Assembly (NCBI GenBank): GCA_026075535.2
Contig: AP026548.1
Span: 3,596,001-3,660,000 of the forward strand
Length of the DNA stretch: 64,000 nt
Direction of reading: 5' to 3'
DNA from: Tricholoma matsutake
Taxonomy: Eukaryota > Basidiomycota > Agaricomycetes > Agaricales > Tricholomataceae
Shown here: positions 1-64,000 of the stretch, piece after piece
Layout of the letters: each line of letters begins with the position of its first letter
How positions within the stretch are numbered: the stretch's first letter is position 1
Translations under genes and position numbers: made by a program
The notes under the pieces: generated by a model
Seen by the model: the letters and a program-made list of their open reading frames with translations, nothing else
Databases searched by the model: none
What the model was told of the DNA's origin: nothing

Positions 1-916
1 AACACAGCAGTGGTGACTGATCCTCATTTCAGTCGGCAATCGGAAGTTATGCTGCGAGATGAAACTTACAGTGACCAGGTATCGCGCTCAAGCGGGCAAT
101 AAGGGCAATTTTGAAGCCACCTTCTCGCACCACCCTGGCTAAACAGCCGTAAGGGATCTTGGATTTTTCAAGCTTCGCGCCACGTGCTCGACAGCAATAT
201 TTGAAGGCACTATGGGGGTTGTAAGGTGGAGTAGGAAGTGGTATCGAATATCGTATACGCACTAAAAATTTCCGACTTCTCCAATAAAAGTACCAGCGCA
301 CACAATGGCGAAGCCGATCCATAGACCCCATACGAGGCCACAAAGTATTGCGACGATTTCATGACCGAAAAGCTTGTCAAAAGATTCAGAACCACGTTAT
401 AAAATATGGGAATGCACGTTACCGGAGGAAATGAAATGACGAACAAGATTGCTATTGGAACCAGCCAACCAAACTTCAAACTGGAAGGTGCTACGTTAGT
501 ATTCATCTCGGAAGTCCCGCCGGATGATGTAGATGTTGCTGCACTTACCTGTACAACCATCTCGTTGCTGGTGTCAACCAGTGGACAATTTGTGTGTGGA
601 ATATCGTAATAAGGGCTGTGACGACGAGAATTATCACAAGAGCGACATAGTACCCTGAAATAACGTTCAGAAGACACATCCACAGCAGGAAATCCTGAGA
701 CGAACATAACCATTCTCTCCGAATCCAAAAACTCCACTTCGCCATTCCCTTCCAATCCAACACGCCCGACTTCAGCGCCTTATCTTCACTTGGAGTGGGG
801 CTCGGGGTCCGCCCGGTCGCACGAGTTGGTTCCTTTGTGTTATAGGGAGATGGAGGGTCATATGCCGACGAGTTCGGCGGGTAAGGGAATGAAGCCATAG
901 CAAGTGTAGAAAACAA
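1..916 (-). CDS. Tvp38-type SNARE-associated Golgi membrane protein, 3' end beyond window
   Basis: Tvp38/TMEM64-family proteins are multi-pass membrane proteins of Golgi and endosomal vesicles. Translation starts at the ATG at 916, at MFSTLAMASFPYP. Exon 1 (916-549) ends after a transmembrane segment and the motif HWLTPATRWLY at a GTAAGT donor. A short second exon encodes FGWLVPIAILFVISFPP and ends at 423. The third exon (from 372) encodes LFGHEIVAILCGLVWGLWIGF and GEVGNF. The fourth encodes AFKYCCRARG and REGGFKIALIARLSAIPGH, the conserved core of the family. A last piece at 16-1 reads TTAV in frame after an intron at about 80-17. Reading frames match across all four introns, so the gene looks intact. 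Its C-terminal membrane segments and tail lie off the left edge. The family call rests on motif recognition without an alignment. Confidence 0.88.
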
Positions 917-2249
917 AATCGACCTGCGTGTTTAGCTGAAGAAAGCGTTCATATAAACTCCCAGAAGGAGATGGATATTAAGCAGCCACGAAGGCGAGGC
1001 TTGGGACTGGCGAAGATGGTGGTTGGATTTGGGCTTGTGGTCACCGGTACCGGTCACAAATAACAATCCATCACCCGAGCGCTAGTGGCTACATAGGCCT
1101 CACAAAATTCTCAATAGACGCCAGTATGTATCAAATTTATCGACCATCTCCCAACGGAGGTGACTACCCCTTGTTCATCGTGGTACGGTCGACATTAAAT
1201 TTTTATTTTGGTCTGACAGCCTTCCTTAAACCTTTATGTAAGTTTCACCGTGGTATTCGTTACGCAGCTTGCAACTACGCTCCGCAGCGGGTCTCAACCC
1301 CTCTAGATTGTGTACAGACATTCACGGCACCAGTGTTATTCTGGCTCTGGGATATTATGATGGCGAACGAACGGAGACCGTCTGGCTCCAGAGCTATACG
1401 GCATAGCTCCTTGCACTGCAATGTTGTTGTATTGACTTTTTAATTGTTGTTGAGATTGGAGCATCGTGAAGGAAACGTTGGACAAGGTACATGCGGACGT
1501 ACGTGCCCTGCAACTTTCTTATACATCTCAAAAGCCGTCGACGTCTCGACGTTCCTGATGATATGGGTTGTTCAGCTGTGATTTCAATTCCCGTCTACCG
1601 GTCGCCGGAATCTAATTCTCTTGGAGCTCATTGGCTAGTCCACGGGTGAGAACTGACAGGAAACACTTCTGGCATGACGGGCATGACACCCGACCTATAG
1701 GACTTAAGTATGAGCATTTCGACTTAGATTGCGCTCGCTCACAGTCGCTTGTCGTAAAGAGTCAGTTTAAGCTGGGTTGCGTATGACTCAGTGGTGCGGT
1801 CTCCCGGCTGCTGTGGTTTCTTGACAATGGACACATCACAACAGATCACAACGGTTCTGTGGATACCAATATCCCGTGGGCTGGTGTACAAAGTATATTG
1901 GGATCTCATGACACTGGGTAGGCTAATTGGTTGTCCTCAGTGGTCCACAACCTCCATAACAGGCTTATCGTCTATGTTGGACTGTGGGATTTGCCAGGTT
2001 GCAAGGATGATGGTATCATCCTATATGTACCTACCCGCTCGCTCGCAGGTTATTGCGTGCTATACTGGAGCCGTCTATCATGTGTAACGAATGGGGCAGT
2101 GATACATTGTAATCATGTTCAGAACCCTCAGCATTCAAGATTTGATCAGTATGGCGTGTGGTTGATGATCGATGAGCGACGAGCATGGTGGGTCGCTTGA
2201 CTTGCGGCATATCATAATGAGCAAATTCATGCTCCTTGATATTGTTGTC
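917..2249. other. Intergenic stretch without a recognisable gene
   Basis: This stretch carries only short ORFs (98-105 residues) on the plus strand near 1126-1443 and 1791-2200. None shows a motif, a consistent intron pattern or a family resemblance. It includes the promoter side of the minus-strand Tvp38-like gene at 916. I see nothing else that I can support. Confidence 0.5.
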
Positions 2250-3430
2250 AAATCTCCGATGATGACACTGCATGGAAAACTTGTTCTCGTGATATTTTAG
2301 TTTTCCAGCTTGACAACGGGGTGAGTATGTCCACCACCATCAATGGATGAAGGATAAACATACTGCGGCCGCTATCTATCAAGATAAGCTGGCGCTGATC
2401 TAGATGTGGTTTACAGAAGTTCAGCTTACGGGCACAACTGTATTCACCGAGATCAGAACTTCGAAGCTGGGCCTGATCGATATCGCACCCTCGATCTCCA
2501 TGAGATCTATCAAGATCAAATTCGCCTTCGAAAACTGATCTTTTAACCCTCCAAGTTGCCAATCTATCAATTCCACAGCTTTGTCACAAACTTGGTCTCG
2601 TCCTAATGTTGGAGAATCCATCCCACGCGCCATGTGCTCATGTAGAAGATCCAAGTGTAAATGATGTAAAGCACTCTGCATTAGTATTGTTCAGTGGAAC
2701 TTTGCTTTTGAGCGACGTAATCACAGTACATGACAGATCTCTTGTTTGAGACGAGCAGGAACTGAAGGAAAGCGATCCCTGCGGTCCGGGGGAAAACCCA
2801 ATGTTGGACATCGTTGATGTGGGGATTTATGAGCTCGTCATTCCTAAAACCATGGTTAGCGTATGAAGGATATGATTACAGATATTAGGTCCGAACCTTG
2901 TGGCACCTAGATGAATGGGGTCGTTGTAACTGCCTTGAAGCATAAACCGTAGTCTGGGAAAGCAGTACTCGCCCACAGCTTGAATGCTGATTGAAGCCCT
3001 TCCGCTGTCGAAACTGCTCGCCCAAGAGCCCGTATTTGTATGCCATAACTAGTCACAAAGCTACTCTGTCAATGGCTTCTTCCCATTGTTCATGTAATTT
3101 GCATACCCTTTCTTCGTTCGCACCGACTGGAACCATTCGTCCGTGGTTTACCTCCAGCTAAACAACTGTGAAGCGGAGGGTGCTCCCAAAGTCGCATCCG
3201 TTGAATACACGTGAGCGGCTTTTTTGTGGCCTTCCATTTCCTCTTGTCTTTGGGCTGGAGCATGAGCAGACCCACTTGATGCACGAGCCATAGACAGCAT
3301 GTGACAGAGGTGGTTGGCGAAGGCGGTTGGTTTCCTTGGAGTGTACGTAGAAACATGAGCAGGGAACAGCAGCCTTGGGCCTTGTGTATCTAACCACGTT
3401 TGATGCAAACTCTAAGAAAGACATTTCCAT
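2250..3430 (-). pseudogene. Degenerate tyrosine-recombinase-like (DNA breaking-rejoining) gene remnant
   Basis: Minus-strand fragments in changing frames resemble the large tyrosine-recombinase-like proteins common in Agaricomycete genomes. In order they are KGYANYMNNGKK near 3100, TAEGLQSAFKLW near 3010, and RNDELINPHINDV near 2840 after a possible intron ending in TTTTAG. A further stretch at 2681-2421 begins HSALHHLHLDLLHEH and can be spliced on through an ACTAAT...CAG acceptor. The family pieces appear in the expected order, but stop codons and frame changes lie between them and the middle is too short. I therefore read this as an old, decayed copy. The resemblance is from memory of the family; a translated search would settle it. 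It is unrelated in sequence to the recombinase at 26.7-27.7 kb. Confidence 0.4.
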
Positions 3431-3636
3431 TGGGAGGTGTAGATGTCGAGGATGTTTACATCCGCACCGGCTGGTTTAACGAGTGGCATAATACAACTTG
3501 AGGAATTTTCGATAAGTGTGACTCGCATCTTCTGTGGCTTCTGGTAGCATCTTGGCATATGGCATGCGTCCACCTGCATAACGTCTACAATACATTTAGT
3601 AACACATAACAACTAACTTCGTCCACCGCGCATTTC

Positions 3637-5335
3637 TTAACGATCCCAGGTCGCCCCCAGGGCCTCTCCGTCCCTCACACGCCCCATCCTCTTTGCAGTT
3701 AACCCTGCAACCCTGATGAATAGCGTCCCATCCAGTTTATCCGCTCCTGGCAGCTCTGTCTCTGCGAAATCAGGTAGGCCGGCGCGTCTCATCCCATACA
3801 ACGTCCCAAAGTGCGCCAGGGCGCGCTGCAGCTTCGGGAGGTGCTCATCTGGGTACACGAGTGCCGTTTCAAGGATGGGGAGCCATGGGTTGGGAGTGAC
3901 GGCTTTGGAAGTCGTGTGATCGACTAAAGCTTTGACATCAGGGGTTGGTAAGGGGCCAGGCGGGGTGGGATACGCATTGTCTACTGCGAAGAATCCAGAA
4001 ACGTCGATTTCCGCATGGCCGTGACCGATGTACAGGATCAGACACACGGCGAAATAAGACCTCAGAAGGAGCTCTTGGGATGATGGCTTGAGATGTGCAC
4101 AAAGCGACGACAAGAACAGAGACGATGTGACAAGGTGCATGCTACGATGGAATAAGAACTGTTAGCCATATACGTCATGATGATGACCAACAAGCAACGT
4201 ACTGGAAGAAATCCGCAAAGAAGTCTTCACCTTTACCTTTCGTCCAGCCAGCAATACCATAAATGACTAGATTTGTCCAGATCAACTCTTCAATCTTTCG
4301 TTCGACCTCCTTAGGGTCCGAGGAGTCATAACTCCATTCGCTCACGTAGTTCTTGATCGCGTCTCCGTGCCGTTCTGCAGTAGTTTGGTAAAGCTTCAGC
4401 TCCTCGACAGTTTCTTTGTGTTCAAATTGTGGGTCCTTCAGTATGCGGGAAAGTATGGTAAAGGCGTGCACATTCTTCGACAAAGAGTCCTTGTTGCACA
4501 GACTCAGCGCAGAAGAAAACTGAGATGACAGTACCGAAGTACTAGAAGCCTCAAACAACGAAGTCGACAAGAAGGGGAAATATACGGCATCGTGGACAGC
4601 TGCTGACGCGAGACCTTCAGGTTGATGCTCTTTGATCAGTCTAATTCACGAATCAAAGTGAGAAAGCACTTCACTTTCGACGACTAGCCCAGGAAGGCCG
4701 AACTCCATGCCGTGTCCTGCATGGATCATGGGATGAAGGAGACCACTGAGAAATCTGTTCAGCATCTCTGGCTGCTTCTTGTCGTCACCTCGTGTCACAT
4801 CGAAGTTCATTTTCAGGTCGAAAATGTACTCTTCTAAGACAGCCCAAAGATCACTCTTGCCCCGTACCGCATCGGTGTAAAATTTGAGGTAGGCAGTATA
4901 ATATCTGTCATCGTTGATCAGGCACCGGTGGAAAAGACGTCGAAGTCTAACAGATGCTCACTCGTCGTCTCCGAGATGATCAGCAAAGTTCTGAGCTGTA
5001 ATTGCGTCTGGAGACTTGAACGCTGGACGCTGGTAGTCGCAATCAAATTGGTACGCCGCTTTGATGATGTCACTGTCAGCTCCCAGGGCCCAAAGTGTAA
5101 GGGAAAAGTGTGCGGTGTGGCTATCGGAGCTAAGGTGTCAATAACGAACGGCGAATATCACGATACTTACGCACTTGTGGTAACGCCAGGGGTTCCAGTA
5201 GACATGCCATCTTATGTGATTATCTTTTAACACAGCTTGCAATGCCTCGGTTGAATCGGGGGTGATACCAGGCCAAACGTTAGGTGAGATCCTAGACGGT
5301 GACAAGGAGGGAACTGGAAAAAAGTCGTCCGACAT
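3637..5335 (-). CDS. Questin-oxidase-like (AflY / DUF4243 family) protein
   Basis: Members of this fungal family include the questin oxidase of anthraquinone pathways and AflY-type proteins of aflatoxin pathways, which act in Baeyer-Villiger-type ring opening. The start at 5335 gives MSDDFFPVPSLSPSR, then NVWPGITPDSTEALQAVL and IRWHVYWN. Following exons encode YTAYLKFYTDAVRGKSDLW, MLNRFLSGLLHPMIHAGHG (a hallmark stretch) and FGLPGLVVE, then ASAAVHDAVYFPFLSTSLFE. The last exon (4140-3637) encodes LPILETALVYPDEHLPKLQRALAHFG and ends at TAA 3637. Introns are short and frames agree across them. The total, over 400 residues, suits the family. No backbone synthase sits next to it in this window, so membership of a biosynthetic cluster is not shown. 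The actual substrate cannot be read from sequence. Confidence 0.82.
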
Positions 5336-6466
5336 GATTTGCTAGTATTGGACATGGGATTTTCCGGTTTAAACGATAAGCTGTGATATAGGATTCAATA
5401 TTCCGCATCCGAGAGAACACATGACATAGTAAGCGTGGGTGGTGAGGAGACGAAAGGTACACCGTGCGTTTGTAGGCACAATAAAACTTTCTTGTTGGAA
5501 CTTTGTTCAAGGCGTGCAAGGGGTCTTCAAAAGATACGCTTGTGATCTAGTTCTTGTCGGCAGATTTAATGTTGTTCCGTCGTGTCAAGTGATTATATAA
5601 ATTATAGTTATCTGAGCCTCCAGAAGCTAATCAATGTCGATACGGAGATGAGAAGGACTCCAGGACGTGTGTCGACCGACGTTGTGTATCTAGGAATAGG
5701 AATGACTTTCAAGTTGGACGATGAACAACTGTTTGGCTCTATTGGAGCACGAGCACTCAACAAGTTCCCACATTGGAAGCCGCAAACTGGACGCTATCCT
5801 AATTTCAATTTTCCGATTGGAAGAAGGTGAAGACTTATCCATCAATTGGCCTCCGTTAATCCACCAGTAGAAGCACGCGTCTTATTGTTTGATGGACCAG
5901 CTTACTAGTAATTGACCTATACTATAACGACCTACTCGACGGTCTCTAACTCGAGCTCGGATTTTCCTCACCCTCCCTTGCTACGAGTTATTCTCTGTTG
6001 AAGTGTTCTTACCATGTCTCATAGTTTACTACTCGCCCTATGGCTTGAGCTCAGCGTGTCCTCATCTGGGTCTGTCCGAACTTAGGGACCATTTATACCT
6101 TTTGTCCCGGCCGCAAAGCCTCATGATCGTGAAACATCAACCGCATTTTCACTCACCCGAAGTATACATTGGTGAGGTACGAAAGCAAACATATTTGATC
6201 TGTTAGAGAACCATGTAATCATTCTCATGTATGTGCCGTGTCATGAATGCAAGAAACACGTCTTCTATGCGTCCAGCCACATGTCCAGACATGGGGACCT
6301 GCATGTATCCACTTGACATACCCTAGCGCATTGCTCTTGGAGGCTCTGTAACATGACGTTGGGGACTCTGTTTTGACCTTATGGGGAAGTGGGACTCACA
6401 AGGGCTGAAGTCAACATTCAGTAACTTGGACAGATTTCTCCACAGATATTTCCAAAACTCCTAAGT
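5336..6466. other. Intergenic stretch, no gene recognised
   Basis: The first few hundred bases are the upstream region of the questin-oxidase-like gene. A plus-strand ORF at 5582-5830 (82 residues) has no motif I recognise. No repeat or RNA gene was seen. Confidence 0.45.
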
Positions 6467-8401
6467 TCACCAAGTGTTAGAAGGCTCTTTCTGCCACCAA
6501 ACTTGGAATAATATCTGCTTACGCTGGGGGGTCTTCAGCACACAACCATGTCTGTCAGTCTGTAGGCATTGACATTGTATGAAATGTTTTTGCTGTCCAT
6601 CTACAGAATGCATGGTCTGGGGGTTGATATCATGGGAACCATCAGCAGGCTTTCTCATGAATGGGGTGAAAGTTCTGTCTGAGCTCTTGATATTTGCCAT
6701 TGGTATCACGCCCTCATCCAACTGATCAGTTTGTTGTGTCCATGTGTTGAGCCTGTCACAGTACATGATCAGCATCTGACATGGATGAACCAACTGAATT
6801 GTTTACATAGCCACTGAAACTGTTACATTAATCATTTTTCTGACCCAGAAGATGATCACAAACCCATTGTGATGACATGAATTTTTGGCTCGAACAACAG
6901 AAATGGAAGCCTGATGAAAGAAGCAACATGAGCACATCTTACCAGCAATACAGTATGCATGGAAAAAATGCACCAGTTCATAGTGAGGCTATTTGTTGTA
7001 GTACTAGCATACACAATCAACAGGGCTGTTGAATTAAGCAATGCAAGCAAGCTTCTTCTAACAACCAATAGATGCAGCTGTTGTAGGATTCTCTGTGGCC
7101 TGTTTTCCATGTCAATATGAGTTTTAGTGAAGGGCAAAAATAGAACATCACATTTTGACACTGGTGTGCACACTGGACAATCTTGGAGGCAGGATTGCTA
7201 TGATTCCAAGACTGACCATGAGGAAGGCAAAACTAATCCCACCACATAACTAGAGTTTTCTTATCACTGGTAGTTCAAGAATGTTGGTACAGACAGCCCA
7301 ACCTTTGTATGAGGACTTGTAAGATCAACAATCGTGGGGTCCTTCCAATTAGCACGAGCCTGCACTGTTTATAGATCAGACACAATCTTGCTATACAGAA
7401 AAGGGTCCACCTACAGCTCATGAGGACTAAAGGCAGCATTTAGGCATGGTTTTAAGAGAAGACAAGACAAAGGACTCACCCAGATGACCAGTTGCAAAAA
7501 GGGCCTGTCACTGCATGTTAAGAGACACACATTACATGAGACAAAGTGTGCTTACAGCAAGTGTTGCAGCCCACAGAGTGCTTTTATTGACTGTCATTGT
7601 ATAAACACATGCAGATAAATGTGAAAAGAAACCCAAATTATGAGATCACTCACACAAGTACATTCGCAATGCAAAAAACAATGTAGTTCTGCAAGCATAG
7701 AAGGTCAGTCAGTATTAGGACAGACAAGAAGCAGCCAAAAGCAAACAAGTAGATTACAACCAAACCAATGCACATGGCCACTATCATGGTCCTGACTCCA
7801 ACATGTCTATCAGTTGTGTAACTGATGATGAAAGTAATACACACTTCGTGAGACTCTTAAGCACATTCGGATTCCCAAAATTTTTCATCTGTTTGAAAAA
7901 CAGTCTGAAGCCAGTCGGAGTGGAGTGCAAGTAAATACAGTACCAAGTAGTACCGGAGATCCAGACTGGTCAGGCATGTGATAGAAAAATCCATCAGACT
8001 GCAAACAAAGGGTCATCAAGTCTCTGACAATGAGTACATTTCACCTACACCATAAATGCAACCTAGTCTAATTCAATGTAGTTCCAGTGTAACTGTGTAA
8101 CATGAGTGACTTACAAAGAGGCGAAGATGCCACTTGTCATTGTTATTATGGGCATAGGTCCAACTTTGGGATATAGTGATGCCGAAGAGCCTTGTTTCAA
8201 AAGTTAAATAAATGATCTGGCCTGAGAGCAGCAGTATGCATACAAGGTAGAAACCAGAACACCTGAAGCCAGCCAGTTCTTGAAAGGAATACAAGTCTGC
8301 GAGTTAAAGAATTACATACCCCAGTACAGCCCATCCATCTTAGCAGTAATATCTGTTGGCACCATGATGTTAGTTGGTAAAGACATTAGCGCAGGCAACA
8401 T
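6467..8401 (-). pseudogene. DUF6534-like seven-helix membrane protein, apparently decayed
   Basis: Basidiomycete genomes carry many copies of a seven-helix membrane protein family (DUF6534/DUF6533) of unknown function. Reading the minus strand from the ATG at 8401 (MLPALMSLPTNIM) and splicing a GTATGT...CAG intron gives hydrophobic segments. These are followed by LFGITISQSW and NNDKWHLRLF near 8150, which fits the family's first loop. Hydrophobic exons follow at 7844-7650 and ALWAATLAV at about 7570. Near 7100 comes RILQQLHLLVVRRSLLALLN, and MLIMYCDRLNT near 6780 matches the position of the family's SKLYSN..LATLN stretch. Several expected exons contain stop codons or lack clean junctions, so I call it a decayed copy. 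Local base composition is AT-richer than in the neighbouring intact genes. Confidence is moderate because no alignment was run. Confidence 0.5.
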
Positions 8402-10589
8402 ATTTGACAGGGCTACCACTGTATATATCGATATCACATCCGTCAATTGAAACACCGATGCTGTGGTTGGATATCATCATCATTTCCAACCTAGCCTTTT
8501 GAACACATGAAGATAGCAACATTGTACTTACAACGAATTTTCCTCCCTTCGTTACACGGTCACATAATCTCTATCTCCTATCGTCGAGTGTCCATATGCG
8601 CGGGATGGAAGATCGCAACAGCATTGCTACATCATGATGGGCTTGAATGGTTTCTACATCATCAGTATCACCGTTGGAGGTCCATTCAGCAGAGTTCCGT
8701 GCTCCACAACCGAATTATCCGGGGAAACATGATGCCGCGTCTACGAGGGCCTGACCATGAGTGGTTCACTCTATGTATGTAGGGGCTTGCAGAGCGGCCC
8801 GCTTCCAGATGCTGCAAACATCAAATCTGTCGCAGTCGTAAGCGCCTCGACACAGCCCAATCGGCAACTTGAGAGGGCTAATTGATTATCGCGACGAGAG
8901 GCACGATATCACCTGAGACTTGTGTGAAAATACCGTACACGAGGCGATATAGAATGTTTATCAAAAGACTTGGAAATACCTCCGACGACGAGACGCGTAA
9001 TGTAGGTGATACCGTCGAAGGTCATTGATAGCACGTGTTCAGCTCCATCGATTTCACTTGGTCTTCACGGACAACTTACACAGTCATAACGGGGGTTAAT
9101 TGTGCAATGCAGCTGGTATGCGATGCTCGAGTAACGCATGCATAGACAAGACTCACAACAGACGATCCTCCCATAGACTGAGTCCCTCATCGGCAGACAA
9201 AGATAAGAGCCCGAGTTCAAACACCCTTGTAATGGATGGGAGTAAGCTTAACTCCAGATGTACTCAAACATCCGGAAATAGGTCAGTTTAGATTCCTGTG
9301 GTGCCAGAGGCGATCAAAATCGTCAGATTCAACCTATGCTTAATTGAGAGATGTTTTTTTTCAAGCCGTCCAATACGAGATTTCCGGAAGATCAAAAGCT
9401 GTGAGTTGTAACAGGATCTAAAGAACCTTGATCTTCCTGATCATCAGTTAGCGAAGCAGAGTATTGGTGCCATGACGTTTGCGGGAAAATATCATTGAGA
9501 ACATGGAGCTCTGCCACGACGCTATTCAACAAGTTCACCACATACTTTACCAAAAAATAAGGGATTAATCGGGGGTTAGCCGTGGTCTCGGAGGCGGACT
9601 CAGGTCCTAGATGTTTCTTTCAGTGGGAACTATGAGTAGTGGTTCGAAAGGATAGCATTACGTTCCTCCGTATTGGCAAGGTCTTAATAGGTGCCAGCTC
9701 CTTCAACGACCTAGGACTCACATACCAAGGTATCCGGTAGCGAAATGGTCAGGCTTGGGGCGGAGATGCTGGTAGTGGCAGTGAGCAACAGACTGTAGCT
9801 AGTAGCGACTCTGAGTCCGAAGCTACGTGACAGTGACCCACACTACGCAAGAGCGACCCACAGTCTGGCTCTGAAGACAAGTACTACAGGAGATAAAGGA
9901 GACTGGGACGCATATGCGCATGCAGTGACCATGATGGCCGTTCTCGGTGTGTCGGACAGCCAAATTACGTTTGGAAGAGAAAAGTGGTCGAATATGGATG
10001 ACCGCTTGTTTCAGCCCTAGCCCAAGAGCGAGAACACCGGAAGAATCTAGAATATCAACGTCCGCGTGGAATTCCTCGGACGGCCTGGATTCTGATTTTA
10101 AATTGGAAGCCCAAGGCGGTCGATTAGCTCCGAAGACAGACTGGTGCGGGGAAGGAGCATGGTGCACAGCGCCTATAAGTTGAAGGAATGAGTCTTCCTA
10201 TGTACATTCCATACTCCAGTGCTGGTGAGTATTCTCCGTGCCAGTGTGGCCACAGTCGGATAATAGCCAAGTTGAAGAAAGGAGAAATGCGGGAACGTTG
10301 AACAGTCATGATAGTCATCTCTGAAGCCATCACACCCTTCGAACGATGTGCATCCTGATGATCATCTCCCGAAGATAGCGGGACAGTGCATGGGACAAGG
10401 CCTGCTCCCTGATTTCGCAGAGACAGTGCTATTGGAATCGGATAAGATGGATGGGACGCGGTTCATAAGGGTTGCGAACTTGCCACGAGGCTAACTGCAA
10501 AGAGATCATGGTGGGGCGTACATGTATATCAGGGAAAGTCGGGTAAAATTTTTTTTCACACATTTTCAAAAACTGCAACTACACGTCCG
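8402..10589. other. Intergenic stretch with unassigned short ORFs
   Basis: The longest ORFs are on the minus strand at 9823-10167 (114 residues) and 10124-10333 (69 residues). They could belong to one spliced gene, but I see no conserved motif and no convincing donor-acceptor set. The plus-strand ORF at 8507-8782 also has no recognisable feature. No repeat structure was noticed. Confidence 0.35.
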
Positions 10590-12530
10590 CTACCTGACTA
10601 AGAGCTGCATTATGGCCTGCCTTCCCATCTCCGAAAACTCAGCAGTACGCTTAACCTCGTCAACATGGGTAAGACTAATATTTATGTTTCCTTTAGAGAG
10701 TGTGGCTGTAATTTGGGCGTCATCGACAATTTCAGCAGTCTGTTTGCCGATTATCGTGTTAGGTGCCTCTCTCTTGATCAAGAGCCATAAGCCATTCTCG
10801 CAGGGTACATAATACCACCACGTCCCATAGCCAGTGTTAGGCGCACCTTTAGGAATGAATTGAGGAATCGGGTTAGTTTCAATATCGAATGACGCGTCTA
10901 GAACTGTTATTGAAGCGCCACTGAAGAATCGAACAGCTGGAACGGCAATCAGTTGAGCAGGCGAGGTGGAATTCGAGGAGAATTCCACTGAAAGGGAAAT
11001 GATACAGCAATCATAAAGATCAATCGGTGTAAGTTCATTCCGACCAGTGACCCATGCGGCACTAGCCAATGTGGTATCGCCGACCACTGCCGAAACGTTG
11101 ACTGTGACATGATCGTGGCGTCCACCATCGGGTAATGGGTAGTGCTTTTTTAAAGGAGTATCAATAAAGATAGAAGCTAATTCGGAAGAAGTGAAGGAAT
11201 CTCCGTCATAAAGTGACGGTCCCCGTGGGTGGACTAGAGCTTGATATTGAGCACAAGCGAGCATCAACTCCAATGTGCGAGCCTTCACGGAATCCGGGAG
11301 TGTATCCCATGGTCGCTGGACAAGCATACGGCCGGCGACTACATCTGTTGGTTCGGCAATGTGGTAAACAAATGTGCGAGCGATCATCCAGGCCACCTGG
11401 AATCCAGCCCAGACGAAGATAACGTTGCCCGTTTGCTGCCTCATGAGCATATAGGTGAGGATCATAGATGAGGTGCAAATAAAGGCACCAACTGCCCAGA
11501 TCAACCGCCACCATACCGAAGTTCTGTGATTGCGAGGGGCTCCTATGATTATTTTTCGCGCACCACCTGGCCGAGCCAACGAAGGTAACTGTCCGACAAG
11601 AATGTCAAGATGCCCATCGACTTCCTCAGGTGTGCGTGCTAGGTAAAGCTCGCGTACTTCTAGAAACACGGCCACAGAAAAAAAATATAACCATGGTATG
11701 ATTGCGACAATTCCTAAGAGCGGAGCACCGTACACTCGAAGAGCGAAGAACTCTCCTAATTTGAGTGCGGACAATGTAAGGACGCTGATTTGGAGTCGGG
11801 GATTATGACGACGATAGAAAGTGTATGGTGCGTATGTATGCACATAAAGTGAGCTCTGTTCGCTCCTCACCGGACTTAGAGTATGGTTGTTCTTGCGCAT
11901 CATCGGAAGTGAGGTCCCCTGGTCACGATCATGGGTTTCACCGATATGTGGGGTGTACGTTGCGACGCTGGGTGAATCAATCTTAGTATCGGGAATCTTA
12001 CTCAATAACTGTGACATCTGCAGGTTAAACGCATAAACCTCCTTCCAGAGTTGGATTCTGTTTGACCATCTTCTTGCATGTTTTTCGTCAAGCTAATCAA
12101 ACCGTCGATTAATGCACCACGGGAATACGAGTTGAAAATGTACTCTATGCAAAGCCTCGCTTGCCTCTATGGTGAAACCCAGGGGCCCACTTGTGTTATT
12201 TTCCCTTGCTTTGGCTGCCACCCGATAAAGAGCATCCGAAGACAGCTCCATCCCAACGGCCGTCTCAGAAACAGGCGTTCGTATGCCTATCGTCTCTCGA
12301 AGCCACCCAGGAGTAGCTCCGCTGATACAGGCACGAATGACCAACGCCAACCCAAAGGCACTCGTTGTTGCCCATGCCACTCCACCAGCGCCATGATTAC
12401 CCAAGATGAGTGATTCTGCGGCAGTGGAACCTATAAGGTTGGTCAAAGCGGTGAAATCGATGAAGCTACTTCCGGAGCTGAAGGAGAGTAAATTAGCAGG
12501 GGAAGAAAAGTTGGTTGAGGATGTCATCAA
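10590..12530 (-). CDS. Multi-pass membrane protein of unknown function
   Basis: The function is not recognised. Exon 1 starts at 12530 (MMTSSTNFSSPANLLSFSS) and encodes a hydrophobic stretch (VAWATTSAFGLALVIRACIS). It then runs into a probable intron at about 12140-12018, ending CCTGCAG just before the ATG at 12017. The second part (475 residues if counted from 12017) has clear membrane segments: GIVAIIPWLYFFSVAVFLEV, then IWAVGAFICTSSMILTYML, then VIFVWAGFQVAWMIARTFVY. They are followed by a soluble C-terminal domain of about 250 residues containing YGTWWYYVP and LWLLIKREAPN. The gene may alternatively start at 12017. The long uninterrupted C-terminal exon argues that it is a real gene. Similar proteins of this layout are common and uncharacterised in mushroom genomes, as I recall. 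Confidence 0.72.
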
Positions 12531-13613
12531 GTGGATTTTGCGCAGAATCAGCGCTTGACTATGTTAGTGTCTTATAGTAAAATTATATCTCACTCGAACC
12601 AGACGTTTGATTGAGACACAGCCCGCAAACGAGTGAATTCGGACATCTGTCATATGGTTGCAGCCCGTCTCCGTAGCTTGTATGTAGTAAAGATCTCACG
12701 GGCGTGTAAAATAGTATACCAAATTATGGTTGGCGGGAACTCCACGGTACGTTTTGACTTTTGTTGTTTGATCTGTATAATTCTATACTTCCAAAATAAA
12801 TCTCTAGAAGATTCTGTCCTGCATATTGTTATTTCTCAGTACAACATCTCAGAAACCATATGTTTAATCTTCTGATATTATATATATACACTTCCTTCAC
12901 CAAAATTTAAGCCTGAAAGCCATTGTGGAAACCATAAAATGACTGCGAGATCAAATTTGTTCTTGTTTATCAAATTTTCGGCAACTGTCGAGCTTTATGC
13001 AAAGCTTTGTAAATGTCAATATTATTTTAAATACTTGATTCAAGCTGTATGATACATAAGTTGAATATAATATATTCAGCAGGATCAGCCTGAGGAATGA
13101 CACCAAACATGAAATCAGGCAGCCACTCATCAGTGATGCAGTATCAATTGGGTGCCAGGCAAACCAAGAGGCAGAACAAATCATAACTATTGTATGGCAG
13201 GTGATTTGGAGCCTTGGCCTTAGAGTGCCCTACAACTGACCTAACCTTCCAAAAGCTTGATGTCAAAAAAAATTTTAGTGGGTCCCGGACCCCCACCTGA
13301 TGTACTGGATTCAGGTGCCGACACCCCCTTGGATTCAAATCATTCAATAATTTCAATTCACACTTTCCAGAATAAGGTCCAGAGACCAGGGCACTATCGT
13401 TATACATACCCCGCTTGTACCCGCATTCCTACATCCCTCCGGTTTCCTGGTGGATTTGTCACTCGATCTCCTCAGTCGGCTTCGTACTCATCCCTAAGAC
13501 ATTGTATTCACACACCTAGGTCTGGACTTACAACACATGAGTATTGGAGGTCAAACACCTCAACGCCTAGTCAATCTAAGACCCCGCTCAACCAACTTCG
13601 ACACTCGCGCAGT
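12531..13613. other. AT-rich intergenic stretch
   Basis: About 1.1 kb rich in A and T, particularly 12780-13080, separates the membrane-protein promoter from the 3' end of the cyclin-like gene. The plus-strand ORF at 13257-13772 overlaps the cyclin-like gene in antisense and has no motif. Nothing functional was identified. Confidence 0.45.
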
Positions 13614-16600
13614 CTAGCCTACATTGAGACACCAAAGATCAATCCCCCGCCATCTAACAGTGAATTCAGAACAGCGACTCACATCAGGAATCCTCAACAC
13701 CACCTGAATATCCTGCACTACACCCTCTGCTTCCCTCTCCGCCCTCCTTTCCCTCTTCGTTCGCACTTTTGACTCCGTGTCCACGACACACTTCAGACCC
13801 GACCCGTTCTTAGGCCGACGTCTTCGTGCCATCTCCGCATTCCACTTGGCTTCGTACTCATATTTCCGGACTAGAGAACCCTGTATGGCATCGGTTAGAG
13901 CAGCTGCCGTCAGCAGCGAGATACCAAACTGAAGGACATCCGGTTCTGTGTAGCAAACATAGATCAGAATATCGTCTGACAGAAAAGAAAGAGAACAAGC
14001 TTGACCTAAGACGGCCTCGAACAACCTCCACCATGTTTCTTTCGTCACGCAATTCCAACCCCCGTCGTAGTCGAACAGCTGGCGTAGGGAAGGGAGCGCA
14101 ACCCATAGTTCATCCAGGACTGCTTGAGGTGTCGATCCTAGTCTGTACGAAAACGAAGCGAGGATATCCCGCTGGGAAGTCTTGCGAACAACAATGTAAA
14201 GATCAGCCTTTGAAAATGAAGGAGGGAACGACATCAACCTCCAAATCCTCGTACGCCAGATCGTGCGGTGCCAACGCCTGAAATTCGTAGGCATACACAG
14301 GTAGGAGGGGGTTCAGAAAGTCGCGATGGAACTGAAGAGAATATGATCAGAACAGAAAATTTACGGATAACACGAAGACTGCGCCTACTTTGACGCTTAG
14401 CGCCAGACACGCCACTCCAATATCCCACGTCGCCAGCTCCTGTCCACTCACTACTTTTGAAGGTTGTGCATGATCGTCATCGGCCCCTGAGGCACTATAC
14501 GAGGAACCCCCGGAGATAAGGTAGAAGTACCGGAGGAACATGTAAGCAGCATGGAATCGTGTTTCTGGGGAAGTAGATAGCTGGTCGAGAAGGTTGAACT
14601 TGGTGTTGCAGTCGGGAGAAGTTGAGACTGACGACAGAAGGGACTTGGATGAGGATGTGGAAGTTGATGACTCGGAGCGGAAGCTCGATGAGGAACAAGA
14701 GGAACTGCAAGAAGACGACCTCGAAGGGCACGAGCTTCCTCTGCTAATCGGCACATAGATAGGAATGACCTAGAGAAAAGCGATCAGCAACATATCAAGT
14801 AATGACCAGAAGGGGGAAAAAAAAACACCAACCTCGAGGATCCATTGAATAACATCCCTCCTCAACGACTCGCCAATTCCCAAAACAGCCTCCCAATAAT
14901 CATCAGCAGAATGAGGTTCATCGTCATCGTCGTTCGTATCCCGATCACCACAATCATCCGAGGAACAGTCCTCTTCACCTTTCACGCTATGTCTCACACT
15001 AGTATTGACACCCCCATCCTCCAGCCCATCCGCCTCCCTCGCCTTCTTCTCCCTCTCCAACAACCTCTCTAGCCTCACCTTCGCATTCGCCTCTACGCTC
15101 AGGGGGAAGCGGGGCATATGGTCTACTGGCGGCGCGATAATCGGAACCGGGGAAATCTGTGGGTCCAGGGCTCTTCGTCCTGGCGCTCGCCGTTGATGAT
15201 GTTGAGCACGGCGATGTGCGTGAGTTGAGGCCTGCGGCGTCGAAGGAACGGTGGGCACAAGACTGATACCCGCTTGCACGGTGGGTGTCGTGTTCTGTAA
15301 GAAACACGTAAGGTCAGTTTAGATTCTCGATGAGAAGACGTAAATCGAAATATGGAGTTTACGTGCCTCCTCGTTATCGTCAGCTTCGCTTTCGGCATCG
15401 GATCGCAATGATACGGCTCTACGTAAACTGGCTGGGCCCGTGGCAAAGTTTCTTCGGTTTCTAGGAACGGAAGATGCGTCGTAGTTGGACTTTATTCTTT
15501 GTATTTTGGTCGGTCGTTCATCGAGGTCGAGGTCTGCTTCGTCTTGATGGTCTTGCTGGAGTTTCCGTTGGGCAAGGAACGATGAAGGTGTTTTGATGAT
15601 CCTGTATTGAGCAATGGGGGCTTGTTCCTTTGTAGTGGGCTTGGGTGTTGGAGCGTTATTAGAGTCAGTCGAGCTATCGGAACCGGAACATTAGGGCGAC
15701 GACAGCCTATAGCCCGCAAACTCACGAAGAAAAAATTGATGATCTTGTTTTCTGAAGCTTTCGCTTGAAAGAAAGATCGCCGTAGATATCTGCGTGATTA
15801 ACAGATAATGATCTAGGACGTTTGAGAGTTCGAGGAGGCGGAGAACAGGAAGGAGAAGCAAAGACAAGGGTATCGATTTCAGTTTCAGAGGTAGCATGGT
15901 CATACCAGTATCGAGGAGAGACTATTGCAGAAGGACTATATAACGTGGGAGAAGCTGTAAAATTCACCAATTTAGGGTCATAGTCGTCCTTAGTGCGAGG
16001 AGATGGCGATCGTGCATATATGCGATATTTATCATCCATCGTCTTAAAAAGTATTCGACTTGTCCGAGGGCTTACTTCATAGCCTCTTGAATCACAAGGT
16101 GGAGATATCCCAGTATAATCAGATGCAGAGTCATCACAAGCAGAAGGAGTAGATTGGCAATAGCAGTCTTCTTCGCATTCCACAACGCGTTCACGTTCAC
16201 GTGCCACCATGAGGAGAAGTTCATGCAATCGATTGGTAAATTCGTCGTTCCGCTCGTGAGCATTGTCAAGATCATCACCGGTATTTGTATGGGCGCCATC
16301 CGGAGAATCAGAGCGTGAGCGTGAAGAAGACTGAGAACGCGAGGACGAGGAAGTCAAGGATGATTTAGAAGAATGCTTGTCGAAGGTGGAGAATCTAGAA
16401 TGATAGGAAGCATTGGAAAGCGGCGAGAGGTCTGGTGTACTGATTATGAACGGGGGAGCGTCTGTGAATGAGTCTTCTTCTTGAACAGGATCGAGAACAT
16501 TGGACGCTAGGCAACTTGAGGTCAACGGATCGTCCGAAGGCGGTGATGACTGAGGTAAGGGAGACGAAGACTGAGGAGGAGGCGAAGAGCTCGTTAGATA

Positions 16601-17089
16601 TTGCAGCGCTGCAGACTCGGAGTCGAGAAATTGAAAGAAAGAATCTCCGTCGTATCTTGAGTGTTTGACAGGGCTCATGTATGCGTGTTTTTCGGGACCA
16701 CCTACAGAGGGAGATGGAGCATTGGATCTAACATAGTCGTTGGAAGGCGATGATGGATAAGCCACGAGAATATCATCCAAACTTGGTGAAAATCCATCCT
16801 GCGAAGGTGGGTATAGGAAATCAGCTGGATGCTGCTCAGTTCCAAGACTAGTTCCGCGGCCGGATCCTTGAAGGCTATCATATCGAGCAGAAACAAATGA
16901 AGCATAGTGAGGTGAAAGCCCGCCATTACTTGGTTGAGCATATCCCGTCTGCGCAAGAACGTGGCGCATCCTGTCATGATTCTCTAGCATGATATCTTCC
17001 GTATATTGACTGTCGGACCGAATATCAAGACATCTTGAGCGGAATCCAGAGGGAGATGTCGATGACGGCCTCGGGAGGTCCATAGTCAA
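13614..17089 (-). CDS. Large cyclin-fold protein with Ser-rich N-terminal region
   Basis: Cyclins activate cyclin-dependent kinases. The partner of this family is not evident from sequence. Exon 1 (17089-15726) encodes 455 residues of low-complexity, Ser/Pro-rich sequence starting MTMDLPRPSSTSPSGF. It ends at a GTGAGT donor. A 52-nt intron (15725-15674) keeps the frame into STDSNNAPTPKP, IKTPSSFLAQRK and RRAVSLRSDAESEADDNEEA. Later exons give AGISLVPTVPSTP, PRFPLSVEANAKVRLERLLE, GESLRRDVIQWILEV, STSPETRFHAAYMFLRYFYL and WDIGVACLALSVKFHRDFL, which is the helical cyclin box. Then come LASFSYRLGSTPQAVLDELW, WWRLFEAVLG and PDVLQFGISLLTAAALTDA. Basic residues follow before the stop at 13614. The in-frame 52-nt intron is the reason for treating the Ser-rich ORF and the cyclin box as one gene of about 900 residues. 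If that is wrong, the cyclin gene starts nearer 15.7 kb. Confidence 0.78.
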
Positions 17090-17655
17090 GCTGGACGACT
17101 TGCCAGTGCACTCTGAATTGCAAGGTGCTTACATAACTGCATATTGCTGTTCACCAACTCACGCGCACGCTCAAATACCTTCCTTCAACGACACAAGTCA
17201 GAACAGCGTAAGACCTAGCATGGCGGTTGAACGGAACGAGGTTGGGCGTTGATCGAACGTTGAACGTTGAACATCCAGAAACACGAGGACGTGAGTTTGT
17301 CATATTGTTCTGTATGGAGTTGTACCTGAATCTTGCCGATTCTCAGCAACATCTGATATCGGCGGAAAATGCGGTTCAAACACTCACTGGCACTGCCGTA
17401 AATGCAGAAACACGTCGTCATTGATATGGCCGGCAGGTCATTCACAAGTTGAATAATCACTATACTTCTTGGTTGATCAATCGGCACAGGGCGACGCCTC
17501 TTTGCGGCTGACTACGTGCTATACAAGAAACTGTTCCATACTGGTCCATATGTATCCTTTACGGTCGACTCAGAATTTCCATCATGGCGCGGATTGATAT
17601 AAGAAGCAAAGCACTATATGATCAAAACAGATCCGGAGTAGTAGAACCCTCCACA
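17090..17655. promoter_or_regulatory. Shared intergenic promoter region between divergent genes
   Basis: This 566-nt gap separates the start of the minus-strand cyclin-like gene from the start of the plus-strand aldo/keto reductase. It must hold both promoters, but I cannot point to specific factor sites. An in-frame ATG at 17584 would extend the reductase by 24 residues with no family resemblance. Confidence 0.45.
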
Positions 17656-19115
17656 ATGGCTAGCTTCAATCAAGCTTCAAGGAAAATCGGTGACACTTTG
17701 GTGCCGCCTATCGGTTTCGGTGCCATGGGCATCAGTGGCTTTTACGGTACCGTTGGCTCTGACGAAGAGCGTTTCAAGGTGCGCCATTGACCAGAGTTCT
17801 CGATTCTTTTGCCCTCTCATTCTGTTGTCATTGTATTTTAGGTCCTCGATGCTGCTTATGAGCACGGATGCACACACTGGGACAGCTCTGATGTATATGC
17901 CGATTCCGAAGAACTTATCGGAAAATGGTGAGGTGGTTTTGTTATTTGCGTTATACGTGGAGGATCAATGTCTTCGTCAGGTTCAAACGCACAGGGAAGA
18001 GGAATGAGATATTTTTAGCTACGAAGGGAAGTTTGACCTTTAGCCGCGAAGCTGGCTTTGGTGTTCGCGGCGATGCGGCCTACATAGTGGAAGCTGTCAA
18101 CCGGTCGCTCAGTAGGCTTGGTGTTGACTCGATCGACCTGTATTATCTGCATAGGTAAGATCCTACGTCTCTTTTTTGTTTGTTCATGAGTTGATCACTG
18201 GATACAGAGTTGATCTCACAGTCCCAATCGAAGTATGGTCCAATATGTCCTTGTTCCTTTTATATTGATCATTCGTCGCCAGTTTACTGTAGGTGCAATG
18301 GCCGAGCTAGTAAAGTTTGTATCATTTAATTATTAGCTTTATCAGCGCTGATTGTTGGGTGAAATACCAGGCAAGGCAAAGTAAAGTACATCGGTCTTTC
18401 TGAATGTTCAGCAAACGACCTTCGACGCGCCCACGCCGTACATCCCATTTCCGCTCTTCAGATAGAAGTATCGCCATTTGTACTTGAACCGTTTGATCCG
18501 AAAACAGGGATCCTGGCGACTGCCCGAGAGCTGGGTATAACGATCGTCGCATATTCACCACTCGGCCGTGGAATGTTGACTGGACGATATGTGAGTGCCC
18601 CAGTGCCAGGTCTGGAGTCCATTTTTGAACGATAAACAGAAATCTGTCGATGACTTTGAAGCTGATGATTTTAGGCGATCGATCCCCAAGTATGTGTTGT
18701 GCTTTCTATATATTCATCATGATCATGTTTTTCAACTCTTAATGCTTCAGATATTCTAATGAGAATTTCCCGAAGATTCTGGACATTGTGTCCAAGATCA
18801 AAGAGATCGCTGCGACGCACAACGCTACTCCTGGACAAGCGGCAATAGCCTGGGTGTTAGCTCAAGGTGACGATTTCGTTACGATCCCAGGAACGAAGAA
18901 TGTCAAGGCAAGTAGGTTTTTCTGTCGAGGTGATACTGTGTTGATCCCGTTCGTAGTATATTAAAGAGAACGTAGGCGCTGCAGCGGTAAAGTTGACGAG
19001 CGAAGATATTGCAGCGATCACCAAGATTACGACAGATGCAGATCTTGTGGGCGGACGGTACGCGGATGCGATAATCCGAATGATGTACACCGATAGTCCT
19101 GCATTGGCCAATTAA
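17656..19115 (+). CDS. Aldo/keto reductase family oxidoreductase
   Basis: This is a predicted soluble NADPH-dependent carbonyl reductase with the (beta/alpha)8 barrel of the aldo/keto reductase family. The start at 17656 gives [25 protein letters not shown]. The catalytic tetrad is visible: Asp and Tyr in [13 protein letters not shown] (exon from 17842), Lys in FLATKGS, and His in DLYYLHR. Exons then encode [61 protein letters not shown] and FVTIPGTK. The protein ends DSPALAN at TAA 19113-19115. Seven or eight short introns keep the frame throughout, and the total of about 330 residues is normal. The motif order is like the YakC / AKR13-type group with pyridoxal or general aldehyde substrates, but the substrate is not determined by sequence. 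It reads away from the cyclin-like gene. Confidence 0.9.
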
Positions 19116-19824
19116 CGAAACCGCTCTTCGTGTGTACTTGGTGCTAAACACCAGATCGTTTGGCTCCACGGAGAGGGAGAATTGGATGACACGAGTGTAG
19201 TAGACTTTGTAAACACGGAATTTTACTCAGCCACTCGTTTAAGCCATCTGCTGGGCGGCCGGCATCATCCTCTAAGCCTCAGGTAGATCTAGAGCCACTT
19301 CGCCTGTCGCTTCTTGAATCTTGCAAGACCATGACTAACTTGAGGGGTGTAAACGGCCCAGAAGAGTGGATGCACAGGAAGGCGATACATAGAAGGCGAG
19401 ATGTCGAGAACTTGCAATTGATTGTGGATGACACAAATGTTAATTCCGTTATAACTTATATCTGCCGCAGTTTTGCAGAGTTATAAAAGGAAAATAAGTA
19501 TGTATGTTATTATCGTATCAGAGATTCTTCTTAGTGTTCGAAACCGAAACATCTGCTGCGCGTTTGGGGTGTTGTTGGTGACCCCGAGCAACCGGAGTGA
19601 ATGTCTGTACAGCAATGCATATCCGCGGCGGATTGAATAGACTTCGGTCTTGAATCACATGACCACTATTAAACTTACATTGAACTTGGTAAATTACATA
19701 AACTACAACTTGTCCACTGTCGACGACGACGACAACGACGTTCTGCGACTACAACGACTACGATAAAGGCGACGACGAAGACTAGACCTAGATCGATAGT
19801 GACAGACAGATAGAGATTCCTTTC
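19116..19824. promoter_or_regulatory. Upstream region of the phosphatidylserine decarboxylase gene
   Basis: The 709-nt gap between the aldo/keto reductase stop and the next start carries no ORF with a motif. A short run of GACGAC-type trinucleotides lies at about 19720-19775. It should contain the terminator of the reductase and the promoter of the decarboxylase, neither of which I can delimit. Confidence 0.4.
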
Positions 19825-22800
19825 ATGGCTACAATCACAAAGAAACCTGCTCAACAGCTCAAACGCGTCTTCAAATCTGCTGCACGTATCCCTGTTCCTC
19901 TTCCTCGTTCTCTTACAAGCGCTCGCAGTCATCTTGCCAACCTTTCTCCTCTTCCAGGAGAACTCCCTTTCACCCTTCTCAGACTCCAAGTCCTCTCTTG
20001 CTCAGGTCTTCTAGCAAAGGATCGTAATGGCTCTAGCGACCCTTACGTCGTCGTCTCCATTCTCAACAATAAACATCAAACTCCCGTTGCAAAGCGTACC
20101 TTGAACCCTACTTATCAATCAAAAGATGCCACCTTTGATTTCCCCATCTACCTGAGTCTTGCAGATCGCCTCGGTGTCTTAGAACTTGTCGTATGGGACA
20201 AGGATTACCTTGGAAAAGACTACCTCGGCGAAGCTGCACTACCCCTCGATGAGTGGTTTACTACCCCTACTCCTGACGGAGCTTTTTCCTTTGATGATGC
20301 GGCCAATACCGTAATTATTTCATTGTATCTTGCGTAACCAGATCGTACCTCATCGTGATCTAGGTTTTCTCTGTCCCACTGCTCTCTACGCGCGCCAACA
20401 CCCCCCCCACTGGCGCTGTACAAATCAAGCTCGGTTTCGTAGCCCCTCAACAACAAAGTAGCAGCCTCCTCCCATTTAACCAGGTATTCGACGAACTCGT
20501 CAAGCGCTCTTCCCCGTCCCTTGTCTCTGCTCCACCCGTACGTCCCCCTAAATAAGCAACTACCCAACCCTCACTCACCCCCCACAGACCGAAGGCGTAG
20601 GTACCATCCGCTCCTCTCACGCTCGCGCCCACGCACTAGCATTCCAAGAAGATGGAGGCCTCTCCTCAGATGCTGAATCCATCTTCGACGAAGCTGACGG
20701 TGACTCTGATTTCGAAGACGATGATGATACCTTTCCCGATCTCCCAAACCCCCACGAGACTTTTCCTTCTCTCCCAAACCCACACTCACTCCCCATCCCC
20801 CTCTCCGCCTCTCCCCCAGAATCCCTCTCCCACCCACAAAATCCCCCGCAACTCACCGTCCAGCCATCCTCCCCTGGCACACCCACCCCAGGACAAGCAC
20901 TCAAGACACCCACTTCCGCCGTTCCCCACTCGCCCGCCCCCTTGACACCAACCACAAAGACACCTTCCCCTGGATTCAAGAAGATCTTCCCAACAATCCC
21001 ACTGCCTCGTCGTCTATCAGGCTTGACATCCTCCTCTTCCACTTCTTCCTCCTCGGGGCTCAGTACACCCGCAGGCCAGATCCCACCTACAACTCCCACA
21101 ATCGATCCTCTCACGGGAGAAGTAGTACCAGGAACTCCTGCCCCTATTCCCGCTGACACGGAAGGAGAGAAGGAGAAAGTAAGAAAGACAAAAGGAAAGT
21201 TGTTTTTGAAGAGTAAAAGCAAGAGTGCGAGCATCCCTACAACGCCGATGCCGTCCCCTGGAGCGGGGTCGGCTTTTGGAGTGGGGGTCGAGTCAAGAAA
21301 AGGTAAGGAAGGCTATAGTCTAGAAGCCGGGAATGATATCGTGGGGATTGTGATGTTAGAGATTCAGAGAGTGGAGGATTTGCCAAAGTTGAGGAATAGT
21401 AGGTGTCCTGTTTTGTTATCCTTTGGTTGAACTAACGTTCTTGACGCAGTGACCCGTACAGGGTGGGACATGGACCCTTTTGTGGTGATCAGTTTTGGGA
21501 AGAAAGTGTTCCGCACACGTGTGATTCGGCACTCTCTCAACCCCGTCTTTGACGAGAAGTTGCTGTTCCACGTGCGTAGGTATGAGACGAGCTTTAGCAT
21601 GCAGCTTACGGTGTTGGACTGGGATAAACTGAGCAGTAATGATCATATTGGGTGAGTGGTGTTTCGATCTTGGTGATGGTCCTTGACGGGCATATCACAG
21701 GGACGTGGCGCTTCCAGTGACCAAAATGATGCGCGAGGAAGGCGCGTTGAAGAAGGATCCAGAGACAGGGTTGTATGATTTCAAAAATGGAGAGGCTATG
21801 GAAGGTATTGGGGAACGGATGTTGGACTTTAGTTTGCCACTCACTCTCGGTGGTGGGAATGGCAACGGCAACGGCAACGGACTATGGGGTGTAGGACACA
21901 GTCCCACCATCAAGTTCCGGTACGCTCTTTTTTCGAGAAAAAGCTGAAACCGAAACTGATCTCTCACCAGCGCGATATACCAACCCTACGACGCGCTCCG
22001 ACAACGTTTCTGGCGAGAATACCTCAAACAATATGATACAGCCAACACCGAGAGTCTCTCACACCTCGAGCTGACCTCGATGCTCGACTCTCTCAACAGC
22101 ACGCTCACCCGCTCCACCATCGCCTCGTTCTTCACCCGCTTTGGAAAGTCTCCAAAGACCGACAAGCTGACGCTTGACGAGGCGGTGCAGTGCCTTGAGG
22201 CAGAACTTGGGCGGCCTGTTAGTGAGAAACGACGGGTTGGGGAGGACGAAGGAGAGGGCGAGGGAGAGGGGGTGGGGACGCCGATGGTTATTAGTAGGAG
22301 TGGGGCGGGTACTGGTGGTGCATTGGAGTTGGAGAAGATGGATTTCTCGGGACGCGGTGTGCATGACCGGGAGCATGTGACGGAGCCGGTGAAGAGGAGA
22401 CAAGCGTCGGACTCGTCGTATGATGAGTCGGATGAGGGAGATAGTGGTGAGACGTCGTCTGGTTCGGCTTCGGCTTCTGTACCCGGCAGTGGAACTGGAA
22501 GTGGAGTTGGGGGAGATGTCTCCCCTCTTCCTGTTAGTTCTAGTGCTGGTGCTAGTACCAATCCTAGTCCCAGTGCAGGCGCCGAGGGAAGGGGCGGAAA
22601 GTTCAAAAAAGCACGATTCCGGCGGAAAGGGCCCAAAACTGCGAAACCCAAATCGACCTCCGCACCTGCTGCAGACGACACATTTGAACGTGTGATTAAT
22701 GTGGGGAACTGTCCGTTGTGCCAACGTCGGCCGAGGATGAACGATAGAGCGGATGTGGATATCGTGACGCATTTGGCGGTGTGTGCGAGTCAGGATTGGA

Positions 22801-24214
22801 ATAAGGTTGATAGGATCGTGGTAGGCCATTTTGTGACTGCGAGTGAGGCGCAGAGAAAGTGGTATACGAGGGTCTTGGGGAAGGTGTCCGGTGGGGGGTA
22901 TAGGTTGGGTGCGGTATGTTTTTTCTCGTTGTTTTTTTGGTCGTTGTTGGGTGTGGGTTGATTAGGTGATTGTGTTAGAATTCGGCAAATATTATTGTGC
23001 AGAACCGGATGACGGGGCAGTTGGAGGAGGAGAAGATGCATGTGCATGTAAGGTTGGGGATTAGGTTGTTGTACAAGGTGGATTTTTAGTATTGACTAGT
23101 GATGGTGTCTGACTTGTTTTGTTTAGGGCGCTTCGAGTCGGATGGAAGGGGGGGGCGGTAAGTCGTTTTTTTCTCATGTCCTGCGTACGCGAAACTAATG
23201 AGCGTTGTCCAACAGCTCGGCATCTCCTCAAATCACTCTCTGTCAAGCAGGGCTTCAAATACGACGATCCGGCATCCGCCCGCGAAATTTCAACGTTCAT
23301 AGAGTTCCACAAGCTCAACGTCGACGAGTTCCTGGCCCCCGTGGAATCCTTCAGTACGTCATTTCCCATCCACACACCATCCACACACTCATCACATTTT
23401 CTTGTCTTTAGAAACTTTCAATGAATTCTTCTACCGCAAACTGAAACCCTCTGCCCGTCCGACGGAAAAGCCAGACGACCCCTACCGCCTCGTTAGTGCG
23501 GCCGACTGCCGGTTCATGGCCTTCACCACTGTCGATGATGCGACGCACTTCTGGATCAAGGGCCGTGAGTTCACTGTTGCAAGGCTGTTGGGAGAGGCGT
23601 ATAAGGACCAGGCGGAACGCTATGTCGGGGGTGCGTTGGCGATATTTAGGTTGGCGCCTCAGGATTATCATCGGTTCCATTCACCGGTGGAGGGGACGAT
23701 TGGGCCGATGACGTATATCCCGGGAGAGTATTATACTGTCAATGTGGGTGTTTGTTTTTTTCTTTGGGGGGAGGGTTTCTTTCTATTATTATAATTTTTA
23801 ACCTGTGTTATTGGTGTAGCCCCAGGCGATTCGGACGGCACTTGATGTGTATGGCGAGAATGCACGCAAGGTAGTGCCGATTGATAGTCCTCAGTTTGGA
23901 AAAGTAATGGCGGTGTGTGTTGGTGCGATGATGGTGGGGAGCATCAACACGACGGTGCAGGAGGGGGATCATGTGTCGAGGGGTCAGGAGTTTGGCTATT
24001 TTGCATTTGGTGCGTCTCATCGTGGGTTTCATTTGTTGGTGTTTGGGTGTTGATGCTGTTGTTGAAAGGGGGATCTACGATTGTGATTTTGTTCGAGAAG
24101 GGTGTGGTACAGTGGGATGAGGATCTTTTGATTAATGGACGTGCGTCGTTGGAGACGTTTGTTCGTGTGGGGATGGGTATAGGGACTGGGACCCGTCGTG
24201 TACAGGAAAGCTGA
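19825..24214 (+). CDS. Phosphatidylserine decarboxylase with two C2 domains (Psd2 type)
   Basis: The enzyme converts phosphatidylserine to phosphatidylethanolamine at endosome/Golgi-type membranes, using a pyruvoyl group made by self-cleavage. The start at 19825 gives [19 protein letters not shown]. The first C2 domain contains [17 protein letters not shown] and [20 protein letters not shown] long Ser/Pro-rich linker (about 20.6-21.3 kb) follows, then a second C2 domain with [18 protein letters not shown] and [19 protein letters not shown]. An EF-hand-like region ([19 protein letters not shown]) and a small Cys/His motif (NCPLCQRRP...HLAVC) come next. The catalytic domain has [22 protein letters not shown], the histidine of YHRFHSPV, and GGST, the self-cleavage motif, in [12 protein letters not shown]. 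The stop is at 24214. At least ten short introns keep the frame. The protein is about 1,100 residues, usual for fungal Psd2. Fungal orthologues are called PSD2. Confidence 0.93.
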
Positions 24215-24667
24215 TTAGACAAGTGCTGTTTCCTCACGTATCGAGAACTCGGTCGTGCTTTTTTTTCTACCCCCAATCTCTTGCCCTGTGATGCAATTTC
24301 GCATGCTGCTACTGCTACGACCTTTTACGAGTGTTGCAAAGTATTTATGATGGATTTAGATTTACTTGTATCATCAGTTTTATAGATGTGGTACACAATA
24401 TTATTTAACGATGCTAATTTTGGTCGAGGTTATGAATAGTGCCTCCGTCCAAGTTTGAAAGACTGACACCTCTTCGATCGGCTATCCGCGAGCTCATAGG
24501 TCCGGTTATGTTTTGAGCAAGAACCTTTTTTTCCAAGAATACAATTTCCTGGTTGACAATGCTGAATATTAAATAATGTGCATTACATTTCAAACGAATA
24601 TACATGATAGCATCGATCGATGCTCCATATTATTATGATTATACCACGGTGTATAAGATCGTGCAAC
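24215..24667. other. Convergent 3' intergenic region
   Basis: The 453-nt region lies between the stop codons of two convergent genes and is AT-rich. It should contain both polyadenylation sites. I see no gene or repeat in it. Confidence 0.45.
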
Positions 24668-26025
24668 TCAAGCCCAAGTCATCCTAATCTCCTGCAGCGC
24701 ATCAACAGTGTCATCAATGACCTGCTTCGGTTCTCTAAACTTGCCGAAATTGAGGTCGGCTATCGTGTTGGACGTGTCGAGGGTCGACACAGGGCCGGGC
24801 AGCTCAGGGTATTCGGAAGAAGGAGGATTATTCAGCTCCGGGTGTGTAATTTTGAGATGATCGACAGCCTCTCGCCAGCTGAGGTTGCCGCCGTTAACGA
24901 TGTAGCGACGTTCAAGGGCGCCGGGGTTGCGGGAGAGATCCAGAGCGAGGACATGAGCTTTGGCAACGTCACGAACGTCGACGATATATGGAGGGAGCTG
25001 GATGAGGGGTCCGTTCATGATCGCCAGGATCAGGTAGTTTGTACCGAGACTTTCTTCGGTGATGGGACGGGGGAAGGTCTCTGCGTATGGGCCGAAGACG
25101 TAAACGGGGAGGACTGCGATGCATTTCAGAATTAATTGAAAACGTAGAGAGAAGGGCAGAACTCACTGGTGACAACGTCGAGCTGGGGGTGATCTTTCAC
25201 GAAGTCCCATAACGCTCTCTCTGCCAATAATTTGGAGGCGAAGTAGACATATGGCGGGCTTCGTGAGGGCTCTTTCGCTTCCTCTGGTGTTACGTGGCCC
25301 CAATCTGTTCGGTGGAAATTAACATCGCGGTGGTCTGAGGTTTGGAGTTTCTACCTTTAGATGTAATGGTCTTGCCAGTGAAGGAAAGGCTAAGATCGGC
25401 TACCCGTGTGTCAGACTCCAGACACATTGCGATAATCAGAGGCAGACTTACGGTTCATGAGATTACCGAAGGTGCTTGTGACCACGATTTTCTCAACCTT
25501 GGCCTTGACTGCTTCACGGAGTACGTGGAGTGTTCCCTCCTTCGCAGTCTGTTTATGATATGAGATGGCGAAACCGAGGATGTCAAGGTGATCTCACGTC
25601 TAGAGTTTGCTGGACACTTGCTTTTCCAGGAAGCGGGGAGGCAACATGAATAATAGCATCAACACCTAAACGATTGTTAGAAACAACACTGTTGGAACTC
25701 GACAATTACACACCTTCGAGTGCTTCCGTGAGATCGCTATCGATGAGGTCGTCGACTTGCACAAACTCCATTCCAGGGCGATTGACTGTCTCTGTGAGCT
25801 GCTTGGCTTTCGCTCCACGTGCAGTGCTAGTTCGCGATCGCTCGTTAGCTGCGTCCTCGACAGAGATCACAGGAACTAACCCTCGAACTCGGTATCCCGC
25901 AGTCAAAAGCTGGTCTGCGACATGGCCTGCAATGAAACCAGATACACCAGTGACCTGCGGAACGTGGTCAGCATTGATAATTGTGATCGAAGAAGATCAC
26001 GGACCAAAACGAGTCTGTTGGACAT
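24668..26025 (-). CDS. NAD(P)-dependent extended short-chain dehydrogenase (epimerase / dihydroflavonol reductase-like)
   Basis: Extended short-chain dehydrogenases of this type reduce aldehydes or ketones, or epimerise sugars, with NAD(P)H. The start at 26025 (MSNRLVL) is spliced to VTGVSGFIAGHVADQLLTAG, the Rossmann glycine motif. It continues with YRVRGLV, then DAIIHVASPLPGKASVQQTL and VEKIVVTSTFGNLMN. The active-site YxxxK is seen in YVYFASKLLAERALWDF, and the C-terminal half has YIVDVRDVAKAHVLALDLS. The stop is at 24668. The first intron begins GTCCGT, an unusual donor; a GTTTTG donor six bases earlier would also keep the frame. The length of about 345 residues fits. The nearest named relatives in my memory are dihydroflavonol 4-reductase-like and methylglyoxal reductase-like proteins, but the substrate is unknown. 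It is the last intact host gene before the mobile cluster. Confidence 0.88.
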
Positions 26026-26656
26026 TCTCTGTAGATGCTGGTGATTTAATAGTTGAATATTTTGTTTTACGAAACACCCTTTAGATCCTGGGGCTTATTG
26101 GGTTTTAGACCATGATGGGCTCGGCGTGGGGTTCCAATCATTGATAGAATCAAACAAAACAATTCAAAACAAAGCTGTCGTGAAGGAGTCTATCGACATG
26201 ATATCGGCTGTCATGAAAGGAGATGATCGATGATCGATCGAGCAATCGAATTTAGACTTGTCTAATTGTCCTTGATGAGTATGGACCGTGAGAAGTGGGA
26301 GGCAGACCAAGGCTGAATAGGGAAATGCACGGCTCCGTGAGGAGGCGGTGCATAGCACCAGCCATCCCGACGGGTCTGCAGGCATGTATTCAAGTGTGGA
26401 TCCCTATAACCTATCAAGAGTGGGAAAGGGATGGGAGGGATAGAAGTAGTAAGCAAAGAGTTAATCAGGTGAATATAAAAAATAAAATAAAATACAAGTT
26501 GAACGTAGTGATCAGGAACATGAAGAAATACACAACAATGGAGTCCATAGTCCAAGTCATACATAGTCCGAGTCCATGGGAAAGTCTGTGCGCAGAAGCA
26601 GGTCAATAGTCCACAGAAGAAGTGGAGGAGAACAACAAAAGAAGAAAAAAAAATGA
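26026..26656. other. Spacer between the host dehydrogenase and the first mobile element
   Basis: It holds the promoter side of the dehydrogenase and the 3' flank of the tyrosine-recombinase element. The exact border of that element was not found: I saw no terminal repeat here matching the 29-kb side. The ORFs present are shadows. Confidence 0.4.
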
Positions 26657-27663
26657 CTAAAAAGCTGCAGGCTGATGCGCTGGACGCCCAAAAAGAAGGG
26701 CCTGCAAAAGAATGGGGTTCTTTCAGATGTAAATCTGGAAGGAGTTTGAGGCCCACCGGCCGATAGCCTGAATGACAGGAGGAGCCACACCAGCCTCAGC
26801 GAGAGAGATGTGGCCCCCCCAGCACGCATAGACTGACCTCTGATGTCCTTTGGGAAAAATTTCCTGAGCTTCCGCATGAACCATCCACGTGTAGGGACCT
26901 CCCCATCTTCCCGGAGCCATAATTCAGGTTGAAAGGGGTGCAGGTGATCATGCAATGCAAGATACGAGATAAAGTGAAGGTAGGGATTTGTTGTAGCATT
27001 TGTGTGCTGGATGATGATGGTGTTTCCTTTGAAGAAACGGTCTCCTTTATGTCCCGGGAGGAAGAAAGAGTAGTGTAAACCATTAGCGATGACTGTGTGA
27101 CACAGTGAAATCTTCCTGTAGTTTCTGGATGCAATTCTGTTGGGAAAGCAGAGTTCTCTGAGTCGCATCAATCCATGGCAACCAGTGAGAAGGATCATCA
27201 GGAGCAGCTTCTCGTCATGTGAGTGCGACACACCCAGCTTCTCAATCACGACCTTGAGGTCAGATTTTGAGAGTGGTTGTTTGCATTTGATGGGAGAACC
27301 AAAGCGGCAGCGACAGCCCGCCATCGTGCATTTGATGAGGTTACTGTTTTGGTGAGTTCTGATGTTAGGGAAAAAAGGTTCTAGCTGGTTTGCAACACCA
27401 GACAGATACGAGTTGACTGAGTCAGGTTTGATGAAGGTTGACATGTAGACTGCGAAGAAACTCAGAGTTTCTTCGGTGGGTTCAATGGGAAAATGATGTA
27501 GTCTGCAGAAAGTGATGTAAGAGTTGAGTGCAGATGTGTAAGTCAGATTCAATGATTCATTGATAGAGAGACCCAGTGCGATAGCACGCTCATGAATGAG
27601 ATGATCTATTGACCAAGGTTCCCGGAGAGGCTGTCGAGACCCCTCTGAAAGCTCAATCATCAT
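26657..27663 (-). pseudogene. Tyrosine recombinase of a two-gene mobile element, frameshifted
   Basis: Tyrosine recombinases cut and rejoin DNA through a covalent tyrosine intermediate, here for element integration. The start at 27663 gives MMIELSEGSRQPLREPWS and ERAIALGLSINESLNLTYTS, an N-terminal core-binding region. The first catalytic Arg lies in GCHGLMRLRELCFPNR. The second conserved box reads RGQSMRAGGATS, where GHSMRAGG would be usual, so the box His is Gln here. The frame is lost at a CT dinucleotide run near 26804-26810. The other frame continues LAEAGVAPPVIQAIGRWASN and SFQIYI with the catalytic Tyr. A TGA at 26723-26725 stands where arginine is expected before KNPILLQALLFG, which ends at a TAG at 26657. 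Two lesions make this copy inactive. It starts just after the companion gene on the same strand. Confidence 0.8.
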
Positions 27664-27777
27664 TTCTTTGTAGCCCCCAGCATTCCTTGAGGGGGTAGTA
27701 TAGATAAGAAAGACAGAAACTGAGAATTGGGGCCTGAATGGTCAAAATGTGAGGCAAGGCTGCAGAAAGACTGACAG

Positions 27778-29019
27778 CTAGGTCTTGGAGGTGCAGCTAG
27801 GCGCCTTGTGACCCTTTTCCTTACAGATGTTGCATATGTGCATCCGGCGACACACGGTGTCCTCCAGGGTGCACAATCCTTGGTTCCATCAATTGCAGGC
27901 TTCACTCTTCTTGTGTGAAGGATTGGGTGCTTGTATTCCACTGGTATGAACAACGGCTGCCCCGATGTTATCCATATGACTTGTTCGCAGGTTGAGGAAC
28001 TTGTGTAGGTCCGTAAGCTCGATGTCATGACAGGATCCCACTCGACACTGGACAGCACGATTGAAAGCAATGACATGCTGGTGGAAGTTGACATGTGTTG
28101 CCCCGAAGAGATTAATGATAGTTTCGCTGTACCCAGCGAGCTCCCTTGCTCTGTGAGGAAAAGCAAAGATGACAGCTCAAACAGTCTTGTTCCATGCGAT
28201 ACTCCAATCTCCAGTAGTGCTGACAATCTTGCTTGGGGTAACGGATGGGATCTTGAACTCCAGGTCGCCCAAGACTTCGACACGATCATCATTGTTGGAG
28301 GTGGAGTGGTATCTGGACAGAACATTATCAAGGTTGACTGCACGGCCCGCAAGAATGTTCTTCCACTCCCCATCTGGAAACTCTGGGCAGTCCGGCTGAT
28401 TGAGTAAGTCGGACTTCACACCTTTGGGATCACTCGTGTAAAGCTTAAGGAGCATCCGCATTTTCTCCAGGTTGACAGATAAAGTGACTTGTTTGCCATC
28501 CACCATATTCCAGGGATATGCAGGCTTGAAGCTGTCCAACCTTGAGTTGAGACGAGCTCTCTTATGATCCTGGTGCACATCCCTGTCTCCTTCATCCTCC
28601 TCCTCATCACCGGACTCCATAGTAAGTCCCTCTGGAGAGTGTGATCGTTCTCTAGTACCCCGTTTGCCTGCCACAGCGATGAATTGGTCGTGATTCTCAA
28701 GAATAGTAATGTATTGTGCAAAAGGACATTCAACCGCTGTGCTTCCCTCAGGAAGCACATTGGTGAGGGATGTATGAATGTAAGCAAGAGCAGCAGCCTT
28801 TGAGATATGACAATTCTGGTAGTCTGAGACATGGCTATCACAGGTTGCCAAAACTTCACGAGCAATGGGCTGTTCAGCCGGGTTTGCTGCAACAGTTGTG
28901 CCAGCAGTACCACTAGAGCCCAAGATACCAGTAGTTCCAGGAGTGCTTGAGTCGGATACTGCAATTCCAGGACCACTAAGAATAGGAGTTTGCGATGATC
29001 CAGTTGCTTCATTAGACAT
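27778..29019 (-). pseudogene. Gag-like zinc-knuckle protein of the tyrosine-recombinase element, two TGA stops
   Basis: This is a nucleic-acid-binding companion protein. The likely start is the ATG at 29019 (MSNEATGSSQTPILSG); an upstream in-frame ATG is at 29091. A Ser/Thr/Gly-rich N-terminus is followed by an acidic stretch (ESGDEEEDEGD) and a conserved central region with FKPAYPWNM and GDWSIAWNKTV. A TGA at 28177-28179 interrupts it, after which the same frame runs on through FAFPHRARELAGYSETIINL, QHVIAFNRAVQCRVG and DLHKFLN. A second TGA at 27889-27891 precedes WNQGLCTLEDTVCRRMHICN and CKEKGHKAPSC, a Cys/His knuckle. The stop is TAG 27778. Both TGA codons look like CGA to TGA changes. The recombinase gene follows after about 115 nt on the same strand. 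The pair resembles the gag + recombinase half of DIRS-type elements, but no reverse transcriptase is present. Confidence 0.7.
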
Positions 29020-29091
29020 GAGTGCGGGTGTTGACAGAAGTTGATTGAAATCAATTCGGAGATGCGAGTGCAATAGATTTGGAGAAATCAA

Positions 29092-29791
29092 AAGGCCACA
29101 AAAACAGATGGATCGCAGACGTGAGGGAGTTAGGCAAGCGCAGGCTTGAAACTCTACAAGTCTGGGAATATGGATCGCTCACACGGGGTCAGCTGGTTTC
29201 AGAAACCAGGAAAGGAGATGTCACGGTCCAGGCCGATCATCACGCTGTACCATTAGACTACTATAAAAATCATTCTAAAGACGATTAATTGACTAGGTCC
29301 TCTACCTGGTAGTGTTGCAGGGATCGGGGTGTGTGTGTGGGTGTGAATCACAATGGTGATTAGCTGACCTCCTGAGTGGAGAATGGTGGGTGTGAAATAA
29401 GGTGTGGATAACAGAGGTCTATGTAAACCCAACTATTGCTTAATTGTGGTGAAAAATTGAATGTTTGTTGCAAACAGCCCTGTGCAGGTTCAATGGCTGC
29501 TTCAGTTATTTACTAGGAAAGCTTGGAGCAGGAGTCTGCAGGACGGAATCTGATAACCTTCAAATACATCCAAGTTTCCATTGCCAGTGACCTCCACTAT
29601 TATAAGTATTTCTGTTTGAATTCTCATTCTTACAGAAAATCAATATGTTGGGCTTTAGCAGTTTGCTGATCTTTGAATTCCTGATGGCAGTGGACAGCTT
29701 TACTTACATGATAACTAGTGTAATTCTCTCAAATCAGACTCATATCATTCAAATGCGAGATGTACCAAACACTGAAATTCTAACAGGGTTA
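29092..29791. other. Spacer left of the split LTR
   Basis: No gene is seen here. At 29761-29785 lies a 25-nt segment that is the reverse complement of the first bases of the LTR copy at 37389. A small inverted duplication therefore abuts the LTR copy that starts next to it. Confidence 0.4.
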
Positions 29792-29948
29792 TTTGGTACA
29801 AGGTGTTAGCCCCCTAGATGACAGTACCAAGGGTACAAACTGATGATTGTACACTACCGTAGCTAGAGATTATATACTACCTGTGTTGCTGTGTAGGTAC
29901 TGGCTATGTCTACTAACCTGCACTGTATTATGTAATAATAAATATTGC
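29792..29948 (+). repeat. LTR family A, copy 1, left part (interrupted)
   Basis: It is nearly identical over about 155 nt to 37408-37560, in the same orientation, differing mainly by transitions. It breaks off after AAATATTGC at 29948, where the mariner-like element begins. The LTR resumes at 34292 with TAATACTGAG. The run AATAATAAATA looks like an LTR polyadenylation signal. Confidence 0.8.
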
Positions 29949-30206
29949 TGGTGCACAAGGCCTAGTCACTGCTACTTTTGTACAGTGGCCAAATTGGTTG
30001 GCCAATGAGATATATGTTTTGTGTTCCACAAAAACCCTGCTCAGAAATCAGCTCAAAATAAGTTTCTACAGACCTTTCAGAAATTCATGTCCCACATGTT
30101 TTTGAGTGACTGAAAAATAAAATAAAATAAAAAAATAGAAAAAATTCACAAAATTCATTCTTGCTGAATCTCCTGTACAAACGATGCACGTTGACATCCA
30201 GACGTA

Positions 30207-31328
30207 ATGGGATATCAAAATATTAGTGCTGACATGAAGCAACAAGCCCTACAACTGTTTGATGAAGGGTGGGAGATGGCAGAGGTTGTGGAGGTGCTAA
30301 ATGTTTCTTCAAAAAGCATCAGGTGCTGGGACCACCACTATGAGACTCATGGATGCGTTGATCCCCTGTCTGCTCTTTGAGGACGACCACGAATTATGAA
30401 TGCCAAGGCCATTGAAGATTTGCATGAGCTAATTTGTGAAACACCCTCGTTATTCCTGGAGGAAATTGGTGAATGGCTGGCACTATATCACAACCTCCCA
30501 ATCTCAACCACTGCTTTACATGACAACCTATGGGAACTTGGCCTAACATACAAGTTGTTATGGAAAGCTGCTGCAGAACAGGATGAGGTTGCCCAGGCAG
30601 AATGGCTGCTCAAAATCACCAATTTTACACAGCTGATCAGTTTGTTGTTCTCGATGAATCAAGCAAAGATGGGAAGATGATGCTGCGGAGGTATGGACAT
30701 GCGCCAAGTGGAGAGGATCCTTTTGTGGAAGTTACCCTTGACCGAGGCATCCGCTATAGTATTCTTCTGGCACTTACAATTGATGGCTACCTTGCAGTTC
30801 GAGTTGTGAAGGGTCTATTGATGGCACAGAATTCTATGATTTTGTTGTAAATGATGTGGTATGTCTGCCCTTGAATAACCTTCCTTCTGACATTTTCTGA
30901 CCTGGCATGTTACCAGTTACCCTGTATAAATCCCTTCCCTGGTCCCAGAAGCATTATGCTTATCGACAACTGTTCAACGCATAAGAGTGAAGCTGTGTGA
31001 GAGGCTGTGGAAGCTTCAGGTTTGCCCATGTTCCCTGTTTCTGTTCAGTAGTCTGTTAACATGTTGTATAGGTTGTTTATACATCTTTCTTCCTCCATAC
31101 TTGCCTGATTACAGTCCAATTGAGGAGAGTTTTAGTTGTTGTAAGCTACATACACAGTCCTGTGGTGCCGTTTACCTAACTTACTCAACAGTAAAGAAGT
31201 ACCTTTGCCATCATCATTGGCACTTTCAGAATAGCCTGTTTCCAGAGAGGGATCTTGCTGATGCATGTTTTGCAGCGATAACAGCAGACAAAGCTCGAGG
31301 CTGGTTTTGGGACTGTGGGTATCTTTGA
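30207..31328 (+). pseudogene. Mariner-like DDE transposase, decayed
   Basis: DDE transposases of the IS630/Tc1-mariner group excise and insert their element by a cut-and-paste reaction. The ATG at 30207 opens MGYQNISADMKQQALQLFDE, a helix-turn-helix region (VLNVSSKSIRCWDHHYETHG), then GRPRIMNAKAIEDLHELI. The catalytic residues are readable: first Asp in QFVVLDESSKDG (30650), second Asp in IMLIDNCSTHKSEAV (30960), and the third acidic residue in LPDYSPIEESF (31110). Two introns (about 30856-30913 and 31019-31067) fit GT...CAG and GT...TAG. Lesions are a TGA at 30378-30380 and one at 30998-31000, both where CGA arginine is plausible, and frame changes near 30610 and 30806. It ends ADKARGWFWDCGYL at 31328. 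It is not expected to make active enzyme. Confidence 0.85.
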
Positions 31329-31467
31329 ACAACATTAAACAGTAGTATATTTTACAGATTAACTGGTATATGTAGTGACTGGAGTAGCTAGGTGATGAAG
31401 ATAGGATGTTTCAAAGAAGAGTTACTGTTAGAATCAAAGTAAATGAAGCTGAAAAAATGTAGGCACA

Positions 31468-33516
31468 TTAAATTGCATTTCTGACCTGTTCGGCACTATA
31501 TGCAGTAAGAATACATTGTTTGTGAAGTGGCCTGAGACCAGCCCATTCCCACTCTGAAGCCGGGAGGGTAACTAAGTTATCATTGCCAACACAGAACCCT
31601 AGCTTTATCAAACCTTGGCGTTCTTCATTTCCAAGCTTGTGTTTGCTACACCAATCTTTGAGGCTTGGCTGAGCTGCAGGACCGGGGATTATAGGACCAG
31701 CAGTAACAAGACTGACAGGTGAGCCATGACTCGCTGCGTGAGCATGCATTGGCACTGTAGCATTAAGTTGAGGTCCTGGTGTGTGAGGGTGTGGCATAGG
31801 AGGGTAGCCCCATGGCATCGGTGGATATCCAGGAGGTGTAGCCTGAGCTGGGTAGGGATAAAAGTGTTGAGGGATGCCAGCTGGGGCTGCAAAATTTGGG
31901 TACCCATGTGGATTCCATGGAGAGTGTGTAGTGTGATATCCGGGTGGTGGGGCTGGGGTATGTGGGGCTGGATTGACACTATCCAATTGTGCATTGAAAC
32001 CGATCTGATCGCTCATGCAGAAGAAGTTACTGCCAATGAGTGGTTTTCCATAATCAGTCATTTTCCTCAGCTGAATCAATTAACATGAGCAATACAAGCA
32101 TATGTGTAACAAGAAGATCACTTACAATTTGGTTAGCCCAAGCCTGCAATTGAAATCGGCTCAACTCAAAATGCCAATTGTTAGTGGAATAAAAAAACCA
32201 TTGCAAGTCAGGATGGGCAGTGCATTCACCAATTGGATGGTCTTTCTCAAGCTTCAGAATGATTGGAGCAAGCTGTTTATCAAGCGACAACTATCACAAA
32301 CTGTGAGTATGATGCTGTCAACAACTGTGCCATAAATCGTAACCAACCTTTTGACCCCAATGTGAATTGTCCTGATCCACATCCTGATCTTCATCTTCAT
32401 CTTCATCTTGCCTCTGACATTTGCGCTTAGGCACTTGGGGGATTGGTAAGTACACCATGATGATCATAGTGGATGGAACCCTTTGGGCAGTGATCTGTTT
32501 AAGGCTTTAAGCATTGCCATATATCCAGCATGGCTGGCCAGAGGATACCGTGTTTTCTTTTGCAGACATTTCATGTCTTCAATTAACAAGTTTTCCAGGT
32601 CCTCATCGACGGTGTCTGAAATGGCAGCGAGAAAAGCTTTCCCTGTCATTCTGCAAGTCAGTGTGAACAGCCCTTCCATCCTCGGCTCCTGTTTCTCCAT
32701 CTTATTACCCTTGTGAGTCCTTCCTAGCTTGAGTTTTGGGGGCACTGCTATCTTGACATATACAGGTACATTCAAGCTTGCATGGGACAAGGGAGTTTCT
32801 TCACGTATCTTGCGTGGGCAGCTGCATTTCTTTGGCACTGCAATAGGATCTTTGCTAGGTTCTTTAGGGCTACCATGACTGCATTTGGCCCTGGGAGGAT
32901 GGCTGTGACTTGGAGATTGAGCTACACCTGTCAATTCTTCCTCACTAGACTCCTCCATGTCCTCTCCTCCACTGGTGAGCTGGGAGTGTTTCTGAGCATG
33001 CTTCTGCTTGGGTTTTGATTTGATCTTCTCTTTGCGCCGTGGTAACTTCTGTGGACTGCCAGCAGGACATTCGGATTCAGACTCTTCTGAGCTCTCATCT
33101 TCATGCACTCTTTTCTTGGTGTCTGCCTCAACCTGATCCTTAGCCTGGACCAATGCTTTTTGAGCAGACTGTGCTGGAAGCTTGATCTTTAATTTGAGAC
33201 CTGCTTGTCTTGCCTCCTCTGTTGCAAATGTGTCAGCCAGATATGAAATGAAGATAAAACCCATACCTTGTAAAGCAGGGTCTGTGTCGCTTTCAGCATC
33301 TATCTCCTGGTTCTCCAGGAACCTTTCAGCATGCCCAGTGCTTTCAGAGCTGTCAAGTTTGGTGTCTTCATCACCCCATGAGAATGGTGACTTGGACTTG
33401 CAATCTCCATCGAAAAAATAGTCTGAAGATGATTTAATGGATATAACTCCATCTGAGGAGTATCCAGACATTAAAGTAGCTGCCAAATGAGTGTGTAGGG
33501 ACTGTGTAGAAGTCAA
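31468..33516 (-). CDS. Accessory protein of the mariner-like element, with SAM-like C-terminal domain
   Basis: The function is unknown. Exon 1 (33516-32465) encodes MTSTQSLHTHLAATLMSG, an acidic/Ser stretch, a Lys-rich basic region (KKRVHEDESSEESESE, KEKIKSKPKQKHAQK), then GLFTLTCRMTGKAFLAAISD and RYPLASHAGYMAMLKAL. A small exon carries an Asp/Glu run and HWGQK. The next encodes SLDKQLAPIILKLEKDHPIG and NNWHFELSRFQLQAWANQI, and the last (from 32079) a Pro/His/Tyr-rich linker. It ends with SLKDWCSKHKLGNEERQGLI, LGF and WEWAGLRPLHKQCIL, which looks like a SAM-type helical domain. I recall proteins of this layout as abundant in mushroom genomes. Here the gene lies inside a transposon, starting just inside the right inner repeat. 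The long exon 1 is intact, but the junction after it is uncertain and a lesion there is possible. Confidence 0.65.
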
Positions 33517-33534
33517 TAGAATGGTGTTTGAACT

Positions 33535-33615
33535 TTTTTGAATTTTTTGATTTATTTTGATTTTTCAATCACTCGAAAACACGTGGGACATGAATTTCCA
33601 AAAGGTCTGTAATAA
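33535..33615 (-). repeat. Inner inverted repeat, right copy (partner 30064-30140)
   Basis: The reverse complement contains ACAGACCTTTTGGAAATTCA and a T/A-rich tail, and aligns with 30064-30140. Differences are mostly transitions. Each copy ends about 20-70 nt upstream of a start codon, so it may serve as a promoter or transposase-binding region for both genes. Confidence 0.75.
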
Positions 33616-34251
33616 CTGTGCTGTAGTAAATAACTGTAAATCTAATATAGTGATACTCAATGGGTGCAGTTGGATTTTTTTTTGACTATGGCTTGCCCAG
33701 GTCGCCCCAAAAAATGGCATAAATAATCTGCTGCCAATGCCCACACAGCAAAAGCTTGGAAACAATGTCGAACTCTTTCATCTGACTCCTTAAGTCCAAT
33801 GATGGCTTCAGGAGAATTGTGATTACACTTTTGCAACCCTCCAAGAGAATCTTCCAACAGCACTCACATCAGTGGGCATAAAAACTATATGGAAGTGGGA
33901 GCATCGTATGATTGGATGGATGGATGCATATCATTCAGGTCTTTCAGCAAAGGATGCCCAGTTTCAGGTCAAACACTTCAGCTCAAGGGCATATACTTTG
34001 CACAGACATGTGCTGGAGACCCTGGCAAGAATGTTTGATCAGTAGGCTTTCCATATTTGGAATATATTACATCAGAAATTTCCTTATTTGGAATATATTA
34101 TGTCATCTAGCCATTTTCAACATTACAAAAAATTATATCTCCATCAGTTTTGGTCCAAATAAAAATTGGTCTGGGGGTTAAGTTTGCATTGCTAAAAGGA
34201 TCATTTCTACCAAAGGAATAAGAAAAAGGAGGATTTCTTGGTTGGCTGTTT

Positions 34252-34291
34252 CCATTGTACAAAAGTGGCAGTGACTAGGCCTTGTGCACCA
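34252..34291 (-). repeat. Right terminal inverted repeat of the mariner-like element
   Basis: Its reverse complement begins TGGTGCACAAGGCCTAGTCA and matches the left end (29949-29988) at 38 of 40 positions. The two mismatches are transitions. Confidence 0.85.
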
Positions 34292-34336
34292 TAATACTGA
34301 GGCTGAGTTACCAATGTGGCTGATTCAAACTCCAAC
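34292..34336 (+). repeat. LTR family A, copy 1, right part
   Basis: It begins TAATACTGAG, which in the other copy directly follows AAATATTGC, and ends TCCAACA, a normal LTR end in CA. The same terminal 24 bases (GTGGCTGATTC...CCAACA) recur at 43559-43582. Confidence 0.75.
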
Positions 34337-34393
34337 ACTCCCCCAGAATCAGCACATCTAGGTAGAAATCAAAAATGTCCATACCAAAAATAA

Positions 34394-34740
34394 TTGCAAG
34401 AGCACTCCAATGCTCCCCCCTCAGAAATCAAGAAGCTGGACAATTTCTATAATTGGGCATCTCACCCACTTGAATTGAAATCTCATCAATTCCCAAAATA
34501 CACCTTGAAATCCCATCAAGGCTTGCCCAAAATCTCATCAGATAATCCAAATGCCCTGAAATCCCATCAAGGCTCCATGCCCAACATCTCATCAGGCACT
34601 TCCTGGAAAGCATCTCACTTCCCATCAAAGCATTGGAGATCTCCCCCAATCCCTGGTCAAATCTCATGACCCAAATGAAAACCCTGGAATCTCACCAGGT
34701 TTCCAAAATATCCAGTACTAGGCTACCCAAGATTCCAAGT
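34394..34740 (+). repeat. Irregular short-period repeat after the LTR
   Basis: A degenerate motif of the form AAATCYCATCAAGG recurs about ten times at irregular spacing. A 91-residue ORF reads through part of it (KSHQ repeated). A stretch near its start, IKKLDNFYNW, faintly recalls the opening of copia Gag proteins. It is probably the decayed interior of the LTR element. Confidence 0.4.
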
Positions 34741-34764
34741 CATCAGGTTCCTCCTTCTATGGCA

Positions 34765-37045
34765 AGCCAGAGTGATCAGCTCGATTTTCAAGGTCAACAT
34801 GTCAAACTTTCTACTCTGAATATCAAGATTGGTGGGACCCCATATACACTTGATGCTCGATGCTCAATGTCAGGTTAGCGACACAACTTTTTTCGTGTGC
34901 ATTAGCATAGTCTCAGTATGACAATGAATATCATTATAATGAATATTACTCTAAATAATAAACTTAAAAAATCATATTTGAGTGAAGGGGAGTGAAGGCG
35001 AGGTGCTGATTCCATGAGCATGGACCAAACAGGATGAGGAACTGTGTCAGGATCTTGGGTTGTGGCAGAAGCATTCAGGGGCATAGAAACGCAAGGAGGG
35101 AGGGGAGAGGGGTGCAAAAGAGTAGAATCTGTATTGTAGGCCATGAGGAGCTCTGCTTCACTGGGATTATGGATGAAACTCACCTGAATGCCTCCCTGGT
35201 CCGACATGCCATCAATGTTTGAGGAGAGCAGGGCTGCATTGCCCCCTGACAGCAAGTTGAGCAATCCAAGAAAAGAGATAGCTTGAAATGAGCCTGAAAT
35301 GCAATTTTCAAAACTTATCTTGACATATTATGAGTGTGAAATATGTGGGAAGCCCAAAGCAACTACCACAATGATGGTGTGGGATGGTGTGCCAGCATGA
35401 GGAAAAACAATGTTGAACATTTGCAGAACCATTTTGTTTGTTCAACAACTTATGTCAGCATTTCCACTTTAGGTAGGTGTCATGATTCGTAGTCATCGCA
35501 AGCAAAATCAGAGAGCCACAGACATATACCTATTTATTACACTATATTAGAGAAGTATTTGTGTAAACTAATCTACCAATGTACATCTTACAGTGTTAAA
35601 ATTTTATATACTATCACTTACCGAGTGTTTTACCACACATACTAGTGTTTCACCACCACACTGATAACACTTTCTAAGGCTCAAAACATCTTCAAATTGA
35701 TGATCTGAGAGGTTATAAGTATTAAAAACATTCCTCTGATTTTTCCCTGATTTTTGGTTGAGGTCGAGGTTGGTAAAAGCTACATTATGAGGGGTGAATC
35801 ACATATTTCTGACATTGAGATATGAGGAGTGAACCAATCCTTCCCATTTTTTTTCTCAAAGCAATAATATCTATTTTCCATAGACTGAGAGTAGTTGCAC
35901 CATGATCATAGAGCAGTTGTTGGTTTTCTGGCTCACCATGACATTTCACGGACAGAATTTAAATGCCGACAAGTGTGCTATTTTGGGCAAACTCAATCAA
36001 CAAATGTTTTTACAAAAACGTACTTCAACTTGTCAGAAGCCAATGTTGGATCACAGAATTCTGCCATCCAAGGCATTACTTTTGCATGACATGGTGGTGA
36101 AAGACTAGGTACTTTTTGACATGGGGGCTCGTCATTGCTTCATCTTCACCTTTCATTGAGATAATTCCATTTTCTGGAAGCAATAAAGCCTATCTTTTGA
36201 ACCATATATGCCATCAGTATAATTTTGTAGTCAATGTGGTGTAATTTAGTAATCAGTAAATTGTGGTGAAACACTCGGTAAGTGATAGTAAATGCAAGAT
36301 GCAATAAGTATCTATGCTGACATAAGTTGTTGAATGTACCAAACAAGTCACAAGTTCAACATTCCTGTCGTGCTCACCATCATCACCACTGTTGGCTTCC
36401 TTGCATCTCTGCTGTTGTTCATGCTTGTAACATGTAAGCTCAAGGTGAGTTTCTAAGCTATTCTTTTGGGCTTCCTTTTAAGCTGCTAACTCTTCCCTTT
36501 GCTTGAATTTCAGATCCAATGCTTTTGGGGAGCTAATGTCCTATGCTCGTCGAAAGCTGTAGGGAGGTATTATGGAACAAAGGACAGGGATGAGTGAGGT
36601 AGCTATGTGAGTATTACTATTCTTTTTGCTTTGAAGCAGAGCTCCTCATAGCCTACAATACAGATTCCACTCTCTTGCACCTCTCCCTCCCTCCTTGCAT
36701 TTCTATGCCCCTGAATGCTTCTGCCACAACCCGAGATCCTCCTGACCCAGTTCCTCATCATGTTTGGTCTGCACTCATGGAATCAGCACCTCGACTTCAC
36801 TCTGCTTTGCTCAAATATGATTTTTTCAAGTTTATAATTTACAGTAATATTCATAATGATATTCATCGTCATACTGGGACTATGCTAACACAACATGAAA
36901 AAAGTTGTGTTGCTAATCCAAAACTTGTGGATGCTGAGCATTGAGCATTGAGTGTATACAGGGTCCCACCAATCTCAATATTTGGAGTAGGAAGTTTGAC
37001 ATGTTGACCTTGAAAATTGAGCTGATCACTCCAGCTTGTCATACC
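34765..37045. mobile_element. Long inverted-repeat (foldback-type) element with coding arms
   Basis: The left arm 34765-35165 is matched by the reverse complement of about 36630-37045. A further inner stretch matches between about 35430-35660 and 36230-36360. The middle (about 35670-36200) is unmatched. Both arms can encode related peptides: DQLDFQGQHVKL / DQLNFQGQHVKL and IGGTPYTL / IGGTLYTL reading inward from the outer ends. SMPLNASATT and LMESAPRLHS read outward from the inner part. The protein family is not recognised. The arms differ mostly by transitions and small indels. This could be a foldback transposon or two copies of an unknown element inserted tail to tail. No terminal duplication was found. 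Confidence 0.6.
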
Positions 37046-37046
37046 T

Positions 37047-37388
37047 TCATCTCGATCTGGCAAGGACTGTTAGTCTGAACAAGCCATCACGAGGCAAGCA
37101 CTTCTCTCTTCCAAAAATAACCTTCCACCCATGCAAGGGCAAAAACCATAGTGCCAATGATGCACCCAAAATGATGCCACAAAACTGCTGATCAATCCCT
37201 GATGCAGTGTGAATACGTCCATGATGAAATAGTCCTCCCTGCATAATGCATGTCTCCAAGAATCCCAATCAATGACAGCGGCGATGTCCAACAGCACAAG
37301 TTCCAAATGCATACATCACTCCTGTGATGTGAGTGTGACAACATGAGAATGCCCTGAAGGGCCCAGATACCAAGCACAGATCAGTTTG
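37047..37388 (-). pseudogene. Unidentified coding fragment
   Basis: Overlapping minus-strand frames between 37380 and 37047 share a coherent composition, with DSWRHALCREDYFIMD in one and ILGASLALWFLPLHGW in another. This suggests a frameshifted membrane-protein or transposon fragment. The family is not recognised. It sits between the inverted-repeat element and LTR copy 2. Confidence 0.25.
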
Positions 37389-37571
37389 TGTTAGAATTTC
37401 AGTGTTTGGTACAAGGCATTAGCCCCCTAGATGACAGTACCAAGGGTACAAACTGATGATTGTACACTACTGTAGCTAGAGATTATATACTACCTGTGTT
37501 GCTGTGTAGGTACCGGCTATGTCTACTAACCTGCACTGTATTATGTAATAATAAATATTGCTAATACTGAG
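37389..37571 (+). repeat. LTR family A, copy 2, left part (interrupted by the Plavaka element)
   Basis: It starts TGTTAGAATTTCAG, a normal LTR start in TG, and matches copy 1 over about 155 nt. It runs through TAATACTGAG, then leaves the LTR sequence at about 37571. The last 35 bases of the LTR reappear at 43548-43582. Confidence 0.75.
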
Positions 37572-37847
37572 AGGAAAAAGCATCTGGGCCGTAGCGTACC
37601 ACCATCAATTGATAGCCATAGGTAGGCTCCAGTGCATATTAGTGTATGACTGTTCCTGTTATGATACCCGCTCAATAGCAACCCAATAGATCCGACAGAC
37701 GAGCGGATAGTGCTTGGTTGCATTCATATCAAACATGATAGGAGTTGAAATCATCCATAGTGCTCTGTCTATGGTTGGTAGTTTATGTAGTTTATACTGC
37801 AACACTATAGACTATGGTGCTTCGGTACTACTAGTAGTAGGGCGATG

Positions 37848-40800
37848 TCAAATAAGTCTGGATGGCAGTGTTGCAATGAACATATCGATGTTGATGTAAG
37901 TATTCACCCAGAACACCTCAGCCTTCTCCAATACATTACTTGTTGTCCAGTTACGATTGAGCTCCTGGCCTGATTTCCCCATCAGATGAGCACTACGCAC
38001 TATCCAATCCACCACAACAATCTCGGCATTTGGATGGCGATGACGTGTCGAATGTCATATGCTGTACATCCCTGTCACTGGATCGAGCTGACCGAGAGTC
38101 ATGAACCATTCGATATATGCCAGCGGGTGAGGGAGTCGACCGAATTGTGGGGGGAGGTTAAAAATAGCATGCACTTGAGCAATGCGCAGACCTGCGATAA
38201 CAATGTTGGTAGTTGGAACATGAATTGACAACCTGAAGACATACCTTGTGGGAAAGGTGTATCCTGTCGGTAGTAAACTGGATCTTCGATCACAAATGCA
38301 GTATCGAAATATGCTGGTATTGAGAGTTGTCATCCAGTTGCATTATGAGCAGGGGTAGTGCGTATGCGCTCCTTGACTTGAATAGAACCCATGAAGTCGT
38401 TCGGAGGGAGGATGAAATGCACTTGCTTGTATACATTGAAGTGGTCATATTTAGATGGTTGAGGAGCATGTGGACTATATTTCTTGAGGAAGTCCGAAAA
38501 TACATCCAGGAAATCCGGAATAAGGTGGTGAGTTTCGAGGTAGTTGACCGTGACATTGCGGAAGGCTGGGCGCTTTGCAACGTACCAATGTTTAGGGGCA
38601 GACATTGATGTTGACGGTTCCAACTCATCATCGCTATCCTCCCCATCATACACATCTAGATCATCTACATCGACTGCTGGATCAGGGTGAAGCCATGAAA
38701 GGTATGCTGTGCAAAGAAACATCGCCTCATGTCGCTGAAGCCAGAGTGCCATTTGTTCTAGAAAGTCTCACTTGTTACTTGCAGGATAAGCTTCTTTTGC
38801 AAAATTGGTGTGGAGGTGTTCTGGTGATTCGGTATTGTATCCATCAGTGGATCCATGAGTGAGAATTGCATCAATGTAGTGCTGGATCATGTGGAGCTTT
38901 GGTATGTTGAAATGTTCATGAATACCAAGTTCGACTAAGATTTCTTTGTTGGCATGAAAAGTGTCGAGGCATTTTTGAAGTGCGGCCAGTGTTTGGGTTG
39001 TATGATGGTGGAATTGGGAATAGTAGATGAAATCGATCACCGAATGCACCACAGTGAGGACCTGGACACTCACAGCACCAGCCATAACACCAACAAATAT
39101 TCTTTGCATCTGTCTGTGCTTGGCCCCCGTCCACTGCGATATAAACGACACTCCTTTCTTGAAATGTTGCAACCCTGCATGACTGTTCATTGCCTTGAAA
39201 TGTGCATCCAGTTCTCCAGCACCGATGACACTAGTACACCAGCTAACAAGATGGTCCTTGAAAACACCTTTATGGAGCTGATGGAGAATGTCGGGTGTGA
39301 AACATTGGAAGATGTTGGTATGAGGAAGTGTTTTCCAAAATGGTTCGTGCACCACTTGCAAACCCAAGTCGTCAAATTTCTCTGCCAAATCCTGGTGATT
39401 TTTCTTGCGCCTTCGATCCTGATTCAACAACCTAACTGTCTCTTCCATCTCCCTCCACAAGGATGTAACAAGTTCGCCCCTTTTGTCGGTGCCAACCTTG
39501 CAACACGGACACCGACTTTCTTTACAGCATGCCACAAGACATTGCTCAGGAAAGTCCACCACATATGCAGCAAGAATAGGAAAGATACAGTGGATGTACG
39601 AGTCTGCGCATGTCATCTCAACTCCATCCCTCCCAGCCTCAATCAGCGGTTTCAAGATCTCAGACATACAGTGATGGAACAAGCGGTAGCCTGAAACTGG
39701 TTGAGTAGCATCTGAGAAACATTCAAGTTTAGAAACAGGTAAGTAGCCAATAAGCACAGTCGCATTTGCAGATACCTAATACCAGTTTACAGAATGTTTT
39801 CACATATAGCTAGGATATTATGGACCTGGTGTCGCCTCTCTTTAGCGATGTTGCTGATGGTCAGATATACTGGCCATGCCTTCTTATCTCCTCCGAATGC
39901 CATCAATTGTGTCTTGTCTGAAGCGAGAATGATCGGTGCTACCACACCGCCTTCAGGAATTTTGCCCTGGGAATTATTAAGTTGATATATCGAGTCGATA
40001 CCATGCTTGCCACAATGAGCGCTTACCTGTGTCTTCCACCACCAGTCTGCTGTCCATCCCTCATCAATGACACGGTTCATCCCATTCTTGTCCGTAAAAT
40101 GCTGTACAGGTGCGTATGAGATATCGCCATTCAGTGCTGGGTTGCCAAGTAGTTCTTGAATATACTCTACAGGGTTGTGACGCCAAAGCTCAAGCTCCTC
40201 AGACAACATCACATTGCCATGCAGGACCCGTTGGTAACTGATCAACTTTCTTCAAGAAGGAGTATGTGTTGTGGAATGAGAGGCCACTGCGCTCTCTGGT
40301 CTATGATATCAGGTAAGCTGATGTCGATTGATTCTAGGCTTTTCTTGTATGAACTTACAATTGGAAGCTTTAAAAATTTGTCAATGGAGTTCTGGCCAAC
40401 ACTTTTCATCAACCATTGGGCCAAATCCCACTCCTCTTGGCTTGCAAATGGAGCCCACTTGCTTTCACCTAATGCAGCCTGTGCTTCCTGCAACTTTTCA
40501 AATGGGGTTTTTCCAATTCCAAGAGTCTGTGCGACAAGACCTGGATAGGATCTGTGGTACTGGGGTGGTTTGCGAGGATCATCTTCATCCTCAACCTCCT
40601 CGATTTTGACTGTGTGTTGTTGAGGTAGCTGCACATCTGGTAAAGAAGGAGATCGATTGTCAGAGAATTCGAAGGGTTCTTCAGGGCTACCCATTTCAAC
40701 ATCACTGTTGGGTCCCTCGCTGTCGATGCCCAGGTCAATGGTGATGGACAGTTCGTCATGAGTCCTGACTGTGGAAAAATGAGTGAGATCTTGCTTATAT

Positions 40801-40901
40801 GCTTCATAGCATGGAGGTGAGTGTCTGATGTGTCAGTTGACTGCTGTCTGAGAAGGTTTTGGCTGATGACAATATCTGCAGGATATCGCACGATGAGACA
40901 T
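37848..40901 (-). pseudogene. Plavaka transposase, copy 1, with several TGA stops
   Basis: Plavaka transposases are fungal relatives of the CACTA/EnSpm group. The ATG at 40901 opens a Cys/His finger (CRYCHQPKPSQTAVN, then HIRHSPPC) that is interrupted by a TGA at 40833-40835. Next come PYQYH-type spacer sequence and KTPFEKLQEAQAALGESKWAP, then EELELWRHNPVEYIQELLGN, GWTADWWWKTQ and APIILASDKTQLMAFGGDKK with a catalytic Asp. It continues with [68 protein letters not shown] and [16 protein letters not shown]. Later TGA codons at 38330-38332 and 38055-38057 lie in otherwise open frame, before HSTRHRHPNAEIVVVDWIVR. The ORF ends near 37848. The main domain is intact, but the stops should prevent full translation. 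Confidence 0.88.
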
Positions 40902-41264
40902 GGCTATCAAGAGGTGAGAGTCCTCTGTTCCCCTCAGCTATCTCAGTGTCTCTGTCGCATCTGTACAGAGATTTACGCCTTATTGCATGGCCCCTAACTG
41001 TGCCATTGTGCCACTCTGCCTGTCTCCCATGTCTTTATTTAGCTCTACTACTAATGTTCCACATTGTCGCATGCACCACTCATTAATTTCTGCTCAATGT
41101 TCAACCATTCAACGTGCACAACACAATCACGAGCATGATCATGTTCTCCACATATGACATGTTCGTTGACTGTTGAATGCTGCTTGGCTCAACAACCTTA
41201 TAAATAATATTCTCGATCGTCCAACATCTACTGCAAATCGCCCCACCTTTCGCCTCCAATCAAC

Positions 41265-43171
41265 ATGCCTAAACCTCCTACCAGTGCTCAAGCCCACTCT
41301 CATCACGATAATGACCAAGGTTGTCCTGATGCTCTTACATGGGGTTTTGCCAACTTATCAATCTTTAGCTTTGAAGGAAAATGTTATGCCCACTGGTGTT
41401 AGGTCTCCATCTGGCTGTCAGCATAAGCCTAGTCAAAAAGTCCACGAGCGCCATAAGTCCACGAGCGCCATAAGTCTTTCAATCTTGTGTTTGAGTAGCA
41501 TGCTCTCATAGTGCATCCCTGTAGGCATGGAAGAGGCTGCAGCTGCACAACGTGCTGAGGCAGCCAAGATCAAGAAAGCACAACATGCAGCATGCAAGGT
41601 CGAAAACTCTGATGAGGATGCTGGCACTGAGGGAGACAATGAAGACGCTAACCCTGTATGTCCAAGTCACTAACTATCAATTCCAGGTCTCTTACTGACC
41701 ACATCTGTAGTTTATCACTTGTACTGTGACCTCAAAAGCTACTCTTATCAAGAATAATATGTCAGCACAGCGCAAGGCCTGCATTAGCAATGTCAATGCA
41801 TTCAGCGACAATGATGATGGTGAGGTAAGCACATCAACAGTATCATGGCTAAATCGTAGGTACTCAGTGAGATCTTGGCCAGGAACGAGGATGTTCACCT
41901 CAATGCTCTAATGGTGGTCAATGATATCAATCTTCACCTGGGGATCTGCATAGCAACAGCTATGATCGCGGGTTGGACTTCCCTGATAGTCCAACTCCTG
42001 TCAGCAACCTTCGTGATGTGTCTCAACCACCATCTCCTGACAATGAGGGGGCATCTGTATCGAAGTGACATGCAACGTCTACTGACTTGTTGCGTATCAC
42101 CAAAGTACTGAAGACCTCGGGTGGACGTCCCAAAGCCAGTGACTACCATGAAACACTCAAGAGAGCCATTTTACTTGCAGCAGCTGAGTTTCAATGTAAC
42201 ATTAGCACAGTACAGGCATTTCCTGATAGCGAGATGGAACATGAGATATTAGGTATTGCATGGGAAGAGGCTTGTCAGCGTATTCGGCTTGACTTGCCGA
42301 TGCTCACCCCTTCCATCACGAAACTAGTAAGCCCCAATGCCATCTAAATTGACAACTACTAAACATGACACATATTCCTAGATCACTAGTCGTGGATCCC
42401 ATCTTCGAGGAGAGCTCAAGATGAAGACCCGGTTTTTAGTCGAGACCTTCTATGGTTTTGAAAGTGGCCACAATCACAAGATCATTGTCAAGAATCGCCA
42501 GATAGCTGAGGAACTGAAAGATGGCTGCACATTCGTTTACAAGGTATCATTCTTTGTGTTGAGTAGAACAAGTATCTGATTGTATGGTAGATAACCCATG
42601 CCAAATTAGCGGAGCGCAAGGGACTCTATCAGTCAAAGCTTATCCAGAAAGTCATCAATGCCATGTGGTTCAGAAACAAACAAGACGAAGGCATAACATA
42701 CAGTTCTTACTTCAATCCCTTCACCATTCCGGCCCTCACTCTAGTTTTGATGGCTGTGAGTCCTTCTGATGCTTATCATTTGTTTGTTTACTAACAAATG
42801 TTCTTGCTAGATCGAATGTTGCATTGATGAGTGGATTACTGGCATCAAAACTGATATCCCCTTCACTATGGCATTCTACCAAGATGTATATGAAGACCAC
42901 ATTCATTGCCTCTGACGCTTTGAGAAACACACTAGGAAGCATGACATTCTCACCAACATTCTTCTCAAGATTTATAATCAGGGAAGGTAAGTGACATATG
43001 TCAATGTCTGTGATCTATGCTCAAGGTTTATACAGATTCCACTCTGGTGCCCAGCCCCTCTCTATGGCTGACCACCCCACTATCTCTGATGATGCGTTTG
43101 CAGCTGCATTGAAACAATACATCGAGGAATCGGAGACTGAGACCAATGGTGAGCATGGGGACTCGGACTAA
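41265..43171 (+). pseudogene. DUF6532 protein, copy 1, next to Plavaka transposase
   Basis: DUF6532 is a basidiomycete domain of unknown function. A start at 41265 (MPKPPTSAQAHSHHDN) is possible. Ala/Lys-rich and acidic exons follow (MEEAAAAQRAEAAKIKKAQH, then VENSDEDAGTEGDNEDANP). The domain begins TKVLKTSGGRPKASDYHET and AILLAAAEFQCNISTVQAFP. It continues ITSRGSHLRGELKMKTRFLV, ETFYGF, AERKGLYQSKLIQKVINAMW, FNPFTIPALTLVLMAIECCI and DEWITGIKTDIPFTMAFYQD, and ends with FHSGAQPLSMADH and an acidic tail at TAA 43171. Introns of about 50-60 nt separate the exons. A TGA at 42913-42915 falls between EDHIHCL and RFEKHTRKH, so this copy is probably inactive. It is transcribed away from the Plavaka gene. 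Confidence 0.78.
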
Positions 43172-43547
43172 GAACTACCATCCAATTTCTACTTTTATTT
43201 TTAAATATTTGATTCCCCTAGTTCTTATGTATCATTGTGCTTGATTGAACTTGAATGACAATTTATTGGTGTAACCCAACTATTATGATGAGCTATCTCA
43301 AGCACTATGTGATGCAACACACATCTGAAGCATCTATGTATTACTACCTAGCTCGTTATAGGCTACCAAGGCTACAAGACTATGCAGCTATGTGACATGT
43401 CATAGTACCCAGTCACTACTACCAACCAATAGTAGTACTACAGAACATTTGGTGAGTACTACCACACACTATAATTTTTGGGGCAAGCAACCGAGCTATG
43501 AGTGCTATATATGCTATATACTGCAATGTTGTGCACTGTTTTTTTTC

Positions 43548-43582
43548 CTGATGTACTGATGTGGCTGATTCAAACTCCAACA
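43548..43582 (+). repeat. LTR family A, copy 2, right part
   Basis: It reads CTGATGTACTGATGTGGCTG and ends TCCAACA. It aligns with the end of LTR copy 1 (34302-34336), with differences confined to the first 15 bases. Confidence 0.6.
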
Positions 43583-43730
43583 AACCCTGCAGCAGACCCC
43601 TGCTGCAAATCAGCTGTGATTCACAGCCAGGAATCCTGTGTGAATCAGACCTCTTCAAGGCTCATGAGAATCACCTAAGTATGCAAGACAGCTCAGAAGT
43701 CTATTTCCTGCAACACTACTGCCTGGGTCC

Positions 43731-43898
43731 CTACAAGAGTGTCTCTTACATCAGCAAGTCTTATCTACATCTGCACCCAGTATCACATGTTAGTCCAGTA
43801 GTATATAGTCTATACTTTGAATACTTGTACCTTATCTTAGTTTCATCTTTTTACATGTCTCATTCTCCTTGAGTGTTGGAAGCTCCAGCTTCCTTCCA
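43731..43898 (+). repeat. Left LTR, family C
   Basis: It aligns with 47046-47229 apart from a gap of about 16-20 nt near its end and scattered, mostly transition, changes. Its first bases read TACAAGAG where the right copy has TGTAAGAG. Confidence 0.75.
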
Positions 43899-44355
43899 CT
43901 TTTTTTTTGTAACAAACTTACTATCTGCACTCTAGTACTCTCTCTCATGATGTGCATCTTTTCCTTGCCCCACTAACCCTGAATTGTCCAAAATGGTTGA
44001 ATTTTTCACACCAACAGTTCTCTTAACAATGACACTCACTATCTTCCATGCTCCCTCATTGATCATATCTCATTCCTGCCCCCCTGCTCCTTCTTGGCCC
44101 CCCCCCCAGCCAGGGACTTGTTCTGTGCTGTGTCATGTCGCTTGCTTGTTGCCCCCAGAAAGTTAGCTGCCCAGCAAACAAACTACATGACAATGACCAA
44201 ACACATTCTCTGGTTGATGAAGCAACTTGGCTTGCCCCACTTACCTGAATGAAGGCCCATGAAACCCTGCCACACACCCCTGCCTGTCCCCTATTGCTCC
44301 CCAGCCCATCCCTTCCTGCACCCCACCCCATGCACTTGCCACATCACATACCAAC

Positions 44356-44752
44356 TGTAAGGGGACTAGGGGGTGCCCCATGTGTTTTTCCTATTTTTCA
44401 CATTTGTCTTATATATTTCCTCACTTCATTTCCTCCTATTCTTCATTTTCTATGATTTTTCCTTATTTTATTACTAATTTCCCTTTCTATCACATTTGTG
44501 CAAGTTGACAGTTTTATATTTAGAGGTGGAGTACCCTTTCCAACCTTGGTATGATGTCATTCAGTAGCCTTGATCTGCCTATCTCTGCCTTTTCTATTTT
44601 TCAATCTTCACATATACTGGGCATTGGCAAAGTCCTTAGAGTTTTCTCTTTGAATTTCCCTTTGCTAGGTGTGCCTCCACTCCCTGTAATATGTACCATA
44701 ATTTTACCTTTGCTAGTCCACTAATTAAGTGGCCTCTAAGGTTGCCCTTATA
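44356..44752 (+). mobile_element. Solo LTR of the gypsy family, opposite orientation to the 54-kb element
   Basis: The 397-nt sequence starts TGTAAGGGGACTAGGGGGTG and ends GGTTGCCCTTATA. It matches the reverse complement of the 426-nt gypsy LTRs at 54250 and 58263 along most of its length, with more divergence than those two show from each other. CCAAC precedes (44351-44355) and follows (44753-44757) it, a perfect 5-bp duplication. A solo LTR arises by recombination between the two LTRs of a full insertion. Confidence 0.88.
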
Positions 44753-45027
44753 CCAACCCCCATTTGATGCCCTTCTGGTGTTGAATGATGTTCATGGTTT
44801 GTTTCGCTGGTGTTAACTCTCCTCTGGCTCCCACTTTCTGTTTTCTGACCTTTTGCCAATGCCACCTTCATTTGATGACCTGCTGGTGTCACATGATGCT
44901 GCTCAAAGCTCTTTTTGCTGGTGTTGAACTGTCCACCACCACTGCTTTCTGTTTTTGGCCTCTCAGTGCCTCATTTTGCTAATGCCCACTCCATTCAACA
45001 TCATTGTTCATCTCCTGACCCAGCCCA

Positions 45028-46619
45028 TGTTGTGAAAAGGGTAACAGAGCCTGTGGGTTACAAGTGCTTGAAGAGCACGACTACAGTACAGTGCAGATTA
45101 TATACTGGTAACTATGGGGTGGAATAACGGAAGGATGAATGAGTAATAGAAAGGGTATAGGGCTGGAGCAGCCTGAGGTAACTGGCTGAGCTCGATATCT
45201 CTACACACCCCCTCGAGCAAAAGATGGTACAGTTGGTCAAGTAAAATGTAAGAATAAAGGAAGAATAAAAAGGAAGAATAAATAAACAAGTGAGAGAATG
45301 AACAATAAAAGTTCCATCACAGAGCCACACCAGTGTCATGTTCTGCCATGAATATGTAGTCTTCTTCATCTGAGTCTCCCAAGAAAGTTGCAGATGCAGC
45401 TACTGCTCTTCCCAACCTTTTACGACCAGAATCTTTCTTCTCCTTGATGTCCAGATCCTTCTGAGGACAAACAGTGCTGTAGTGACCTTTATTCAAGCAA
45501 TAGAAGCAATAGACAGAGTCACTACCATGTGTGGATTGCTCAGCATGCATCACCACATTATTGGTTTCTTCCTTCTTGACCTCGGCAACAGCAGGTTTGT
45601 CTTGGCGACCTTCTTCATTCAGTAGGCAAGTGATGATGAAGTCGAGGGTAAGAATTTTGGAGTCAACATTGTCGAACATGATGACAACAGAAGAGTAAGA
45701 GTCAGGTAAGCCAGCCATGATAACAACAATGACATCTTTGTCAGTGACAGGGACATCAATCAATTTGAGCTTGTTTGACAGAGTGCAAACCTCCCCAATC
45801 CAACTTTCAATACCCTGTCCTTCCTTCATAATAGCGGTGATAAACTTCCGATGGATGTGAAGATGGCTGCTAAAACTGCGCACCTGATGAACAGCAGCAA
45901 GACCATCCCAAATGACCTTTGGATCAGAGCTGGACATGTGAGCAAGCTGCAAATCATCTGCATGCAAGACAAGCTCAGATTTGCACTCAGCCTGCCTCTT
46001 CTGAAATGCTTTCAACTTCTTTGGGTCAGCCTCTCCATCCTCCAGCCTCTCATCACCCAAAACAAGATCCCAGAAGCCAAGCTTGATCAAAATAGCTTCC
46101 ATATGGACAGCCCATTCTGAGTAGTTTGAGTGATTGAGTTGGGGAATGCAAACAGATTCAGACATTGTGGTGCAGTGAGGATGAATAAGGATTATAAGGA
46201 TATGAGTGTAGGGAACCAAATGAATGAGTATGTGAATTGGCACGGATCACAATGGCTGCAGCAGAAGTACGTCTCTGCAGAGCTCCAAGAGTTACGAGGG
46301 TGCCGATGATGCAGAAGTACAGTCTCTGCCATGCACAGGTTCCAAGCTTGCCAACAATCTGAAGTATGGTTACAGTGCTGCAAGGTGAATTTCAGCTTTC
46401 ACTGGGCAGGGGTGGATACACAGGTTTCACAAGATGCTGAGCACTTGTGTTGTGAAAATGGTAACAGAGCCCATGGGTTACAAGTGCTCAAAGAGCATGA
46501 CTACAGTACAGCACAGATTATATTCTGGTAACTATGGGGCAGAATAACGGAATGATGAATGAGTAATAGAAAGGGGCTGGAGTGCCCTGAGGTAACCAGC
46601 TGAGCTCGATATCTCTACA
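45028..46619 (-). mobile_element. Gag-only Ty1/copia-type LTR element
   Basis: Direct repeats at 45028-45205 (178 nt) and 46448-46619 (172 nt) are about 90% identical and run TGTTGTG to CTCTACA on the plus strand. Flanks are GCCCA on the left and GCTCA on the right, a 5-bp duplication with one transition. The 1.24-kb interior holds one gene, gag, on the minus strand. A purine-rich tract (GAGGGGGTG read on the minus strand) lies directly upstream of the left LTR, as expected for the 3' LTR primer site. No protease, integrase or reverse transcriptase is present. Confidence 0.85.
45317..46165 (-). CDS. Ty1/copia Gag polyprotein
   Basis: Gag forms the retrotransposon capsid and packages its RNA. 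The start chosen is the ATG at 46165 (MSESVCIPQLNHSNYSEWAV), typical of copia Gag proteins. An in-frame upstream ATG at 46243 gives a hydrophobic leader unlike the family. The UBN2-like capsid region includes EAILIKLGFWDLVLGDE, KVIWDGLAAVHQ and IMAGLPDSYSSVVIMFDN. A CCHC knuckle, CFYCLNKGHYSTVCPQ, lies about 55 residues from the end. The protein ends in an acidic stretch and stops at 45317, well before the LTR, so it is not read into a pol frame. The ORF is fully open, unlike almost every other transposon gene here, which suggests recent activity or selection on Gag alone. Confidence 0.9.
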   Translation of the reverse strand: MSESVCIPQLNHSNYSEWAVHMEAILIKLGFWDLVLGDERLEDGEADPKKLKAFQKRQAECKSELVLHADDLQLAHMSSSDPKVIWDGLAAVHQVRSFSSHLHIHRKFITAIMKEGQGIESWIGEVCTLSNKLKLIDVPVTDKDVIVVIMAGLPDSYSSVVIMFDNVDSKILTLDFIITCLLNEEGRQDKPAVAEVKKEETNNVVMHAEQSTHGSDSVYCFYCLNKGHYSTVCPQKDLDIKEKKDSGRKRLGRAVAASATFLGDSDEEDYIFMAEHDTGVAL

Positions 46620-47045
46620 GCTCATTCCCTTCGTGGCCCTGCCCTGATCTCTGCAACTCTGCCTTGATTTGTTCAGCTTGGTGTTCAAGACTGCTAGCAA
46701 GTTGCCCATCACTCCCCATGCTCATTTCCTGCACCACACCACCCACTCAGCACTGTCCCCATGCACTGTCATTGTCAACACCTGTCCTTGTCAACACCCA
46801 TCATCGTCAATGCCCCCTTTCAGGCAACTCAATGTTTTCATCAATGTGTAAAGTGTGCCTGCTTGCCCTCCCCACTGTTCCCTTCCCTCAATTCATGGTT
46901 CCCATTGTCCCCTGCTTTCATTGCCATCCCCTGCCCTTGTTCATCACCATCCCTTACCCTTGTCACTACCATCCCCTATGCTCATCACTGCTTACTACCA
47001 TTGCACCCCTGCACCCCCAGTCAAATTTCTGGAAGTATGAGAGAG

Positions 47046-47229
47046 TGTAAGAGTGTCTCTTACATCAGCAAGTCTTATCTACATCTGCACCCAGTATCAC
47101 ATGTTAGTCCAGTAGTATACAGTCTATACTTTGAATACTTGTACTGTATCTTAGTTTCATCCCTCAAATATACTAAGTTCCTTACATGTCTCATTCTCCT
47201 TGAGCATTGGAAGCTCCAGCTTTTTTCCA
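47046..47229 (+). repeat. Right LTR, family C
   Basis: The partner of 43731-43898. It starts TGTAAGAGTGTCTCTTACA, itself a short palindrome, and ends TTTTTTCCA followed by the duplicated GTCCC. Confidence 0.75.
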
Positions 47230-47440
47230 GTCCCCTCTGTTTAGCCTCAACCTGAGTACAGTCTGCCTGCCCAGGGTCTACACCCCCTTCTTGAGCTGTG
47301 ACCCTCTGCACATCACTTTGTCTCCACCATACCTGGTCAAACTGCATTGCTTCCTTCCTTTTCGACATGTGGGTAGTGTATGTCTGAGACCAATCAGCTT
47401 TATCTAGTTCACTTGGGCATGAGAGACTTTCCTTCCTCTT

Positions 47441-48731
47441 TTTTTTTTTGGTGGAGCATTTCCCATGATGGGAAGCATTGGGACTCTAACAAAGTTACAG
47501 GCCCTTTGCCCACTAGGGGTTATGAGGAATCCAAACCTCAGAGTAGAAAATAAGTAGATACTGCAAGGAAATGCATTTACACACCAAGTGTGGGGCTCAA
47601 TCAGCTTCAGCAACAAAAAAAGGGGGGTTACCCCACTCCTTGTTGCCAAAGCAGACTCCTACCCACTAAAACCATGCTAACCTCTGTCCAGTTTCTGGGG
47701 AGGTCTTCCTCATTCTCAAGGGTGTCTTTCCATGTTTGAATCACAGTTTTAGTTTTCAGTTTTTTCTTTCCATATTTTGGGCTTGTTAGGCAGCAGTCAG
47801 TTTCCAGTCTTGTATCCATCATTTTATACCATCTATTTCTTATCTCTTCTGGGGTATATGGGGTATTTTCATTCCTTATTACTCTTTCACACTGCAGTTT
47901 CCAGATCAGGTGTGCAGATTCAGATACTAGAATTCTCCAGAGTCTGTTTGCTCCAGGGGTAGGTTTTCCATTGTTGGTCTTGAAGTCTGTGAGTGTGCAA
48001 CTTATAATATTACCTACTTAGGGTTGTTGCCAGTCAAGGGTTTTTTGGGTCCACATCTATTCAGCTATATTCCATATTTCTTTCTGTCCAGGGGTCTCAC
48101 ATTGGGTGAGTATGTGGTCCATTGTCTCAGGGACACTGCAGTGTGGGCATTCACTTCAATTCTGGATTTCTTCTCTAAAATTCTCTTTTAGCCAGTACTT
48201 GCCAGCTCTATGTGCATTATGTGCGGTCATCCACAGGAAGAACCATGCATTTCTCAAGAAGTCCTTGCTCCAGACAGCTTTCCTGATTTGGTCTTTGCTG
48301 GGCATTTTCCCAGTGGCATTTTCTACTTCATTCTGTATTTTGTCAATCATTTGGGTTGTTGCCCTCCTTTGGTGTGAATTTGTTTTTAGTTTACACTGTT
48401 GGATTCCCTTATATGCTAATGATTGTGTTAACTTGCTCAGTTTTGCACCTGTTATTCAGTAATTTGGTTCAATTTCTAGGCTTATCTCATCTGGTTGTTC
48501 TTTCTGGGCACCTAGGTTTGCTGTTTGAATTACTTCTTGCTTCTTTTCATGGCTTTTAGTCCACTTGAGTTGTGTTTTCCCTTTCTGGCTCTGGAGGGTG
48601 GCAGCAGTGGCTCTGAGAATTCCAGTGTTTGTTAGTCCCATGTATCCTTGGTCTTCATGTTTTGGTAAGTGCATTAATTGCATACTTGGAGCTGCTTTCA
48701 ATGCATAAGTTTAAAGTCTTGCCATTCTCTT
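47441..48731 (-). mobile_element. 5'-truncated LINE (Tad-like non-LTR retrotransposon) tail
   Basis: The minus strand encodes the end of a non-LTR retrotransposon polyprotein. The RNase H part has KHEDQGYMGLTNTGILRATA and LKWTKSHEKKQE near 48.6 kb. The C-terminal part has MPSKDQIRKAVWSKDF, FFLWMTAHNAHRAGKYWL, LVSESAHLIWKLQCERVIRN, EEIRNRWYKMMD and DLPRNWTEVSMVLVGRS. The 3' end at 47441 is a short poly(A) (T-run on the plus strand). GACTTTCCTTCCTCTT stands on both sides, at 47425-47440 and 48732-48747, a perfect 16-bp duplication. Loss of the 5' part (ORF1, endonuclease, reverse transcriptase) is the usual result of incomplete reverse transcription. Frames change several times, so it is a dead copy. 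Confidence 0.88.
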
Positions 48732-48747
48732 GACTTTCCTTCCTCTT

Positions 48748-49590
48748 CCCACTACTCTCATGCCCAGGTGAGTGCTGAGGTGTGTTCCTTCCTCTTCTCT
48801 CTGACTTTTGTACCCAGTTGTTGAGATCAAGTTGTATTCACATTTACCTTCCTTCCATCACCTAGCTGGTAGCTTTTGCCCACCCACCCATTTTTTCCCA
48901 ATGGGGTTTTCCATCATGTGGAGAGGTTTTAATGCACCCTTGCATTCTCACATAATTAGGCCACCACTGATTTCAGGGTGGATGTAGCTACCTTGTTTAC
49001 AGTCCCTGCTGCTACTGATTTCAGGGCACACACTGCTCTCATTAAATTTATTGGGAATGCCATTGATTTCATGGCACTCCCTCCTTTCTGGCTACATCCA
49101 TGTGATGACCCAAAAACCCAAGGCATAGTAATTAGAGTCTGTTTATGCAGAAAGGGCTTAAGCCATGGCAACAGAAAGTGTTCATTGCACCAGGTGCATG
49201 CAGCAACACAGCACTGCATGCATCATTCATTAAGTATCTTTGCACTGTGTGCATGCTACAGCACAGCACACCATGCATCCATCATTGTTCATGCTGAACT
49301 GCAACAACTTCCCCTATTCCTCAGATGTGAGCTTTCTGAGACAACCCCTTTTTCAGGGTTCTTTCTGCTTCTCACATTCTATTCCAGGTAAGGACATCAG
49401 TTTATTTAGTTCTCTCTGCCTCTCACATTCTCTCCCAGCCTTACAGTACCCCATATTCTATTGATTTTAAACCAAACTACATCTCTCATGTCAGAAAATG
49501 CCCATACATTTTAATTTGGACAATTGTTGCCTCATGTACTCCCAGAGGGAGATGAACCAGGAACAAACAGAGGAGCATCAGGAATCTGAT
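48748..49590 (+). other. Decayed sequence left of Plavaka element 2
   Basis: No intact gene is seen. The segment at 49005-49070 has a short internal repeat of CTGATTTCAGGG type. Near 49530-49590 a plus-strand frame (MYSQREMNQEQTEEHQESD) runs exactly to the border of element 2. It continues in frame on the other side at 60621, so this is the left half of an interrupted coding sequence. Confidence 0.5.
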
Positions 49591-49620
49591 CAGGAAATCC
49601 CTACATGGTAAAATTTGCAT
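49591..49620 (+). repeat. Left terminal inverted repeat of Plavaka element 2
   Basis: It starts CAGGAAATCCCTACATGG and matches the reverse complement of 60591-60620 with one mismatch. Similarity continues more weakly for about 16 nt inward. Confidence 0.85.
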
Positions 49621-50015
49621 ACATGTTACCAAAAACACTCGAAAGCACTCCATTGTGGTCTTTTGAACCAAATATCCATATTTGATGCATTAAACCATCT
49701 GAACCAAAATATCCATAACTGAATGTGCACCACCTGATGAGCTGATCTATTTTGCAATTTTGGTACCATTTGACAACTATTTTGTTGTATTCAGCTGTAA
49801 TATACTTCTTTGATGACATGGAGTACATGATTTCTCATTGGTACCACTGAAAGTCATGCCTGATTCACAACACTTGATGACCACTATTAGATATTTTATA
49901 TTAAACAGCATATAACAATACAAAGGGTGAAGTAGGCTATCAGAAAGAATCCCATTAAACGAGCATAGAAACAGTATATCAGCAAAAAAAAAGGTCCATT
50001 CATATCCATAGGTGC

Positions 50016-52504
50016 TTAGACATCCATCGCATCAATGTCGAGCAATGCCATCACACTGTTTGTGACCGTGGCTGCCTGCTGTGCATTCTTCGACCTAGGA
50101 TCAGGTTAATATTATACTTTCAATCATGAAGGAATATGGTCTCACAAGACTGCATTGTATAGGTCAGCCATCAGGCGATGGAAGGCAGCAGGGCTCTTAG
50201 CATGAATTTCTCTGAGAAAGTCTTCACGGCCTTTATACACATCCTCGTATAGGTCGGCATTGAATTCAGTCTTCTTGTAATGACCCTCAGACCAGTCATC
50301 TAGAGAAGTGTGGATCTGCAAGTGCAGTTCATATCATCAGAGTTTTTGCAAGAGTGGGATCTCTTACCGCAGTTGCTGCTGCACAGACCATAGCAACTGG
50401 CAGCTCCAGTTCACCTGCTTGCACACCCTGTGATACGCTCGACACAAATTGGTAAGCATGCTTCTCCAATAATGATGCGCCATGCAAGGTTGCAAATGCA
50501 AATTCCTTCAAGGTTGAGATCATGCATGGATGCTGGAAGGGTTTTGTCTTGAGAAGAAGACCAGACTGGTTGAAATAGTTATGTAGTGAGTATTGGAAGG
50601 AGCAACTGATGGCAAGTACAAACATCATTTCTTGGATATATGTTCAGTGGTCATTGTCAAATGTCTGACACGACCCTTGCAGGCATCACCTGGTATCAAT
50701 TGATAGAAACCTTTCACCTCTGATGTGGCTACCTTCTTTAAGCTACAGCAAAGGTTTGAAAGACAAACAGCCAACTATAAGGGATCTTAGAGAGTGGTGG
50801 CTGGATAAGGTAACTATAACGCACCACATGAGAAACAACCTCTGCAAACTTGCAGTCTTGCTTGAAACAGTTATGGAGTGTGCAAAGATTAAGATCCTTT
50901 GCCAATTGCTTGAGAAGATTGCAGAGATGATCAACAATGGTAACAGCACTAGGATATGTGGTCTTGAAGAGGGCATCACCAGTAACCTCACAAATGGCAG
51001 CTTTAATTACACTCTGCAGTGACGAAGACTGGTTTTTGATGCTGATAATGCAAGCCCCAGATTGAGGTGGGACATAATGAGCACTGAGCTTCCAACCCTT
51101 GTTGACATTGGGATAGCGAGACATAGGTGCATCATCATCAGAAGACTCTTCATGTTTGCAGGACTATGTAAAATGTAAGTGTTCGTAACCTGGTAGTACT
51201 TGAAATGATACCTTAACAATTTTAGAAGGAGCTGGTGAGAGACTGCCAGTGGATGGTTCACCATGCAAAAACCTCGGTACCTTTGAATGTATCTTGTTGT
51301 TAGTCATGCAAAACATGCTCTAGCTGTCTTGGAGTCATTACCTCTGTACGATGGGCAAGTTCATGCTTGGAAGGCTACAAAGTGGGTTCATGAAAAGAGG
51401 ATGGGAGTATCGAGAGATGAACAGACCTTGTTGTTACGACGATGTGGAATCTTGTGGAGATCCTCATCATCATCTTCCATCAGAGAATCCTCATCTTGGT
51501 CTTGGTCTTCATCTTTGATGGGTTTGCCTTCAATTTCCAAAGCTGTGGTAAGCTCAATGTTGGGAATAAGGCCATCATCTGATGTTTCCTCATCATCCCG
51601 AGGTTTTGATGACCAATGAGCATGCTACAGAGATAACAATGAGATTTGGGCATCACAAGAATAAATTATTACCTCAGAAGAAAGAGCTGACACAACAGCT
51701 GTGCCATCCAACTCTCAAAGCCCATCTGCACCATCATTGAGGCCCCCCTCAATGTCCTTGTCAAAGGTGTTGTGCTCATCAGAACTTTCTTTGGAGCTTT
51801 CATTGTCATCCTCCTGTTGATAGTCCTTGCGGCAAATGACCTTGATGGAGTGGTGCTGCTGAATGACTCTCAACAAACCTGTTCAGAACTGTTGATGGGA
51901 GTCATCTTCTTGATACATGTCATCATCCTTGTCTTCATCATCTTCGATAGCAACAGGAGCCTTGTGTGAAACTGGCTTTGGGCTTTAGCACAGATTATCT
52001 ACATGAAAAGAAATACCCAAACCTTTTTGCTGGCTATTGACTGTGTTGCTGGCTGTCCCATGTTTGTCACCGGTAGCAGAAGCAATTGTGTGTTGCAACA
52101 CTACAAACAGAATTAGAAAGCAGGATGGAACGATCACTCGGATGACAAACTTGTTGGTTGTTTTGCATATTCAGTTTTCTTCTCTGAGCTGGTCGGATGG
52201 ATGGCTCAGATGAGAAACATTGAAATCAGATGAGATCTTACATTTTGCTCTCTTCAGAGGCTGCAAGTCATGTGGCTGAGAAGCAGAGCCAGAACACTTC
52301 CGCCCCTGTGGTGCTGCACCACGCCATTCTACTCCTGATGAGAGTGAGTCCATTGAGGCTAGCGGCACTATGTACTTGCATTTGCCATAGCCTGCAATTT
52401 GGCTGACTGGGAGGCTGGAAAAGTAATGAGAAAGGTGATGAGACACAGAAAACTCTCATACGTCATTCCTGGGCTTCATCAGATGGGTTCCATTGTTTTG
52501 CCAT
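50016..52504 (-). pseudogene. DUF6532 protein, copy 2, next to Plavaka transposase
   Basis: The same family as the gene at 41.3-43.2 kb. The ATG at 52504 (MAKQWNPSDEAQ) is spliced to a region with KCKYIVPLASMDSLSSGVEW. Acidic low-complexity exons follow (for example DEDKDDDMYQEDDSHQQF near 51.9 kb), with a TGA at 51714-51716 in ADGL-ELDGTAVVS, where arginine is plausible. The conserved domain starts near 51124 (MSRYPNVNKGWKLSAHYVPP) and has IKAAICEVTGDALFKTTYPS. Next are QHPCMISTLKEFAFATLHGA, GELELPVAMVCAAATAV, YKKTEFNADLYEDVYKGRED and SPAAFHRLMADLYNAV. It ends DIDAMDV at 50016. Sequence divergence from copy 1 is large, so this is not a recent duplication. It is transcribed away from the adjacent Plavaka gene, as in element 1. 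Confidence 0.78.
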
Positions 52505-54249
52505 GTCAAGATCCTGTGTTTTGCAAAGTAACTGGCGGAGAAAGTGATAAAAAAAAAGGAAAAGAAAAAGAGATTAATGGAAACTACAAGGAGTGGAAGG
52601 GGTTGAAAAGCGACATGTAACAATCGAAAAATTTTATTTTTTTTAAGTTGTACCTTGTGGAAATATGTTGATCCACCCCAATACCCCAAAACATATTCCC
52701 TGATATCCCATCAGCAACACGAATGCATGTTCTTTGTCATGGATGTGGGGCAGCATTCAAGCGCAGTGGGCTCAGCAACCATCTTTGTCAAAGCCAAAAT
52801 CCACGATGTCACACCAATCCGAATGATACCCAGACAGCCAGGTTGCCTGATATTGATCAACACTCAGATGATGACTTTGCGATGCAAGATACTGCTGATG
52901 ACCTACCCACCATGTCATTTTCAGGACCAGCCATGACAGATGCCCACAAAAACAAAATGCAAGAGCAGTTTCATGTCACTATAGATCCCATGGGTGATTT
53001 CTTTGGAGATTATGCAAATTATGCAGCACTGGACTTTTGGATGGATGGTGGTGAGGACGGAGAGGGACAGGCATATGTTGGTGCTACAGGGGAGGAAGAC
53101 CCTGAATTTCTTGCCGAAACACAGGAGGAGGAGGAGATCAGACTATATGATGCTGTTCTGGCTGAGGATGAACAGTGGCTGGAGCCTGAATGACCTTTGC
53201 AACAGGTTGATATGCTTGATGGGGAGCAAGACACATCAGGTTTGCAGCCTCCATTGCATTTACATGGCAGATTCAAAAAACCACTTTCTAATCACCCCGA
53301 CATTGTCACCTTTCATACTGGAAGTGCAGGGGCAGTATATCGTGGAGAAGCATGGAATGGAAATCTGGATTATGGCTGCTCAGCTGGTGATGCAAATCAA
53401 TCAACCGCATACACACCATTTTCATCCAAACTTGATTGGGAGATTGCACATTGGGCAAAAATGTGGGGACCAGGATCTAATGCACTGACAGAACTGCTGG
53501 GCATCAAAGGGGTGAGGTTTTTGTCATACATGAATAAACTCCAGTACTTACTGATGGCACTGATAAGGTTGTTGAGCACCTCGGGCTAAGCTTCAAGAAT
53601 GTGGGTGAGCTGAATAAGCTCATCAATCAAGAGCTACCAGGTCATCCATCCTTTCAACGACATGAGGTGATGGTGGGAACTGAGGTCTGCAATGTGTACT
53701 TCCGTAATGTGATTGCCTGCATCAGAGCCTTGTTTGCTGATCCCAACCTTGCACAGTACCTAGTGATGGCACCAGAGAAGCACTTCACATATGGGAGTGA
53801 TGGGAGGAGGGTCCAAATGTATCATGATATGCATACCAGACGGTGGTGGTGGTTAACACAAGTGAGGGACTTTGGCATCATCAGCTATTGTGCTCAAGCT
53901 CACATGACTCAGCTTGCAGGAGCAGCTCGAAAAAGACAAGCCTGGTGCTACCATTATTCCCCTCATCATCTCCACCGACAAGACCCTGCTCACCCTATTT
54001 CGCAATAAAAATACATATCCTGTATATTTAACAATTGGAAACCTCCCCAAGGAAATTCATTGCAAACCATCTTGTTGGGCCTATGTTCTCTTGGGCTACC
54101 TCCCCACCACTCGCCTTGAGAACGAATCAAATATTTCCTCTCGTCATCATCAAATTGCCAACCTTTATCACACATGCATGTCCAAAATTCTTGGGCCTCT
54201 CAAGCAAGTGGGAGAATCTGGTGTCTTCATGACAACGGGAGATGGGTTT

Positions 54250-54675
54250 TATAAGGGCAACCTAAGCCTCTAGCAAAGGGAAATCCAAAGTTAAAATTAT
54301 ACTACATAATACAGGCATTGGGGACACACCTAGCAAAGGGAAATCCGAAGAGAAAACTCTAAGGATCCCCTTGCTGATGCCCAGTATATGTGAAGATGAC
54401 AAAAATCAAATATAACCTAAAAATAGAAAAAGGTGGAGATAGGCGGATCAAGGCCGCCGAATGACATCATACCAAGGGGTATGTGTCGGAAGGGGTACTC
54501 CACCTCTAAATATAAAAGTGTCAACATGTACAAACATGATAGCAAGGGAAAATTAGTAATAAAATCCGGAAAAATCATAGAAAATGAAGAATAGAAGGAA
54601 ATGAGGCGGGGAAAAATATAGGACAAACATAAAAAATAGGAAAAACACACAGGGCACCCCCCTAGTCCCCTTACA
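54250..54675 (-). repeat. 3' LTR of the gypsy element
   Basis: Pairs with 58263-58688 at equal length. Differences, for example GAAGATGAC against GAAGACGAC and AGGCGGATC against AGGCAGATC, are transitions, several of them at CpG. Confidence 0.92.
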
Positions 54676-54710
54676 TCACCCCCTCTCTAAGATGCATCGC
54701 CCCGATGCAT

Positions 54711-55825
54711 TCAAAATTGCATACGACCAAAGTCCATGACTTGAATGCAATGCGGTGCAGCAGTGTGCCGTCGGTGGAATTCCTTGATTAACCGAGGGGC
54801 ATTTACGTCAGACTCTTTGACCCATGAGTTCTCCTCATACCCATAACCCTTCCAATGTACCAAATACTGGAGTTTTCCTCGACGCAAACAGCTGTCCAAG
54901 ATTGACTCGACTTCATATTGGGGTTCTCCCTCAATCACTGTAGGTGGTGGTGGTGGGTGTGAATGGCGTCCCAGGAACGGATCTGGGGGAGCTGGAAGCA
55001 ATTTGACGACATGGAAGACGGGATGGAGTCTGGACATGGAGGCTGGGAGGCGTAGATGATAGGCATGCATTCCAATGCACTTGACAATGGGAAAAGGTCC
55101 CAAGAAGCGATGAGCGAGTTTCTTGGATGGACGTGTAGTGGAGACATCACTGGAGTCAAGATAAACTCAATCACCAACCTTGTACTGAGGGGTTGGGGAG
55201 TGGCATTGGTTGTAAAATCGCGCCATGTCATCCTTCACCTTTGCTAAGGCTGCCCTTGCCTCCTCCAAGCTATCCCTCATGCGTTCTGTGAACTCATTCA
55301 CTGTCTCGATGTGTGAGGGAGTTTGGCGAGGTTCAAATCCCATGCGTGGATGTCATCCAGTGTCTAAGAGGAAAGGGGTCTGTTGAGTGGAAGCATGGAC
55401 ATGGTTGTTGTATCTGAACTCGGCCAAAGGAAGGAGATCGTCCCAATCGTCCTGGCATTCATTGACAAAGAGGTGGATGTACTGCTCCAGTTCCTGGTTG
55501 ACTCGCTCCGTCTGGCCATCAGTTTGTGGGTGATAAGCGGTTGAAGCGAGGAGTTTGATCCCCAGGAGTCAGTACAGCTCACGAGTGAACTCTGCCATGA
55601 ACTGAGGGCCACGATCCGAGAGGAAGGCACCAGGAAGTCCATGTAATTTCCACACATGGTGGAGGTAGAGTTGAGCGGCACCTAGGGCACTGACAGTGGT
55701 GTGAGTGGGAATGAAGTGAGTGTGTTTTCCCACTGAGTCAACTGTGCACATCACCGCATCAAACCCATTTGACTCTGGCAACTCCACCACAAAGTTGATG
55801 CTGACAACATCCATCGAAGTGAGCC
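54711..55825 (-). pseudogene. Gypsy integrase (C-terminal two thirds) and chromodomain
   Basis: Integrase inserts the cDNA, and the chromodomain directs it to modified histones. The catalytic triad is visible: Asp in MCTVDSVGKHTHFIPTHTT, Asp in FLSDRGPQFMAEF, and Glu in STAYHPQTDGQTERVNQELE. The region then reads DWDDLLPLAEFRYNNHVHAS, FLGPFPIVKCIG and SRLHPVFHVVKLLPAPPD, and ends with a chromodomain (LQYLVHWKGYGYEENSWVKE). TGA codons at 55569-55571, 55353-55355 and 55167-55169 stand where the family has arginine (YRLLGIK, TGRHPRMGF, GDRVYL). The zinc-binding N-terminal part of integrase is absent because of the internal deletion. The stop is at 54711, just inside the LTR. Confidence 0.88.
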
Positions 55826-56278
55826 ATCCTTCTTCTTGACAAAGAAAAAAGGAGAGGCCATGGGTGACTTCGATGGTCAAATATGTCCAGAGGCCAGGTG
55901 CTCGTCGATGAACTGGTCAAGCTGCCGTTGTTCTTCCGGAGAGAGAGGATAGACCTTGCAGGATGAAGGGGTTGCACTGGGGGTGAGTTCGGTCGCATGA
56001 TCCCATGGCTTGCGCGCAGGAAGAGAGTCAAATGACTCCTTGGAGAACACGTCTTCAAACTCATGGAGATGAGGGAGTAAGGAGTTAGTAGAGGATTTAG
56101 CAGTGTTGTTTTTGTGGAAGGCCTCGGTGAGGCATTGGGATATGTTCGATGTGGCACACACCTCATGCGATGAGCGAATCACAGTGTAGAAGATCCGATC
56201 ACCCTCCTCCACTTCCTCTGGGTCCTCATCATCATCATCCAAGTCCGGCATTAGATCAGGAACCCCTTCCAATTCCAC
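55826..56278 (-). pseudogene. Reverse transcriptase N-terminal stub of the gypsy element
   Basis: From 56278 the frame reads MELEGVPDLMPDLDDDDED, FEDVFSKESFDSLPARKPWD and ATELTPSATPSSCKVYPLSP, then EEQRQLDQFIDEHLASGHI. After a TGA at 55877-55879 it continues with PSKSPMASPFFFVKKKDGSL. This is the start of a gypsy reverse transcriptase. The next codons jump straight into the integrase core (SINFVVELPESNG), so the palm with its YxDD motif, RNase H and the integrase N-terminus are deleted. The junction lies near 55825. Confidence 0.87.
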
Positions 56279-56551
56279 TTCAGGTATAGGCAGGGGTCCA
56301 GCACGACACTTCTGAGTACATCGTATCGCCGCCTTCTGTCCACAACGTTCTTGCCTGGCTTCTGTGAAACACGTCCAACAGTGGGATGGACATCAGCTCA
56401 TGGTAACCTCCCCGGTACGCCAGTCGACCTTTGGGTTATGGTCTCGAAGCCATGGATATCCCAAAATCACCTTTTGCTTTCCTAATTGAGTGACAGCAAA
56501 AAGGGCACACTCACTATGATCTTTGTAATGGAGAACCAGGTCTGCAACCTC

Positions 56552-56989
56552 TCAGATGGCACCAGCTTCATTTGGGGATCCATCCACATTATATACAGGT
56601 ATCGGACGTGAGAGTGAGCGAGTATTTAGGCGATGTTGTTGTACCAGATGGGAATCGATGAAGAGACCAGTCGCACCAGAGTCCAGGAGTGCAGAGACAT
56701 CGAGTATCTGTCCAGTGTCGGTTGTCTGCAGTTCAATGGCTAGGTTCAAGGAATGTGCAGAGGGAGTGGATGCCACAATATACTTGCGTGGTAGTTTATG
56801 CTCCCATGATTTAATTTTGGGACATGGAGTAGAAGGAGAGATGGGGAGAGCAGGTACGTCTTTAGCTAACTTCAAAGGGTTAGAGAGGGGAGCAGTCACA
56901 GAAATGGATTCATTCTCTGGGGATTCAACTGACAAGACTTCAAAGCGGTTATGGACAGGCAGTGAGGGTGTACGATTCACTCGCTGCAA
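56552..56989 (-). pseudogene. Retroviral-type aspartic protease region of the gypsy element
   Basis: The active-site motif DSGATG occurs in DVSALLDSGATGLFIDS near 56.67 kb, preceded by SLNLAIELQTTDTGQ. Downstream codons on the same strand, in broken frames, read [20 protein letters not shown] and CTQKCRAGPLPIPE. These link the protease to the reverse transcriptase start. A frame change near 56995 separates it from Gag. Confidence 0.85.
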
Positions 56990-57054
56990 ATAGGAAAATC
57001 CTGCTCCTCTACAACTTCCAACTTAATCTCCTCTGCAACTTGATCCTTTACTTC

Positions 57055-58096
57055 CTCAACATCTACAAGTGCCAACAAATCTTGCAGGAGTTTGTCTCAT
57101 CCCTCAGGGGTGAGCATGCGGATATCCTGACGATGGGGACATGCTCCAGCCCTGTGTCCAAGTTCCCCACAATGGTAGCAGAGATCCAACTTACGTGCAT
57201 GGCTGCAGGCTGCATCAACATCCATTGGTACTGGGACATTGATGGCTGGTGTGGGAGTTTGACAAACAGGAATGGGGTTAGGGTGGGGGAGGCTTCGATT
57301 GAAGGTGTAGGGCGTATGAGTGGTAGTTGGAGCACGGAATGCAGCATTAAACGCCACATTTGTGAGTCAATTCTCGTCACAGAGTGAAGCAGCTTCATAC
57401 CAAGCAAGGATATCATCATCCACTGGGCGCCCTTCCAACATCTGTGCAATCTGGTCCTGAATTTCTCGGTTGAGCCCCCGTCGGAACTTCACCACCACTG
57501 GTAACCCACTCCCATATCCTGCCATGTCCACCAAATCCTTGAACTCATCGATATAGTCGTCCATGGATTGATGTCCCTGGTGGTAAGCAGATGACTCAAG
57601 TCGTGTCACTGCTTGGTGGCATTCATTGAGGGGGCAGAAGTGGCATACAAACTCAGCTCAAAAGTCACCCCAAGTGGAGAAAGGTAGAGAACCGAGTTCT
57701 TTAGTTTGACGTAGGATATGGTCCACATAGAGATAGGCGCGTTCAGATTTCATGTATGTGAAGGCCCAATAAATTTTTGCAGCCTCATCGACAAATTGAT
57801 GTGACTGGAGACTGATGTATAACTCACAGGAATTAAGGAATGCACATCCCTGCGCACGTGCACCATTAAATTCGGCGGGGGGGGGACGGTTTGATCTGGG
57901 CGCGTTCCTTAGTGGACATGTTTGGCAAAATGTCATTGTTGGGTGCGCTTGGAGTCGTAAAGGGGGGATTATTGGTTGTAGGGTTAGCCTGGAGGGTCCT
58001 AACAAAGTTTTCAATTGTAGATTTAAGCGAGTCAATTTGCGCGCACATTCTGGAAACGTCGCTTTCAAGCACATTGAAGTGTTCTGATGCATCCAT
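57055..58096 (-). pseudogene. Gypsy Gag with zinc knuckle, frameshifted
   Basis: The likely start is the ATG at 58096 (MDASEHFNVLESDVSRMCAQ). The frame breaks at a run of nine or so C residues (read on the minus strand) near 57876, then continues PAEFNGARAQGCAFLNSCEL, DEAAKIYWAFTYMKSERAYL and LPFSTWGDF to a TGA at 57658-57660. After it comes AEFVCHFCPLNE, then HQSMDDYIDEFKDLVDMAGY and GLPVVVKFRRGLNREIQDQI. The CCHC knuckle CYHCGELGHRAGACP is followed by MLTPEG and a TGA at 57097-57099. The homopolymer shift could be an assembly error, but the TGA codons are not explained that way. Confidence 0.85.
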
Positions 58097-58262
58097 GTCG
58101 CTAGGGAGCGTGTTTGGCAAAAATGGCAGCGTAATAAAGGCGAGATTATCTGGAACGGTGTGTAGGGACTCTGTGGAGCTTTGGGAAGCGTCATCCAGTC
58201 CGTACCTGCCTATCTTGGGCAGCATGTTCACAATTTTCGGGCCTTAGGGGAGAGTTTTCTAC

Positions 58263-58688
58263 TATAAGGGCAACCTAAGCCTCTAGCAAAGGGAAATCCA
58301 AAGTTAAAATTATACTACATAATACAGGCATTGGGGACACACCTAGCAAAGGGAAATCCGAAGAGAAAACTCTAAGGATCCCCTTGCTGATGCCCAGTAT
58401 ATGTGAAGACGACAAAAATCAAATATAACCTAAAAATAGAAAAAGGTGGAGATAGGCAGATCAAGGCCGCCGAATGACATCATACCAAGGGGTATGTGTC
58501 GGAAGGGGTACTCCGCCTCTAAATATAAAAGTGTCAACATGTACAAACATGATAGCAAGGGAAAATTAGTAATAAAATCCGGAAAAATCATAGAAAATGA
58601 AGAATAGAAGGAAATGAGGTGGGGAAAAATATAGGATGAACATAAAAAATAGGAAAAACACACAGGGCACCCCCCTAGTCCCCTTACA
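58263..58688 (-). repeat. 5' LTR of the gypsy element
   Basis: The LTR upstream of gag. It has the same 426-nt length as the 3' LTR and is bordered on its outer side by the duplicated GGTTT at 58689-58693. Confidence 0.92.
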
Positions 58689-60590
58689 GGTTTACGCATT
58701 GGAACCATCCCCTCCTCGTGTGTTTTTCAAGTGATTATCCAGAACAGGTGTTGACTACCGCAACCTTTACTGGAGAATGTCCTGTTTGTCCTGCACCCTG
58801 TGATCAGCTTGGAGAATACGATCACAATCTCCCTGTGGTGCTTCAAGAGCTGGATCACGTCCTAGAAGCATTGGATTCATTTGATGATGATCCTGCCAGT
58901 TTTCTCCAGGCATGCAAGGCTGCTGCAGTCAAACCTATCATTGATCCATTCTGGAAGGATCTACCTTATGTACACATCTACCGTTCCATTACACCTGACA
59001 TCCTGCACCAGCTCTACCAAGGGGTCATCAAACACATTGTTGGCTGGGTCACTGAGGCATGCGGGGCCACGGAAATCAATGCACAATGCCACCGTATGCC
59101 ACCAAATCACAACATCTGCAACTTCATGAAGGGCATCAGCACCCTTTCCCATGTGACCAGCCAGGAGCATGATCAGATGTGTTGCATCCTTCTTGGCCTT
59201 GTTATTGACATTCCACTACCAGGGGGGCTTTCTAATGTGTGGCTGGTTCAGTGGTACACACATTATTGGATTTCCTGTATCTTGCACAGTATCCTGTGCA
59301 TACAGATGAGACATTGGAGGTACTTGATGATGCTCTGGAACATTTTCACAACACAAAGGCCATATTTGTGGACCTTGGCATCCGGGAGCCACTCAATATC
59401 CCGAAATTGCACTTCGCTCAGCACTACGTAACATTCATCCAACTCTACGGCACATCCGACAATTTTGACACCGCCTACACCGAATGCCTTCACATTGATT
59501 TTGCAAAAGATGCATATGCCACTACCAATCACAAGGATGAGTTTACACAGATGACAACATGGCTTGAGCACAAGGAGAAGATGTTTCGTCATGAACAGTA
59601 CCTCAAATGGCATCAAGATGGTTCTCCAACCTCGAGACCGCGAATTGAATGGCAACCTCCCAGTCTTGAGCTTGACCATTGTCTCCATATGACAAAACAT
59701 CCCACTGTGCGAGCCATACCAGTTGACAGACTTGTTGAAGTCTACGGTGCCACTTACTTTCATCCAGCACTCGCCTGCTTTATTGCCCTCGCTAATGAGC
59801 TGACTCTTACATGTGCTCAGCTGGAAGCAAAACTTCGGAGTATTTGTATGCCATTCTGCTCAGTTCTCATTTGGCATCGAATCAAGTATCTTTGCGAAGA
59901 TCTTGTCTCAAAATCCACTGTGACAGCCGACTCAATCCATGTCCAACCATTGACCACCGATAACCATGGGCACATGGTGCCTGGTCATTTTGATATCGTG
60001 TTGGTGAATGAGGGCACAGGTGGAGATACTGGAACTGAAAGTAGGCCCTTCAAGTTGTACCACTCTTACGATCAATAATCATACCTGTCACAGGCTACCA
60101 TATTGGTTGTGTATGCATAGTCTTCTCAATACCAGAGAAGGCTCATGATGTTATGTTTGGCAGCGGTGTAGTCGTTCCTCAACATCTGGTGTATATCGAG
60201 TGGTATACACCCTTCCCTGAAACACCCAACCGCAATCACCTTCTGTACAAGATTTCACCCCTTCGAGACCAAAATGGTGGACACATCTATAGTGTCATTC
60301 CGCTTGCAAATATCTGATGCAGTATTCATCTACTGCCGCAATTTGGCCCATTTGCACCTCAGGAGTGGATGAGCAGCAAGGTTCTCAATTTGTGTAGTTC
60401 ATTTTACATGAACAGCTTTACTGATAGACATTTGTACCAAATACTATGTTAATACAGATTTTACAATAAATCACAGAAAAACACTAAAATGTTACAACAA
60501 GTACCTGTGATGTTATGAGGAAACCAACTATGAGCAAAGTAACGCACTTCCCTACTTTGTTTGTTTTCATCCATATTATTTGGTTCATTG

Positions 60591-60620
60591 ATGCAAATTT
60601 TACCATGAAGGGATTTCCTG
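60591..60620 (-). repeat. Right terminal inverted repeat of Plavaka element 2
   Basis: The reverse complement begins CAGGAAATCCCTTCATGG and matches 49591-49620 with one mismatch. The Plavaka stop codon lies 139 nt inside it. Confidence 0.85.
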
Positions 60621-61600
60621 ATGCTGATGGAGACTGGATGAGTCAAACCCTTGCCACAAACCCAGGACAGTCAGGAGTTGTCAAGAGAACTGGACCAAAC
60701 CAAATCATCCCTATTAGTATCATCCCAATTGACAGACCCATTGGACCAGAAGAACCAAGATCCCAAGCTGAACCATGGCTCACTTCTCCATTGCCTGGGA
60801 CTTCATGATGGTAGGATATGCTGCATGCACAGAGAGTTCAGAGCCAATCTCATCACAACTTCACAAGAATGGATAGACTCATCCAAGATTTCAGAGAGAG
60901 AAAGACCTCAAAGGTGGAGACCTTATATAAAATCCTCTAGATCATCTGACAGGCAGATTTCAGTGAGTCTGTTGGGAGGACAGCACTTGAACAATCCATG
61001 ACACACATTGAACTCATTGACTGACAACAACAACTTGTTGAACAACAAGGGGATCACACAATGAGAGCTAGGGTTGACAGACTGAAAGTGGTGGACACCA
61101 TACTGCTGAACCTAGACAAGAGAACATGGAATAATTTCTTCAGGCACTATGAAAAGAGCTTGTTGCAAAACAGAAACTGAGAAGTTCACCAGATTCCTCA
61201 GACTCAGGCAATGGATCAGATGAAGAATGAGGAGAGGGAGAGACAAAGAAGAAGAGAGTATCAGTCCTAGCTCCCGTGGTATGCAGCAGAAGTGGAAGCA
61301 CAGGGAAAGGAAGTTGATGAGAACCACAAGAAGACAAGAGAAACCCCTTGGGATCTTCCAGAAAGATATTGCTTTTGCAGAATGAGAACTTTGACAATCA
61401 GCTTCAGCAAGAGGCCATCAACCTCGATGTCATCTTCAGCAATCTCCACCATATTGCCCCTCATTGGAAGAACAGAAATCTTTCTTGGAAAGACAGATCC
61501 AGCTAGAAAGGTCCAAACAAATGGTGACTGCTGCATGGGACATGACCTCCAAAGTGACTATGTTTGCTTTTCCTCATTAAAATGAAGAACTCTAACCATG
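60621..61600 (+). pseudogene. Right half of the coding sequence interrupted by element 2, decayed
   Basis: In frame with the segment ending at 49590, it opens DADGDWMSQTLATNPGQSG. Further on, in changing frames, plus-strand peptides such as HYEKSLLQNRN near 61.15 kb and NFDNQLQQEAINLDVIFSN, LHHIAPHWKNRNLSW near 61.4 kb look like coding sequence of a Gag-like or other transposon protein. The family is not recognised. Many stops and shifts make it a fossil. It is older than element 2, which sits in it. Confidence 0.45.
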
Positions 61601-61857
61601 GAGCAACTACATAGGATTGGAATTCTCTGCCAGGCAATCAGGCTCACATTATGAACTTATGGCCTTCAACAAAGCTGTTAGGACAAGGGCTGGAGGAGAG
61701 AGAGGTGTTTCTACTCATGAAACATGACCAATTCTTATTCCTATGCACATAGACACCTCCACAGCTCCACAGGACCACATTCTGCCATCATAGATTTGAA
61801 TCTAAATGTTCAGAAAGAATGTCAACTGTTGGTCGCACAGGTAGAACAGCCTACTTA

Positions 61858-62237
61858 AGGTAGATCTCATTCAGAATCAACTTGATCATGTGAAATGGGT
61901 GATATAACCAGATATAACAGACTTCTGCTGAAGTTTCTTCACAGCACATTATCAAAAAATCCCTTCCCACAGAGTTACTTAAACCATACTATTCCAGCTA
62001 ATGAATTTACAATATGAAAAACTTGACTGTGGAAGCTGCCATTAAGTTTCTTGTAGCGAGAACTTCTGGATGTGACAACATGATCACAGCAGTCACTTTT
62101 GGAGAAACTGAAGTGACATATCTTTAGAGAAGACATTTTTAAACATTTCTGTGGGGCCACAATTCTCAAGATGAGGCAATTATGATTTGGTGAATGTCAT
62201 TTCACATGATCAAGTTGATTCTGAATGAGATCTACCT
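61858..62237. mobile_element. MITE with 40-bp terminal inverted repeats and TA target duplication
   Basis: The segment starting AGGTAGATCTCATTCAGAAT at 61858 is repeated in reverse complement at 62198-62237 without mismatch over 40 bases. TA precedes (61856-61857) and follows (62238-62239) the pair. The 380-bp element has no ORF of note. TA duplication with short inverted ends fits a Tc1/mariner-derived MITE. Perfect ends suggest recent insertion. Its ends differ from those of the mariner-like element at 29.95 kb. Confidence 0.85.
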
Positions 62238-62636
62238 TATCATCAACCAGATATGATATGATATGGCTACGTTACGTAAGTACGTACTTGAAAGCGCGAG
62301 GAAAACATACATGGACTCCGCGTCAGAGTTTAACACACGTTCATTGGACCAACTACACACCGATGTCAGTTAAGCTAATAGACTAGCATTCTTCCACATG
62401 AATTCATTCAGGTAGACATCCACAAAAAAAAACAGGCGGTCAAAAGAAACATTTTTAGAAGCCAGAAAATAAATGCAGGAAGGGCGTGCTGATAGAGTAA
62501 TGGTCATTGTAATCATCTGAAGGATGGGTAACTAACAAGGGGAAGCAAGAACAGACGGCGGTATGACGATGGATCAAATGACAAGCAGAACGTTCGAGGG
62601 AGCTATGGGAAGGGGGATTGGACGAGTTTTGGGTGA
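62238..62636. other. 3' flank of the beta-tubulin gene
   Basis: About 400 nt lie between the MITE and the beta-tubulin stop codon. It should contain the tubulin polyadenylation site. I see no gene in it. The MITE therefore sits very close to the 3' end of an essential gene. Confidence 0.45.

Positions 62637-64000
<1,364 letters not shown>

Follow-up and report, generated by a model that had tools for sequence, protein, structure and literature searches.

It is near certain that the transposase and DUF6532 genes form a pair in PlavakaB elements, and with this, in Tricholoma matsutake at least, a domain of unknown function takes its place as a regular second gene in one lineage of transposons. 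The window (the whole stretch of 64,000 nt that was analysed, part of T. matsutake chromosome 11) contains two PlavakaB-type elements, each with a divergent DUF6532 gene inside its ends (table 1), which bears out the head-to-head pair proposed in the initial annotation. Plavaka can now be tested as a two-component system, for which both proteins, the ends of the element and repeats that may serve as binding sites are available. Our literature search found no printed statement of a link between Plavaka and DUF6532; in the available excerpts of PMC8955403, DUF6532 is listed as an extra domain together with Plavaka and KDZ.

Two elements and their ends

The right end of element 1, TTTTTCCTGATG or nearly so, is common to loci L013, L017, L018 and L020, where the flanks differ in each, and the left end of L018 is CATCAGGAAAAA, with CA on either side. 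Element 1 itself is flanked by TA on both sides (37565–37566 and 43554–43555). The start codons of its paired genes lie 364 nt apart, as first described, and the spacing is equal in its copies L017 and L018 (94–95% identical), in which the zinc-finger first exon of the transposase is also present. Exons of the DUF6532 gene match PF20149 on the + strand at 42358–42543, 42603–42758 and 42805–42921 (49.2, 41.2 and 34.7 bits). The element had been described as lying between the parts of a split LTR. One part of this stands, the left flank (37405–37562) being 97% identical to a repeat at 29792–29949, but it fails as a whole description, since element 1 has ends of its own.

Element 2 had been said to hold both genes inside matching terminal inverted repeats, and does so, with refined ends and a 2-bp CT duplication. 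Its DUF6532 gene has a PF20149 exon at 50214–50315 on the − strand (30.2 bits against a curated cut-off of 24), and stretches at about 50157–50342, 50365–50553 and 50951–51151 resemble L011, L021 or L028, in matching order. The catalytic domain of the transposase is split by an LTR retrotransposon; the pieces resemble the PF18759-matched relatives L021 and L026 and the element 1 transposase, with 58904–59047 similar to L026. The earlier spacing of 219 nt agrees with the transposase start and is provisional on the DUF6532 side, because an ATG is present at 52504 but its frame stops after 13 codons. Both copies look decayed, since the element 1 transposase frame, as read, meets a stop 22 codons past its start and the element 2 transposase is interrupted.

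Table 1. Features of the two PlavakaB-type elements in the window.
Feature	Position	Strand	Basis
Element 1, PlavakaB-type transposon	37567..43553		Left edge 37567–37572, outermost bases altered; ends from comparison with L013, L017, L018
Element 1 left subterminal repeat region (ATAG)	37567..37917		11 of 24 ATAG
Element 1 transposase gene (Plavaka, decayed)	38290..40901	−	PF18759 match 39236–39781, 229 bits; ORFs; 3′ limit approximate
Element 1 divergent intergenic region	40902..41264		Start codons 40901 (−) and 41265 (+)
Element 1 DUF6532 gene, several introns	41265..43171	+	PF20149 exon matches and own profile; 3′ end by eye
Element 1 right subterminal repeat region (ATAG)	43204..43553		13 of 24 ATAG
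Element 2, PlavakaB-type transposon	49588..60623		18 of 20 terminal bases match as inverted repeat; CT at 49586–49587 and 60624–60625
Element 2 DUF6532 gene	50010..52504	−	PF20149 match; limits approximate, start provisional
Element 2 divergent intergenic region, provisional	52505..52722		Transposase ORF from 52723; DUF6532 start 52504 from the initial annotation
Element 2 transposase before nested retrotransposon, zinc-finger N-terminus	52723..54249	+	ORF 52723–53193; transposase similarity 53926–54246; N-terminal peptide
LTR retrotransposon within element 2 transposase	54250..58688		300-bp direct repeats 99% identical; GGTTT both sides
Element 2 transposase after nested retrotransposon	58689..60317	+	ORFs 58718–59431, 59239–60078; 3′ limit approximate

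Elements of this type end in CATCAGGAAA..TTTCCTGATG. Both genes lie inside matched inverted ends with identical flanking 2 bp in 6 of the 21 sequences examined, drawn from five lineages (L011, L017, L018, L024, L030 and element 2), the outcome that the initial annotation had looked for. L017 and L018 were included despite 8 mismatches, since their 2 bp match and their right end is common to relatives with other flanks. L013 and L014 were left out (6 mismatches in 20 bases, flanking 2 bp that do not match, and a left site that is internal or lacks support), as were L025 and L028 (9 mismatches, 2 bp matching); L012, L014, L016, L019, L021, L022 and L028 gave right-end candidates only. In a control with single bases shuffled, 0 of 105 had 6 or fewer mismatches.

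The elements are like the Plavaka and PlavakaB transposons of PMC12730594, as far as the available excerpts describe them, in their PF18759 transposase, their 5′-CATCA..TGATG-3′ ends (though element 1 is altered in its outermost left bases and element 2 differs at one outer base), their 2-bp target duplications (PlavakaB has 2 or 3 bp; TA/TA surrounds element 1) and a TET/JBP-like gene in some. Those excerpts name no second conserved gene, whereas here DUF6532 is the second gene.

Pairing across the genome

Listed Plavaka transposases lie within 12 kb of 36 of the 70 DUF6532 loci in the T. matsutake genome, and within 5 kb of 28. Among the 150 matches listed for each of two control transposases, KDZ is as near (12 kb) to 3 of the 70 loci and hAT to 1, and 70 points placed uniformly in 5000 trials average 1.25 within that distance and never exceed 7. 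The association is beyond chance, in this one genome, and answers the earlier question of whether DUF6532 lies near Plavaka more often than near other genes. Random nesting of transposable elements in dense regions might have produced such neighbours as an artefact, and heavy nesting is real, element 2 itself holding an LTR retrotransposon; this explanation is nevertheless refuted by the control transposases and by the occurrence of both genes within common ends and duplications. Association, distances and selection are all taken from T. matsutake, where copies within a lineage are not independent.

The arrangement of the pair is highly regular. Orientation is divergent in 35 of the 36 near pairs, the sole exception being the element 2 DUF6532 gene measured against the element 1 transposase, and DUF6532 is upstream in all 35 of the 117 listed Plavaka loci that have it within 12 kb. 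As read, 143–395 bp separate the start codons. Distances agree as well, the initial annotation having proposed to test whether the trees of the two genes match: the Mantel correlation between DUF6532 and transposase distances is 0.924 (0 of 20000 permutations, 19 loci) and 0.83–0.88 on three sets of 7–10 lineage representatives. L015 was omitted, its fetched stretch having no DUF6532 piece and a transposase cut by the edge, and the L026 transposase was read across a frameshift, which inflates its distances. DUF6532 diverges faster than the transposase in most pairs, and its distances between some paired lineages are nearly saturated (0.8 and more).

Purifying selection acts on both genes. The ratio dN/dS is 0.10–0.14 for DUF6532 and 0.12–0.15 for the transposase when L013 is compared with L017, L018 and L020, and 0.21 and 0.22, respectively, for L021 against L028; the L012 group departs, its values of 0.40–0.55 for DUF6532 and 0.18–0.35 for the transposase suggesting weaker selection on DUF6532.

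Strong co-divergence would also suit a protein partner of the transposase, acting in stability, nuclear import, assembly or target choice, with DUF6532 off the DNA and a zinc finger reading the repeats. Zinc-finger-like transposase N-termini, recognised by eye in L012, L018, L022, L028 and element 2, speak for this reading, but it does not in itself explain why DUF6532 diverges faster than the transposase in most pairs, and we regard it as unlikely.

Matches to DUF6532 extend beyond the pairs. A further 34 of the 70 loci have no listed Plavaka transposase within 12 kb, and six of these were opened, L031–L034 with up to 7 kb upstream and L039 and L040 with less. In none of the six was a catalytic domain of the transposase found within the fetched stretch. 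Among the four fetched with 7 kb upstream, two still have the transposase N-terminus (its first 49 residues) in the divergent orientation, and L034, as a third case, aligns to a paired copy as far as the transposase start region, which the DNA alignment recovers and the protein search missed. L032 and L033 are both cut near transposase codon 49, yet their flanks differ, and a shared deletion is not claimed. The earlier claim that many ‘host’ DUF6532 genes are transposon genes holds for about half of the listed T. matsutake loci and for some of the remaining loci opened. Where annotation pipelines include DUF6532 in their counts of mushroom genes, they may be counting transposons. A protein search finds DUF6532 relatives in Lentinula, Mycena, Lyophyllum, Armillaria, Athelia and others, as proteins without neighbouring genes; a search of viral contigs gave no relatives with genomic context outside T. 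matsutake.

Conversely, a listed DUF6532 is missing at 82 of the 117 listed Plavaka loci, four of which were opened (L035–L038). L035 and L036 carry a dioxygenase gene, and neither DUF6532 nor dioxygenase was found in L037 and L038, whose transposases are weakly similar (23–36% over short stretches) and which may represent another Plavaka lineage.

Could DUF6532 instead be a passenger, or a gene captured from the host, that contributes nothing to transposition? The genome is rich in transposable elements (71.6% repeats; PMC10211490, in part), and both the 34 unpaired DUF6532 loci and the two Plavaka loci without DUF6532 would fit. The consistent side and divergent orientation, kept across nearly saturated lineages, and purifying selection on DUF6532 stand against it; for paired lineages the passenger explanation is largely refuted, and overall we consider it very improbable.

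Subterminal repeats and a candidate binding role

Short motifs crowd the ends of several elements. The two 350-bp ends of element 1 together hold 24 copies of ATAG, where 3.3 are expected from two inner windows and 0 of 2000 window pairs reach 24; the motif occurs 22–24 times, against about 3 expected, in element 1, L018, L024 and L030. In L012, L014 and L019 the right end has 13–17 GTAG (about 1 expected), and L011 and element 2 have 7–8 TGGTA (1.3–1.8 expected). Right ends alone were counted for L012, L014, L019, L021 and L013. These are subterminal repeats as in CACTA/En-Spm elements, though the motifs are 4–5 bp long and were chosen after looking.

CACTA/En-Spm elements (with TNPD and TNPA in maize and TNP1 in Antirrhinum) likewise have two proteins, conserved ends, family-specific subterminal repeats and a diverging second protein. 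That ends are conserved while repeats differ and the second protein diverges is described for CACTA elements in the available part of PMC2613891, and the same combination in T. matsutake PlavakaB is counted in favour of a TNPA-like reading. The layout is CACTA-like, but the element is not a CACTA element: the ends are CATCA, the duplication is 2 bp rather than 3 bp, and the second protein comes from a separate divergent gene rather than from alternative splicing.

We give an even chance to a TNPA-like role, in which DUF6532 would bind the subterminal repeats and assist or de-silence the transposase. The initial annotation had suggested a DNA-binding or a host-defence factor, and because of the repeats the former is the likelier. 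Confidence in the TNPA-like role, and in the delivery of an enzyme to the ends discussed below, is lowered because motifs overlap between lineages (the right ends in L012, L014 and L019 are enriched in TGGTA and ATAG as well) and because L021 departs, with no TGGTA at its right end. Comparing the DUF6532 model with the PDB gave no significant match and so offers no fold evidence for DNA binding. Five database relatives score 116–162 bits against PF20149 (cut-off 24 bits), and in a Pfam scan of the five only DUF6532 exceeds the cut-off, with no TNPA-like family.

PlavakaB has a two-gene core, in which the transposase, a DDE enzyme carrying a zinc finger at its N-terminus, and DUF6532 are transcribed in opposite directions from one short intergenic region. 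Under the TNPA-like role, the coiled-coil-like N-terminus of DUF6532 would multimerise, and its helical core would bind the short repeats crowding some 300 bp at each end, either by itself or jointly with the zinc finger of the transposase. DUF6532 might then draw the ends together and regulate or de-silence transcription there, and the transposase would cut at the conserved CATCAGGAAA ends; a TET/JBP-like dioxygenase would be an addition in some elements. Binding of the repeats could, however, fall to the zinc finger of the transposase, which counts against a TNPA-like DUF6532.

The dioxygenase gene and a possible escape from silencing

DUF6532 might instead be mainly an anti-silencing factor, protecting the element's promoter and ends from methylation or heterochromatin while being dispensable for cutting. 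Parallels are VANC of VANDAL21 and the activator function of TNPA. VANDAL21 encodes a transposase, VANA, and the accessory VANC, which acts on the element's own repeats, much as in the pair proposed here; it belongs to a different superfamily with a different protein, and anti-silencing in PlavakaB is only a proposal. Acidic stretches and the coiled-coil-like part of DUF6532 would suit a recruiter, and the idea stays alive because some elements carry a TET/JBP-like gene, for which escape from methylation has been argued (PMC12730594, in part). Yet copies without a dioxygenase gene in the fetched span moved too, as their 2-bp duplications attest, and the idea overlaps the TNPA-like reading, TNPA being said to regulate as well as bind. 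Taken as the main function, anti-silencing seems to us somewhat unlikely.

The TET/JBP-like dioxygenase gene occurs at 20 places in the genome, 7 of them near listed Plavaka, and occupies the divergent position in L035 and L036. At 4 of the 20 (including L039) a DUF6532 match lies 1.1–1.5 kb downstream on the same strand, which weakens the notion of dioxygenase-carrying Plavaka elements without DUF6532; L035 and L036 have a similar gene start by eye, yet no significant DUF6532 match. One place has the order transposase, dioxygenase, DUF6532, and a complete three-gene element is inferred. A single fused gene was rejected for L039, where the reading frame of the dioxygenase ends ahead of a distinct DUF6532-type gene. 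Loci with a TET/JBP-like gene between transposase and DUF6532 let demethylase recruitment be asked directly. It is conceivable, if doubtful, that fungal DNA transposons invented DUF6532 as a new DNA-binding domain that reads sequence and recognises the subterminal repeats of each lineage, and that elements with the dioxygenase use it to bring a TET/JBP-type enzyme to their ends, a self-targeted demethylation under one divergent promoter.

Kyakuja, Zisupton and other TET/JBP-carrying fungal transposons (PMC12730594, in part) similarly combine a transposase with an element-encoded epigenetic gene, but here DUF6532 is the commoner partner. Against PF12851, the L036 exon scores 17.2 bits (E 0.0031), below the cut-off of 34.9, and four of five dioxygenase relatives match weakly (best 31.2 bits) and one not at all. 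The putative iron-binding residues read by eye as HxD with a later H (L035/L036, L039), in contrast to the HxE hallmark of the PE type, named in the available part of PMC12730594 for A. bisporus and G. confluens transposons.

Plavaka transposases and DUF6532 genes

The initial annotation had paired each of two Plavaka transposases in the window head to head with a DUF6532 gene, and this arrangement is borne out in both PlavakaB-type elements by profile matches and sequence similarity (see table). Two loci elsewhere in the genome, L017 and L018, are 94–95% identical to element 1 across approximately 6 kb, have the same start-codon spacing of 364 nt and place its right end. The DUF6532 gene of element 2 is recognized by a single exon at 30.2 bits and by further stretches similar to three other loci (L011, L021 and L028); its start codon is putative. 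Both copies look decayed, and the transposase of element 2 is split by a long terminal repeat (LTR) retrotransposon.

Features of the two elements and their surroundings
Feature	Position	Strand	Details
Element 1, left end	37567-37572		outermost bases altered
Element 1, Plavaka match	39236-39781	-	PF18759 profile
Element 1, DUF6532 exon matches	within 42358-42921	+	PF20149 profile
Element 1, right end	43553		placed by L017 and L018
Element 2	49588-60623		CT flanking each end
LTR retrotransposon in element 2 transposase	54250-58688		GGTTT each side; 300-bp repeats, 99% identical
LTR-like piece	~44356-44712		86-88% similar to that of the retrotransposon; orientation reversed
Repeat matching element 1 left and right flanks	29792-29949 / 34314-34337		~4.4 kb apart, as if likewise interrupted
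308-aa open frame	45317-46243	-	looks by eye like a gag remnant
Direct-repeat pieces around this frame	45028-45205 / 46448-46619
Perfect inverted repeat, 42 bp	61856-62239		300-bp loop between; foldback-like

The profile-searched genome comprises 13 sequences and 161,040,721 bases, of which 10,203,996 belong to C11, the contig on which the window spans 3596001-3660000; equal figures are printed in the accessible part of the report on a telomere-to-telomere T. matsutake assembly (PMC10211490). Matches were scored exon by exon in this one genome, where many copies are decayed, and all association counts are lower bounds among the matches listed. The DUF6532 profile, with 150 of 161 candidates scored, yielded at least 105 matches that merge into 70 loci, and the Plavaka profile at least 167 (123 of 786 candidates scored), those listed being merged into 117 loci. 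At least 36 of the 70 DUF6532 loci have a listed Plavaka match no farther than 12 kb away, and 35 of these are divergent (start-to-start and transcribed apart); the sole tandem case is the DUF6532 gene of element 2 measured against the transposase of element 1, because the split transposase of element 2 is absent among the matches listed. Conversely, at least 35 of the 117 listed Plavaka loci have DUF6532 within 12 kb, upstream in every case. The control transposases KDZ and hAT (150 matches listed for each) are found within 12 kb of three and one of the 70 DUF6532 loci, respectively, and within 5 kb the counts among the matches listed are 28 for Plavaka, 0 for KDZ and 1 for hAT. Uniform random placement gave a mean of 1.25 and a maximum of 7 within 12 kb (5000 trials) versus the 36 observed. 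Two 9.8-kb stretches of contig C1 (L014 and L016, at ~10.14 and ~11.57 Mb) carry the same Plavaka–DUF6532 element in opposite orientation and are 99% identical, flanks included, which looks like a segmental duplication.

Common ends and subterminal repeats

Twenty-one sequences were scanned for the ends CATCAGGAA / TTCCTGATG, which agree with those printed for PlavakaB in the accessible part of PMC12730594. Six contain both genes between such ends with identical flanking 2 bp (TA in L011 and L017, CA in L018 and L024, TT in L030, CT in element 2); they represent five lineages, with L017, L018 and element 1 forming one. Among the first 20 terminal bases the six carry 2–8 mismatches; L017 and L018, with 8 each, are supported by the 2-bp duplication and by a right end common to relatives with different flanks. 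None of 105 base-shuffled sequences contained an end pair at six or fewer mismatches, and L013 and L014, at 6 mismatches without matching 2 bp, were left out of the six. DUF6532 is almost certainly a gene of the transposon, as had been proposed at the outset.

The repeat motifs were picked after inspection, and the counts therefore overstate the surprise: ATAG (either strand) occurs 22–24 times in the two 350-bp ends versus ~3 inside in element 1, L018, L024 and L030 (matched by 0 of 2000 pairs of windows) and 18 times in the corresponding stretches of L017; GTAG reaches 13–17 copies per 350 bp versus ~1 at the L012, L014 and L019 right ends; and TGGTA occurs 7–8 times versus 1.3–1.8 in L011 and element 2 (0 and 4 of 2000). 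Lineages overlap: L012, L014 and L019 are also enriched in TGGTA and ATAG, and in L021 ATAG stands at 7 versus 2.0, with no TGGTA. The ends of L024 and L030 gave no match to L018 in a DNA comparison, yet are ATAG-rich too, a recurrence that is better evidence than the repeat counts.

Selection on DUF6532 and its proposed role

Protein distances of DUF6532 and transposase are correlated across 19 loci (r 0.924; 0/20000 permutations) and in three representative sets (r 0.875, 4/40320; 0.830, 3/5040; 0.867, 0/20000). DUF6532 divergence exceeds that of the transposase domain in most pairs (for instance, 0.67 versus 0.48 for L012 and L017); the order is reversed for L022 and L026, because the L026 transposase was read across a frameshift. 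The dN/dS of DUF6532 lies near the transposase value at 0.10–0.14 (L013 versus L017, L018 and L020) and at 0.21 (L021 versus L028), and ranges from 0.17 to 0.55 in the remaining measurable pairs, deeper pairs being saturated; in the L012 group, DUF6532 is less constrained (0.40–0.55 versus 0.18–0.35 for the transposase). Selection has therefore maintained DUF6532 alongside the transposase, varying somewhat by lineage.

DUF6532 proteins in the database, many of them 440–590 aa long, begin with a charged N-terminus and a coiled-coil-like stretch (by eye); the helical core comes next, and the tail, ELEGHTGETDSE, is acidic and conserved. The AlphaFold2 model of a 278-aa relative spanning the core (pLDDT 89.9, pTM 0.82) consists mainly of helices and one hairpin. 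Searches against PDB and viral sets returned no significant match, which does not prove a new fold.

No printed link between Plavaka and DUF6532 was found in the literature searched; one may stand in the founding Plavaka paper, reportedly Iyer 2014, or in supplementary files. The accessible part of PMC8955403, the sole DUF6532 paper found, lists the domain beside Plavaka and KDZ and draws no link, and a second conserved Plavaka gene goes unnamed in the Plavaka literature found, including the accessible part of PMC12730594. En-Spm requires two proteins, TNPD and TNPA, the latter binding subterminal repeats, and across CACTA/En-Spm families the ends are conserved while the repeats and second protein differ (PMC2613891, accessible part). 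The Plavaka pair has the same layout of two proteins, conserved ends, and varying repeats and second protein; for this reason, a TNPA-like role is placed first, with an even chance of being correct by analogy, whereby DUF6532 would bind the subterminal repeats as TNPA does and so aid the transposase. That it acts as an anti-silencing factor is rather unlikely, and that it partners the transposase without binding DNA is unlikely.

Unpaired loci and dioxygenase genes

Among the matches listed, 34 of the 70 DUF6532 loci have no Plavaka within 12 kb, and six of these were opened (L031–L034 with up to 7 kb upstream, plus L039 and L040). Over that distance, L031–L034 contain no recognizable transposase catalytic domain. 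L032 and L033, whose flanks differ, keep transposase residues 1–49 in divergent orientation, L034 aligns with the paired copy L030 into the latter's transposase start, and DUF6532 alone remains in L031; pieces of other transposons lie upstream in L031, L033 and L034 (by eye and DNA match). In L039 and L040, DUF6532 is situated behind a dioxygenase gene. Some unpaired loci are thus broken or extended pairs.

Eighty-two of the 117 Plavaka loci are without DUF6532 among the matches listed, and four were opened. L037 and L038 have neither DUF6532 nor dioxygenase in ~6 kb upstream; their Plavaka-like transposases show weak similarity to DUF6532-paired ones and possibly form a separate lineage. The other two, L035 and L036, have high-scoring Plavaka matches with a TET/JBP-like 2OG-Fe(II) dioxygenase gene upstream and divergent (the L036 exon matches PF12851 at E 0.0031, under the cut-off). 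Dioxygenase matches number at least 21 in the genome, read as 20 places: among the matches listed, a Plavaka lies within 12 kb at seven, divergent in all seven, and at four a DUF6532 match is located 1.1–1.5 kb downstream on the same strand (both by eye). Transposase, dioxygenase and DUF6532 follow in that order at ~10.23–10.24 Mb of contig C5, the sole place with all three among the matches listed, and in L039 the dioxygenase frame stops, and a gene of its own follows that combines serine-rich, leucine-rich and acidic stretches with a DUF6532 part. The arrangement is naturally read as a three-gene element; none with both ends was seen among the loci examined. The dioxygenase motif reads by eye as HxD, not the HxE that, according to the accessible part of PMC12730594, marks the PE type.
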